Assembly (NCBI GenBank): GCA_963669155.1
Contig: OZ022585.1
Location: 10,767,378-10,831,377 of the forward strand
DNA length: 64,000 bases
Origin: Arbacia lixula
Taxonomy: Eukaryota; Echinodermata; Echinoidea; Arbacioida; Arbaciidae
Direction: 5' to 3'
The notes under the pieces were generated by a model. It did not search any database and had not been told where the DNA came from. It saw nothing but the letters and a program-made list of their open reading frames with translations. This document shows positions 1-64,000 of this stretch, in pieces (the first letter of the stretch is position 1; every line of letters begins with the position of its first letter). A program made the position numbers and the translations under genes.

Positions 1-330
1 TGTAGGTGTACTGGATCACAGGGGAAAACCAGCGAGATTAACAATAGCAGTGCAAAGCCTTTGTACATCATTGCCAAGGTATGTCTGGCATGTAATGAGC
101 TATTGTCTTGTACAATGTACCTCCTTTTTGACGGAACAGGTGAAATAAACCTGTTAAAGATACATACATGTAGGGTTCTCCTAGTATGGTCCCTTGTGGG
201 CCCATCTCACTGATGGAGACATTGCCGTGACCTTTCCCAGTCTGAGACAAATTCATTTCTTATTCTCCCCAGCCACAAGCAATGTTCGTCACCGAGACTT
301 GAAAATTGAACATGCTTCAAGAATGTTTTT
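1..330. other. Non-coding start of window
   Basis: No gene can be supported. A pyrimidine tract and CCCCAG at about 262-272 look like an acceptor, and the bases after it read NVRHRDLKIE (281-310), a kinase-like string that is discussed as a finding. A long dispersed repeat begins at 331. Confidence 0.4.
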
Positions 331-1791
331 ATGCCTCCGCCACAAAGTGGCCGGAGGCATTATGTTTTCGGGTTGTCCGTCCGTCCGTCCGTCCGTCCGT
401 CCGTCCCTCCCGAATCCATTTAGGCAGTATCTTGAGAACCGTCAAGCAGATTTGCTTCAAACTTTGTACATGTATGTATTGCATAAAACTAATGAAGTGT
501 GTAAAATTGGGGTCAAATCTGATTGAGGTCAAAGGTCAAAGGTCAATGAACTTTGTAAAAATTGCCCAAAAATGACCTTTTCCACATTAAATCCAAATCC
601 AAGGATGCAATTCTCATTAAACATGGTACAAATATGGATCACTACTTGGGGATAGACTGGTTACATTTTTGGTAAAAATCCTGAGAGATCAGAGGTCAAA
701 GGTCAATGAAATTTGTGAAAATTTGCCAATAATTGACCTTTTTCACAGTAAATCCAAATCCAAGGATGCAATTCTCATTAACCATGGTATAAAGATAGAT
801 CACTACTTAGGGATAGACTGGTGACATTTTTGGTAAAATTCCTGAAAGGTCAGAGGTCAAAGGTTAATGAACTTTGCCAAAATTGGCTAGAAATTGCCCC
901 AATCTTTAAATTTTTCACAATAAATCCAAATCCAATGGTGCAATTCCAACCAAATATAGTGAAACGATGGATCACTACATGGTGGTAGACTGGTGACATT
1001 GTTGGTGAAATTCCTGGAAGGTCAGAGGTCAAAGGTCAATGAACTTTGCATAAATTGATATTTATCACAATAAACCCAAATCCAAATCCAATGTCGCAAT
1101 TCTAACTAAACATGGTACAGAGATGTATCACTTCATGGAGGTAGACTGGTGAAAGTTTAGGTAAAACTCCTGAGAGTTCAAAGGTCAAAGGTCAATGAAC
1201 TTTGCCAAAAATTAGCTAAAAATTGCCCCAAAAGTGATGATTTTCAAAATATATCCAAATGCAACAGAGCAATAACAACCAAACATGGTGCAAAGATGGA
1301 TCACTACTAGACTGATGACATTTTTGGTGAAATTTCTCAAAGGTCAGGGATCAAAGGTCAATGAACTTTGCCAAAATTGGCTAAAAATTGCCCCCAAATA
1401 GATATTTTTCACATTGAATCCAATACTAATGATTCAGTTCAAACCAAACATAGTACAGAGATGTATCACTTCATGGAGGTAGACTGGTGAACTTTGGGTA
1501 AAATTCCTGAAAGGTCAAACGTCAGTAAACGTCACCCAAAAATTGGCTAATTTTACACAAACTTGATGCAAGGATGGATTTAGACAGACAGGTTAGATTG
1601 GAAGTCAAAGAAGTAAAAGGTCAAAAGTCAATGAACATTGCCAAACTTAGCTAAACTTGAAAAAAGAAAATGTGATATTTTCATTTCACATAGGAGCAAT
1701 GGTACATTGCCCACCAAACATACACATTTTCTGAGAATAGCAAAGAGGCAGAGGCATATTTATCGACTGCATGGCAGTCGAATTGCTCTAG
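331..1791 (+). mobile_element. Long Helentron/pearl-like element, copy 1
   Basis: It begins with a hairpin (GCCTCCGCCAC / GTGGCCGGAGGC, about 332-359), then a TTTTCGGGTTGTCC segment and a GTCC microsatellite (about 376-406). Then come core repeats of about 156-172 bp, seen from the recurring GGTCAATGAACTTTG at about 541, 701, 862, 1034, 1190 and 1356. The end is a short hairpin (CGACTGC / GCAGTCG) 11 bases before CTAG, followed by T. Microsatellite plus core repeats plus a 3' hairpin and CTRR end is the layout of non-autonomous Helentron/pearl-type elements; that assignment is inference. It lies just upstream of the first visible CCDC181 exon. Confidence 0.6.
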
Positions 1792-1855
1792 TTTTGTTCA
1801 TAGTACTGATGGTCGGACTCAAAGTGTAAAGCTGTATTTTTCCCCTTCAATGCAG

Positions 1856-3253
1856 GACATGTCAGAAGAGGATGCCGCCATGGTGGCCCAACAGAGGGCC
1901 ATTGATGAGGAGCTGAGGAAGCTAAGAGAGGAGCTCGAGATGGACTCCACCTCCCCGGACACCCTCGACCAGGAGTATGACATTGGGGCCCGGGTCAGGC
2001 AGCTCAATGAGGAGCTGGCCAGGGAAGGGCCTGCTGAGGAGAAAACCAACCGCAAGGTCAACTTCCACGAGAACATCGTCAGCATGGCCGTGCCACCGGC
2101 TGAGTATCCCGAGGAAACAGAGAATGAGGAGGAAGGAGCTGGAGGAGAGGAGGCGGGGAATGCTGCTGGAGTGGAGGGAAACGAGGGGGAGGTGAAGGGG
2201 GAGAGACAAGAAGTGAGGGAGGGGTGGGGAGAAGCAGGTGGTGTGAGCACCATCAAGGCCAAGGAGGAAGGGAAGGACACTGAAGAGCAGCGACCTGTCA
2301 TGTCAGACGAGATGGCAGTATCATCTCCCAGACCAGATGATAGCGGTAGTCTTCCAAACAGAACTGATAAGGCAGATGCAGGAGAGAGAAATGGTAGCCA
2401 CCCTGATGCTCAAAGACTTACCCCTGAGACTGCTGCTCCTGCTACTGTCAGCGCCACAGACACTGAGGATGGGGCCTTGCCTCAGGACAACCGACAAGCA
2501 CCACTGGACAATCAGAAAGAGCCACCTGTCACCTGTGATAGCACCGATGGTGGTGGTAGTGAAGGAGGAGGTAATGGCGGTGGTGGTGATCCTAATGATT
2601 TGGAAGTTGAGAGGTTGTCTCTCTTGAACAGGCCAAAGGAGCAGAACCGTCGAGTGATGGCCGAAGAGTCAAGTCCAGGTGATGAGGGGGGTAAGCAGAA
2701 TGGTGGTGAGGATGAACATGTGCTCATCGAACGCAACGGCAAATTCTCCTACGTAAGCATCTACGACCTGAGCCCGGAGGAGCGAGAGGTCATGGGAGTT
2801 ACCCTTAAGAACAATCCTCCACAGGAGAGCAACAGAGGGGAGAAACTACCAGCCATGCAACCACACCCTCCTCAGAAGTCACGCCCGGCAACGGCTACTG
2901 GAGGCGGGGGTAGAGGTAGTGGGCAGAGGAAGCTGCCTCCCCGCGCCCAATCAGCACGCACAAGCAGTGAGCAGGATCGGCAGGAGCGGATGGCAGCTGC
3001 CTATGAAGAACCGTTCGGGAACCCGCGGTCCCGCTACGGGATGACCCCGGAGCAGAAGGAGTTTAGAAAGGAGCAGGCCAGGCTTAGAGCCCAGAAGAAG
3101 AGAGAGGCACAGGAGCAGAGAGACAAGGAGCAGAGGGACAAGGATGAGCTGGCCCAAGCTGTCTTCAAGGCATGGGTGGACAAGAAGAAGGAGGAATTCT
3201 CTGAGAAGAGGAAAGAAGAACGAGAGCGAAGGAAAACACAGAACGGGAACCAG
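1856..3253 (+). CDS. CCDC181: CCDC181 large exon
   Basis: The acceptor is a pyrimidine tract ending TGCAG at 1851-1855 and the donor is CAG|GTGAGT at 3254. The exon ends on a codon boundary. The first in-frame ATG is at 1859, three bases inside the exon, so it is either the true start or an internal Met. The exon carries the conserved RKVNFHENI and ERNGKF segments and the first charged coiled coil with FKAW. A Gly-rich run (about residues 231-243) and a Glu-rich run lie in the variable middle. Confidence 0.9.
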
Positions 3254-4974
3254 GTGAGTTTTGGAGCCAGCAATTTTCAGGCATAAGGTATAACATGATT
3301 ATGCAAGCATCTTAATTTTTAAAATAGCGAAACAAACTAGTTTTGCATAATTAGAGGCATTGCAACCTCTACTGCTCGTGAAGTTGAATGATGTGAAAAA
3401 TCAATATTTCACTGTATCAATATTACAAAACATATTGCTGTATTCAATGTTTTATGTGGGATGAAAATATCTTTCAGGTTTCGCTCTTATGCACTGAAAT
3501 GAAATTACAAAGTGATAGTCAACTTTTCTACAAACTCAGTGTACATTGACTTTTTTGTTGGAGCTTCAACTAGCAATGTGGTGAAACCTCTAAGAGTCAT
3601 GTAAGGCTGTTATCTAGTATTACTCTGAGTGGTAGTTCACGCGACTGAGTAAGAGTTTGCAATGCGACCCTATTCCTCTTTGAACAATTCATTGGAGACC
3701 AAGTACCACAAATATGTGGTTTGGTGCTGTAACTTTTGATATCAAGTATTAAATAGAATATAATAAAAGAGCATACATTTCTGCACAAGATGAATCCATT
3801 TGGGGCTTTTAGAGGTATGTATCACCTTTTTTAATGATTTTCAAAGGAAAATTAAGGTAAAGTGATCAATGCTCTGAAAAGGTTGAAATCCCACTTTTTG
3901 CACTTTGAATAGGCAAGATTATGGCTCTTACTTCAATGATTATGACGCTTTGTTGATTTATGATGGAATTTACCTTCCATTTTGTAAGAGAAATCTCAGT
4001 TTAGTGAATGATAGTCAAAATTCAATTCAAAAGTCAAAAAGTGATCAGTTTTGCTATCAAAAGGCCTTCGTCCCAAATGAGACAATGAACGCTTGTCTTT
4101 GTGTGACACTCCAGGAGGAGCGGTTTCCACAGGAGGCGTTTGATGCCTGGTTGAGCCGCAAGAAGGAGCAGAAGAGGGCAGAGGAGAAGGTGAAGACCCA
4201 GCTGACCCAGGAGCAGAGAGATGCTTACTTCATACGGAGCAGGGAGGACAACGACCGGGCCTACAGGGAGTAAGTGTGCTAAGGCATTATGGGTAATCTC
4301 ACAGGCTCGGGGTTGCTTAAGATCATGTAGCACGAGTCACCAGGGTCTTTACAATTCATTTGGGTCATAGCTCTGCATGAATGGTTTGATACCTTGTATC
4401 TGAAGGAAATTATTTTGTGTGGATGTTTAAATGTCGCGGTCATGACATACATATATGTATATATGATTGATTTAATTATCACATTTAGTGTTTGAATAAG
4501 ATAACTGCACACTGTTTCCATTACCGTATGACATTACATAGCATTTGCACTATTAATGATTTCCATTGTTTAAACTATGCACAAAGATCATTGTACAAAA
4601 TTTCATGAACGTCCATGAAAGACTAAAGACAGGCTGCTACAGTTGAAATCCTATAGTTTGGCAGAAGGCACTTTACCTAGTCTGCCAGATAAAATGCTAC
4701 TATAGGACTAAAGTGTATGTTTAGAACTAGTCCTAGAATGGGGCAGTGCCATGTGAGAAGTGAACAGGGCAGTATCCAACAAAGCGTTCCTCGTTTATTT
4801 TTCAGATGGAGGCGAGCGAAGAACGCCAGTTTGCGTGAGACCCAAGCAATGAGCCGTGCAGGGGCCATGGAGTCAAGGAGGAGGGCGAGGAAGTCCAGAA
4901 AATCCCGTAACCTGGAGAAAGCCTTGGAGGTCGCTCAGACATATCGTTACACGGAGTATTATGGGTACAGGTAG
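1856..4974 (+). CDS. CCDC181: CCDC181 orthologue (coiled-coil domain-containing protein 181), 3 visible exons
   Basis: Joined exons 1856-3253, 4115-4269 and 4806-4974 give one open frame of 572 residues from the ATG at 1859 to TAG at 4972-4974 (the human protein is about 509). The match to vertebrate CCDC181 is by recognised segments in the same order: NRKVNFHENIV followed by VPP (65-80), VLIERNGKF then a YDL segment (288-302), a RAQSAR segment, MTPEQKEF then a charged coiled coil, VFKAW (435-439), FDAWLSRKK (474-482), AYREWRRAK across the last splice, and a C-terminal TEYYGYR. The three A-x-W repeats, one per coiled-coil block, are typical. In mammals the protein binds microtubules in motile cilia and sperm flagella and interacts with HOOK1; a ciliary role here is inference from homology. 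The middle (about 85-280) is acidic and Gly-rich and poorly conserved. The family's acidic N-terminal segment is not seen, so an upstream exon may lie left of the window. Confidence 0.9.
4115..4269 (+). CDS. CCDC181: CCDC181 middle exon
   Basis: Acceptor CTCCAG at 4109-4114; the donor reads GGA|GTAAGT at 4270, leaving two bases of a codon. It encodes the second coiled-coil block with FDAWLSRKKEQ and a RSREDNDRAYR tail, matching the vertebrate block that begins with an AFRLWL motif. The in-frame reading to the left of 4115 has no homology and is intron. Confidence 0.9.
4806..4974 (+). CDS. CCDC181: CCDC181 terminal coding exon
   Basis: Acceptor TTTTTCAG ending at 4805. The first base completes a Glu codon, after which WRRAKNASLRETQ continues the block that in vertebrates reads AFKQWLRRK. 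The very basic RRRARKSRKSR stretch and the aromatic end TEYYGYR correspond to the vertebrate C-terminus. TAG at 4972-4974 stops translation. AATAAA-like hexamers occur at 5699 and 5740 in a tandem duplication, but the true 3' end cannot be fixed. Confidence 0.88.
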
Positions 4975-5977
4975 ATCGCTCTGCTGCCATCTTTTGACGG
5001 AAGGAAGCAATGGAAAAAATCACTTAAACCCGAGGTATTGGCATATCCATCTGTCCCTTGTTGTAGACAAAATCTCAAAAAGCAGCCCTGCTTTGAGATA
5101 GAATGGCCCTTGAGTCCAACCTCCCACCTGACCGCAGTTGATTGCATTTCATGACAGTCAATCACTGTAAACACATGCAAGGAGCTGACTGCATTTGACC
5201 ACAATCGATTGCTATCATGCTGGAAATTTGCTCACTGGCCCCACTGTATAGTACATGCAGTCTGACATGATGATGAGGTATTGCATTGATGCCAATGCAC
5301 ATGGCCAACGCGTTGTAATCCTTTGCAAGGAATGGTGCGCAGAGAAGTTGCTCCCTTTTGTTAAATATGGCAGTTCATGCACTAGTAGTGCTATTCTCAT
5401 TGGGCTTAGATAATCGCGAAGTTAAAAAAAAACGCGAAGTTAAAAAAAATGCGAAGTTATGGGACAGGGACAATAGGACCATCCGGCTTTTGGTATGGTT
5501 GCTAGGCAACTTTCACCCTAACTTCACGATTTTTTTAACTTCGCGATTTTCAAGCCCAATGGGAATTGAGTACATATGAGCCATTGAAGGATATCTTGGG
5601 TGCATAGGCAGATGTATAAGAAAAACAGGCAAATATTAAATTTGATGTCAATTCCTTCTCACCTGCAGTCTTTTCGCAATATGATGTTTACAAGTACAAA
5701 TAAATGTTAATTTTAAAGTGCACTTTTTCGTCTAGTACAAATAAATGTTAATTTTAAAGTGCACTTTTTCTATTTCAGCAAACAAACAGTGGATAAATCA
5801 AAGATGCTATGATCAAGTTAACAGTGCCTTATCAATGTTTTTACAAATTGCTTATTAAGACTGCCACAGTAAATATATATCTGTAAATGGAATAGAGAGT
5901 TGAAGATTACCTAGACAGCTGTAAAAATATTATTTTTAGGCAAAAATGTACATTCTTCTGCATTCTGTCTACATTAA
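4975..5977 (+). other. CCDC181 3' flank with a MITE and a tandem duplication
   Basis: Probably includes the 3'UTR. It holds an inverted-repeat element at 5393-5567 and a 41-bp unit repeated twice (5693-5733 and 5734-5774). No further coding sequence is seen. Confidence 0.4.
5393..5567. mobile_element. Inverted-repeat MITE, family D copy 1
   Basis: Left end ATTCTCATTGGGCTTAGA and right end complementary (CAAGCCCAATGGGAAT); inside, TAATCGCGAAGTTA and its complement face each other. The core GGGACAGGGACAAT and GGTTGCTAGGCAA is shared with 10704-10866. No coding capacity. Confidence 0.65.
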
Positions 5978-6433
5978 CCCCGTTCATATACACCGCCTAT
6001 CCGCGAAAAAGGCGCAACATTTGCTGCAATTTTGCCGATGCATTACCGATAGCTGCGTATATGAACGGGAATCGCTGAAATAATGCGGTATTTGCTTCCT
6101 CCTTTTTTGCGCTTATTTTGCGGCTCTTTCGCGGATCGAGACCTAGTAATAATACCGCAATATTGCGGTAAGCGAATCTTATAAACTGCGTCCGCAAAAT
6201 AGGCGTAAATGTTGCGCCTTTAGCATCGCGCTCTGGCCTGTTGGTCGCTAATCCTACCGCTCGTATGGCTGAGCGGAGCATGTCACCATTGGTTTGGAGA
6301 GAGTCCAGCTGTCCAAAACACCGCAACATTACGGCTTTTGGGGGTGTATATGAACGGTGCTTTTGCGGCTCGCTGGAAACTTGCTTACCGATGTGCATCG
6401 GCAATAATAGCGGTATATGATATATGAACGGGG
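5978..6433. mobile_element. Hairpin element with CCCCGTTCATATA termini (456 bp)
   Basis: Ends are CCCCGTTCATATA and TATATGAACGGGG. The interior repeats short GCGGTATTT, TTTGCGG and AACATTTGC-type modules in both orientations. An open minus-strand frame inside is a by-product. A fragment with the same TTGCGCCTTTTTGCGGATAG module occurs at 50478-50530. Confidence 0.6.
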
Positions 6434-9090
6434 CTATTGAGTAAAAATTGAGTAACAAATTTGAAATTGTGTGAAAATGTGTTAGTATTTTGGAAGTGGA
6501 TAGAATAATTTTGAAAGTATAAAGATCATTAAATGTTCAACATTTTTTGCTTGTACAAACATTAGCTCTTGTTTTGTAAAAATTTGTTGGTATATATTTG
6601 CCTTGTCACATTGTACAATCTATTAACTCTTTGCCCGCTTTGTTCGACTTGCGGCACATACAGCGGGCTGCCAAGTTCGACTCAAGTCACATTTCGCGCA
6701 CAATGCATACGGAACGCATTTAATTGTATTGTGCGCACACACATACAATAGCGACGCGTGTATTGCATAAGGGGATCAAAGTATCAATAGGCAGGAAGTC
6801 TTTCAGGACAGGAAGTCTATTGAGAAGTACCCAGGGTCAATTTCAATAGAGGAGTTTACTTCATTGTTAGCTTACTCTTTTTGAATGCCCAATTTAAATC
6901 CTAAATTGCTTGGCTCATTATCCCATAAAGACATGGGTTTGGTATGTAATGAAAGCTAAAGAACACATCTTTTTTATGAATTAACTTAGAGAATAACTTT
7001 CATTAGGACATATTGAATATAAGAGGTATTAAATAGCCTCCAAAACGATAATTTGGAGACAGAATGTAAAGTTATAATTCTCAGAATTTATGATATTATA
7101 CATGACAAAAATGATACCATTGGCAAGAGTATTCATTTCTTTTAGACTTTGCTACATATTTTTTTTCATCACTACAAACCAATAAAAAATTATTGCAAGT
7201 TGAATAAGACAGTACATGCAAAACCCCTCTGAATGTAGCACCCTGAAATTAATGTGGCGCAGGGGAGATAATACTCTCCTTTGTGCAAATTGTATATTTA
7301 TCTATCACCTTGACTACCAACCTGAATTGTTTTTGCTAGCAGTAGTGCGCTACTGTGTACCTGTCATCTGTTCTATGCCTGCTTTCCATGAAACTTTAAC
7401 TTGTGTTGTACAGAATACATGTGTATATGTGAAACTACTTAATTACTGTACATACATGAATAGAAATACAATACATTTGTCTGCATTTACTTTGAGAAAA
7501 TGTGATAAAGTGTTGCTTTCATTTTGTCTACATCTGCTTAAGTTATGTGAACTAGAGTGTAAAACTTTATATTGTGAAATTAGTACTCTCCCTATAAAAG
7601 TAACTGAGAACAAATTTCTATTTTAATTGTGTTCTTATCAATTAACAAAATGTGTATAATGTAGACAATCTGACAATATTTATATATGATGATGGATATA
7701 TGTGTTGTTCTTCTTTTCCTTCCTGGACAATATCTACCCTGTAGGAATTGCTTTAATATGAAGTTGTGACAATTATTCTTACCAAAAGAAGCAACAAAGG
7801 TTTTAGTGTAAAATCAAGCTACTTCCATTTATCATAATTTTCTTCTTTTTTTACAAAAAAATTATGTTGCACAAAAAAGGCTAATCACAATCTTAGTGTA
7901 ATACATTTATTTTTTGATGAGACATTTGTAATACTTGGATCTTATTTTACTGTATCATTATCAAATAATGAGTAAACCATCAATATTGTAGTAAATTCAT
8001 ATAATTTGGGACAGAAACATTAATGTGCTAACATGTACCTATTTGAGATTCAATATCGAGAAAGTTTTGCTGCTCTATATTTTGGCTTATATGTAGTAGT
8101 ATTACAACATAAATTTTTAAGAACACGTGGATTACTTCCAGTAATAAGAATTACGTGCTCAATCCTTTTAATGAATGAAAGAATGTATTTTCTTATTTGA
8201 ATTACGCAAAAAAAAAAAAAACTTTCAACAAATCTTCAAATTGAATTGATATGTGTTGTTTTTTAGTTGCTTTTTTCCTTCCCCCTTCTCTTTTTCATTT
8301 GTCTCCTTTATTTCCTTTTCACCCTCTTTCTCCCTCTTTGTTCTTTTGAATGTATATTTCTGATTTTTACTTTTTTTTCTCTTTCTTTTCCTCATCTTGT
8401 TCCTCCCTTTCTCTTCTTCTTTTCACCTATTGTCCCCTTCATCACCTTATGATTCTACACTTTTTTTATTCCAGCAAATTCAGCCATAATATGCATTCTT
8501 TGCATGATTTGTTGTGGTAATTCAAGCAAGCTCTAAAATCAACTAGTCTTCCTTTGCAGCAGAAGAGCTTTACTAGATCATAACAATATTCTTTCTTTGT
8601 GATCAAATCAATGTAATTTATATTTCTGTCTTTAAGTATGGCAGTGACTAATTCCTTTTTTTTTCAACTTTTTAAAACCTGCCGAACAACCCTCAGTGAT
8701 TTAAACACATTAATCAATAAGTTAGGAATGTCTTCTTTTTGACATGCAAAAATATTATTTCAGAGTATTCATCATAAATTCTGTGTATTTTTTGATTTCT
8801 GTATTCATGATAAATTGATAAGTTGTATTGTTTATTGTACACCTTATATTCCATTTCTTCACATTCATATTGAAAATGCGGAATGGGAAGATTTGGGGAA
8901 ATCACTGAAAAACCTTTCTTATCAGGTGAGTAAACTGCAACTTTATATACAATTATTTTGTGTGGTTGATTATGAAATGTACAACTCATGTCATGATTTT
9001 TTATACAGTTTAAAATAACAAAAGAAGGTTCTTTGCTGTTTGTCTATTGTGTGTATAGCTTGGGAAGATATCCTGTCTACACTGGACAAA
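6434..9090. other. AT-rich intergenic region
   Basis: No gene, exon with homology or clear mobile element is seen. It contains T-rich runs (about 8260-8450) and scattered AT-rich low-complexity sequence. Confidence 0.4.
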
Positions 9091-9229
9091 TTATGTCAAA
9101 TTTAACACCAGTTGCTCACATTGTATGTAGATTACACAAGAGTGTTGGATTACATAAACTTGGTGTTCAAACATATCAAGGGTTTTAAAGGGTGCTGGAT
9201 TTTGATAACAAGCATGTTCAATTCGATAC

Positions 9230-9525
9230 CAACAAAGTGTTTGATTAATAGAAAGGAAGATCCTAAATTGGTGTAAAGTGAACACCAAGGATTTGTGGTA
9301 TCAAATTTCACACAAGGCAAGTGTGTTCTTCTTACACCAAGATTGATGAACACAGCACCCTTGCTATCAAATTTAGCATGAGGCAAGTGTGTTCATGTAA
9401 CACCAAGAGTGTTGAACCCAACACCCTTGCTATCAACCTTTGGACAAGGCAGGTGTATTCATCAAGAGCATTGACCCTGACATGCTTGGTAATAAATTTA
9501 ACACAAGGCCAGGGTGTTCATGTCT
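9230..9525. repeat. Diverged minisatellite, about 60-65 bp units
   Basis: Recurring blocks of ACACCAAG, CACCCTTGCTATCAA, CAAGGCA and GTGTTCAT repeat about four times with substitutions. No coding sense. Confidence 0.5.
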
Positions 9526-10248
9526 AATTTCCCCATTTTGGTAGTATTAGAATAATGAGGGTATACATATACTTTAAAATCTGTTGGTGTACATGGCATG
9601 TATGGTGTATATACACAATAATGATGATAACACTATTTTTGTAGATCATTGTATAGTGAAGATTGCATTTTATTGTTAAAAGGGATACATAAATGCAGTA
9701 TCATACGTGTTCCAGACTATATTATATTCTATCTATTGATTCTACAAGAGTTACACATTCTATGTGTTTAATGGGTGATTTTAAAATCAAATAATGATTT
9801 ATGTTGTTTTTAGTAAAATGTGAAATGAGCATATCGACATGAAAGGGTGCTGAAACAGGTAGCCAAATTCAATTTAGTTGGAATTAGCCTCAATCTTTCA
9901 AAAGTTTAAGGGAAGCTTTATATTCTTTTAATTTGGGAAAATGTTGTGAATGGGGTTTACGTATAGTTAAAGACCAGAAAAGGAACAGGCCAAGAAAAGG
10001 AGGAATAGGGAGAAATATTAAAAGAGACAGAGGTAAAACTTCTGAGTATGTTTCTTGTTCGAGGGATGCTGGCCACATTGTAACCCATTATTTTGTAAAG
10101 ACTTTATTTGAAACTTCTTACCAGCCTATGGGCCAAAATAGTCCTCTGTATCTAATAGAAGATTTCAGTCTTTCAAAAAGCATCTCCTAGGTTATATCAT
10201 AGCTTGGCTTCCATGATGTTCGGGCGGTTTCAATCCAAACTACATTTT

Positions 10249-10608
10249 GAAGGGAATATACTGTACTGGGAAGACAAAAAAAAAAAAAACCTTCAAAAGG
10301 CAGATTATGAGCAATCTTCTAGCCAATGGTCTTAAATTCATGTAGTGTCCCTTTTAGAAACTTGCTGAAAGTTATTTACCCTCAAATGGTCCACATTTGG
10401 AGTAATCAGTGATTAGTGAATGTTCCGGCCGAACATTTTGATGATTTGTGATTCGATCACAGATTACTCCAAATATGGATAATTTGAGGGCAAATAACTT
10501 TCAGCAAGCTTTTAAAAGGGACAATACATCAATTTAAGACCACTTTGATTGGCAAGAAGATTGCTCACGATTACCTTTTTGTCTTCCCAGTACAGTATAT
10601 TCCCTTTA
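10249..10608. mobile_element. 360-bp near-perfect palindrome
   Basis: Arms of about 175 bp meet at CGGCCG (10426-10431). Outer ends are AAGGGAATATACTGTACTGG and its complement; inner matches include AAAGTTATTTACCCTCAAAT and GGAGTAAT. It can fold into one long hairpin and is probably a foldback MITE. Confidence 0.75.
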
Positions 10609-10703
10609 AACAATAAACGGGTCTGGCTGCAGAAGACTAATGATTCTCAGTTCTATTTAACCCTCTCCGTACAAGAGGTGCTTGACATGTGTACTGAGAT
10701 AAT

Positions 10704-10866
10704 AGTGCCATTCTCTTTGGGCTTAAAAAATCGTTAGAAAAATCGCGAAGTTAGGGGACAGGGACAATGGGACCATTCTGCTTTGGTACGGTTGCTAGGC
10801 AATTTTCACCCTAACTTCGCGATTTTTCTAACTTCACGATTTTCTAAGCCCAATGAGAATGGCACT
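10704..10866. mobile_element. Inverted-repeat MITE, family D copy 2
   Basis: Same family as 5393-5567. Its terminal repeats read AGTGCCATTCTC at the left and GAGAATGGCACT at the right, a perfect inverted pair, so the copy looks younger or better preserved. Confidence 0.65.
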
Positions 10867-12150
10867 AATGGGGCTTTTCCCGGCTTGTCACTGAGAGGGT
10901 TAAAGCTAGGAGGGTGTAAACATGAAAATCAAAACGGACTTTACATAATTGTGTGAGTACTGTTCAGACTGTTTATTTATCTATTTTTTAGTTTGTATTA
11001 TAAATGACCGAAAGCGTGGTAGCCAGACTATCTAGTATATTATCTGACCTAAATATGACTTGAACACTGTACAAGATAGATATAATCTGTTAGCAGTGTT
11101 TTTAGATTATCACGATCTACATTGGCATTACATTTTGTTGTGAATAAATCATAGAGATATAAATTACGTAGAAAGAAGTACATGCCCTGAAGTTTGATTT
11201 GTCTTGAAAGTGACTTTGTATTTGAGTGAGCTCAGAGTGAACGAATGTTGGGAGAGATTACGGATGATTGAAAGAGGGGTCGTGGCCTTGTAAATGGGGC
11301 TGGAGAATGGAGGTGGAGGTGGGGGTACACGTACTACCAGTCAACAGTTGTCAAAACCTGTACTGGAATGGAGATTTGTAATCACTAAGTTTCAAGAAGA
11401 GCGTGAAAAGGAAACAAATAACCCGAAAGTTTTAGGGCGATTTGTTGTTGATAGAGTGAACACAATTTCATCTTTAAAATGAGACAGCACTTTAGTTGTG
11501 CTACTGTTTTGTAGAAAATCCTGGTGTATACAATTTACCATGTTTCTTTGAAAAAATACTTTTCCTGTGTGACTACCGTTTGTCTCCGTCATGCATTGTA
11601 TTTCATAGCAATAATTATGGGATCATGTTCCTCCACCTCTAAGAAAAACTCTCCCGCCCCCACTTGGATTTGTAAATTAAGGCAAAGTTATATTAGTAAC
11701 ATGAACTATATGGCATTCATCAACCCGACGTGGCGATGGTATTCAAGAAAACGTGCTTAAGTTTCGACTTTTAAGTACCGTGATTGCCATGTTGTCGCAG
11801 TTTTGGGACTTGAGTCAGTTTTCAGAATACCAACTGATTTAGCTTCAGTAATACATTTTTGCGCTCTAATAGTTTCTCTCAGAAGAAAAACCACCGCAAA
11901 TTTTTACCAAACGTGCGAAAAGAAACGATTCACGTGTTCCTCAGTTAATTAGTTAACATCTTCATACGATAGCACGTACGTGCCTGATTGCTTTGTAATT
12001 AGCCTCTAGGTACAGTCGCTTGCTGGATTTCACCAATTTAATTTTTCTTTTCACAAATGCATGTCAATCAAGTTATCATTATTGTTATTCAATTGTCTCG
12101 GCGAATTGGATTAAATAATGTAGGCCTATGACTTTATTATCTTTTTGCAT
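10867..12150. other. Intergenic, no gene seen
   Basis: AT-rich unique-looking DNA. Short open frames have no recognisable similarity. Confidence 0.4.
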
Positions 12151-12161
12151 ACTGTATGTGT

Positions 12162-12165
<4 letters not shown>

Positions 12166-12220
<55 letters not shown>
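12166..12220. repeat. (GT)n microsatellite
   Basis: An uninterrupted GT run of more than 25 units. Confidence 0.95.
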
Positions 12221-12223
<3 letters not shown>

Positions 12224-12799
12224 TTAATTGGTAGATGGGGGGTAGTGTGCGACGATCCTTGACTTCATTACACACTTCATTATTTTGTGCCCTGGGTCAT
12301 GTTGCATATAGGTTTTCAAATATTGTAGGTTACCATCAATTATAACTACCGTAGCAACACGTGCACTAATGAGAGCTCATTGGCTGTCGCCATTGTGGGT
12401 ACTGTACCATTGATGGTAAGTTACAATAATTGAAAAACTACAGGGGCCTATAGATGCAACATAAATTATGGCCCTGCATGGTTTGACCTTGGAAACTGTA
12501 GGTAGATAACTGAGCTAGCAACGAATGTACCGAAGGAATTTGTCATCATCTCGATAGCCTAGCTAGGTTATACGTATACAGAGCACATATGACGGAGCTC
12601 TCAGTTTGCCAACGACTTGCCAACTGCATGAGCTTTTCTGTTCCCAACAAATTTCGATTTCACTAGAGACGGCCGGGTGGGCGTGGTAGTTTATCTCACA
12701 TCGGTTCGATGAATGCAGCTGCTTGTGCTTGAATTGATTAAGCTTCCATTTTGTGGGACATGAACGTGCCTTACATTATTGCATGCAATTGTACCCCGC

Positions 12800-12801
<2 letters not shown>

Positions 12802-12832
<31 letters not shown>

Positions 12833-12990
12833 ATACATACCCCATCCGCCCACAATATGTGAACGTTGTGCCCAGTGGCATTGTACTGACCCGGCCGCCC
12901 CCCTCCCCCTCTTCCACACACACACAGACACACACGGACACACAGACACACACACAGACACACACACAGACACAGACACACAAGACACAC

Positions 12991-13059
<69 letters not shown>
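12802..13059. repeat. (CA)n microsatellite cluster
   Basis: Two CA tracts, 12802-12830 and 12916-13059, with interruptions (CACAGACA). The open frames through it are repeat artefacts. Confidence 0.9.
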
Positions 13060-13064
<5 letters not shown>

Positions 13065-13109
13065 ACATGTAGGCCTACACGTGCGCAGAATGCATGAACC
13101 CATCTAACT

Positions 13110-14560
13110 GCTTCAATACTTCACCCTCGATCTCTCCCGTTTTCTGTTTAGTTTTCCATTTTTGTCTTTTATATCACTTCCTATTTCCTCTTATCTCTCA
13201 GCAGTCTTATTTTGTCAAGGCAACAGGTCGCATTGACGCAGGCAGGCATTGTAACCGTGGCCTCGATTGTGGATCGTGACCTTATGAGAGCCTTTCTTCG
13301 CTTGTTTACGATCAATGGAATACACGGTGAGTGGAGGCGGGGAAGTTCCACTTCTAAAAATAGCCCTAGCTAACACAGCACAGACCGCGATAGATGCAAA
13401 TGTTACCGAAGCACTCAGCCGACCGGTGTGTCTATCAAAGAAAACGAAACCCCCGTGTATCATTTTGGAATGAAACGTGGAAAACAAGTGAAAGAGATAA
13501 GACGATTCAAAATATGGACTTTGATTCGAATCTGATATGGACGTTTGCACGTTGTCATACAGTTGCAGTCCTACCAGTATAGACACTAGCAGACGAATTT
13601 ACGTAGCCGCTGGTTCGCCGATGTCGAGCTCGCATGCATGGGGTGAGTTGATCGTGGAAAAATAATTGATTTTAAATTTGAGCTATTCATGTGTGTATCA
13701 CAGAACACAATACATCTATAGTGTATTGTGGCGTATGATGATAGTACTAGTTTTGGCCATCAGCCAAGGCTTGTTCATGTATAGTAGATCTAGTGGGTGA
13801 GTATTACTATTGGGGACATGATAGCGTATCAAATCTCATAAAATATGAATTACAAGTCTAAGGTAGGCAACTAGAGCCATATATGAATTCAAATGTATGC
13901 ATATAGTATGCATATATTATACAGTATATGGATCTTAATATTGATAGCTGGTCATTGACAGTTAGAAAGTTGCATGTTGTAATGTAGAGTGTACACTATT
14001 ATCCCTGGTCATAAATATTCAACCTGAGTGATAGACTAGAGATTATTTAGTGTAGAATCTTGTTGCAATTGTAAGTTTTTATTATCAATTTACATACAAA
14101 TGACAAGTACAAGGATAATCAGTTATGTTGTCATCGTCATCACCATTAAGTATTGGATTGAAGATTATAATGAAATAATGTCTTTTGGAGTTATATCAGC
14201 TCATACATATTGTTACCTAGACGATTGTAAGTACAGTTGCAATTGAACTAGCCAGTGTAAGCTTGTTGTATTGTAGCTTTTGCTGTGATCATACTAGGAT
14301 GATACGTTACAACAAAGATATGACGTACCGTCCATTTGTATAGAAACATGGTACACCACCTGTTTTCTTTTTCCTTATAATCATGCAGATCTGTTGCTCA
14401 TTGGGCCATTCTCTGTAAAAAGTGTGCAATTCATAATACAAAATGACAAAAATGTCAACATCAAAGAAACTTGACACAAAAACACTCAATGGGTAACTTT
14501 AGGCAACCAGCATATTTTCAAGACATATTGACTAAACTCTGACACATTTCGGAAACGTTA
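13110..14560. other. Intergenic; possible 5' exon or promoter region
   Basis: 13215-13640 is richer in CpG than its flanks and has donor-like sites at 13328 (CACG|GTGAGT) and 13641 (GGG|GTGAGT). It might hold a noncoding first exon of the downstream TAZ-pseudokinase gene; there is no direct support. The remainder is AT-rich with nothing recognised. Confidence 0.2.
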
Positions 14561-14581
14561 TGTGCTTGTAGGTACACTCCA

Positions 14582-16075
14582 GCTCAAAGGAATTGGCATA
14601 GGGAAAGGAAAGGGAAGAAAGGGGTGGTGCATGTTGGCCTTAAACCTGCCAACCCCTGTTCGCAGCCTGTTGAGAGTGACCCAGTCCTTGCGGGGTAGGT
14701 TCGCGCCTGGTGGGAGTTTTGTGTTTGGAGACACCGTGCATTGGGGGGGGGGGGGGGGGGTCTGGGGTCTGCTGCCAGCTGGCCTTCCCTGCGGTCCTCA
14801 ATGGTACATGTATGGTGTAGGGGGTGTGTGTGCTCTTGAAGTGCCTTGTTTACTAGTTGCTGTGTGTAGTGTTCTCTGCGGTTAGCGGGGGTAGCAATGC
14901 CAGAAAGCACTGGCAAGAGATCAGTTGGCGTTGGTCTGAGGCATCCAGTGATGATCCTCATGGATTCGTTCAGTGTTGTGTCGAGTTTTGGTGTGTGTGA
15001 GCTACGACACCAGGCAGGGCGAGAGCTCCAGCGCGAAGAGTGGAGGTTTTAGCACCCCAGGTGGTGCCCGCAAGGCGGCGAAGCAGATTATTTCTTGCTG
15101 ACACTTTAGCTCGGAGTGAGTCGAGGTGTGGTTTGAAGGTCAGCTGTCTGTCTAGCTTCACTCCGAGGTATGTTGGGGTTGGGGTATAGGGCAGTGGATT
15201 CCCGTTGACATGTACGGTTAGCTGACGATTCGCTTCTTTGGTGTTGAGGTGGAAGGCAGTGGCAGAGGTTTTTGCAGCATTCAGCGTTAGTCGCCAGATC
15301 TTCAGATAGTTTGCAATCTTCGCCATGTCGGATGTGAGGACGTCTTCAACCTTTGACCACACTTTGGCCGAGTGAAAAAGGGCATGGTCATCTGCATAGC
15401 CGTACTGTCGTGCAACAGTCTTGGGCATATCACTGATGTAGATGTTGAAGAGCCTTGGGGCCATGACTAAACCTTGGGGAAGTCCGTTTCTGAGGCGTCG
15501 AGGACGGCTGGACTGTCCATCGCTGGTTTTCAGGACAAAGCTGCGGTTAGATAGGATGTTGGAGATGAATCCTACTAAGTGGCGGTCTGGGATCATCTGG
15601 AGAAGCTTCAGGGTGAGTCCCTGGTGCCACACAGTGTCATAGGCAGCAGTTAGGTCCACCAGGATGGCACCAGCCTTGTGGCTTCTCTCGAAACTGCTCT
15701 CGATGTCGTTGGTGAGCAGGACTACTTGTTGGACGGAAACCTGCTTGCTCGTCAGGAAGTTGGGGTCGACGATTGGTTCCAGCCGGGCTAGGAGGAGTCT
15801 TTCGAGTAGCTTGAAGGGGATGCAGAGGAGAGAGATTGGTCTGTAGTTCTTGGGGTTATCCACAGGCTTATTTGGCTTGGGTAAGGTGATGATGGTTGCT
15901 TTACGCCATATCTTGGGGATAGACTGGTGGGTGAGGCAGGATGAGTAGAATAGGCGGAGCCATTCCAGGCATTTTGGACCACAGGGCAGAAGAAACTCTG
16001 GCGGCAAATTGTATGGTCCTTGAGCCTTTCCGCTTTTCAGGTACCGATTGCTGTATTGCAAGAGGTACTCATTGC
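14582..16075 (-). mobile_element. Degraded non-LTR retrotransposon (reverse transcriptase C-terminal half)
   Basis: A minus-strand frame (16061 to 14970) encodes RT motifs in order: KPNKPVDNPKNYRPISLL, a D-x-AYDTVW motif A, NGLPQGLVMAP motif B and YADDHALF motif C, followed by YLGVKLDRQLTFKPH of the thumb. The catalytic YADD and motif A Asp are present. Near 14980 the frame shifts and several residues are lost, after which NESMRIITGCLRPTP continues in another frame to about 14820. The 5' half (endonuclease) is missing and a G-run lies inside the 3' end. Jockey-like by motif style. It is not functional. Confidence 0.85.
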
Positions 16076-18350
16076 TGTAGTACAGATAATATGATCAAAT
16101 GTAACAGGTAATTTTGCATCGATATGATTATCTGCTGTCCCAAGCACATCTCGCATCGACCATTCTATCTAATATCTAATCAGCAACGTATCTGATGTGC
16201 AGTTTTCGCTCTCATACTCTTTTTTTTACAGAAATAATTCTTTGCTTAAAAATGTAATGTCATATGTGAAATTATATATTAGTTCTAGTATTCAAGAGTA
16301 CATGAGCTTTGTGTTTATTAACAACATACTCTTTTGAAATATGAAGCAAATATCAAGTAATATATGATCTTAGTTCATCAAAACGTTGGAGTAGTTGGAC
16401 CCGTTTATATTTATGTAACAAGAACTGCAAAAGATACCGTGGTACTTAATTATACGCTCCAATACACTGCTGTACTACAGAATTCTTGACCTTTTCTTAT
16501 GACTCACAACACAACTAAGGGTAATGTATCTGGCGATAATTTGGCGACAGGGTCTCAATGGTCCCCCAAAGAAATAAACCAAAGAGTTTAAACCAAAGAC
16601 AAATTATTTGAAAGATACAAGATGTTAACATGCTGGAGACACAAAAATTGTGTAAAATGCAAACTTTTTTGGAGAATGGCCCACTTGCCTTAGGGAATTT
16701 TTGTGCAAAAATCCACTAATGGCGCATAAACTTGTTAAATAAACATGTACGTGGAGACGATTTGCTTTGCAAAGACCGTATGTCTCCCTTGATTGGTCTT
16801 TCTAGACAGACATGTACAAGGCGATCCTTTGGTAAAAATAATTGAAACATGATATATTTGACATGGCACACTAGTTTCCATTGAAGTCCTCCCTCCCCCT
16901 TTCCCCTTCCCCCCTTCCCCCTCTGCCCACCTTTACCCCCACCCCCCGCTCCCTCTCTCTCATCTTCCTTTCTTTCATTTCCCCCTCCACTTTCTCTATT
17001 GTTCTCATTCTTTGTGTCTCGAATAGAATATTGCATGTCTCATATTGTCTCTCTCCTTCTTTTCACCCCCCTCCCACCCCCTCCCACCCCCTCCCACCCC
17101 CCCCCCCCCAGCCTCTCACCGACATACAGACAGGTGCCCAGTAACATCTGTATAGAAAGGCCACTCAAGGAAAGCAAGGAATGTGGTCTTCATTTACATG
17201 TATTGAGCAGGTGGTCGAAATATGTACATGTTTCTTCAATACAGGTTTCAATGACAGATATTATGCAATGGGAACAAAAAAAAACGTGGTCTTTATGTAT
17301 CTGTAGGCAGGTGGTCGTTATAAACAGGTTGCTGTTAAGAAGCAAGTTTACTTATAAAGTATACAACTGTACTTTTATATGACCAGACTCAATTGTGATT
17401 GCAGTGCATAAACAAGATCCAGTAAACATCCACATTCTAGAATATATGGGACATCAATTTGATATCAACTCTTTATAGGCCATTAGTGCATTTTGGCACA
17501 AGTTATACCAAGAAATCCCATGTACCGTAGCAGCTTTTTTCACCAAAAATGGAAACATTTTGTGGTCGCTGCAATGCTCTAACATTAGCTTGAAATCGTG
17601 GATTTTGTCTGTAATATGACTATAAGGAAGTATGCCCTCAAGGAGTGGAGTGGGAGAGGAAATGGATTCAAAGTGATTAGACTTAATTTTGAAAAAAAAT
17701 AAAATGAAGTGAACTGGCAGTCATTCACACAATCATGAGGGTCCTCATACACTTGCACCAAATGATTGTGAGGCTTCTAAAATTAGCGAAAGTCCAAGTT
17801 GCCAGATATCTTCCCCAAAATGAAACCCAAACATAATGCTTTGAGTGGAGTGTGATTTCTTCAATATTTAGTGCAACACTGCAATGTGTTCCCAATCTAA
17901 ATGACCGCACACAAAAATATGTTACTTGATGAAGTTGCATGTGACTCAAAGACTCATGCCTTCTCTAGACATGTGGCAGATACACACTTGTTGCCAATCC
18001 GGACATCACATTTTTCAGACCATTGTAAATGGTAGGTGGGTTATTTCTTTAATGTAAATGAGCCTCATAAAGTAGACCTTTGCTCCCTCGAACATATGTA
18101 TATATGAGAGTGTTGGGGAAAACCAGTAAATTTGAGAAGCAGAGGAGAAGTTATTGTCAAATTGAACTCCCAGAAAACATGGAACAGGAAATACAATTAA
18201 TTTGCTTCTGCAGGAAACAAACATGCTGTATGCAGTTTTCGCTTTCATTTTAATGTTTAAAAGTTTTTTTGTGGTTGGATGAGGAGGATGTTGTTTCAAG
18301 CACAAAGCATTGGAATGAACTACAGTTCATTGTAAAATATCATCTGTTTC
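16076..18350. other. Intergenic, no gene seen
   Basis: AT-rich. A C/T-rich stretch with repeated CTCCCACCCC lies at 16881-17110. No coding sequence is recognised. Confidence 0.4.
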
Positions 18351-18355
18351 TTTAT

Positions 18356-18715
18356 CAAGCTATCTTTATCCATCTATTTGTTTTCACATCTCAATTCAAT
18401 ATATTGTATGTTTATCTCAGCGTGTATGTGTATCAATCTATATACCTACATGTATCTATCCATCTATCTATCTAGATGTATCTATTTATCTCTCTTTCCA
18501 TCTATCTGTCTATCTTCATCTAGATCTATCTACATGTCTTTTCATCCACCTATCTACTTATCTATCTTCTTATGTGCATCTTGCCAATTTGTGAGCAATA
18601 TAAGTCTGTATATCTGTCTTTCTGTACATATAGATCTATGTCTTATTGTTATCCATAATCCAGGAGGTTTATCTACCTGCATCTATCTATCTAGTCTGCA
18701 TTAATCTGCATCTAT
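18356..18715. repeat. Degenerate TATC-type tetranucleotide repeat
   Basis: Diverged units of ATCT and CTGT. Related in kind to the larger arrays at 26262-29880. Confidence 0.7.
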
Positions 18716-18726
18716 TTTAGGAATCA

Positions 18727-18837
18727 GGGGCCATATTCATGAAACCTTACTAAGCCTAGTTGGTTGCTAAAGTGCTTTCAGCTACATGCATTTTTAGTAA
18801 TTGACGAGGCTAGTAAGCTTTCATGGATATGGCCCCA
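18727..18837. mobile_element. Small inverted-repeat MITE
   Basis: Ends GGGGCCATATTCATGAAA and a complementary TTTCATGGATATGGCCCC, 111 bp, no coding capacity. Confidence 0.65.
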
Positions 18838-18839
18838 GG

Positions 18840-19980
18840 AATTAAGTTGGAGTATGATGATGTGAGTGGTGGATGTATCCTGCTTGTATAGATCTCACAT
18901 GGTTTCAGATTTCTGTGCAAACATACATCGTGCAATATAAAGTGTAAGTTATAAAAACATGCATAATACATAAAATACATTAATCTTAAATGCGAATAAA
19001 GTACTTAGAAAAAAACAGTTATTGCCAAGAACTCACAGAACAAGGGCATAGTTATATGGAAGAAACACAATATTTACACTGGAATGAATAAGTCAAAAGA
19101 GCTGGCAAGTCTTGTATGATTTATAAGGCAACCTCACATGTACAGCAAAACCATTAATTTAAGTGATACTTAGAATAGACCAGTTCATAATTACGTTATG
19201 GTCAGACAATCCACTGAATAAATACTACTAGACTGATGACTGGGATTTTTTCAAGAAGCTGTGTGTTGGACGATTGAAGGGAAGACATTTTACAGTGTGC
19301 GCGGAACAATAATTCAAGCAGATGCATGTGGTGGAATGTTCTTTCACTATACCTTCTCAGAGCTGAAAAGCTGTTGCCATATATTTGCATGATACTAGAT
19401 TGAAATGTAGCCAACTATCTAATGAATTCCCATTTTACTCTGTGAGTACTTAAATTGACCTGAGGTCATTTCCTACCAGCAATAATCTGCTCATGCGCAA
19501 GTTGAAATTACGAAATGGCTTATTGTTTTGATATTGAGCATGTAATGAAAGCCTTTCCTATGTTGTTGCTCCTCATAGCTTAGGCGGGTCTGGTGTTTAC
19601 TGTGGGAAGCGAGACTTGTACCAATATGACCTTGGTGAAGTCAAAAGCTGACTGTTCAGCTCCAGTAGGTTTAGAGAATGCTCCAGTGAATGTGGGATTC
19701 CAGAATGAACCGTTTGATGCCATGTCCCAAACACTGAAACCGGTAGCTCTATTATGAATCAGTGTTACGTACATGTTCAGATCCATGAAGCAAGGTGCTT
19801 TAACAGGGAGTGACTGTGTGAATGTATGCCGACTTGACTTAATTTGAATGAAAGTAGACAAACAAAGATTTTGCAGGAAACAGCAACTGTGAAAATGTGA
19901 TTTTTCTCTTAATGCACAATGCTATTCATTGTGTTCTTTGCATGAAGTTCGGCTTGAGAAGTAGCCCCATGAAAATGTGT
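18840..19980. other. Intergenic, no gene seen
   Basis: No homology, clear repeat or exon is recognised. Confidence 0.35.
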
Positions 19981-19981
19981 A

Positions 19982-20435
19982 TTAAAGTGAAAGTCCATCC
20001 TGAAGTTGAATTGGTTTTAATATAGCAGAACAATTAAAGCACCATATTAGGGGAGGTTGATAAAAATATGTCAAAGGATAAAAAAGTTGTGACATATTTT
20101 AAATTTTAAATTTTGTGACATCAGCTGTGAGCTGCTGTCCCTTATTTTGTGTTCTGTATGATTCCATAAAGTGCCCTTTTTCTGTTTTTTTAATGAAAGA
20201 ATAAATCTTTTTCATAGATGTGTGTGTAAAAAAATGTTTAGTATCCTTTGAGAGTTTGATATAATGGAAATGTAAACAAATATAAACCACAGCATATAGC
20301 AGAGTAGCTCGCAAATGATGTCACAAATTTAAGAATATGAAAATTCATAACTCTGTTATTTTTTTTGTCAAACCTTCACTAATTTGATTCTTTCACATTT
20401 CCGCTTTTAGTTAAACCAGGGATACTGTTCTGAAA
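19982..20435. mobile_element. TTAA-type palindromic MITE, family C copy 1 (diverged)
   Basis: Starts TTAAAGTGAAAGTCCATCC. The interior has GTGACATCAG and ATGATGTCAC in mirror positions, and GTATGATTCCATAAA as in the copy at 59749. The right end is decayed. Confidence 0.55.
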
Positions 20436-21059
20436 GTACATAACCTTCTTTCTTTGAACCAATGCTCGGCACCACCAAAAAGTTATGTGTTATGCTCAAC
20501 ATGTGCTTTTAAGGTGTTTAAACAATTACGAGCGTTATTGTGTAGCAATGGCTTCTCAGAGAGAACAGAAGACATGTAGAGTCTCATTTTGCCTGTGCAG
20601 TTCTGTTAATGGCATTAATACTTTTGTGAGCAAAAAAAGATGTAAGCAAACAAAAGTGAACAAGTTTTTCAAGTTAAATATCTCAGGTGAATGCAAACAC
20701 TGTCAATGATACTACATGTATGTGTACACAACTTAATAAGATGTAATTTTGACCGTGATTGAATCCTTAAATTCTGGAAAAATCTGAAAAGTGCTGAAAT
20801 AAGTCAACTTTGCAGGTGAGAAATATATCTTCTATCTCTGTTTATTTATCATTCCTCAATCCTTAAAAGAAGAAAGCTGACTACAATATCTTTGATGGTG
20901 TTGGTCTTAACTTTCTTGAAAATTGCAAAATAATGTGATAATAAGCACAGCTTTGAGAGACAAAATTTTCAAGATCCATGTAAAGTTAAGCCCGTACATG
21001 TAGTTCCAGAAATCAAATAAAAAGTACTTGGTCATTATCATGTACATGTATTTCGATAT

Positions 21060-21552
21060 CTTCCCACCCCATAGAGAAAGGGGGGGGGGGGGGTGGGATG
21101 GGGTGGGAAGATCTTAGGAAGCAAGATACATAGGAACTTTAGTCAGAGAGACAGAGGGGATGGGGTGGGGTGTGGGGGATGGGTGGGTGGGGGAGATCTT
21201 AGGGAGCAAGATACATAGGAACTTTAGGTAGAGAGACAGGGGGGGGGGGGGTGGGCAGGGAGAGAAAGAGGGGGGAGTGGGGGAAGATCTTAGGGAGCAA
21301 GATATATAGGAACTTAGGCAGATAGAGAGAGGGTTGGGAGATCTTAAAGAACAAGATACATAGGAACTTTAGGCAGAGAGAGGGGGGGGGGGGGAGTTAG
21401 GGAGAGAATGAGAGGGAGGGAGGGAGAGAGAGAAAGAAGGAAGTAAGAAGTAGAGAGAGAGATGGGGGGTGGGGAGTGGGGTGAAATCTTATGGAGCAAG
21501 ATACATAGGAACTTAAGGCAGAGAGAGAGAGAAGGGGAAGGAAGAGAGAAAG

Positions 21553-21615
<63 letters not shown>

Positions 21616-21750
21616 TGGGGTGGGGGGGATGGGGAGAGATCTTAGGGAGCAAGATACATGAATGTTAGGCAGAGAGAGAGAGAGAGAAGAGGGAAGGGAG
21701 AGAGAGGGGGGGGGGAAGAGAGGGAGGAAAGGAGAGAGAGAGAAATTTTA
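21060..21750. repeat. Purine-rich satellite with a recurring AGATCTTAGGGAGCAAGATA unit
   Basis: The core of AGATCTTA, GAGCAAGATACATAGGAACTT and GGCAGAGAGA recurs about six times, at 21107, 21195, 21286, 21340, 21485 and 21638, separated by variable G and GA runs. A (GA)n tract occupies 21558-21610. The + strand is almost pure purine. Confidence 0.8.
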
Positions 21751-21875
21751 CTGGTAGCATTGGGTTGCAGTCATTCAAGCTCTAAATGCAAATTATACAT
21801 GTTCTGAAGAGAATATGGTGCTGTGGAAAAAAACCCAGCTTTAATACGACCATTGTAGTAAGGAAATAGTTCTTT

Positions 21876-22398
21876 GTCTCGCCTTAAGGTCAGCTGAGAC
21901 CCAGTAATCACTTTTCCTGTTAGTCTGTTCCAAAAATGTTGTAGCTTTTGTTTAACTTGCTCTCATTTCTTAAATTTCCTCATCAATTGTGTTTATACTT
22001 GGTGCAAATGAGCCTAGGGTAATACGACCTGTGTGTTGATGAGGATGGAGAGGTCAGAAGTCATCTAGGGGTCAAAAGGTAAAAATGATATGATGCCATG
22101 TACATCATTTTTCTTTTAAGTTTTGGTTAAACTTGCTCTCATTTTTTGTGTGTGTTCCGGCATCAATTAAGTTCATATTTGGTACAAATGTGCATTGGGT
22201 AATACCACATTGTGTGTTGATGAGGATGATAAGGTCAAAGGTCATATCTAGGCACCATTTTGAATATATAAAAAGCAACTCAGCACTGTTATGTATTTTA
22301 TTTTGTTTCACATAAAGGCCCTCTTGGGGTCATAAGGTCGTATTGCATGTTTTATTGATTGTGAAATCAGGCAAGACTCTGGTCCGCGAACCACCTTG
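21876..22398. mobile_element. Dispersed repeat, GTCTCGCC family copy 1
   Basis: Starts GTCTCGCC and ends with GGCAAGACTC then a CGAACCACCTT segment. Internal duplicated blocks are ACTTGCTCTCATTTCTT, CATCAATT, GGTACAAATG and GTAATACCAC. Same family as 43945-44395. Confidence 0.65.
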
Positions 22399-22556
22399 TG
22401 ATTGTCTCATAAGAAAAGAATTATATTCCATGTGCATGTTTGTGCTCAAACAACCAGCTCTTGCATCGAGTGAACATCTCTATATTAACCTAATAAAAAA
22501 ATACAGCTGAATTTTATGATTTTTTTTCTTTCTTTTATAGTATTCTTCTTTTTATC

Positions 22557-22559
<3 letters not shown>

Positions 22560-22587
<28 letters not shown>

Positions 22588-22642
22588 CCCCTCTCCCTCT
22601 CCCCCCTCTCTCCCTCTCCCTCCCTCTCTCTCCCTCTCTCTC
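22560..22642. repeat. (CT)n-rich tract
   Basis: CT microsatellite with C interruptions. Confidence 0.85.
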
Positions 22643-23136
22643 GCCCCCACTGTCCCGTTCACATTTTGGAATTACGCTTCTCTTCTACATTTCACTATAC
22701 ACTTTTTGAATGCACCATTGTTAAATATGTGCCTAATTTGTGAAAAGAATATACATTGTATCTAATAACTTCCCCCCCCCCCTTAATCCTTCAAACAAAA
22801 CCAAAACTGCAGACAAAATACACAATACAATGATCAACTATGCCATGTATATTAGTCATTTATTCACAGCACAGGAAAATGGTTTCTGTGCTCCTGTTGA
22901 TTTTCTTTTGTAGTGCAGACATAAAATATTGTACCAGTACTGGCAAAATTAAGCATGCCAAGTGTACTTATAACAAAAACAGCAGAGAATTGAGAATGCA
23001 ATTTAATTTTAACACTGAAGTTTCAGTCCCACTGTCAAATTATTATTTTTTTTTCTGATTATTAATTATGCCTGTAACAGAAGAATGTAATTCCTTCATT
23101 TCTGTTACCATGGCTATTGCCAAACTCCATGTTCCA

Positions 23137-23356
23137 TACACTACAGCTCAAAGGATAGGGAAAGGGAGGAAAGGGCCAGAAGGGGCCTCAGTTTTGAACC
23201 GTGGTATATTTTGTCCAGTTCAGCATGAAACATGATGCAGTAGCCTAAAAAGCATCATGTTTCATGCTGAACTGGACAAAATAAACCGCTGTTTAAAACT
23301 GCAGCTCCTACCCTTTCTTCCCTTTTCCTATGCCAATTCCTTTGAGCTGTAGTGTA
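23137..23356. mobile_element. Palindromic element sharing its end with the 14582 retroelement
   Basis: Ends TACACTACAGCTCAAAGG and the complement TTTGAGCTGTAGTGTA. A central perfect arm is GTCCAGTTCAGCATGAAACA and its complement. The outer AGCTCAAAGGAATTGGCATA module also forms the edge of the retroelement remnant at 14580. Confidence 0.7.
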
Positions 23357-24160
23357 TACTGTATTGTTTCTCTCTCTTTAATTTGCTCTGAAGCGCCTTG
23401 AGCATCTAATTAAGATGGAAAGTGTGCTATATAAATTCTATATATTATTAATATTCTTATACATAGCCTTGTAATTTGTAACAAAGTTATGCTAAATCAA
23501 ACTGTGTACATTTCTCCTGAACTTCTTTTCCAGATCTAGGACTGCACTTTTAGTGACTGATGAGTTTCTTCTAGAAGATTGACCTGTCACTGAAAACCAT
23601 CACAACTGGATCCAGTTGGTGCAAAGAGATTGACAAATATTTGTGATTCATCACTTGGAACAATCATGTGATGTGCAAAATCAGTCAGCAGTTGGAGTCA
23701 GCATCAGTGACAGAATATATTGGCAGACCTGAAGCGAAGCATGGTATCAGGTTTCCGGTATGGAATTTGATATGTACTCATAGCTTTGAGACACATGCCG
23801 GACATATTGTGGACAGAGGGAAAAGAGAAAAGTTCTTTTAGATATCAGCTTCAGCCAATTCCACCCCATTTGCTGAACATGTTTCACTCCCGGCAAAAAA
23901 GAGAGTGTGCTGCAAATGATGTTTTCTTTTCTGAGGTTTATCACATCTCTAATTTAATTTGTACGATGCATTGTTGCTGAATCACTAATTATCAAATCAT
24001 TTATATAACTACAAATAATTTGAAATTTTCTAATTTTGGAGGCCATCCCCCCCCCCTAAAAAAAATAAAGAATAAATTATAAAAAGTGTTGATTTCCAAG
24101 TTACAGTGCTGCTGCTTACTATGAATTCCTCACCTGCAAGAAAATAAGATTTGCATTAAG

Positions 24161-24383
24161 ATGAGTGGTTCACGGTCCAACGAAAACCTCAACAATAACA
24201 ATCGGAGAGTAGAACCAATGGTTGGGGCACCTGGTCCCAACAGAGGTGGTGGTACTGTAGACGCTGGGTCCAAGTCAGCACTAGTCCCGAGGCAAGGTTC
24301 GGCTGAGGATCGCACACAGCACCCCCAAGGCTTCCTGAAGAGGACGTCATTTCAACGGCAGAGGAATGTTGACGAAAAAGAAG
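24161..24383 (+). CDS. TAZ-pseudokinase gene, exon 1 (coding start)
   Basis: ATG at 24161 is the first in-frame ATG after the TGA at 24122-24124. The donor is GAAG|GTATGC at 24384, phase 1. It encodes a low-complexity, Asn-, Gly- and Arg-rich N-terminus with no recognised domain. An out-of-frame ATG at 24120 is present upstream if the exon extends that far. A plausible 5'UTR acceptor (TTACAG, about 24099) suggests at least one further noncoding exon upstream. Confidence 0.75.
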
Positions 24384-26268
24384 GTATGCACAATACAACC
24401 CTTACAACCCTTGACCTCCGATGCTAGGGACACCGGTCAATTCACGACAGGACATCGGACATACTTAAACGATGTGTCAAGGATGGGGGCGATTAGAAAA
24501 ATCGAGGAGAGATGGGAAAATTGGAACTCCCTGTTATCTTCGTCCGATCATCCCATGATTCTACCTGAGAGCCCCGGCCATCGTGCGATGACCATGGGTG
24601 TCCGGCCGGCAACCGGTCCAAAATGGCCAAAAAACACATCAGAAGTACATTGTAAACCTAACTGGAGTGAAATGTGACCTAGGCATAACCAGTTCTTCAC
24701 TGAGCACGCATATACAGGTATGCGGGCTGGCTTTTTTTCTACTCAGACACAAAGCGGCATGACTCCCATACAATCTGCTGTTCGGACAATGGACAACAGG
24801 CTACATGTATTTATAAACTTCAAACAACTTATAGGACATAATAAAGCCACTCCCCTTTGGTAAACTGAAGTTCCATGGCAAATTTTGACAACTTTACAGG
24901 GCCAGGGTCTACAAAGCCAGGTAATGTAACCATGAGCAAGGACTGACATTAAGAGTGATTCAGACATGTGATGCTATCATGTCTTTAGCTATGAATGATG
25001 TTAGGAAATTGACAATAATTAAATCATTAATTAAAGCATATATATGAACTCCACATCAGGAAATGGCAAAGACTGCAAGTATTCTTAATCCTAAACGTGC
25101 CACCTGTGGAATATTTCAGAATATTTTCTGGCACACGAAGGGATAATCAATTCAATGATGAACTATTTACCCAGACTAATGGGTATTACACCCAATCCAT
25201 GGTTTACATTTTAAGTTATATGAATGGTCTAGATGCAATCTGTCATCTGAATGTTAGCAATTGAAGGTCAGCAGTATGTATGACTAAGTCCATGGCATAC
25301 AAATGCTAAAAAATTTGGGTCTAGTCAATATATTCTGTAGAGGAGGCTCATTATTGTAAACTGTCGTAAGTCCTGAGTGATGCTACCAACCCTCTATAAT
25401 GGGTGATAATGTATTTATTCATCTCCAAGCCATACTATGAACATCCCCCCTAACCTAGGAGTGGTAATGATTTAATTTTCATGACAATTCTTCTGAAGGA
25501 GAGCACTGGGGTGAGCGGGATTGGTTTGACTCCGGGTTTGAGGAGTCGGTGTCTTCGCTCGGTCAGGGTCTACGCAGGACCAGATCCAAGGACCAGAGTG
25601 ATGGTAGGAGTAATGACGTCGATCCAGCCTGTGAGACACACCAGCTGGACGTCCCCAAACCCAACCACCCGCTATTGAAACGGTCGTGGTCCAGCAGCGA
25701 GAAAACTGACAACGAACTTAAGCTGCTTCTCCCCGACCAGCGTCGCTGTTCCTCAGACAAGCCACGGCTGAGCAGTGGGTATGAGACGGGTACAAGCCAG
25801 GAGCAGGCGAGTTGGGATTGGCCCAATCTGTCGAGTGAAGGAGAGGAGGAGGACGAGGACGAGAAGAAGGAGGGTCAAGGGAATGGAGCAGTTCGCCTGG
25901 ATGATAGCGGAAACCCAGCCAGTCTTAGAGACTCCTGGGAGCAGTCTGGCCTGAGTCGGAGTGAAGGCCATGCTGAGCAGGACGCTGAAGGTGCCATCAG
26001 CTCTCGGGACTCCGCACATCCTGACAGCTCTAGAAACGTGGAAAGAGCCAACAGCGAGCTGAGTAAAGACTCAGACTTTGAGGACATGGCTCAGCAAGGC
26101 TTACGCCTTCAGATTTTCCACGGTCTTTCAGAACGTTACGCAGAACATGCATCATGGGATCCGGAGCAGGTACTCAGCATCTACTAGTGGTTTTCCAGGG
26201 CATCACCCTACCTGATTCCTCTATATATGTAAAAAAAAATTAAATGATATATCTATCTTTCCCATTAT

Positions 26269-26323
<55 letters not shown>

Positions 26324-29300
26324 CGTCATCTATCCCTTGAGCTAGCCATCCATTCTTCCATCCATTCATCTATCCAGCCAACCATCCATACAAATATATA
26401 TCTTTCTACGGATCCAAACCAGCCAGTCATCCATCCTTCCATCCATGTATCTTTATACATGTATCTTTGTATCCATTTATCAATATCCATCTATCTTCAT
26501 ATCTATATATTGATTTATCCATATCCATCTATCTTCATATCCATTCACCCATCTAGCCATTCATACCGTCAGCCAGCTATTGATCCATCAATCTACTAAT
26601 CTGTAAAAGTGGAGATTTTCGCGGTGCAGAAATTTTCGCTCATTTTGCGTGGCGTTTATTTGGCGCGAAAATAAAAACGTGCAAAGATATTTGTGCCTAA
26701 ACGAAGTTCATGTATGCGCGCTTGCTTTGTGCTTTGTGTGGCAGTGGTAAGTTGAGTGAATTGATCGTCCAAAGGGCTGGACAACCCGCGAAATTAAAAA
26801 CCCGCAAAATTCATGTTACTCCGCCGAGCGCAAAAAATTAATCGTGTAAAAATGTCCACTTTTACAGTAATCTATCTACTTATCTATCCACCTGTCTATT
26901 TATCTACCCATCAATCTATTTCTCTCCATTTATCTACAAGTCTACCCATCTGTTTATCTACCCATCTATCTATGTATCTACCCATCTATTTATCTACCCA
27001 TCTATTTATCTATCCATCCATCTATTTATCTACCCATCTATCTATTTATCTATCCATCCATCTATTTATCTGCATATTTGTCTATTTATCTACCCATCTG
27101 TTTACCATTTTATCTATTTATCTATCCTTGTTTCTATTTATCTGTGAATCTTTCTTTTTATCTACCCATCTATCTATTTATCTATTGATCTTTCTATTTA
27201 CCCATCTAAACACACAACAAAAAAGTAAGTCCCCCCTAAGAAAAGTAGCTTAACTTTTTATCAAAGATGTTTTGGGCCCAATAATTTGGCAGGATTGCTC
27301 CATAACTTATTGACTAACTTCTTGTGTAATTATCATGTTGATCCAATTAGTCACGCATGAGTGGGCAAATTTTAAAGGCAAAAATGTCCCTTTTCAAAAG
27401 TGCTTAGTGCTTAGGGGGGACTTACTTTTTTGTTGTGTTTATTTACCTACCCATCTATCTATTTATCCATCTATCTATTTATCTACCCATATATCTATTT
27501 ATCTACCCATCTATCTATTTATCTATCCATTTATTTATCTACCCATATATCTATCTTTCCATCTACCTATTTATTCATTTTTCTTTTTATCTGCCTATTT
27601 ATCTACCCATCCACCTATTTATCTACATATCGTTCTATTTATCTCCCCATCTCTCTATTTATCTACTCATCTATCTATGTATCTATCCATCTAGTTATTT
27701 ACCCATCCATCTATTTATCTATATATCTTTCTATTTATATATCCATCTATCTATTTATCTACCTATCTATCTATTTATCTACCCATCTATCTATGTATTT
27801 ACCTCTCTGTCTTTCTATATATCTCTCCATTTTAAGTATTTATCTTCCCATCTATGTATCTCTTTTTCTATCCATCTTTCTGTTTGTCTACAGATCTGTT
27901 TATCCATCTATCTATTTATCTGCCCATCTATCTATTCATCTTCCCATTATCTATATATATATCCATGTATTTATCTCCTCATCTATGTATTTATCTATCC
28001 ATCTATCTTTTTATCCATATTTCTATTTATCTACCCATCTATCTTTGTATATATCCATATATTCATCTATATTTATCTCCCCATCTAACTATTTATCTAT
28101 CCATCCATCTATATATCTATCCATCTATCTATTTATCTGGTTCTAATTCTGGTGTTGGTAGGGTAAGTTTTCCATTCCTTTTGCAATGTGATTTTTGTGA
28201 CCTTCTTCTGTTCAATCCCTCACTTTGTCATTCTGAGATTTTCTTTCCCATTTTTTCCTTCTCGTCCCTTTATCTTAAATGACTATTAATTGCATGTTGT
28301 TAGCACATACATGTCACCATTTAGGCAAGTCTCTTTTGTGTGTGCTGCCTTGATTTCTAATGAATTGATGTTGTCACCATGGAAGGTCTATGGTGTCATC
28401 GTGCAGTTACCATCCAATGTCTGTGTAAAACTTTGCCGTACAGACCACCTTATACTTGTCCAAAAGTATTTCTCATTATCCATCCTTCTATTTATCTATG
28501 CATCTATGCTTGTATATATCCATCTATTCATCTATATTTATCTACCCTTCTAACTATTTATCTATCCATCCATCTATTTATCTACCCATCTTTCTATTTA
28601 TCTACCCATTTGTTTATCTACCCATCTATCTATGTATTCATCCATCTATTCATCTATATTTATCTCCCCATCTAACTATTTATCTATCCATCCATCTCTG
28701 TATCTATAAATCTATCTATTTATCTATCCATCTTTCTATTTACCCATCTATGCTTGTATATATCCATCTATTCATCTATATTTATCTCCCCTTCCAACTA
28801 TTTATCTATCCATCCATCTATGTATCTATCCTTCCTATTTATCTACCCATGTATCTATATACCCCTCCATCTATTTATCTATCCATCTTTCTATTTATCT
28901 ACCCATCTGTTTATCTACCCATCTATCTTTGTATTCATCCATCTATTCATCTTTATTTATCTCCCCATCTAACTATTTATCTATCCATCCATCTATGTAT
29001 CTATCCTTCTATCTATTTATATATCCATCTATTTATCTATCCATCTATTTATCTACCCATCTACTTATCTGCCCATCTATTTATCTATCCACCTATCTTT
29101 GTATCCATCTGTTTATCTATCCATCTATGCTTGTATATATCCATCTATTCATCTATTCATATATATTTATCTCCCCTTCTAACTATTTATCTATCCATCC
29201 ATCTTTTTATCTATCCATCTATCTATTCATCTTTCCATGTATCTATTTATCTATCTATCTTTTTATCTACCCATCTATCTATATATCTATTTATCTGCCC

Positions 29301-32300
29301 ATCTATTTATCTACCCATCTATCTTTGTATCCATCCGTGTATTTATCTATCCATCTATCTATTTATCAACCCATTTATCTATTTGTCTACCCATCTTATG
29401 TTTTCATCTATTCATCTATATTTATCTCCCCATCTAACTATTTATCTATCCATCTATCTGTTCATCTATCCATCTTTCTATTTATCCATCTTTCTTTTTA
29501 CCCATCTATACTTGTATATGTCCATCTATCCATCTATTCATCTATATTTCTCTCCCCTTCTAACTATTTATCTATCCATCCATCTATTTATCTATCCATC
29601 TATCTATTTATCTACCCATCTATCTATTTATCTACTCATCTATCTATTTATCTACCCATCTATCTATTTATCTATCCATCTATTTATTCATCTATCTGTC
29701 TATCTATCTACCCATCTGTTTACCCATCTATCTATGTATTCATCCATCCATTTATCTGCCCATCTATCTCTTTATCTGCCCATCTATCTATTTATCTATC
29801 TGTCTATTCATCTATCCATCTATCCATCCATACATCCATCCATCCATGAATTAATCCATCCACCTGTCTATTCAACCATAAGGGTAATGCTCATTATATG
29901 ACACCCATATAGATCCCTGTCATTTGATTGTTTGTTTGATATTGATCATTCAGTCCACTTACAATAATGTCATCACCGAGCTATTTTGGATCCATTTATA
30001 GTGCAATTTTGAATCCATACGGTATTGTCCAATGCACGCTCGCCGCTGCAAAAAATTGACCTTTATTACAATAAATCCAAATCCAAGGATGCAATTCTCA
30101 CTAAACATGGTACACAGATAGATCACTACTTGGGGATAGACTGGTGACATTTTGGGTAAAATTTATGAAAGGACAGAGGTCAAAGGTCAACAAACTTTGC
30201 CAAAATTGGCTAAAAACTGCCCCAAACTTTATATTTTTCACAATAAATCAAAATCCAATGGCGCAATTCCAACCAAACATAGTCAAAAGATGGATCACTA
30301 TTTTGGGGTAGACAGGTGACATTTTTGGTGAAATTGCTGGAAGGTCAGAGGTCAAAGAGGAAAAACAGAATATATTTTCATTTCACATAGGACTTCAATG
30401 GTACATTGACCACCAAACATACAGATTTTCTGAGAATTAATCTAAATAGAGCTAGCCAAGAGGCGGAGGTATATTTATCGACTGCGTGGCAGTTGAATTG
30501 CTCTAGTTTTTTCATTCGTGAAATGGACAGAATATTTCAATTGGTGAAAGATGAAATGAATGATCCTTTCAACTCGGCTATGCCTCGTTGAATGGATCTT
30601 TTCATCTTTCACCTCATGATTTATTCTGTCCATTGCACTCATAAGCATTCATTATTTGTATACTGTTCTCCATCCATTGTAGGTTAAGCGAGTCATCCAC
30701 TGTGCGGTTGATCAAACTTCTTCAAAAGACCTTGCTGTTATGAAGATGGAATACTCATTCCCAGAGTGCGACAAGGCTTCCACACCCTCTGTCTCCCTGA
30801 GTATTGCGTGTAGTTCTGAGGATATTTTCATCAGCTCAGAAAGTAAGTTTATTTTTGTTTCAAATGTTCCTCATGTTCATCATATGAAATGTGGATATTA
30901 AGTCCTCTGGCTGCTATTTGTGTAGGGAATATTGATTTATACATGCTGGTGAATGAAGTTTGCACAGGACATAGGACTTCTGATGGTCAGGTAGTTTACA
31001 TTTTGGTTGAATATATTTCTATTAAATTCAAACTATTCTACAAAGGGGTCTCCCTGTAGTAGAAATTAATTGGCAATTGGATATCAAATTTGTCTTCCCC
31101 ACAAACATCAAATTTGTCTTAATTTCTCACAAATTTTCCCAAATAAGCTTTGATATTACAATTTGTTGAATTTGATTTCTTTCCATCATTTGCAGGATCC
31201 TCGGCAGCACATGTTGGTGACACTGAAGGTGAAGCACCCAATCAACACTCTGAGGTACAATGTCACATTTTATACCCTCACATACCATTATATAGCTTTG
31301 TGATGCTCCATTTGTGGTCTAATTCCTCAGAGACCATTTTATAAGATGAAAGCTCATAGGACCCTCTGCCCCCTCCTCCCTGCCCCCACCTCAATAGATG
31401 ACGTGTCAGGTATTGATGATTTCATACATGGAATCTCACCTAGCATGCTGAGGTACTGTGATGCTCTTGTATTCCATGTCCTCAGAGACCATTCTGTAGG
31501 ATGGGGCCACAATACCAAGCATGTTTAAAGAAATGGATATCCATCCCTTTGAACAAGATTTGAAGCGGCCACTCAATATTCATAACTGGCAGCTGCTCTT
31601 AACAATATGATGCATATGCGATTGCATCATGTTCACCTGGATTTTATGATAGGTTATGCATATTTCTAAATGTGAATACATTTTGTCAATTTTGTTAATT
31701 TTGTCAGGAAGTGCTTATTATGTTGTTAACAAGGTCAAGTGAAAACAACATTTGATATTTTTCAAGATGAAAATATAAGATTCGGCACAGCTGGGCACGT
31801 TTTTCGTGTAATAGAGAATTTTTTGAAGGAGTATGATGCAGAACCGTGTGAAATCGAGACTTTTGGATTGCAACTTGAAATCACATTGATATATTCCTTG
31901 ATTGAATTTTTATAGATGCATTGTAGGTATTACATGTCGCAACTGCGCAGGCATATGGTGTGAGGATGTTTCTTCTACGCATCCTAGTTTGATTATACGT
32001 TTGATTACATGTTGTTACATGTTGTGAGGATGTTTCTTCTATGCATCCTAGTTTGATTATACGTTTGATTACATGTTGTTACATGTTGTGAGGATGTTTC
32101 TTCTACGCATCCTAGTTTGATTATACGTTTGATTACATGTTGTTACATGTTGTGAGGATGTTTCTTCTATGCATCCTAGTTTGATTATACGTTTGATTAC
32201 ATGTTGTTACATGTTGTGAGGATGTTTCTTCTACGCATCCTAGTTTGATTATACGTTTGATTACGTGTTGTTACATGTTGTGAACCTTGTTCCAGTTAGG

Positions 32301-33412
32301 ATGTCAACATTTGCCATAGAACTGCAGTAACCACAGGGATGTGACTTAATGGTGTCCTATATGGTATTTGAAGTTTATTCTTAGCCTGTTGTCTATTATC
32401 CAAACAGCGTTAATGTATAAGAGCCGTGCTTATTTTAGCATCTGAGCAGAAAAAAGCCAGCCCGCATACAAGCAGGCTCAGTACTAAATGAGTTAACATG
32501 TTGAGAAATAGCAGTGTGGTATAGCAGTGGCAGCTCAGACTTACAAAATTATTTTGACATAATTAGCATAGAGTAATACCAGCCGAGGATACTGGGCCAT
32601 ATGAGATGCAGAAATTCAGTCATCTGATATTTTTGGGTGTTTTCAACCTTTTTTAGGGTTTGGCCTCTTTGGACTTGACTTGGCACTAGAATCAGATTAT
32701 AATTTACGTTTACGTTCTTCCATTCATTTTTGTACATCATTGCCATGAACTAAAGTTAGTGCGCTCAGCATGATTCAATGTTTTCTAGTATGGTAGCCTT
32801 CATGCATCACATCGCATTTGATGATGTACAGACACCAGCCACAGCTGAGGGTACCCACGAGGTCGATGATGAGCCTATCACAGCAGAGGTTGTCCGGGGA
32901 GGGGTGCTCAACGGTGAGACTAAAAACGACCTGCAGATACATCTGGAACAGCTAGCCTACTGCCAGGCCATGAAGACACCCTACTGCAAAGACTGCGCAT
33001 TGGTAAGGATAGAAGGGAGGGAACCCGGGCCCTGTTTTATAACAACATTTTGTTTGATTGCAACTCGATTTGCGATCAATTTCAAATGGTAAATCTATAT
33101 AAGAGGTTTGGCCTTGTGATTGATGTGAATTGTAACTGTTTACAAGGGTTTTTGACTAGCAATTGATTCAAATCAGTCACAACTCTTTATTAGAATGGCC
33201 CTTGTAGGATCCTCTTACCAAATCAAATCGATACGATTCCGTGGCGCCAAGATTTTGAATGTTGTAAATGACAAGCTTAAACAAACTGTTTTCTTAAGAA
33301 GATTCAAATGTAATTTAATTTAATGTTATTCAAAAAGTATAATTGTCATTCAACATCATTTTTTGTTCTGATAATACCGTTACCCACCTGATATAGTATG
33401 TATATGCATGAC

Positions 33413-33450
<38 letters not shown>

Positions 33451-36400
33451 GTTATGGCTTTTGATGCGTGTATTCCCTTTGTTACTTTCTACGTTGTAGT
33501 ATGATGAATCATTATACCTAATTTAAATGTATTATATGTTTGTAATGTTGGTTAAAGGTACCTCCTGCTTACTCAAGCCTCTGCCACGAAGTGGCCGGAG
33601 GCATTGTGTTTTCGGGTTGTCCATCCGTCAGTACGTATGTCCGTCGGTCCGTCCCGAATCCGTATAGGCAATATCTTGAGAACAGTGAACCAGATTTGCT
33701 TCAAACTTGGTGCAAAAAATTGACCTTTTTCACAATAAATCCAAGTCCAAGGATGTAGTTCTCATTAAACATGGTACACAGATGGATCACTACTTGGGGA
33801 TAGACTGATGAAATTTTTGGTAAAATTCCTGAAAGGTCAGAGGTCAAAGGTCAATGAACTTTGCCAAAATTGGCTAAAAACTGACAGAACTTTATATTTT
33901 TCACAATAAATCCAAATCCAATGGTACATTACCAACTAAACATGGTGCAAAGATGGATCACTACTTGGGGCTAGACTGGTGACATTAATTGGTGAAATAT
34001 CTCAAAGGTCAGAGGTCTAAGGTCAATGAACTTTGCCAAAAATTACCTAAAGATTGCCCCTAAATTGATATTTCTCAAAGTAAATCCAAATCCAATGGTA
34101 CATTACAAACTAAACATGGTGCAAAGATGGATCACTACTTGGGGTTAGACTGATAACATTTTTTGTGAAATTTCTCAAAGGTCAGAGGTCAAAGGTCAAT
34201 GCACTTTGCCTAAATTGGCTATTTTTCACATTGAATCCAAATCTAATGATTCAATTCAAACAAACATGGTACAGAGATGTGTCACTTCATGAAGGGAGAC
34301 TGGTGAAAGTTTGGGTAAAATTCCTGAAAGGTCAGAGGTCAAAGGTTTATGAACTTTGCCAAAATTTGCTGAAAATTGCCCCCAAATTAATACTTTTCAC
34401 AATAAATCCCAATCCAATTATGCATTTCAAGAAAACATGGTAAAAGAATCACAGGGATACAAGGATGAATTTAGACAGACGGGTTAGATTGGAAGTCAAA
34501 GAAGTCAGAGGTCAACGGTCAAATGAACACTGCCAAACTTCGCTAAACATTGAAAAACAGAATAAATGGTATTTTCATTTCACATAGGAATTCACTGGAA
34601 CATTCCCAAACAAACAAACAGATGGTCTGAAAATAATCTGAATAGAGCTAGCAAAGAGGTGGAGGCATATTTATCGACTACGTGGCAGTTGAATTGCTCT
34701 AGTTTTTGGAGGTCTCCGTCGTCTTAGACAGGAATAACCGTCTCGTTCAGGGCATTCTTTAATCTAAATTACATTTTTGGACATACCCCCAAATAGAAAG
34801 AGACTGATTTTTAAGTCTGCCGTAATTTATGCTTTTTCTCAAGTTTGTTTCTTTGTATTTTTATGTTTTTACGTTGATGCAAGAAATACAATTGAATTGA
34901 ATTGAAATGAGAACACCATCCCTTGTATCCATGGTGATGCAGGTGCAGGTCCTTCTGGATGAGTTGAAGGAGCACTACTGGACGAATGAACTGGCATCGT
35001 GCATGCAATGCCGGCAGGTTGCAGAATATTACTGGATTCACAGTACCCGCTGCCGCCGCCGGACAAAGTGCCTGGTGCCTTTTTGTGACTTCTTCAAGGA
35101 ATTGTAAGTAATGGCTCTTCTTTCAAACAGCGTCTCCCTGGTGGGAACCATTGTTGAAAAAGTTGTAACATTTGGTCGTGAACACTGATTAATTTGTTTG
35201 ACTTACCCTTTCGGACTAAGGATATGAAATGGCGGTGGAAGCCCAGCCAAGCAGGACTTTTTGTTCCCTTAGCAGAAAGTTAAGTTTGCGCCCCCCCCCC
35301 CCCCCCCCATACATGCTGTTGAGCAGGACCAGTGTGTACAGATAGATTTTGAAATTGAAATTTTGACTTTTGAGGTATTGCTTTTTTTTTTTTGGGGGGG
35401 GGGATAAATAATCATTTGCTGGGGATTCAAACAAACAATATGAATTGGCGTGGGTGGAGGGAGGGGGGAAAATGTTAAACCATTATTTGCAGGTGGTTCT
35501 TTTTAGCCTTACTGTGGAGGCTGAGATCAACTATATACCCAGCTGCCTATACCTGATTGCAGTCAGTGATTTGCAATGGACATGTAGAAATGCATACTAT
35601 ACCCAGGACGAATAAACAGTAGAAACCTGTAGAGAAAAAACATTAGAACTTGTACTAGAAATTTTCTACTGGTTTGAATATGGAAAGTGGAATGATTTCC
35701 AGTAGAAACCATTAGAAAAATACCAGTAGAACCCATTGGTTTCTAATGGTTTCTACTGGTCTTTAGTACCATTAGACTCTACAGGTTTCTACTGGTTTGA
35801 TTTTGCAGTTCCTCTTCCAACCAGGAGACTCTACATGGTTTCAGAAAAAACAGAAGAAACTATTAGATGATCTCTACTGGTTTCTCAATCTCCTCGGGTC
35901 CCCTAAAATTTTGGTCTCATTTCCATTTCTTTCTCTTAATTTTGCAAAAATTTAAGATGATCGTGACTACTGAAAAGTTGATCAACTATTTTGTTTATTT
36001 AGTTATTATTTTTTTTTTTTTTGGACAGACTCTGTTGTTAAACAGACAAACCAGCACAGGATGTATTTTGTGTGTGTGAGGTCGTTGTGAAAACATGTTT
36101 AAGACAGAGTACCCCATTTGAGATTAAAAAATGAAATTGTGTAAATTCCAAAAAAAAATGGGAGCTACATATTGTGGAAGAACTTTCCATTCTATATTAA
36201 AACTGGAAAGTGACGTTGAGTGGAATTCTATTGATCTTAGATTTCAAGTAGGTTTTGGATGTGGTTCCTGTAGTCTAGAGATCAAGACCCCAATCAGCAC
36301 TCATCACTCCAATTCCCTCCAAACTGTTCCCATTATAATAATAGTAATATTATATATTTATAGAGTGCAGAAACTATTCCATAAAGTATATATTCCACTG

Positions 36401-39400
36401 CGCTCTGTAGGACTCCCAGAATGCTTGTTATCAATTAAATAGATGTGTTTTGAGCTTTGATTTAAAGCTATGTTTACGGATGGTGCTTTCCTAACTTCCA
36501 AGGGTAAGCTATTCCAGAGCTTGGGGGCTACACAAGCAAATGCTCGATAACCTAGCGTTACTTTTGTTTTGAAGGCTGAAATATGTAAAAGCAGAGGATC
36601 CATTGAACTGCACAACTTGCGACCATGATTACTGGTTTCATACCTCAATAATTCTGTAATGTAGCCAGGAGCCTGCCTGCTGGCAGCTGCAAAGCAGTAC
36701 TATGGTTGCCAAGAAACAAAGCATTTCAAACATAAACATGGACATTTTTTCATGAAAACGTTTGTGAAGCTATGACTGAGGAGTTATTCTTCGGATGACG
36801 GAAAGAGCACACTGCCCTAAACGTGGATACTAATACTCTCTCTTTCAGATTTTGAAAGAAAACTCTATAAATTCTATAACTTTTGGTTTCAAACTTAAGC
36901 TAAAAATAGTCTTTCTAAGTCTTATCAAAATAAAACAAAACATCTCTCCTCTTTTCACTCTTTCTTCATTTCACAAGTGGGTCAATTATCCAAAAGAATA
37001 CAACCATGTGGTGTTACCAAAACTTTAACTATTTTCTAAATAGTATTTATTAGTACACTCTCACCATGGAATCATTCAAAGAACATTTATATGACTGAGT
37101 GTATACTTTCCTGTTTTAGTGGGAAAGTGCCTACACCTAACAATGTGATATCCTTGTTTCTTCTCCATGCAGACGAAACGGAATTCTAGAAGAGCTCGGG
37201 GCTGTAGATTCGTTCACAGAAGCTTTTGCCTGTTTGCAAATGAGCACTCACATGTATCTTCTCGAGAAATTCCATGATTTGGAAGAATTAAAGAAGAAGC
37301 AGGTCAATGGACACAAGATTTGGGTAAGACTCTGACATACATTAGATTAATTACTTGTGATAATAATTACAATAATGTGCCATTTTTATCAAGCGCAAGT
37401 CACCCCAAGAGTCTCTATACACCGGAAATAAAGAAAAACAGAACTATAGAGGGAAGAAGGTAGTTACAGTAATAAGTTAACAATGTTTTTTTAACTTTTT
37501 TCCTTTGATCAAAGAAAATTGTCTGTATTGTATGAAAAGGTAAGTATTGAACATAGAGTTGCAATTCTCTGTTGAGTCTGCTTATTTAACCCTTTTCTGA
37601 CTGGGCTTTTTGAGAGCAGGTTTTGACTGGGGGGGTTCAGTTTGACACCCCCCCCCCCCCCCCCTTTATATTTTGGCCACGGAATGTTGAATCAACGCAA
37701 ACATTTGCATAGAGATACATGTTAATGCCTAGTTACTAGGCTGAGGAGAACATGGCTACAACTGAGTCTGTTAACAACTATGTCTGGAAAATACAGACTA
37801 GGCCCCCTAATCCCTCTGACTGCCCTGGATCCTCTTTTTCGCCTGCTCCACAGGCAAGGAAGAGGATCTAGGGCAGTCAGATGGGTTAGGGCCTAGTCTG
37901 TATTACCAGACATAGTTGTTAACAGACTCTGTTGTGACCACGTACTCTTCAGCCTAGTAACTAGGCTACGTGTGCTCCTAAGGACCTAGATGAACAAAGG
38001 TCAAAATACAAGCTCACACGGACTGCCCTGGGAAACATGCTGTACATGTAGCAGTTAACTCGACAAAATGGTTGAGTAAATCGGAGGTTGTGGCTGTGAT
38101 GTTGTGCTCGTTGTGGTCTGGTGATGCCCGAGATGAGCCGGATTTCAGGAGGCAGAGAGATCTGAACAAGATTGTGGTGTATTTTGAAGAGCATCTCGCA
38201 TTGATTGAGCAAGCAGCGGTGTTGAAGTGTGTCCCAGCCAAGAGATGACAGCATGGTGGTGACACTAGATTCTCTTCTGTAATCATGTAGGACGAATCTG
38301 GCAGCTTGTCTCTGTATGCCCTCTATGAGACACAGTCATCTGCAAACAATCTTATTGATGATGATACGTTGTCGCATATGTCATTGATGTACATGAGAAA
38401 TAGTGCTGGACCAAGGACTGATCCCTGAGCGACCCCAGAGAGGACATCCGCTGATGGTGATGTGGCTCCATTTACCGACACAGTTTGGGATCGGCCAGTC
38501 AGGAAACCCTGGATACAGTTAATAGTTGGTCCTTGGATGCCGTAGTACTTCAGCTTGTGAACTAGCTTTCGATGTGACACCCTGTCAAATGCCTTGCTGA
38601 AATCAAGGAAGATCACGTCAGTTTGATGCTGCTGGTTGATGTTGCTAGCCCAATCATTAACGGCTTCCACAAGCTGGGTTTCACAAGAACGTCCTTGCCG
38701 GAATCCATGTTGATTGGGAGTGAGGATGTCATTTTTTTGCCAAAAACTTGGACATGTGGCTCAAAACGATCTTCAGACCTCTTCACAACCTCAGTACATT
38801 ATATTATGTCAATATGTCAAAGTATGGTAACATGTATTTGATGTATGTTTTTTTTTAATTTGTGTTTGTATTATTGTGTGAGTTGTGAAAACAATCAACT
38901 AAACTTAAATCTTGAAATTGTTGCATAAAATTGAAATTGACTTTCTGAAATGGTTACATGTACAGCCCATGGGGATGTTAGAACCCGACCATGATCTCAA
39001 GATGCTCCATAGTTTTAACCATTTCCCTTATAGCAGTAACAATTTGAAAGCGTTGTCATATTTCAAATGTTCCTTAAATGTTTCTATGGTGAGAGTGTAC
39101 TAATAAATACAACTACACAATGTTACCGGAAGCATTTTTTTTTCCAGAAAAGTACTTGTCATTCTTGTTTCTTCATACTTGTAATTCGTTCTCCCAGGAA
39201 AATATATTACTTATTTTCCAAGCAATGGTGCCATGATCGAAATTGACATATTGACAACTGTTTAGCATTATACTGCCTTAATCGCACAAAAGAAAACAAG
39301 TGACAAATCACTCAAATCTGGGTCATTGGTATTCTTAGATTGTACCCAGCAGATCCCTACATATGGCCAAAATGTGGACAAGAAATATTCATCTGGCTTT

Positions 39401-42400
39401 GAGATATTCAATCTAACATGATGTGGTGTTGCACTGATGCCAGTGCAAGTGACAGACATATTTTGCTAATTTACAAGAAAAGTCTCTTTCGTTAGTTGCT
39501 TCCTTTTGTCAGATTAGGGCAGTATACCCCATGAGGGTTTTGCTTTTTTGCATGGGGGCTTATTTTGCATTCGATGCTGGGGCTTTATTCAGCACTACTC
39601 AGGATATACATTACCCTGGGCCCCCGTGCCATCTCTTTTTTTCATGCTCTCTTCATCAGGCCGCAAATGATTTGAGTGCGAGCCTTGCAATGGGGCACCC
39701 AAACTGCAGCCTGCACCCACTCAAGGCCCTGGGCCCATTTGGTCACTTCGCCCCGCTCTATGGATTGGTTTGTCGGAAGAGCTCCTCGCACCAAGTTGTC
39801 ATTAAGAAGGTATGGATGCTCTAAGGGGACACACAGAATTCATAATCGATAACATATATAACACACCACGGGTGCTGTGTTTCACCAAGCTGTTCTTAAA
39901 CTAAGAACAATTTTACACACAACTGGTGACCCTTTCTTGTGCGAAATCAGATTCTCAATGATTTTGATTCCCATTAGCTAAAGTTCAAAACTGATGGTTA
40001 CAAATAAAAATTCTTATTATCAATAAGTGTCTGAATACAAAGTTTTTGATTTCTCAAATTTGATTAGGATTGATTAGGATTGTTGGAAATGAACTTCCAC
40101 TATGTTAAAACAGGAACAAAGTAGGCTATCTGATTTTGCACAAGAAAGGGTAACCAGTCGTGTGTAAAGTTGTTCTTAGCTTAAGAAGAGCTTGGTGAAA
40201 CACCCCCCAGTGCTTGTGAAAGAATAGTGATGGAAAATGATTGTGACCCATAATCATGGTGGAACTGTTCTACCATCATCACAGAGCCCAAAGTGTGATT
40301 GATTTCAATGATTTTATCATTTTGAGAGAATTTTTTCCTGGTATCTTGAAGAAGGGGACCCATTGTTAAAGGTGGCCTGTCCATCGTACAAACATTTGCA
40401 AACTTCATGAAAGTTTGCACATATTTAGCACGTATCTTTGAGATGCCAACTGTAAGAGGTCAGAGGTACTATAATTCCCATAGAATAAATGAAAATCTAA
40501 CACTGAGATTTGATTCCAATTGATTGCCGACCGTTGTCTCTTTGAAATTACGATTATTTTCGTGGTACGAAAAAAGAAAGCTCAATCAATCGTCGAATAT
40601 TATTTCCTCAAAACCGAATATTACGCTTTGTGGATTCCAGGGAAAGGTTATATAGCCACTCTTTCTGAAATGATGACAAAGTCAGGGAACTTTCAGAATT
40701 AGGTCGGCAAAAGGGACGGGTTACCTTTAAGGTAGAATCATGGCACTTTATTGATTCCTAGTTCTGTATTCTGTACCACTACTACCATTCAACTTTAGAT
40801 GTTAGAATTGTCAAAATTAGATCAGTTTTAATCCTTTGCTGCTGTCATATACAGTATCTCTCTGCCTTTCTTGCCTAGTTTTCCTCTTTTTGTATCTGTA
40901 TTTCTTTCTCTGTCTTTCCTCTGTGTATGATCATTAAATTTCTTTCTTTTTTTAATATTTCCCCTTCTCATGTGTATCCTTTCTTTCACTACCTCTTTGC
41001 CTAACTCTTATTGCTTATTTTCTCTCGTCTTTATCCTTCTCTCTTTCTCTGTTTCTCTCACTTTCTATTCCCCCCCTCTCTCTCCCCCTTTCTCTCTTTC
41101 TCTCGCTTATTCACTCTTCCTTCACCTATTTTATCTCACTCTCTCCTTCCCGTCCTCATTCTCGTATCGTCCCTCTCTATGCTTCTGCATGTCTCTCCGC
41201 TTGTATCTCCCCATTCTCTTCCAACCCACACATTCATTCTGTCAACCTCTCCTTTCTCTTCCATATCTCTCATTCTCTTTACCCCCTTCCATCCACACTC
41301 CCCCACTCCCCCCCCCCCCCCTACAGGTTACATTCACTGATGATCTTGCTGCTGTCTTAGAGTTACTACCAGCCATCACCAACTCGTGCTGGTCAGTCTG
41401 TCTGTGGTATCGCCAGCTCAACAGGGAGAAACTCATTACCTGCTCTACCTACTTTGAAGGTAGGTGTACACGCTTGGCCTCTCCATGGGACTTGTGTGCT
41501 TTACTGGTAAATAAAAAAAACTTCACACATGGCATTTAACGAGTGAAATGAATGAGTATACCCCAGTTGAAAAAAAAAATTGGCTGAAAAAAGGGAAAAC
41601 GTAGTTCCAGAAATATTTTTTTGGTCTGCTTTTTCCCTATTTTATAAAAGGAAAAAAATAGGGGAAAATGTTTTGAAAATAGAAAAAAAATAGGATTGAA
41701 ACAATTTTTTTCAATTTTTTTCCTTTTTTTATCAGGCCTAAAAATATGAAAAAATAGGAGAAAATAGTGAACAGTAATGAATAGTGAACACTGAACAATG
41801 AAAAATAGGAAGAAGTTAGGGGGGAAACAGTAATGAAATAGTGAAGAAAATAGATTTTTCTTATTTTTTCCTGATTTTCTTGAAGGAAATAGGAAAAAGT
41901 GTAAATTCTATAGAATAAGGAAAAAATAAGAAAAAGAGAGGAAAAAGATATATTTTGGCTAAAAAAAAAATGTTTTTCGTATACACGAAACATTGGAGTT
42001 TGTCCCTTTGTTCTGTCCCTAATCACAAAATGTTGAAAATATTTGTGAATCAGTATCTTATTCTTCCTGTACCACTCTCTATCTCTGTATTTGTCTCTGA
42101 GTTTCGCTGCCTCTCTCCAAGTTTCTCTGAGTCTTTCTGTCTTTCTCTTCTTTTCCTCATTTCTGCCCCTCTTTTTGCCTTTCTCTCTCTCTCTTTCTCT
42201 GTCGTTCGGTCTGTCTCAGTCTCTCCCTCCCATACTTCTTGTCTTTCTCGCTCTGTGTGTGTCTAACTCTATATTCATCTTCCGCCTTCCAAGTGTGCAA
42301 TCACCATCACAATATCGCTCTTCCTCCCTGCAACTGTCCTTATCCTTCATCCTTTATATTGTGTGCATTACTCCATAGAGAAACCCCTCTCAGATCTGCT

Positions 42401-45400
42401 TCCAATAGCCCCGTTACAGCAGGATGAATTCTTCCAACAAGCCATAGATGCTGCTATAACGCTGCACGAGCAACAGATCATCTACCTCAACTGGAAAGGT
42501 ACTACACAGAAACAATGTTTCAGTTGTCTTTCATTTGTCACATAACTAACCCTGATCAGGCTGGGGGGGGGGGGGGGGGAATGCGCCCCACCCACACTTT
42601 ATATCGCTCAATCATTCTGAAATGCAAACAACTTTCACTGCGAGATTTCATGAATTTTTTCTTTGAAGTCTTGTGCAACTTGCGACACCAAACCTGCAAC
42701 GACCAGGGCTCCATAACATGAAGGTTTGTGATCAATTCCAAATTTGAAAGACAAATTCTGATTGGTTACTGGTCACTCTTTTGACAAAAAAGCACATGTA
42801 ACAATGGCATTGATTGGTCATTGCTACTTTGCGATTGATTGCAGACCTTTATGTTATGGAGCCCTGATATACCATTGCGACGTGGCATCTTTTTTGCCGG
42901 GTGCTGTGATTTTGTGTATGAACTCTAAAACACCAATTATTTTTCATTTGAATGATTTGAATTAATTGATTTTAGTCTTTTTATAGCTCAATAATGGGGT
43001 GTTATGAGTTACAGTAAAAAACACAGTCGTGAACAAAAGTATAAAAAAGAACAACAGAAATACAATACAAATAATTAAAAATCAAAAATCTACTTATGCA
43101 AACTTATGTTAAGCATTTAGTAATATATATATATTACCTTGTGATGTTTCAAAGCAAAAGAAGGGTCAAATGATCACTGAATTTTCAAATTGGCAATGTG
43201 CTGAAAAGGTTGAAATCCTAATTTTGCTCCTCAAATTGGCATGATCATTGCTCAAACAATTAAAAAGGTAATCAGTTATGCTTCTAAAAGGCCTTTGTCC
43301 TGAATTTTCAGTAGCAGCACAAAATGGCACGCTACAACAATCCTAATGTTTTGGGGGGAAACTGTTGCTGAACCTATGATCATTGATATTGGTTTCATTT
43401 TTCCTACAAGATGTTTCAAGTATAGCGCTAACAAGACTGATTTTCCTTTTCCCCTGGTATGAAGACTAATGAGAGAGCTGTTGGTGTACTTCAGCCATAA
43501 GTATGTAATTTACCATTACCTGGATTGTAGAGTTTGTATCAGAAATGCCCATCAGTTTGGCTGAAGGGATCATCTTTATCATCATGAAAGGAGGAATGAT
43601 TATTTGACAATTTCCATTTCAAAAGGGGTTAAATCCATTCCAGGCATTTATAATCGTATTGCTTTATTTCAAGTTTGGTGTACATTTTGGAGATGTATAT
43701 CACCTTAGATGATTACAAAATACTCAAGTTTCAACAATCTGTTATGTATTTTTTATTGTTATGAATATTCAAAAATATATACATTGTGGATTTAATCCCT
43801 GTGGAATGAAACATGATTTTGGACCTTGAAATTTCTCCCTCTCATACGGATTTGGAAACATGCATTCTATTTCCATATCTTGTAGGAAAGTTGTATTACA
43901 ACAAAACAATGCATTGTGATAAAATATGGATTTATTCCTTTTTTGTCTCGCCTGAACAAAGTTTGGCAGAGACCTAGTAATCACTTTTCCTGTTAGTCTG
44001 TTGGTCTGTTACAAAAGTGTTAAAGTTTTTGTTTTACTTGCTCTCATTTCTTTAGTTCCACATCAATTGTGATCAAACTTGGTACAAATGGTCCTTGGGT
44101 AATACCACATGTGTTGTCATGAGGATGATGGGGTCAAAGGTCATCTAGGGGTCAAAAGGTCAAAATGATACGAGGCCATGTGCATTATTTTTCTCAAAGT
44201 TTTTGTTTGACTTGCTCTCATTTCTTTATTTCTGCATCAATTTTGATCACACTTAGTACAAATGATCCTTGGGTAATACTACGTGTGTTGATGAGGATGG
44301 TGAGGTCAGAGGTCATCTGGGTACCATTTTAGATATTTGAAAAAAAAACTTCGCACTGCGAAATCAGGCGAGACTCATGGTTTGTGAACCACCTTTTGGA
44401 ATGAAACTCTTCATTGGTCTTCCCATGTGTTCCTTGCAGTGGAACACCTGATCGTGAGGCACCGGACCCTCCAGTTGTGTAACTTCTCCTGTGCCATGAG
44501 GCTGCAGCAGGCATCCAGAGATCTCAGTGGGCTGGAGGGAGGGGGGTGGCAGCTCAACAACGTCCCCGCCCATGTCATGGCAGAACTGGACCCTCGAATA
44601 GCCCCGCCCGAGGTGAGACGATGAGAGGCCAAGCCCCCATAGAATGAAAGAGGAAGTTGTAGCTGTGTTGTGTTGTTTCTGGTTGTCCATTTACACAATA
44701 TCTCAAGAACCGTTCAACGAATTTGCTTCACACTTCATACCTTTATGTAATTTACCAAACCAATGGCCTGTTTAAATTTGGGGTCAAATCGGATAGAGGT
44801 GAAAGGTCGAATGTCAATGAACTTTGCCCCACAAACCAATATTTGAAATTTGATATTTGACACATTAAATCCAATGCTCCTCTTCCAACCAAACGTGCTG
44901 CAAAGAAAGACTATGACATTGAGGTGAATGAGTGACATTTTGGGAAAATCCCTGAAAGGTCATGGGTCATTAAACTAAATGGTAGACAAAAATTGATAAA
45001 ATAGCCGCTAGTGTGATCTTTCTCCAGATATCTCGAAATATAATTATCCATTTTCAACCAAACTTGATGCAAAGTTGTATCAATATACTGGCGATATACA
45101 TGTAAGAGGGCAAATTCCTTTGGGGTCAAATTTCAATGAACTTTGGCAGTAATTAGGAATTCAATGGTTCAATTTCAACCAAACACACAAGTTTTCTGAG
45201 CTTGAATGAGTTTAAATCCAGATAAAAGCGGCAGCATATTCACTGACTGCGTGGCAGTCAAATGACTCTTTTGACCAGTTCTATAGAGTCCTAGTTTTAG
45301 AGGGCAAAAGTTGTCATCTCTGACGGTTGACCGCTGTTGACCATATCTGTCTCCTTGCTGTCTTTCAGGTCTTGAAGGGCACAGGCTTGTCCCTGAAGTC

Positions 45401-46187
45401 GGACACATGGGGGCTGGGGTGTCTGATGTACCAGCTCAAATACGGCGGGGCTCTGCCTGGCCACAAGGAACTCTGCCATCTTAGTGATGAGGAAGTCAAA
45501 CAAAAGGTCTGAAGGGGCAAGCAAATTTCCTTGGCCCTGTCTTATAAAGAGTTGCGATTGAGTGCAACTTGACTTTGATATCCACTTGACTTGTGATTGA
45601 TATCAATCGTAACTCTGTGCATTAAAGATAAGGGATTAGACTTGCTATCATTCAAATCAATCAGGACTCTTTATAAGACAGGGCCCTTTTCTTCTCAATT
45701 TTATTAGAGGTAAAGGAAATGAGTTCAAATTTGATTGAATAACAGTATTCTTTGAATTCTCAAAAAAGAAAGCACTAGCCCTAGCCTGAGTACAAAATTG
45801 ATTTGAATTTCTCTCTCCCTCTTATGTTTTCCCCACTATCCCCCCCCCTCCTCTTCCATTACACACACATACTATCTCTTTTCACCTCTCTCTCTCTCTC
45901 TTTTACATTCTTATTCCTCCCTTTCTGTCCCCATCCCTCAAACCCTTGCCGACATATAGCGGTTGTTGCCAGGTTATAAGTACCTCCCACAAGCCGAGAA
46001 ATACGAACCCTTCGACTCGTGCTGGAATCACCAAGAGGAGAGGCCACTGCCTGGAGAGCTGCTTAGGATCCTCAGGAGGGACAGGGAATTTCAAGACTCT
46101 CCTCTCTTTTCGTCACCTAGAGAGAAGAGAAGCGGATCTCCTGTCGATTCTGACCGCAATAGTGTCACACCATATTCTAAGGCATAA
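24161..46187 (+). CDS. TAZ zinc finger + pseudokinase protein, 13 exons, predicted 845 aa
   Basis: Exons: 24161-24383, 25499-26169, 30683-30842, 31196-31254, 32832-33002, 34943-35103, 37173-37323, 39660-39809, 41327-41459, 42379-42498, 44440-44612, 45369-45506 and 45960-46187. Every junction is GT/AG, all phases match and the sum is 2538 nt. An in-frame TGA at 24122 precedes the ATG. Residues 1-400 are mostly polar, acidic and Ser-rich. Residues 405-482 resemble a TAZ zinc finger, with the strongest part a HxxxCx5Cx4C site ending CLVPFC. Residues 553-790 follow protein-kinase order: a degenerate Gly loop (557-562), VVIK lysine (580/581), a hinge-like segment, an alpha-E helix, the HRD position replaced by YLN (662-664), the DFG position by NFS (681-683), APPE (721-724) and DTWGLG (736-741). 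It is therefore predicted catalytically dead as a phosphotransferase. I do not recognise a named orthologue. A scaffold or signalling role is only inference. Confidence 0.83.
24384..25498 (+). other. Intron 1 of TAZ-pseudokinase gene
   Basis: No further exon or clear repeat is recognised. Confidence 0.5.
25499..26169 (+). CDS. TAZ-pseudokinase gene, exon 2 (acidic Ser-rich region)
   Basis: Acceptor CTGAAG at 25498, donor CAG|GTACTC at 26170, phase 1 in and phase 0 out. It supplies residues 75-298. It holds DSGFEES (85-91), a possible beta-TrCP phosphodegron, a basic patch LRRTRSKD, an acidic run EGEEEDEDEKKEG, and many Ser residues in acidic or basic settings. It is probably disordered, and no domain is recognised. 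Confidence 0.82.
26262..26600. repeat. TATC array, block 1
   Basis: A perfect (ATCT)n core at about 26274-26320 followed by degenerate CCATCCAT units. In intron 2 of the TAZ-pseudokinase gene. Confidence 0.85.
26868..27208. repeat. TATC array, block 2
   Basis: ATCT, ACCC and ATCC tetranucleotide units. Interrupted on the right by a MITE at 27213. Confidence 0.9.
27213..27437. mobile_element. 225-bp MITE inserted in the TATC array
   Basis: Perfect 28-bp terminal inverted repeats, 27213-27240 and 27410-27437, beginning CACAACAAAAAAGTAAG. The unique interior (27241-27409) has no coding capacity. The target duplication cannot be resolved in the repeat. Confidence 0.85.
27438..28140. repeat. TATC array, block 3
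   Basis: Continuation of the array after the MITE, about 0.7 kb. All three + frames are open only because the unit has no stop codon. Confidence 0.9.
28477..29880. repeat. TATC array, block 4 with higher-order repeats
   Basis: About 1.4 kb of ATCT-type units. A longer motif, with TAACTATTTATCTATCCATC as landmark, recurs at about 28548, 28672, 28792, 28967, 29178, 29430 and 29558, often together with GCTTGTATATATCCATC, which shows a higher-order unit of about 120-250 bp. Confidence 0.85.
30048..30506 (+). mobile_element. Helentron/pearl-like element, 5'-truncated fragment
   Basis: Contains about two core repeats and the complete 3' end (CGACTGCGTGGCAGTTG then AATTGCTCTAG). The 5' hairpin and microsatellite are missing. 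It lies in intron 2 of the TAZ-pseudokinase gene, directly before a hairpin element at 30518. Confidence 0.55.
30518..30640. mobile_element. Small hairpin element
   Basis: GGACAGAATA and GGTGAAAGATGAA on the left match TTCATCTTTCACC and TATTCTGTCC on the right, with a loop near TCGGCTATGCC. It lies between a Helentron-like fragment and exon 3. Confidence 0.55.
30683..30842 (+). CDS. TAZ-pseudokinase gene, exon 3
   Basis: Acceptor ATTGTAG at 30682, donor A|GTAAGT at 30843; phase 0 in, phase 1 out. It gives VKRVIHCAVDQTSSKD and onward to SSEDIFISSE, a mixed beta-rich-looking stretch of 53 residues. No domain is recognised. The frame is fully open and joins both neighbours in phase. Confidence 0.78.
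31196..31254 (+). CDS. TAZ-pseudokinase gene, exon 4 (59 nt)
   Basis: A small exon with a good acceptor (TTTGCAG, 31195) and donor GAG|GTACAA at 31255. Its two leading bases complete an Arg codon from exon 3 and it leaves phase 0. It encodes a short linker, RSSAAHVGDTEGEAPNQHSE, before the zinc-finger exons. It is supported by splice signals and phase only. Confidence 0.65.
31959..32282. repeat. 64-bp minisatellite, five units
   Basis: Unit starts at 31959, 32023, 32087, 32151 and 32215, each beginning TGTGAGGATGTTTCTTCTA. Units are nearly identical, with a C/T change alternating between copies. In intron 4 of the TAZ-pseudokinase gene. Confidence 0.9.
32832..33002 (+). CDS. TAZ-pseudokinase gene, exon 5 (first part of TAZ finger)
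   Basis: Acceptor TGTACAG at 32831, donor TTG|GTAAGG at 33003, exactly 57 codons. After an acidic linker it encodes LQIHLEQLAYC then YCKDC, corresponding to the first zinc site of a TAZ finger (H408, C415, C423, C426). TAZ1/TAZ2 of CBP/p300 have the same order, but the His-Cys spacing here is longer than usual. Confidence 0.82.
33027..33203. mobile_element. GGGCCCT-type inverted-repeat MITE
   Basis: GGGCCCTGTTTTATAA at the left and a complementary end (TTATTAGAATGGCCC) at the right, with GATTGATGTGAATTGTAAC modules inside. It begins 25 bp after exon 5. Confidence 0.55.
33416..33445. repeat. (GT)n microsatellite
   Basis: About 15 GT units in intron 5 of the TAZ-pseudokinase gene. Confidence 0.9.
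33577..34702 (+). mobile_element. Long Helentron/pearl-like element, copy 2
   Basis: Same family as 331-1791: a GCCTCTGCCAC / GTGGCCGGAGGC hairpin start, a shorter degenerate GTCC run, about five core repeats with AGGTCA half-sites, and the same AATTGCTCTAG end. It sits in intron 5 of the TAZ-pseudokinase gene, in the same orientation. Confidence 0.6.
34943..35103 (+). CDS. TAZ-pseudokinase gene, exon 6 (second part of TAZ finger)
   Basis: The acceptor is ATGCAG at 34942, with a second AG six bases on (34948) that would drop two residues (Val-Gln). The donor is TT|GTAAGT at 35104. It encodes HYWTNELASCMQC (H439, C448, C451) and the canonical third TAZ site H461, C465, C471, C476 ending CLVPFC then DFFKEL. 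The second site seems to lack one of the usual four ligands. Confidence 0.83.
35612..35885. repeat. Self-complementary degenerate repeat of AGTAGAAACC / GGTTTCTACT
   Basis: Many copies of AGTAGAAACC and ATTAGAA and their complements in both orientations in 270 bp. In intron 6 of the TAZ-pseudokinase gene. Confidence 0.65.
36340..36660 (-). mobile_element. Non-LTR retrotransposon 3' coding fragment
   Basis: The minus strand encodes YETSNHGRKL, then RAFACVAPKLWNSLPLEVRK, the usual tail of invertebrate CR1/jockey-type polymerases. Only the last 95 residues or so remain. In intron 6 of the TAZ-pseudokinase gene. Confidence 0.7.
37173..37323 (+). CDS. TAZ-pseudokinase gene, exon 7 (helical linker)
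   Basis: Acceptor CCATGCAG at 37172, donor TGG|GTAAGA at 37324. Its first base completes a Leu codon. It encodes RNGILEELGAVDSF then KFHDLEELKKKQ, a probable helical linker between the zinc finger and the kinase-like domain. Confidence 0.8.
37727..37967. mobile_element. Foldback element with AGCCTAGTAACTAGGCT ends
   Basis: Outer GCCTAGTTACTAGGCTGAG and inner TGTTAACAACTATGTCTGG, TACAGACTAGG and CTGACTGCCCT all recur as complements on the right arm; the centre is near 37840. A half-length relative lies at 63314-63400. Confidence 0.75.
37972..38735 (-). mobile_element. Internally deleted non-LTR retrotransposon
   Basis: The minus strand from about 38735 reads LTPNQHGFRQGRSCETQL, then FLDFSKAFDRVSHRKL (motif A), GVAQGSVLGPALF (motif B) and RLFADDC (motif C). 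At about 38328 it jumps to IEGIQRQAARFVLHDY and the C-terminal tail, so roughly the thumb and connection region are missing. CR1/L2-like by motif style; non-functional. It abuts the foldback element at 37727. Confidence 0.8.
39271..39524. mobile_element. CTGCCCTAATC-type MITE, copy 1
   Basis: Left TACTGCCTTAATC and right GATTAGGGCAGTA are inverted repeats. The interior (AAATCACTCAAATCTGGGT, AGATTGTACCCAGCA, TCTAACATGATGTGGT) is shared with 48676-48903. In intron 7 of the TAZ-pseudokinase gene. Confidence 0.7.
39660..39809 (+). CDS. TAZ-pseudokinase gene, exon 8 (N-lobe of kinase-like domain)
   Basis: Acceptor TTCATCAG at 39659, donor AAG|GTATGG at 39810, 50 codons, phase 0 both sides. It contains GPFGHFAPLYG in the position of the glycine-rich loop (GPFGHF, not GxGxxG) and ends HQVVIKK, the beta-3 strand with the VAIK-type lysine. 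The first 20 residues are linker. Confidence 0.8.
39870..40208. mobile_element. Inverted-repeat element with GTTTCACCAAGC ends
   Basis: GTGTTTCACCAAGCTGTTCTTAA and its complement AGAAGAGCTTGGTGAAACAC mark the ends, and CACACAACTGGTGACCCTTTC matches the right arm. 61 bp after exon 8. Confidence 0.7.
40860..41326 (+). repeat. CT-rich tract before exon 9
   Basis: About 450 bp of C/T-rich sequence ending in a C-run and the exon 9 acceptor. Frames through it are low complexity. Confidence 0.7.
41327..41459 (+). CDS. TAZ-pseudokinase gene, exon 9 (alpha-C to hinge)
   Basis: The acceptor is a C-run then CTACAG at 41326; donor G|GTAGGT at 41460, phase 0 in, phase 1 out. It encodes a helix LAAVLELLPAI followed by beta-4/5-like CWSVCLWYRQLNREKLIT. 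This fits alpha-C through the hinge of a kinase fold. Confidence 0.78.
41560..41970. repeat. A-rich degenerate repeat of GAAAAAATAGG units
   Basis: Low-complexity GGAAAAAATAGG and AATAGTGAA units in intron 9 of the TAZ-pseudokinase gene. Confidence 0.6.
42379..42498 (+). CDS. TAZ-pseudokinase gene, exon 10 (alpha-E and catalytic-loop position)
   Basis: Acceptor CCATAG at 42378, donor AAAG|GTACTA at 42499, phase 1 to phase 1. EKPLSDLL then FFQQAIDAAITLHEQQIIYL match the hinge-to-alpha-E segment of kinases, where IIHRDLK is expected. Here IIYLNWK is found: the catalytic Asp is Asn664 and the His-Arg is Tyr-Leu, while the Lys is kept. Confidence 0.82.
42703..42866. mobile_element. CAGGGCTCCATAACAT inverted-repeat MITE
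   Basis: CAGGGCTCCATAACAT on the left and ATGTTATGGAGCCCTG on the right are a perfect inverted pair. Interior with GTGATCAATT and GCGATTGATTG modules. In intron 10. Confidence 0.75.
43945..44395. mobile_element. Dispersed repeat, GTCTCGCC family copy 2
   Basis: GTCTCGCC start and complementary GGCGAGAC near the end (44367-44374). It carries GGGTCAAAGGTCA at 44131-44143. It sits in intron 10 of the TAZ-pseudokinase gene, immediately before exon 11. Confidence 0.65.
44440..44612 (+). CDS. TAZ-pseudokinase gene, exon 11 (DFG position to APE)
   Basis: Acceptor CCTTGCAG at 44439, donor GAG|GTGAGA at 44613; phase 1 in, phase 0 out. LQLCNFSCA stands where kinases have VKLxDFGxA, so the DFG Asp is Asn681 and the Gly is Ser683. 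The segment ends ELDPRIAPPE, an APE motif that marks the end of an activation segment. Confidence 0.83.
44685..45270 (+). mobile_element. Helentron/pearl-like element, diverged fragment
   Basis: Begins within the ATATCTCAAGAACCGT segment, carries diverged core repeats and ends near GACTGCGTGGCAGTC, with the terminal CTCTAG mutated. It lies in intron 11 of the TAZ-pseudokinase gene. Confidence 0.5.
45369..45506 (+). CDS. TAZ-pseudokinase gene, exon 12 (subdomain IX)
   Basis: Acceptor TCTTTCAG at 45368. LKSDTWGLGCLMYQLKYG is a clear subdomain IX (DxWxxG). The donor AAG|GTCTGA at 45507 has GT but poor downstream consensus; the phase (0) still fits exon 13. The exon keeps structural residues of the C-lobe, so the fold is probably intact. 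Confidence 0.8.
45533..45686. mobile_element. GGGCCCTGTCTTATAA inverted-repeat MITE
   Basis: GGCCCTGTCTTATAAAGAGT on the left and its near complement on the right (ACTCTTTATAAGACAGGGCC). Interior GATTGATATCAATCGTAACT. In intron 12 of the TAZ-pseudokinase gene. Confidence 0.75.
45960..46187 (+). CDS. TAZ-pseudokinase gene, exon 13 (C-terminus)
   Basis: Acceptor ACATATAG at 45959; stop TAA at 46185-46187. It encodes RLLPGYKYLPQ, an EERPLPGELLRILRR segment that fits the last C-lobe helices, then a Ser/Pro-rich tail ending VTPYSKA. An AATAAA hexamer at 46481 could end the transcript. Confidence 0.8.
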   Translation, partial: RLLPGYKYLPQAEKYEPFDSCWNHQEERPLPGELLRILRRDREFQDSPLFSSPREKRSGSPVDSDRNSVTPYSKA

Positions 46188-48675
46188 TGCGTGATCGTTC
46201 TTGAAGTCATAGATAACTCCCTATTTGCACTGTTTCAAGAAAACTTTCTTCAATTTTGAACCTTTAATCTTAAAACAATTCCAGATTACAACCCCCCCCC
46301 AAAAAAAAAAAACCTTGTTTGTTCTTCAAGTATTACATTTTTACAAAGACACCACTTTTACAATGTGTCAGGAACAGAAACAGAAAGATCACAAAAAGAA
46401 AAAGTATTGTTCTTCACTTCCAAATATGCTGTCATAAAAAGAACCGTTTTTTTTTACTTACACAAATATAGAACCTTGCAAATAAACTAATGAATAACCC
46501 TTTTTTCGCAAAATTGGGCCCGATCATGTATACACATAATCAATGTGAAGTGGCACCATTGGGATTGTAACAAAAATTTTGTTTACGTTCCGGGCATACT
46601 GTGTGGGGGAAATGGAAGGCTTGCACTGCTTTGTACGTACGCCCGCGGTGCAGCGCGCTATAACCACAAATTTGGAATAACCGTGCACCGCGGCGTCGTG
46701 TGCTTCGAGCTAATTCTGATAGTCCGAGTGTAACGCACTTTTATTTAGCGCGTACTCAAAATATTAATCACGCAATAGGACTGTGAGGAGTGAAGAGATC
46801 AGCGAAACCAAAAAGTACTATCACCTAGAGTGTAATGAACTTTTATTCTCAGGTGATCTGATAGGAAAAACTACACCTCATCACGTGATCAACTCTTGAC
46901 CAATCATATAGCAACATTCTTACTATGTGGAATATGATATCAGTTATAGAGGGCACTTAGTTTGGCAGCAGTCCTATCAGCCTAACACTCAAAACAGTAG
47001 CGATCTTGTGCCTGTACTATATCAGCAGCAATCTTTGATAAACTATGGTGCACGTACACACAATGAGTTGTGTCTGCATGTGTGTTTGAACATTGCGCCT
47101 AGCCATCCCACCGAACCTTTGTTCATGTAGCTCCAGTCAACTATGTGGAGTTTGATGCGGTAGGTTACCAGTCCGATGAGCACGTAACATAGCGATGTGT
47201 TGAGGTTAACAGGCCTTTCACAAAGCCCGTATTAACCTCCACTCCCCATAGATACTGACGGTCGTGCACTTTTAAGAAATCCAACTGCACAAATGTTGGG
47301 ACTAGGGATGGTGTCAGGGTGATGTATAGATCAGAAGTCATGCTCATGGCTTACAGCATGATCTTCACAACAATAGAGAACAAGGAAAGAAGGAAGAAGA
47401 AGAGAAGAGAGAGGAGAAAAAAGAAGAGTATGAATTGAGGCAGTGCTCTTTCAAACATGTTATCATTACTCCTCATGCATGGTATCAGACCTATGAGGTC
47501 TGAAATTATTGCTAGACATATCAAATAATTATTCTGTAAATTATTTTACAGATTACCTATTTTATATGTCTAACAGATATTCTGTAAATTATTTTACAGA
47601 ATACCTATTTTATATGTACAACTGGTATTCTGTAAATTATATTAGGAGTTAAAGAGGCAAATTTTCTTTGTGTTTCAGCTCAGGAGGAACGGGTTGAATG
47701 ATGAAATGAAAAACTGTTTTCTGAATCATGTGTGGATATATGAAAACAGACAGATATGAGATGGAAACATTTGTGGATCAAAGATATTGAAATTCATGAC
47801 ATTTGGTGTATATAGTTTTATTTTCTGCTGTAAAAAATATAGATGTTGAGAAGAAACATTCATCTGTTAATGTGAATTTATTTATAAGGTATATCCTCTC
47901 AATGGTTTGTACGTGGCTGGAGTGTCGGATTTGTCTTAGCTGTGTCATGAGATGGTGTGATATACACATAGAGCTCTATTTAGACAATAGAGGGCGCACT
48001 GCATAGATTGTGTGTGCTATTGATGAGGCTGTGCGTCATTTTAATCTGGGGAAAAAACGTGTGAATTGAATGCAAACTGAAAACATGCGTATAATAGCTA
48101 ATCACCACACCAGCTCAAATAGTTGCATACAACGTTAAATTATGGAAAAGATATGTACTGAAGTACAGAAAATCTAACTTGCTCCCATAATGCCACATGT
48201 TATAATCCATGCAGTCAGGGAGCGGAAGATTTCGCCCGGATTAAGATGGTGCGCGGCCTGCTTGATTTCGCATAACAGCAATACCTGTGCATGAATGTGT
48301 AGTGAATACTGTAGTGTCTATGATATATATCACTATAAAACCTGTAATTTTTGCACTTCACAGAGGAAACGCAATCGGAGTGATAGTAATTTCACAAATT
48401 TAACAAGATCATGCTGTCTGTAGCAGGCTAGAAGCACAAGTCTAACAAGGATTCCAGAGTTACTAGTACTGGCATTCAACTTGTGCGCATTGACACGTTG
48501 CACAGCCATCAGAGTTTTTTGTGGCGTTAAATGTATATGATAATGCTTTGTTGGGGGCTTTATTGATGATTTTCATGCATAGAGTGTATTGTTATTTAGT
48601 GGCAAGTATTTCTTTTGTGCGAATAAGTAACATCCCGAGAATATATTGGAGATGTGCTGTGCCGCAGAAATGAAC
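46188..48675. other. 3' flank of TAZ-pseudokinase gene and intergenic DNA
   Basis: Possible polyadenylation hexamer AATAAA at 46481. A tandem repeat with short hairpins (TCTGTAAATTATTTTACAGA) lies at 47518-47645. No gene is seen. Confidence 0.4.
47518..47645. repeat. Tandem repeat of a hairpin-forming unit
   Basis: Two and a half units of about 58 bp, each with TCTGTAAATTATTTTACAGA followed by ACCTATTTTATATGT. Confidence 0.7.
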
Positions 48676-48903
48676 TCTGCCCTACGCTGACAAAAGGAAG
48701 CAAGTGAAAAATCACTCAAATCTGGGTTATTAGTACTCTTAGATTGTACCCAGCATTCCCTACATACAGGCAAAATCTGGACAAGAAATGTTTATCTTGC
48801 GAGATATTCAATCTAACATGATGTGGTATTGCACTGATGTCAATGCAAGTGACAGAAAAATCTCTTTTGTTAGTTGCTTCCTTTTGTCAGATTAGGGCAG
48901 AAC
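48676..48903. mobile_element. CTGCCCTAATC-type MITE, copy 2
   Basis: Same family as 39271-39524 with ends CTGCCCTACGCTGACAAAAG and the complement CTTTTGTCAGATTAGGGCAG. Confidence 0.7.
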
Positions 48904-51191
48904 TCTCGAGAAAATTGTGGGACCGCAGATTGCCGGTTCAAACCGCTCCCATTGGTATGTGGTATCATGGCACTGTGATGTCCTGAAGACCAACAAAGAC
49001 AACTGTAAGACAGATATAATATCAGTGTGAGGATACTAATATTTGTATCACGAATGTGATCACATTCATCAATTTACGATAGTGATTTCTGTTTATATAT
49101 TTTTGTTCTGATCTTATACCTGTCTTTCTTAAATAATCATTTGCATTCCATATATATCTATGTCAAATTTGATTTGTCACCCGAGGTTTGGGATGAGAGT
49201 AGTAGGGTCCTGTTGGATTTACTGCTGCTATAGGTTGAAGAATCTTCTAAGAATCCTCCTACCTCAATAAAAATTTCCCATAATGCATTGTAATTTGCAT
49301 TATAATGCAAATTATGAAAATTTAGGGTCTGTGTTGCTTACTTCTGAAATGAAATTTTGAAAAATTACAAAATTAATCTCATTGCCAAATGTGTGGAAAT
49401 TCATTGCCATGCATCAATGAATTGTATGCGTCTGTACATTTGTCCGGTGACTCTTTGCATGGTAATTTTTTGTTGTTGCCCATTCTATAACACAAGTGAT
49501 GCACTTTTTTGTGGTTCGGTAGAATTGTGTGCATGCTGCTGTGCCTCACATGTTTAAATCATGTAAAGTGACCTTGTGCACACAATTCGTACTGGCCCAA
49601 TTAAACGTGTGCATCATTTTTATACTATTTCTTGCCTTTAATTGATTTAACTCAAAAGAAGAAATTGAGTAATAATTTTTTTTTAAAAAGAAACTTGGAA
49701 AAGTGTTTAGTGTTTTCCATACTCCATACATGGGAGTCATTTACATGTGTGATCTGCATTTTTACAGCATTCATAATAAGAGTGTAGTGTTAAGACTAAA
49801 GTATTGTATATTCATGTTGTTTTAAGGGGGCCGGGGTGGGGAGATGGGGACAACCAACAAAATCTTGTAATAGGTGCAGGGAAAGAAGAGGCGTAGATCT
49901 ATATGCAAATCGCAGAAATTGTGTGTTAAGTCTTGCCTATATGTGTGCTTTGTTTTGACAATTTAATTGAAATTAAAATAACAGAATGCACTGCGCCAAG
50001 ATTATATCTTCAAATAACTACACAGTCGTGGAAGTGTTAATTGATGAAGGTATGAAAGAAGGTTGCATAAATAATTTCTAGATGAGCAATTCAATCTTGA
50101 ATGTTACAATCACCATCACCCCAAGTCCCACACGCCCCATTCATGTACCATATAGCTCAGGACAGACAACCTCATAATCCTGAATGAGCTTTCAAAACTA
50201 GCAAGAATTTCAGGAATTTGATCCCTGGGATTTAATCAATTTTTCTATGATATTTAAGATATTTTGTAACCCCCTTTTTAAATTTTTAAGGAGTCGAAAG
50301 AGAGAGGGAGAGAAAACCAACCCCTTTCTTAAAGTAAACTCCCGGTGAAAAGTTAAATACCCCACCCCTTTTTTTTCTTTGCAATTCGCGGGTCGGACTT
50401 GACCTGAGAAAAGGAACCCCTTTACTGGACGGGGGGGGGGGGGGGGGGGGGGGGGGTGAGGACGGGGCATCGGCAAACTTGACGCAAATGTTGCGCCTTT
50501 TTGCGGATAGGTGGTGTATATAAACAGGGATATAACAACGTTGAAGGCCTGTATTCTGCTTATGTCATGACCATAGTGTGAGCTTGAAGCCATTATAACC
50601 GTAAGGTGAGCCTTTGGTGCTTGTATGGAGAAATTTCCAAGACAATAACTATTATTGTAAGACAATAATTTTCATTATTAAAAGACAAAAGAGTTTATTT
50701 GTTATCAGTGGTAATCTTAAGTACATATAAAGCAAAATTCAAGTAAATGTATAATCATCATCCAACCCAACATTAATTCAAGTATTCATTATATTGTGCC
50801 TTTAAAATATATTGGAAATCATCACGGTTAAAAATCCTTGTATTACTCCAGATTATCATTAGCATACGGGATGGGTAATGTTACTTATTCTAATGTCTAT
50901 GTCATTATATTGTCGAACCTCCAGGCACCATCGTCATTACCATGTAAGATAAAATCTAAAAGCTTGGACTTTTTTTTTACCAACAAACTGTCAATCTGTT
51001 TCCAAACTATACTCTAGTGATCAGCTACAGTATCATTTATGTATCGGAAGGGGGAAACGCATTTTAAGTATTTGACTCTGTTTTGCAGTATACAAGTGTG
51101 TGTGTATTTATTATTGTTCATTCATACACCTGTATGTGGCCCAGAAATCATGCGATTCTATAAAGTGAGTGGCGACGTTTCAGGGAATTCT
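48904..51191. other. Intergenic, no gene seen
   Basis: AT-rich. It holds a perfect 20-bp palindrome at 49293-49312, a 26-base G run at 50431-50456 and a fragment of the CCCCGTTCATATA element at 50478-50530. Confidence 0.4.
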
Positions 51192-51360
51192 GGAGGGCGT
51201 TTCATGAACATTTTTCGTCTGACAAGTTGTCTTTTTCCGACAGTTACCATAGTAACAGTCAGAGGCTAGTGCCTCTCAGCCAATCAAAACCGAGGATTTC
51301 ACTGAAGTTGTCAGCACTGACCATTTGGTCAGTGCTGACAACGTTCATGAAATGCCCTCC
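51192..51360. mobile_element. GGAGGGC-ended inverted-repeat MITE with an internal hairpin
   Basis: Ends GGAGGGCGTTTCATGAAC and GTTCATGAAATGCCCTCC. Inside, GTTGTCAGCACTGACC and GGTCAGTGCTGACAAC form a strong secondary hairpin (51307-51342). Confidence 0.75.
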
Positions 51361-52227
51361 TAAGGGTAAAAAAAACTTCTGTTTTGTCTTGACAGGAATG
51401 AGAATGTTTATGTTGTATTTTACATTTTTCTGTAAAGTTAGATTATGACCTAGACTTGTAAATATTGTGTACGAATCTAACGCAAAACATTTATATTATC
51501 CAATTTCATATGATTTAGAGTTTTAGTTTTTTAAAGGTGACAGATTGCCTAACGAGTGGAATTCCATCCATTTCAATTTTACAATTTTATTTTAGAATTT
51601 TGTTGATAAAGGAACTTTAAAAGATAAGCAAAATCTATTGAAATCTATTTGTTTGCCATGTTCATATGATTGTATGTTTTTGATATACGGCATTGTTCAA
51701 TGTTTATTCCTAATCTCCATGCATTTTCTGGTTGTCATTGTCCATCCTTCTTGTTATGAAGTGGTGTCACTTTTTGGTTTCTACATAACGTGCTGGGGAA
51801 AATATCTTGTGTTCATGAATCAAGTATCGTTATATTTTTAATATGATTGTACATTGATTGTGTATGTGTTATTCTTATGAAAGCTGACAAAACTTTGAAT
51901 AGAAGTATCAATGTTATTATCACCGATATGAGTTTGTATATGACTGTATATGTATAATAATGATATGTAAGAGCAGCAATTATTTATAATATGTGATACA
52001 TGTATATTAATGTGTACATGCTGTGGAAGAGTGGTGGTAGCCCTGAGGCAGTTGTTGTGTCTTTAAGTATTGTGGGATTTTACTTTATAATAAGTAATTA
52101 TAGTTTAAGTCAACTGAAGTTTGAATGTGATAACGCCTGCTGTGAGATGCAACATGTTTTTTGTAAACTGTTAATATTTTTTATAAGTAAACAGAAGTTA
52201 ATTGCAAAAGTACATACATGTATGTAA

Positions 52228-52258
<31 letters not shown>

Positions 52259-55200
52259 TTGCATTTTCCCCATCCCTTAATTTGATCGAGGTAGGAGCAA
52301 AACACACACCGTACAAATACCGGGCTAGTATTATGTTACCAGTATTTGGTAGACCACTGTTTATTCGTGGAAACGACACCCATATACTGTAGTGAATCAA
52401 ACTGATGCGAAAGATTTCTAAAGGATTCTCTAAACCATCAAAGTCAGTATTGCCTTGATGTAATAATGATGTCGTGATTAAATCACCAATTGTCAATTAA
52501 AGGTCTCGATGAGTACTACACAAATGAGAGGAAAATGTGACGATGGTAACGACATATTTCTAAAAAAAAGTGCATCGTAATGTTTCCTTGGTGAAGTTGT
52601 CTATTATGTGTATGTTACCCTTTCATTTATGCGTAAGGACAAATTGTTTTAAATGAGATCTCTGGTTTAAAGTAATACACACATCAATAATGTTGAGATT
52701 TAGTTTGATACTTTTGATAACAGATTGCAAAAAAAGGTAAAATATGTATTTGGTGAGAAATGAGCTGTGAGCCATATGTATCTCATTCGGGACGAAGGCC
52801 TGTTTAGAGCAAAAGTAATCATTATTTGGCTCTCAAATTGGCAACACTTTTTTGAAAAATCAGTTGTTTTTATCCTAAAACAGAGCAAAAAGGCATTGTA
52901 AATCAACAAATCGTCACAAACATTCAACGTAGAGTAACAATTGTGCCAACTTGAAAGAGCTTATATGCTAATTTGACGATTTAGTGATAATTTGACCCAT
53001 ATTTCGCTTTGAAAAATCGTTACGAAGTCTAGAAGACAAAATCTGGCTTTATCTTATGCAGATATTTATGCTCTCTATGTGATTTAACTATTTATTATAG
53101 TACTTGAAATAAAATGTTATAGCCCTGAACTACATGATGGTCCCGGATGAGATATACGTGTGTAAGGTAGGTTAGGGGAGTTCATTTTGTCTTTGGGCCT
53201 TTATGTACATGATGTGGAAGAAAATATATTAATCTCTTACTCGGGATACTAACGGAGAGCAGGAGAAGGCGCGTGGAAGAAAACAAGAAGGAGAAAGCTT
53301 TCCTGTATATATAGGCCTAATTTTCATTCATATGATAATAGATGTAACTCGTTACAGTGTATATTTTGAGTGTTGGTGAAACATGTTTCTCAGTCAGTAT
53401 AACATATTTATTCATGTGATATTTGGGTTCTTCTGACGATAGGATCTTTTTAGAACTGTGTGGGCATGGTGGGAGTCACCTGTATTATTCATGTACATGT
53501 ATCGTGTTCTTCCATCCGGATTCATCTAAATTTCAGAACTTTCTTTCCTAATCCACTCTCCATTGTATGTCAGATACATTATGTAAAATGATTTAAATGT
53601 AACCTGTAGCTGTGCCCAGTATACATTTCATATCCAAAACATTTTGATATTTTCTGTTCTTTTTCCCCTATGCTATGTCATATTTATATTTGTATTCAAT
53701 CGTGCTGTTAATCAGACTGTGGCAGTCTCTTAGTTTTTAAGAACAAATCACATCCGATACTGAGTTTGTCGCAGGACTTGATATGTTTTTCTTAAAGAAT
53801 CATGTTGATCAAATTTATCTAATAAAGTCGATTCTCCGCGTGTGGTTTGCAATAAGCAAACCTTGTCTTATCGAGTACAATTTGTAAATATTTGACAGTT
53901 ACCTCGCTTCTTTAAGACGATTTCCCAAGATTTTCCATCCTAAGCTGACATGTGTGATTGTGTTATTCAAAGTTCCGTTTTCATGCTCAGTTCTTAATCT
54001 CACCAAATGTCATTACATGTACCATCTTATTTATTGATTTGAAATCACATAGAATATAACACTGATATGATCACGTGACTACATGTCGTGTAATACAGCG
54101 TGGTGTAATAAACAATTACGTACACAACATCTATCTCGGATTTTATTCAGTATGTCCATTTTTATCGTTAACTTTCCCGGCAATCTGATTTCAACTAGCT
54201 TCAAAGCAAAAGGTAGTTCTCACGGCAACATTATGTGTGCAATTTGTACACCTGCCAACATTTTCTTTGCTGAAATCAAATTGTCAAAATATGCAAATCT
54301 TAACAACGTTGGCTGATATGTGTCGCACGCATCTGCACCATGTGATAAATCAATACATTTATAACTATTTTGTCCAACCAAATCACACCTCATTGTTGTG
54401 TTCAACCAAAAATATTCCGGGTAAAATTCTACACCTGTACATGTATTATACTTTAATCGTAGATTACGTAATGAGAAGTGTTTAGTCGAGTAACGTTTCG
54501 TGCATTCGTCCGGTCGTGGACCCTTCGTGGTAGGTCCATGGTCCGGTCAAGGCTATATGAAGCGGAACATCTTTTAGTCCAGTCTTCACATTTCTTCGTC
54601 GTATGTGTGAGTTGTTACAAAGATACGGTCGACCTGGTAACAAACTTCTACACATGTCACTGTGCTTGTGGAAAGTTTTGTTATGTTTCCATTTCGTCTA
54701 TTCGTGTAACGATGGACATGTAAAAAAATCTGGTAATAAAAATTAGTGGAACACGTCTAATATTTTTGTCACCTGTGTTTGTCACTTTGTTGAGTAATCT
54801 TGGTAATGATTTTTATTTGATATGCCAACTAATTTTGGGGATGACCGTGTTTGATTGTGGATTTTAAGCGATCGGAACGACAGTTGATGAGATCGGCAGT
54901 GGGTACAAAGCATTAGATAGCATCAGTGAGGAGTCGGACCAAATACACGCAATAAGAGGATAAGGGTTGTCCTTCATCTCCATTAAGAGCATTAGTCTGT
55001 CCCACACACAAAGTCAACCAATAGCAGATCTTATCAAGTAGCGGTCCTTTGTAGATCATAATTATGTTTGTTTTAAGACCAGATCATCACCAATTGGACC
55101 TATTTCTCTCTCTCTCCTTCTGTACACGGGTCGATGGTCTGGCGTTTGTTTACGCAGGTCTCGAAAAAACAACATTTCTCCCCGTTTATCTGCATACGCA

Positions 55201-55483
55201 GCGGGCAATAAATCAAGGTATTCAATACATTTTTCAGGCACGACTGCAGCGCGTTGAATATAATCGTTTTCTTCTTGCACGGAGCTGACTATTGCCGGAC
55301 ATATCTTTCTTATATTTGGACTTTATATTTTACTCGAGATACATGTCGGGTTTATCCTCTTTTGACAACATATCGCATGGGAAACTAGTCATTTATCGTA
55401 CATGGTGGACGTCAACCGCTCGTGATAATAATAGATTGTGGTATCTTCAAAATAAAGATTGGAAACTTGCGCCTTTGTGATCT
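51361..55483. other. AT-rich intergenic region
   Basis: No gene recognised. An (AT)n tract lies at 52227-52254. Short frames have no recognisable similarity. Confidence 0.4.
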
Positions 55484-55637
55484 GGGCCCTGTTGAATAAA
55501 ACTATTAATGGTAATTCTGTCGTCAATGGAACCTACCATATAGTAACATCGCTCAACCAATCAAATTCAAGGTTTCCATAGAAGTTGACATTGATAGCAA
55601 AGTTACCACCAATGGTAATTTTTATGCAACAGGGCCC
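55484..55637. mobile_element. GGGCCCTGTTGAAT inverted-repeat MITE
   Basis: GGGCCCTGTTGAATAAAA on the left and a complementary right end TTTTTATGCAACAGGGCCC; interior TTAATGGTAATT and AATGGTAATT arms face each other. About 1.1 kb upstream of the HUNK-like first exon. Confidence 0.75.
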
Positions 55638-56785
55638 AGTTTAGGTTTCTCATGAATATCTTCTGCTCAGCTTGCAAAAGGCTTAATGGTATTAACAAAG
55701 CCGTGGTATGTACATGTATAATGATATGCTGTTGAATTGGCCTAGGTGCTGGTTAAACGAACTAAAGTAATTGATATGATATTGTGTTTTTTGCCTTCAG
55801 TATAGTTTGTCAAGCAGAAAGGATCGCGTGTGCAGGACCAACTACATACAAATTTAATGCTACGTACATGTGGCTTAAAAATTTATATTAAATGCCTCTT
55901 TTTACCTTCACCGCGAGATATTAGGCAAGACTTTTCTTAAAATGATCATATTTGTGTAAAATCCCACTACATGCACTTTCAACAAATTACGGACTAGGGT
56001 TAGTTTCTTTCTTTTATTAATCCTTTTCTTCTACTTCTATTTCATCTCATATTACCGGTTTAAACACCGAAAACTGTATGACAAATCATCTCTCGTCATT
56101 TCACTCTTTCTTTCTCTTTCTTCACTCCATAAGTGGGTCAAATATCCTGAAAGAATACAACCACCGAAAGATTTCCTATTTTCTCAAAAGTTCTAAATTA
56201 CAAGGACACTATCACCATGGAAATGTTCACAGAACATTTAAAAAAGGATTTGTCGTGATGGGTTTGTTTTATTCGCGTTCTCCAACTCTCATACGATATC
56301 GATCCTCGTGGCCACACTACATGTCCAAGTGAAATGCTGAGAACACGGCCTCGTATGTCGGCGGCTGCATGTATACTGTTACATGCAGTCACCGCGGATT
56401 TTTTCGGGAAAGACAGAAGAACTAGATAACCTGGACAACATCGCCATTCAGTCGGTGGTTATTTAGGCGGTAAGGAGACCCGGTAATGAATACGCTGATA
56501 TTGGCAAACCACTTCGTATGTCACCCATCTGTGTAACGCGCGTGAGCGCTCGCGGAGGTCATGCTTATACGTACAAGGAGAAACACAATGGCTCGCTTGT
56601 TCTGTGATAGCGGTGTTTTTTTTCTACCAAGGCAACTTCAACTTGTAAAGATTTGACCAATAGGAGGGGCCTCTCCTGTAGATTATTGTACGATGCACCA
56701 GGTACGTGGAGAGGTTTCATGGGTACACGCGATAAATGGTCAAGTGTAGATAGGGAAAAGCGTCTTGGTGTAGTCATTTTGATAA
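55638..56785 (+). promoter_or_regulatory. Upstream region of HUNK-like gene
   Basis: Expected to contain the promoter and 5'UTR, since the first coding exon has an in-frame stop directly upstream. No TATA box or initiator can be assigned. A dispersed repeat at about 56096-56245 is related to 36944-37100 and 63775-63870. Confidence 0.3.
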
Positions 56786-57187
56786 ATGTTGGACTTAGCT
56801 TGCGTGATGTCACTGACCTGCAGCGGTGGTCTAACGTCCGTGCCCACAGAGGCGATTGGTCAAAGCAGGGAGAGCAACCACTACCCTAACCACCACCACC
56901 ACCAGCACATGCCGCCTCTAGCCGCCGGCTGCTCGATCACCGCTACGACCAGGGGCGCGCTCCGGTTCGTTGCTACCAGGCCGAGGTCATTGACCACGAA
57001 GCCGGTTCCTATCATTGAGAGGAGGCAGGGGGTGATGGCGGTCGTCGGGAGATCGACGATGTCAAGGGAATTAATGGCGAGGTACCCGCACTCGAAGCGG
57101 GTCGGACCGTATCTTCTCGGCCGGACCATCGGGGAGGGAAGCTTCGCCAAAGTAAAAGAAGCTATGCACAGTCTCATCGGAGAAAAG
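56786..57187 (+). CDS. HUNK: HUNK-like kinase, first coding exon
   Basis: A TAA at 56783-56785 lies directly before the ATG at 56786, so the start is in this exon. Candidates are ATGs at 56786, 56807, 56909 and 57035; which one is used cannot be decided. The N-terminal 100 residues include a His run (36-41, with one Gln) and basic Thr/Pro-rich sequence not conserved in vertebrates. The donor GAAAAG|GTACGA at 57188 leaves phase 0, splitting the protein just before VAIK. Confidence 0.85.
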
Positions 57188-59053
57188 GTACGATAACACT
57201 GCATCAACAACATGATTGCAACTATTTTGTTGATAAAATTGTATTGCATTCGGTAACAAAATGAGCCTTACGTAGAAAGATTTTCTATTCTTCCTTGTTT
57301 TGGAATCATAATCATTAAAAGTAAAATGGAATATAGTGTTTGTTTATTCAAAGTGATTTAATATGGAAACAAAATGGCTGAATCCTCTTTCTTGTATTTA
57401 TGAGCTGTAATATCTAAGTATTTATAAATAATATTTATATAAATATTGAAAATGTAATACATCATCATTTATGTATAGCGAAATATGAATTGTAGTTAAA
57501 ATATAAATGCACAATTGTATTATATGTAAATAATGGTTATCATTTGTTAAATAAAGACTATACAACATACGATTTGTCTAAATTATACGGTGATAAACGG
57601 CGCCTCATAGAAAACTTTCTTACTTTACTTTATTCTATAATTTGAACAAAACAAGAATGAACGCTTTCAAGCGCGCGCGAAGAAGCACTTCACATTAATC
57701 CTTCTGCTGCTCATACTTTCACCTTCTGCCCTTTCCCAATCCATCTCCACCCTATCCCCCACCCCTACCCCACCCTACCCAATCACCCACCCACCCACCC
57801 ACATCCACACCCACCCCTACCACTCATATCCACACCCATCCCGGCCTCAACACACAATCACGTACTTCTATCTGCCGTCTGTGTTGGTTAAGCAATCCTT
57901 TTACTCGTGCGTTTGACATGATTGTTTACTCTCAAAAACATTGAATGACGTTATATTCTGTTTTTCCATTGTGGATATAGCAATCGAAGGTGATGTTTGA
58001 TCAGTCAATACGCTCTCTCCATCCTTATCGTGGACTTGAAGGGGAAGAATGTGAAATGAAGAAAAAAAAGGGGGGAATTCGATCTAATGGCGTAGAACTA
58101 TTCTTTCTCTGTATGACATTATAGTAAGGCCTTTTAAAACATGTGTATACATGTATTTATAAGAAAAATGTCCGTCCTCTTATATCAGGTTATATAAATA
58201 TATTATATATATAGCTTAGCTTAAAGGGGAAGTTCACTCTGAAATTATTTTGGTTTCAATAAAAAGAGACAAATGAAAGAAACATATGAGTGAAGGTTTG
58301 ACGAAAATCGGTCAAAGGAAAAGAAAGTTATTTGATTCTAAAATTTTTATTTTGTGACGTCACATGCGAGGTGCTCTCCCATATGTTGTGTACAATTTTT
58401 TTTCGAAAATGTGCATTTTCTCACAAAGATATGCATCCTTTTACTTGTGCGTTTGATACATTATCAGAAATACATTTTTACACACATACCTGTACGAAAA
58501 AATCATTCCGTCGTCAAAAACAGAAAAAAAGCAATTTATCGACTTATTTTGTACACAACATATGGGAGAGCACCTCGCACGTGACGTCACAAAATCAAAA
58601 TTTTAAAATCAAATAATTTTCTTTTCCTTTGACCGATTTTCGTCAAACCTTCACTCATATGTTTCTTTCATTTGTCTCTTTTTATTGAAACCAAAATAAT
58701 TTCAGGGTGAACTTCCCCTTTAAGTGAGTTGTACAGACTGTTTCGACAACTCACCTAAGTTATACAACAGTCAATTGAATTTCGTCCTATACAGTCGAGC
58801 ACTATCAGCAATTACAGCCTTCATTGAACATTGCTCATATCATATTCCTTTTATTTTGTCCTATTCAAATCAACATCTGCAATTTAGCCACTCGGTGTCA
58901 TTCCCCCCCCCCCCCCCCCCCCCCCACCATGCGTGTTCCCAAAATGTCCAGTAAGGGGGTACTCTTTCGAGAGACAAGTCCGGCCCGCGAATTGTAAAAA
59001 AAAAAGGGGGTGTATTTGGCTTTTCACCCGGAGATATTTTTAAAAAGAGGGTA

Positions 59054-59103
<50 letters not shown>

Positions 59104-60848
59104 CTCTCTCTCTCTCTTTGGACTCCTGAGAAATTTAAAAAAGGGGTTATCAAATATTACATTGAGCAGTGTTCCGGATTTAGGGGGTCTATAAGGCATG
59201 AAAAGCCCGCGAAAAGCGCGCGAAAGGGGGGATGAGAAATGTTGGCAGACCTGAAATAGGGAGGGGTGCTTTCAAAGGGAGGGAACGATCTTTTTAAACA
59301 ATTAATTTTGAATGAAGGATGGTAGCTGTTACATCAAACCCACACGCGCGGAGTTCTGCATCGTACGTTTATTGTCTCTGTTTTGGTAAGAAGCTCAATT
59401 TTATGAAGAAACTTAACATTGAAAAGGGATCATTTTGGAAAAAAAAACATTTCTTTTATCTATTCCTCATCCTTCTGATTCGAAGTCAGAAGATTGGGGG
59501 TTTGTGTCCCTTCGTGGTCGCCAGATACCGCGGTTTTGAAGAGGAACAAATGTGTTTTTTCGCTCACGATGGATTTACGTGTTTGTTTTTTTTGTGGTAA
59601 ACTTTTTAACAATGTTGCTTTGATTAAAATTTTCCACGTCTTTATCTATGTATGCACCTTTGATGCACCCTTACCATAGAGCAGCACATATAGTGTTGAT
59701 CTCCCAGTGGATGATGTCATTACACAGTAACTCTTTACATGTCAAACATTAAATGGAAAGTCCATCCTGAAGTTAAGTTGATTTTAGAAAAGCAAAAACA
59801 TGAAAGAAACATATAAGTGAATTAAGGTTTGATGGAATCCGTCAAAGGATAAGAAAGTTATGACATTATAAAATGTTAATTTTGTGGCGTCACGTGCGAG
59901 GTACTCTCCCCTATATTGTGTGCGTGCTGTATGATTCCATAAATTGCTCTTTTTCTGTATCTGATGAATATTTTTTTTTTCATAGAGGCATGTGTGTAAA
60001 AATGTGTTTCTAACGATGTATTAAATGCATAGGTAAAATTATGCATTACCTTTTGAGAAAATCGACATTTTCAAACATGAGTGTGTTATAGAACATCTCG
60101 CACGTGACGTCACAAAATCAGAACTTTAAAAAATCATATAATTTGTTATGCTTTTGACGGATTTTCATCAAACCTTCACCAATATGTTGCTTTCATGTTT
60201 CTTCTTCTATTAAAATCAACTTTATTTCAGGGTGAAGCATCCCTTTAATTTCAAGGTGAACTAGCCCTTCAATTGTTGCATATTCGAGCGAGGGAGTCCA
60301 CGTAACTCTTACAGAGTGGCACCTTATGTGGCAAAACGGGGTTAAAAATACCCCTTCCCTCTCCGTGATTCATTAGACCCAAACAATACCCGCTTTACGT
60401 TTGTGGCGTTGACCGCTCTAATTATAGCCCAGTGCATGAGGTGTGGATGACGATCATCTAGCCCAGCGGTCACCGGACATGAGTGGTCACTCCGCTTACG
60501 TCCAGCCACTGACCAATCGTTCACACCACCCCTCCACAGGGTGTTACCGCCAGCTAGTTTCGCTGCCGCATAGTCCTCAACGGTGTCTCCACCCCCCCCC
60601 CCCCACCCCTCCCACAACTCCTCGCCTTTATTTGCTGTACTTCATTTCGCTTTACACACTTCTAATAACACAATCTTTATCAAACCTTTTTACGACAGGT
60701 AAACTAAAGCAAATTCGAACTTCACCAGAAATCATAACCCTAATCCGATTAATCCTCACCCATAACCATATAGGAAATGGGAACTCGACGGGAAAATGGG
60801 AGTTTGACCAAATAGCAACGCCCCCCTTCCACACATTAACACATATAT

Positions 60849-60902
<54 letters not shown>

Positions 60903-63125
60903 ATTGTCTATATATACTTCTTGGTCATACCAAGAATGCAGAAATGGATTTCCATTGCTTTAAACGAGGTTTGGTTCCGCCACTCAATATTCATGACTGA
61001 CAGCTAGCTGCTCTTAACAATATGATGCATAAGCGATTTTGTTGATATATGTACGTCAATTCCCAGTAAAAATAATCCAGAGAATCGGCAGTTCCAGACA
61101 TGCGATATCAAAGAGAAACTCTTTGTAAATCATTCTTTTGTGACTAGAAGAGTACAATGAATCTGCATTTCATTAAAGGGATAATCCTCCTTGAAATTAA
61201 GTTGGTTTTGTTAAAAGCAGAAACATGAAAGAAACATATTAGTGAAGGACGAAAATCGGTCACAGGAAAAGAAAGTTCCTAGATTTTGTGACGTCACGTG
61301 CGAGGTGCTCTTCAAAATGTCTCGTACATTTCTTTTTAATGTCATTTTTTAAAGGATATTTACCATACCATGTGCGTTTGATATATGTTTAGACACATGC
61401 TTTTACACACATACCGCTATGGAAATGATGTATTCCTTAATCAAAAAATAGAAAAAAGACAATTTATGGCAACATATATTTTTCTTGTCTGTTGAATAAT
61501 TTTTGGCAACCCTTCACTCATGTTTGTTTTATCGTTCTGCTCTTCTTAAAACCAACTAAAATTTTAGGGTGGACTATCCCTTTAAATGCTTGATGTACTC
61601 AATGTAATTTCACCATCTTTGCTCATCACACAATAAAGCCACTTTGGCATGTTGTGATGATGTATTTCAACGTTCACCTTGCTCCCTGGTTTATCTATTC
61701 CACCTTTGTTTCAATATGTACTGACATGTTGAAGCAAACTGACCTACGACGTCCCCATGGCAACATTACATGCAAGCAACACCGCTGGGTCATTGGGCAC
61801 GCATGGTCAGTTTGGCCGGATTCAATTCCCAAACTGACCGATGGCTCCATTGGAGACGTATGCCTCCAGCACGTAGTAGGTGTCCGGTAGTAACATTTGT
61901 TTTGTTCAGAGCGTGGAATGAATGGACTCTCAAAATGGCACATGGGTTTCATTTGTGAAATCCACTCTGAGAGAAATACGCGAAATGCACTCGATTTTCC
62001 ATATAAAAAAAAACATTAAAGGAAAAACATATTTCTTGTTTTCAAAATATGACAACAAGATGTCATTATCGTGTCTTGATCCGTGAATTAGAAATATCTT
62101 GCATGGTTGAGTCGCTGCCCGGTAATCAGTAGATTGGAGGTTCAAATCGTTCTGGTTCCAAGATTTTTTCTGACTTGTTTTTTTTTTCATTCCTTTACAG
62201 GGTGGAGAACGCTATCCTTATTTCTACTGGGTTTATGCCTAAAATTTCTTTAAGATGACATCACCTTTTAAGCAATTTCTCGGCATTTTAGTATGTACTC
62301 GAATAATAATGTTTTATCATCACCATTATAACCAGCACTGTGTTTGAATGATGTATTTTATCGATGATTTCCTTCTACTTTGAAATGATCTTTTTGTCTG
62401 TCAGAGCGTTAGAATTAAAAGAAATGTAGCAATGTGGGTATGAAGGGAGGGGTGTGTGTGTGTGTGTGGGGGTGGGGGGTGGGGGGGGGGGGGGGGCTTG
62501 GGAGCGGTGGTACCCGTAGTACTCCATACGTGCTAACAAGGTATCTATGGGGGAGGCAGGGTTAGCGTACTCAGTCCTGCTCTACTCAATCCTGGAAGAC
62601 GAAATGGGAATGAGTAGAAGAACACATAAGAAAGAAGCAGAAAAAAGTAAAGAAGAAGGAAAATAACAATATTCGGAGAAATAAAGAAGTACATGAGAAC
62701 AAATGAAAATGATAAAGAAATATATAATGGATCAAGAACGAAACGAGAATAAAATTTGATTTACACTCGAGATAACAGTCGCAATGAAATGAAAATTCTG
62801 AATAAAAGATTTTGATTTGTATTTTTCGAAAGGTTGCAATCAAAGTCATCGATAAGAAGGCGGCAAGAAACGACCCGTATCTCCATAAGAACATCCGGCG
62901 GGAGGCGGGGCTTCTACAACTCCTAGGCCACGCCCACATCGTTCGTCTTCTGGAAGTCATGGAAACGGATAACAACTTGTACATGGTGCAGGAGCTGTGC
63001 GAGGGCGGGGCCTTGTTGGAGAAGGTGTGCGAAAAGGGTGGGCTGGAGGAGGGCGTGGCCAGACGCTATGTCAGGCAAATGGTGTCCGCGGTGTATCACA
63101 TGCACCAGATGGGCGTTATTCATAG
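56786..63125 (+). CDS. HUNK: HUNK-like Ser/Thr kinase, 5' part (2 exons; continues off the right edge)
   Basis: Exons 56786-57187 and 62833-63125 join in phase. The sequence KRVGPYLLGRTIGEGSFAKV (104-123), GEKVAIKVIDKKA, NIRREAGLL, the hinge MVQELCEGG and ARRYVRQMVSAV closely follow vertebrate HUNK, an AMPK-related/SNF1-family kinase. Visible functional residues are the Gly loop GEGSFA (116-121), the VAIK lysine (138), the alpha-C Glu (158) and the start of the catalytic loop VIH-R. The HRD Asp and all later motifs are outside the window. In mammals HUNK is a neu-associated kinase; nothing here tells its role in this animal. A related SNF1-type kinase (SNRK, MELK) fits less well than HUNK because of the KVIDKK and EGSFAKV context. 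Confidence 0.88.
57188..58220 (+). other. HUNK-like gene, start of intron 1
   Basis: AT-rich, with a CCCACCCA-type tract at 57740-57845. No additional exon is recognised. Confidence 0.4.
58221..58723. mobile_element. TTAA-type palindromic MITE, family C copy 2
   Basis: TTAA at 58221 and 58720, then AGGGGAAGTTCACTCTG and its complement. The arms run far inward (ACATATGAGTGAAGGTTTGA and complement). GTGACGTCAC is present in both arms at 58354 and 58581. TTAA targets are typical of piggyBac-type transposons. Confidence 0.75.
58903..58925. repeat. Poly-C tract
   Basis: 23 consecutive C in intron 1 of the HUNK-like gene. Confidence 0.9.
59058..59120. repeat. (TC)n microsatellite
   Basis: CT run with a single interruption at about 59101. 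Confidence 0.9.
59749..60248. mobile_element. TTAA-type palindromic MITE, family C copy 3
   Basis: TTAA at 59749 and 60245, long complementary arms. GTGACGTCAC is kept in the right arm (60104); the left arm has GTGGCGTCAC. Confidence 0.72.
60852..60901. repeat. (CA)n microsatellite
   Basis: Uninterrupted CA run in intron 1 of the HUNK-like gene. Confidence 0.92.
61173..61585. mobile_element. TTAA-type palindromic MITE, family C copy 4
   Basis: TTAA at 61173 and 61582 with AAAGGGATAATCCTCC and a complementary end. The left arm has GTGACGTCACGTG (61288-61300). The right arm is shorter than in the other copies. Confidence 0.7.
61586..62832 (+). other. HUNK-like gene, end of intron 1
   Basis: No exon recognised before 62833. 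A G-rich run lies at about 62468-62497. Confidence 0.4.
62833..63125 (+). CDS. HUNK: HUNK-like kinase, second exon
   Basis: Acceptor TTCGAAAG at 62832 and donor CATAG|GTAGGT at 63126, phase 0 in and phase 2 out. It encodes VAIKVIDKKAARND through QMGVIH and two bases of an Arg codon. The next exon, beyond the window edge or after 64000, should begin with one base and then the DLKIEN motif. Confidence 0.9.
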
Positions 63126-64000
63126 GTAGGTCTATATATATACCTCAGACATCGCCTTAACGGCAGAATTAACTCTAGAACTGTAGAATACTGCTGTATT
63201 CAATGAATGTGTACTGTTGCAAAAAACGCAATGGAACATATAAAGAGTAGGGATAACCCCGTTACGTGCAAAGTAAAAATACTTCTACCATGTGATTCGT
63301 GTGCATTATCCTAGCCTAGGTACTAGGCTGTGAGGTGCATGGACACCTATGTCTGGTAACACAGACTACGCCCTAATGACGTCATAGCTCCTCTGGCTTT
63401 TTCCCTCTTCCCCTCGCTGGATCGAGGATGGGACAATACAAAAAAGCATTTCAAACATGCCGGACTTGGTGCTACATCACATAAATAGCATGTGAAGAAA
63501 GAAAAGAAAACAATGCGATATTATGCACGTAACATCGAACATGGAACACGAGCAAATTGTATTGTTTAAACGGACGATTGCTTAAAAATGCTACATTAGC
63601 GTCGGCATAGGGTTAACTCAGTGATCGCTTCTATTGCATTTGTGTACGAAGATCCCATATATGAGAATATGACACATGCGGAGTTCAAAGCAGAATGACC
63701 ACACGACTCCTCGTTGTTACCATGTATAGCTTCAATCTAATTACAATGTTGTATAGTTTACTAATACATGTAAATACTAATTAGAAAATAGTAAAAACTT
63801 TCGGTGATACCATGTGGTTGTATTCTTTTGGATAATTGACCCACTTATGGGATTTTTGAAAGAAACCTATAGTTGATGCTAAATATGTTACTCATTGTGG
63901 ATATCACTAGCAAACCTATAGTAGGTTGCAAAACCTACTATTATTTCTCCACACTTTGCCTTTCTTACTTCTTTTCTCTGTATGACTACTTTGTGACTAG
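63126..64000 (+). other. HUNK-like gene, intron 2 (to window edge)
   Basis: Contains a half copy of the AGCCTAGT foldback family (63314-63400) and, in reverse orientation, a repeat related to 36944-37100 (63775-63870). The next exon is not inside the window. Confidence 0.5.

Follow-up and report, generated by a model that had tools for sequence, protein, structure and literature searches.

To our knowledge, TAZ domains are known almost only from CBP/p300 and from plant BT proteins. A locus of the sea urchin Arbacia lixula, which lies in a 64,000-nucleotide stretch of contig OZ022585.1 (hereafter, the window), raises the question of whether a TAZ-type zinc module and a kinase-like domain are joined in one protein, how far this protein extends and what it might do. 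An earlier note on this DNA, made from the sequence alone, had predicted here a gene of 13 exons for an 845-residue protein, in which a TAZ-like block precedes a pseudokinase, and had proposed a signalling scaffold.

Gene model and relatives in other sea urchins

The predicted gene, at 24161..46187 of the + strand, was reproduced exactly from the sequence, with 13 exons that all have AG/GT borders and compatible phases and together encode 845 residues and a stop codon (Table 1). The G+C content is higher in all 13 exons than in their 300-base flanks. The codon scores, which were calculated by a leave-one-out procedure and compared with sampled stop-free intron windows, are unmatched by any such window for exons 1, 2, 5, 6, 8, 11, 12, and 13 (8 of the 13). 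The score of exon 4 is intermediate (equalled by 59/8,095 windows), and those of exons 3, 7, 9, and 10 are near zero, within reach of 3–5% of the windows (99/2,788, 90/3,036, 181/3,599, and 144/4,005, respectively). Exon 3 scores 0.00 bits per codon and is outscored by two antisense frames.

Table 1. Exons of the predicted gene and other features of the window, in order of position
Feature	Position	Strand	Content	Basis or remark
CCDC181-like gene	1694-3283	+	upstream of the predicted gene	no Pfam family; protein matches
Probable further exons of the CCDC181-like gene	3887-4270 and 4693-4971			by eye
Reverse-transcriptase fragment	14973-16094	-		RVT_1, E 5.8e-28
Exon 1	24161..24383	+	residues 1-74, disordered-looking	borders, phase, codon score
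Exon 2	25499..26169	+	residues 75-298, acidic/Ser-rich	long open frame, strong codon score
DSGFEES stretch in exon 2	25528-25548	+	presumably resembles the DSG phosphodegron motif	
Simple repeat in intron 2	26216-29898	+	long; Ser/Ile/Tyr/Leu-rich	open stretches in three forward frames
Exon 3	30683..30842	+	residues 299-351, beta-rich by eye	phase fits; among the weakest exons
Exon 4	31196..31254	+	residues 352-371, short acidic linker	phase fits
Tandem repeat in intron 4	about 31930-32290	+	unit of about 60 bases	by eye
Exon 5	32832..33002	+	TAZ-like site 1, Q-x3-C-x7-C-x2-C (32949-32996)	Diadema alignment
Exon 6	34943..35103	+	TAZ-like site 2, H-x3-N-x4-C-x2-C (34973-35011); site 3, H-x3-C-x5-C-x4-C (35039-35086)	
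Exon 7	37173..37323	+	connects the TAZ block to the kinase; by eye, looks helical	both relatives match weakly
Reverse-transcriptase fragment in intron 7	38326-38760	-		RVT_1, E 8.2e-19
Exon 8	39660..39809	+	kinase N-lobe: LGPFGHF instead of the Gly loop (39729-39749); VVIK (39795-39806)	
Exon 9	41327..41459	+	kinase alpha-C to beta-5 region	tblastn of both relatives
Exon 10	42379..42498	+	alpha-E helix; YLNWK at the place of HRD-x-K (42483-42497)	tblastn, TTK alignment
Exon 11	44440..44612	+	LCNFS at the place of xxDFG (44475-44489), activation segment, start of DPRIAPPEV	tblastn, Pfam PF00069
Exon 12	45369..45506	+	alpha-F SDTWGLG (45399-45419), C-lobe	tblastn of both relatives
Exon 13	45960..46187	+	end of C-lobe, C-terminal tail, stop codon	alignment of the relatives only
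AATAAA	46481		poly-A-like signal, 3' of exon 13	
Protein kinase gene	57074-57193 and 62806-63126	+	ordinary protein kinase	PF00069, E 1e-23 (62806 piece)

The Pfam search gave no match of any kind for exons 2 and 3, and a faint RWD-like reading of these exons, made by eye, is for this reason not put forward. Among the neighbours of the gene, the CCDC181-like gene (here taken as 1844-3283) has 13 protein matches, of which the best named come from Lytechinus variegatus, L. pictus, and Diadema antillarum (49%, 47%, and 45% identity, respectively); those from Amphiura and Glandiceps lie well below the urchins. The ordinary kinase gene, which we take to resemble HUNK, probably begins near 57074 (MARYPHSKRVGPYLLGRTIGEGSFAKV, by eye), and its 57074 piece is without a Pfam match.

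A protein search with the 449-residue core of the model, in which the 8,000 candidates with the most common words were scored (eligible length about 247–786 residues), returned only two proteins at E ≤ 1, both of them uncharacterized: LOC129258540 of Lytechinus pictus (P0014; 395 residues, E 1.7e-58) and a protein of Diadema setosum (P0015; 406 residues, E 4.9e-51), each with 36% identity to the window core. When the 845-residue query was used, no protein reached E ≤ 0.001 for region 395–815 among 6,864 candidates of about 465–1479 residues; as a positive control, a query with the neighbouring CCDC181-like protein retrieved urchin proteins from the same database. Among these 8,000 candidates of about 247–786 residues, the predicted family has so far been seen only in sea urchins. 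The Diadema annotation holds the whole zinc block with its three sites, the linker, and the dead kinase in one protein. The annotation of the Lytechinus protein begins inside the zinc block and comprises site 3, the linker, and the kinase, without zinc sites 1 and 2, and the full TAZ block and the kinase thus occur together in two of the three proteins (window and Diadema). The architecture that the earlier note had suggested searching for in other proteomes is accordingly present as a whole in Diadema and from TAZ site 3 onward in Lytechinus.

In tblastn searches of both relatives against the window, exons 6–12 are matched in order on the + strand, exons 6, 7, 9, 10, 11, and 12 by the Diadema protein and exons 7–12 by that of Lytechinus. 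The matches are strongest at exons 12 (E 8.1e-11 and 1.6e-5), 11 (9.3e-8 and 1.2e-5), 9 (1.3e-6 and 6.7e-4), and 10 (8.8e-5 and 0.003), each found with both relatives. Exon 6 is found with the Diadema protein (E 3.5e-5), exon 8 with the Lytechinus protein (E 0.010) and not with that of Diadema, and exon 7 weakly with both (E 0.028 and 0.12). Matches elsewhere in the window reach E 0.59 at best, and the weak single-exon matches gain weight because they fall in exon order. For exons 5 and 13, tblastn found no match, and their support from the relatives comes from alignment: exon 5 and the Diadema protein have AYCQAM and two more Cys in common, with 13 of 27 aligned residues identical, and exon 13 has 14/47 and 15/64 identical residues with the two relatives. 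The linker of exon 7 is conserved among the three proteins, its invariant residues including L, L, E, G, and W, and this, together with the 406-residue Diadema annotation, argues for the earlier placement of a TAZ-like block and a pseudokinase in one predicted protein.

The N-terminal end of the model is a different matter. By blastp, the Diadema protein covers residues 409–815 of the 845-residue model and the Lytechinus protein residues 454–809, with upstream hits at E 1.6 and 2.5 only, and residues 1–371 (exons 1–4) have no counterpart in either. Of the 845-residue protein of the earlier note, the part encoded by exons 5–13 is thus matched by the relatives and residues 1–371 are absent from both; the full-length form is unproved, and exons 1–4 may or may not belong to the gene. 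There is close to an even chance that the locus encodes one protein of about 400–490 residues that starts in or near exon 5, exons 1–4 being a separate upstream gene or an alternative isoform, and the 845-residue protein would therefore be an over-join. Both relatives start late, with 14 residues ahead of the first zinc Cys in the Diadema protein and a start still further on in that of Lytechinus, and an ATG at 32778 or 32790 stands upstream of exon 5 and in frame with it, after an in-frame TAG, so that a protein of 488 residues could begin at 32790 without exons 1–4. The near-zero codon score of exon 3 points in the same direction, whereas the strong coding scores of exons 1 and 2, the intermediate score of exon 4, and the fit of all phases speak for the longer form. 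Furthermore, since the first two zinc sites are missing from the Lytechinus protein, the relatives may have been annotated with starts that are too late. The shorter protein overlaps with the explanation that we favour below, which takes no side on exons 1–4.

The zinc block and the TAZ2 domain of CBP/p300

Residues 1–90 of the Diadema protein, compared with the PDB, gave 17 matches, 15 of which are p300/CBP TAZ2 domains, the best being p300 TAZ2 at E 2.7e-8 with residues 5–86 aligned, and a profile of the three family sequences gave a similar result (15 of 16 matches, best E 6.8e-9). TAZ1 chains were absent from the PDB matches of both the Diadema segment and the family profile. For the 84-residue window fragment, eight of nine PDB matches are p300 TAZ2, at whole-sequence E values of 0.025–0.055 and with a best single stretch of about E 1, which makes the predicted window block, taken alone, a marginal TAZ2 match. 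As a yardstick, a p300 TAZ2 query in the same test finds whole TAZ1 domains at E 0.0057–0.039, and a TAZ1 query finds TAZ2 chains at E 0.00025–0.46. When the family profile was used over its whole length, the best 60 of 784 PDB matches were all kinases. An hhalign comparison of two small alignments gave a probability of 61.7% and E 7.7e-5.

The Pfam family zf-TAZ (PF02135), with which the earlier note had proposed to check the block, matches neither the window protein, whole or in pieces, nor the Lytechinus protein. In the Diadema protein it scores 18.9 bits (E 0.0021) on a fragment of the first 100 residues and 11.9 bits (E 0.32) on the whole protein. All three proteins fall short of the gathering cut-off of 25 bits, and control TAZ sequences of CBP/p300 score 54.5 and 73.5 bits. 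With a profile of four TAZ sequences, the score of the window fragment was reached by none of 4,997 scored shuffles and none of 5,000 in which Cys and His were kept fixed, the margin over the best of the latter being small (20.0 vs 19.7); for the Diadema fragment, no shuffle of 5,000 and none of 5,000 with Cys/His fixed reached the real score, and the margin is larger (28.4 vs 21.9). AlphaFold2 models had pLDDT values of 31.9 (two-sequence Diadema/Lytechinus alignment) and 54.6 (window exon 6 alone), which are too low for the fold to be read.

A TAZ domain has three HCCC zinc sites, of whose 12 ligands 10 are present in the window block (Q,C,C,C / H,N,C,C / H,C,C,C, the His of site 1 being replaced by Gln and a Cys of site 2 by Asn) and 10–11 in that of Diadema (K,C,C,C / a Cys near the His position followed by C,C,C / H,C,C,C). 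Site 3 is complete in all three proteins and agrees with CBP/p300 TAZ2 in its ligand pattern, H-x3-C-x4/5-C-x4-C with the ending VPFC or LPFC; the spacing in this last site is x5 in the window and x4 in p300 TAZ2 and both relatives. The Diadema segment is similar to CBP/p300 TAZ2 over nearly its whole length. Unlike CBP/p300 TAZ2, the window and Diadema blocks have lost the His of site 1 (Gln or Lys instead), and site 2 reads H..N in the window, whereas in the Diadema block its His seems to be replaced by Cys. Judged by these comparisons, the zinc block is homologous to the TAZ2 domain of p300/CBP, though below Pfam's curated cut-off. The TAZ-like block of the earlier note is thus upheld as a TAZ2 homologue, by way of the Diadema protein, and not as a canonical three-site TAZ domain in the window.

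Another Cys/His zinc finger, for instance of the TRAF type (C-x2-C...H-x3-C), which would resemble TAZ2 site 3 by chance, is a very unlikely reading of the block. It would be in keeping with the two missing ligands of the window copy, with the silence of zf-TAZ there, with the Cys/His-fixed shuffle that almost equals the window score, and with the stretch C-x2-C-x9-H-x3-C, which is also readable as a CCHC unit; however, it leaves the match of Diadema residues 5–86 to p300 TAZ2 and that of the profile unaccounted for. The TRAF-type reading in particular was rejected, since the PDB matches at E up to 10 include no TRAF-type chain and the Pfam matches no zf-TRAF, and p300 TAZ2 is found instead.

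Outside the homologous TAZ2-type block, the resemblance to known TAZ proteins ends. The acetyltransferase, bromodomain, and KIX domains of CBP/p300 are absent, by Pfam, from the window protein and its relatives, in which the Pfam matches are the kinase, the weak TAZ of the Diadema protein, and, for the 84-residue window fragment, one chance match at E 5.4; NCBIfam gave one weak and irrelevant match, to a DNA cytosine methylase (E 0.056). Plant BT (BTB-TAZ) proteins carry a TAZ-type domain outside CBP/p300, with BTB as its partner. The partner in the urchin protein is a dead kinase instead, and no Pfam match to BTB was found in the window protein, its pieces, or the relatives.

The blocks also differ in charge. 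Counted over whole segments of unequal length (81–94 residues) and not as a surface calculation, the net charge is +15 for the TAZ2 domains of p300 and CBP and +9 for TAZ1, against 0 for Diadema and +1 for the window, and by this count the strongly basic character of the CBP/p300 TAZ domains is missing from both urchin blocks. Because the net positive charge is lost, the ligand of the TAZ-like block is probably not an acidic activation segment of the kind bound by CBP/p300, which makes the binding of such segments, put forward in the earlier note, doubtful.

A kinase-like domain with altered catalytic residues

The kinase-fold domain proposed in the earlier note is confirmed by the HMM search, in which PF00069 scores 37.3 bits in the window protein, 46.5 in that of Lytechinus, and 46.3 in that of Diadema, all above the cut-off of 31.7 bits. 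YLNWKV and LCN are the same in all three aligned proteins, and alignments with TTK place YLN on its HSD (the HRD motif) and CNF on the IDF of its DFG motif. The Asp of HRD and the Asp of DFG are both Asn, and the Asn of the catalytic loop is His, in all three proteins, from which the GxGxxG loop is also absent by eye. In Diadema, Ser stands at the position of the VVIK Lys, which the window and Lytechinus proteins keep; the Lys that follows this position and the Lys of the catalytic loop are present in all three. The domain is a predicted pseudokinase by loss of both catalytic Asp, in agreement with the earlier note. Since the C-lobe landmarks DPRIAPPEV and SDTWGLGC are invariant in the three proteins, the kinase fold is probably kept and catalysis probably lost, and ATP binding may remain because of the Lys that follows the VVIK Lys position in all three.

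It is extremely unlikely that the domain is an active kinase which works by an unusual mechanism. The lysines are what such a mechanism could draw on, namely that of VVIK in the window and in Lytechinus, the adjoining one, and that of the catalytic loop, but the three substitutions at HRD, DFG, and the catalytic loop are shared by all three proteins, none shows GxGxxG, and Diadema has Ser at the position of the VVIK Lys.

The solved sequences nearest to the predicted pseudokinase region, whether a single sequence or the profile was used, are ULK4, TTK, and BTK, all of them too distant to assign the kinase to a subfamily, and the best single-sequence match is ULK4 (E 1.1e-6). ULK4 is a pseudokinase in which the kinase domain is N-terminal and is followed by helical repeats. 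The DFG motif is replaced in both, as NFC in ULK4, whereas ULK4, unlike the window kinase, retains the Asp of the catalytic loop (FCD). Tribbles, KSR, and the urchin KSR3 likewise combine a protein-kinase fold with broken catalytic motifs, and we know of no pseudokinase scaffold of the Tribbles/KSR type that carries a TAZ-type module. The KSR-related KSR3 is reported to activate ERK signalling in sea urchin embryos (PMC10322840).

Proposed role and significance

We consider it fairly likely that the conserved core of the gene (about 32832–46187) encodes a divergent TAZ2-type module joined by a linker to a catalytically dead kinase, and that this protein would act as a scaffold or decoy. The TAZ2 fold in CBP/p300 binds helices, and the zinc module would accordingly serve as a docking platform for a helix, the dead kinase domain would offer a second binding surface or an allosteric one, and the protein, whether scaffold or decoy, would join the partner of the TAZ module with that of the pseudokinase without phosphate transfer. 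The scaffold role follows from the dead active site and from what is generally known of pseudokinases. From the signalling scaffold of the earlier note, the joining of a kinase-like and a TAZ-like module is retained, the binding of acidic segments is doubtful, and residues 1–371 may or may not be part of the protein.

A related arrangement is that of MLKL, in which a helical module and a brace precede a dead kinase. By analogy, a zinc-stabilised helical module and a helical brace might be held against the dead kinase domain until a signal releases the module, a reading for which the order of zinc module, linker, and dead kinase and the report of an MLKL homologue in an echinoderm (PMC11932488) could be adduced. 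However, no sequence link to MLKL was found, the zinc module resembles TAZ2 and not the MLKL bundle, and the N-terminal four-helix bundle of MLKL is absent from the Pfam matches of the window protein and its relatives, all of which makes such a switch very improbable.

Starting again from the TAZ2-type scaffold or decoy, a more far-reaching proposal, which we regard as speculative and rather unlikely, is that echinoids have fused a CBP/p300-type TAZ2 to a dead kinase and thereby obtained a new class of signalling scaffold, a TAZ-gated pseudokinase switch with a new helix ligand. The neutralised TAZ surface would have gained this ligand, which might be the pseudokinase or the N-terminal region of the protein itself.

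The literature search, outside of which lay most subscription journals and bioRxiv, found no paper that describes an architecture of TAZ zinc finger and kinase or pseudokinase, and the statement of the earlier note that it knew of no named kinase or pseudokinase family with a TAZ finger agrees with the matches listed. No paper was found under the Lytechinus locus name LOC129258540. Among the matches listed for sea urchins and echinoderms, none contains "TAZ zinc finger", and none of those listed for sea urchin pseudokinases is, by its title and the start of its abstract, about the window protein. One paper contains both "pseudokinase" and "TAZ domain"; judged from its abstract, it is about the Hippo coactivator TAZ, which is unrelated, and it was set aside. 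The main text of PMC3681718 contains no word starting with TAZ.

The presence of a TAZ2-like module on a predicted dead kinase would mean that such a module is able to enter a new context and perhaps, since the charge is lost, to take on a new ligand. The protein is also a candidate pseudokinase scaffold in a group of animals in which KSR3 is reported as an activator of ERK in the embryo (PMC10322840). If the proposal of a TAZ-gated switch were true, recognition of the coactivator type would be linked to kinase signalling in these animals.
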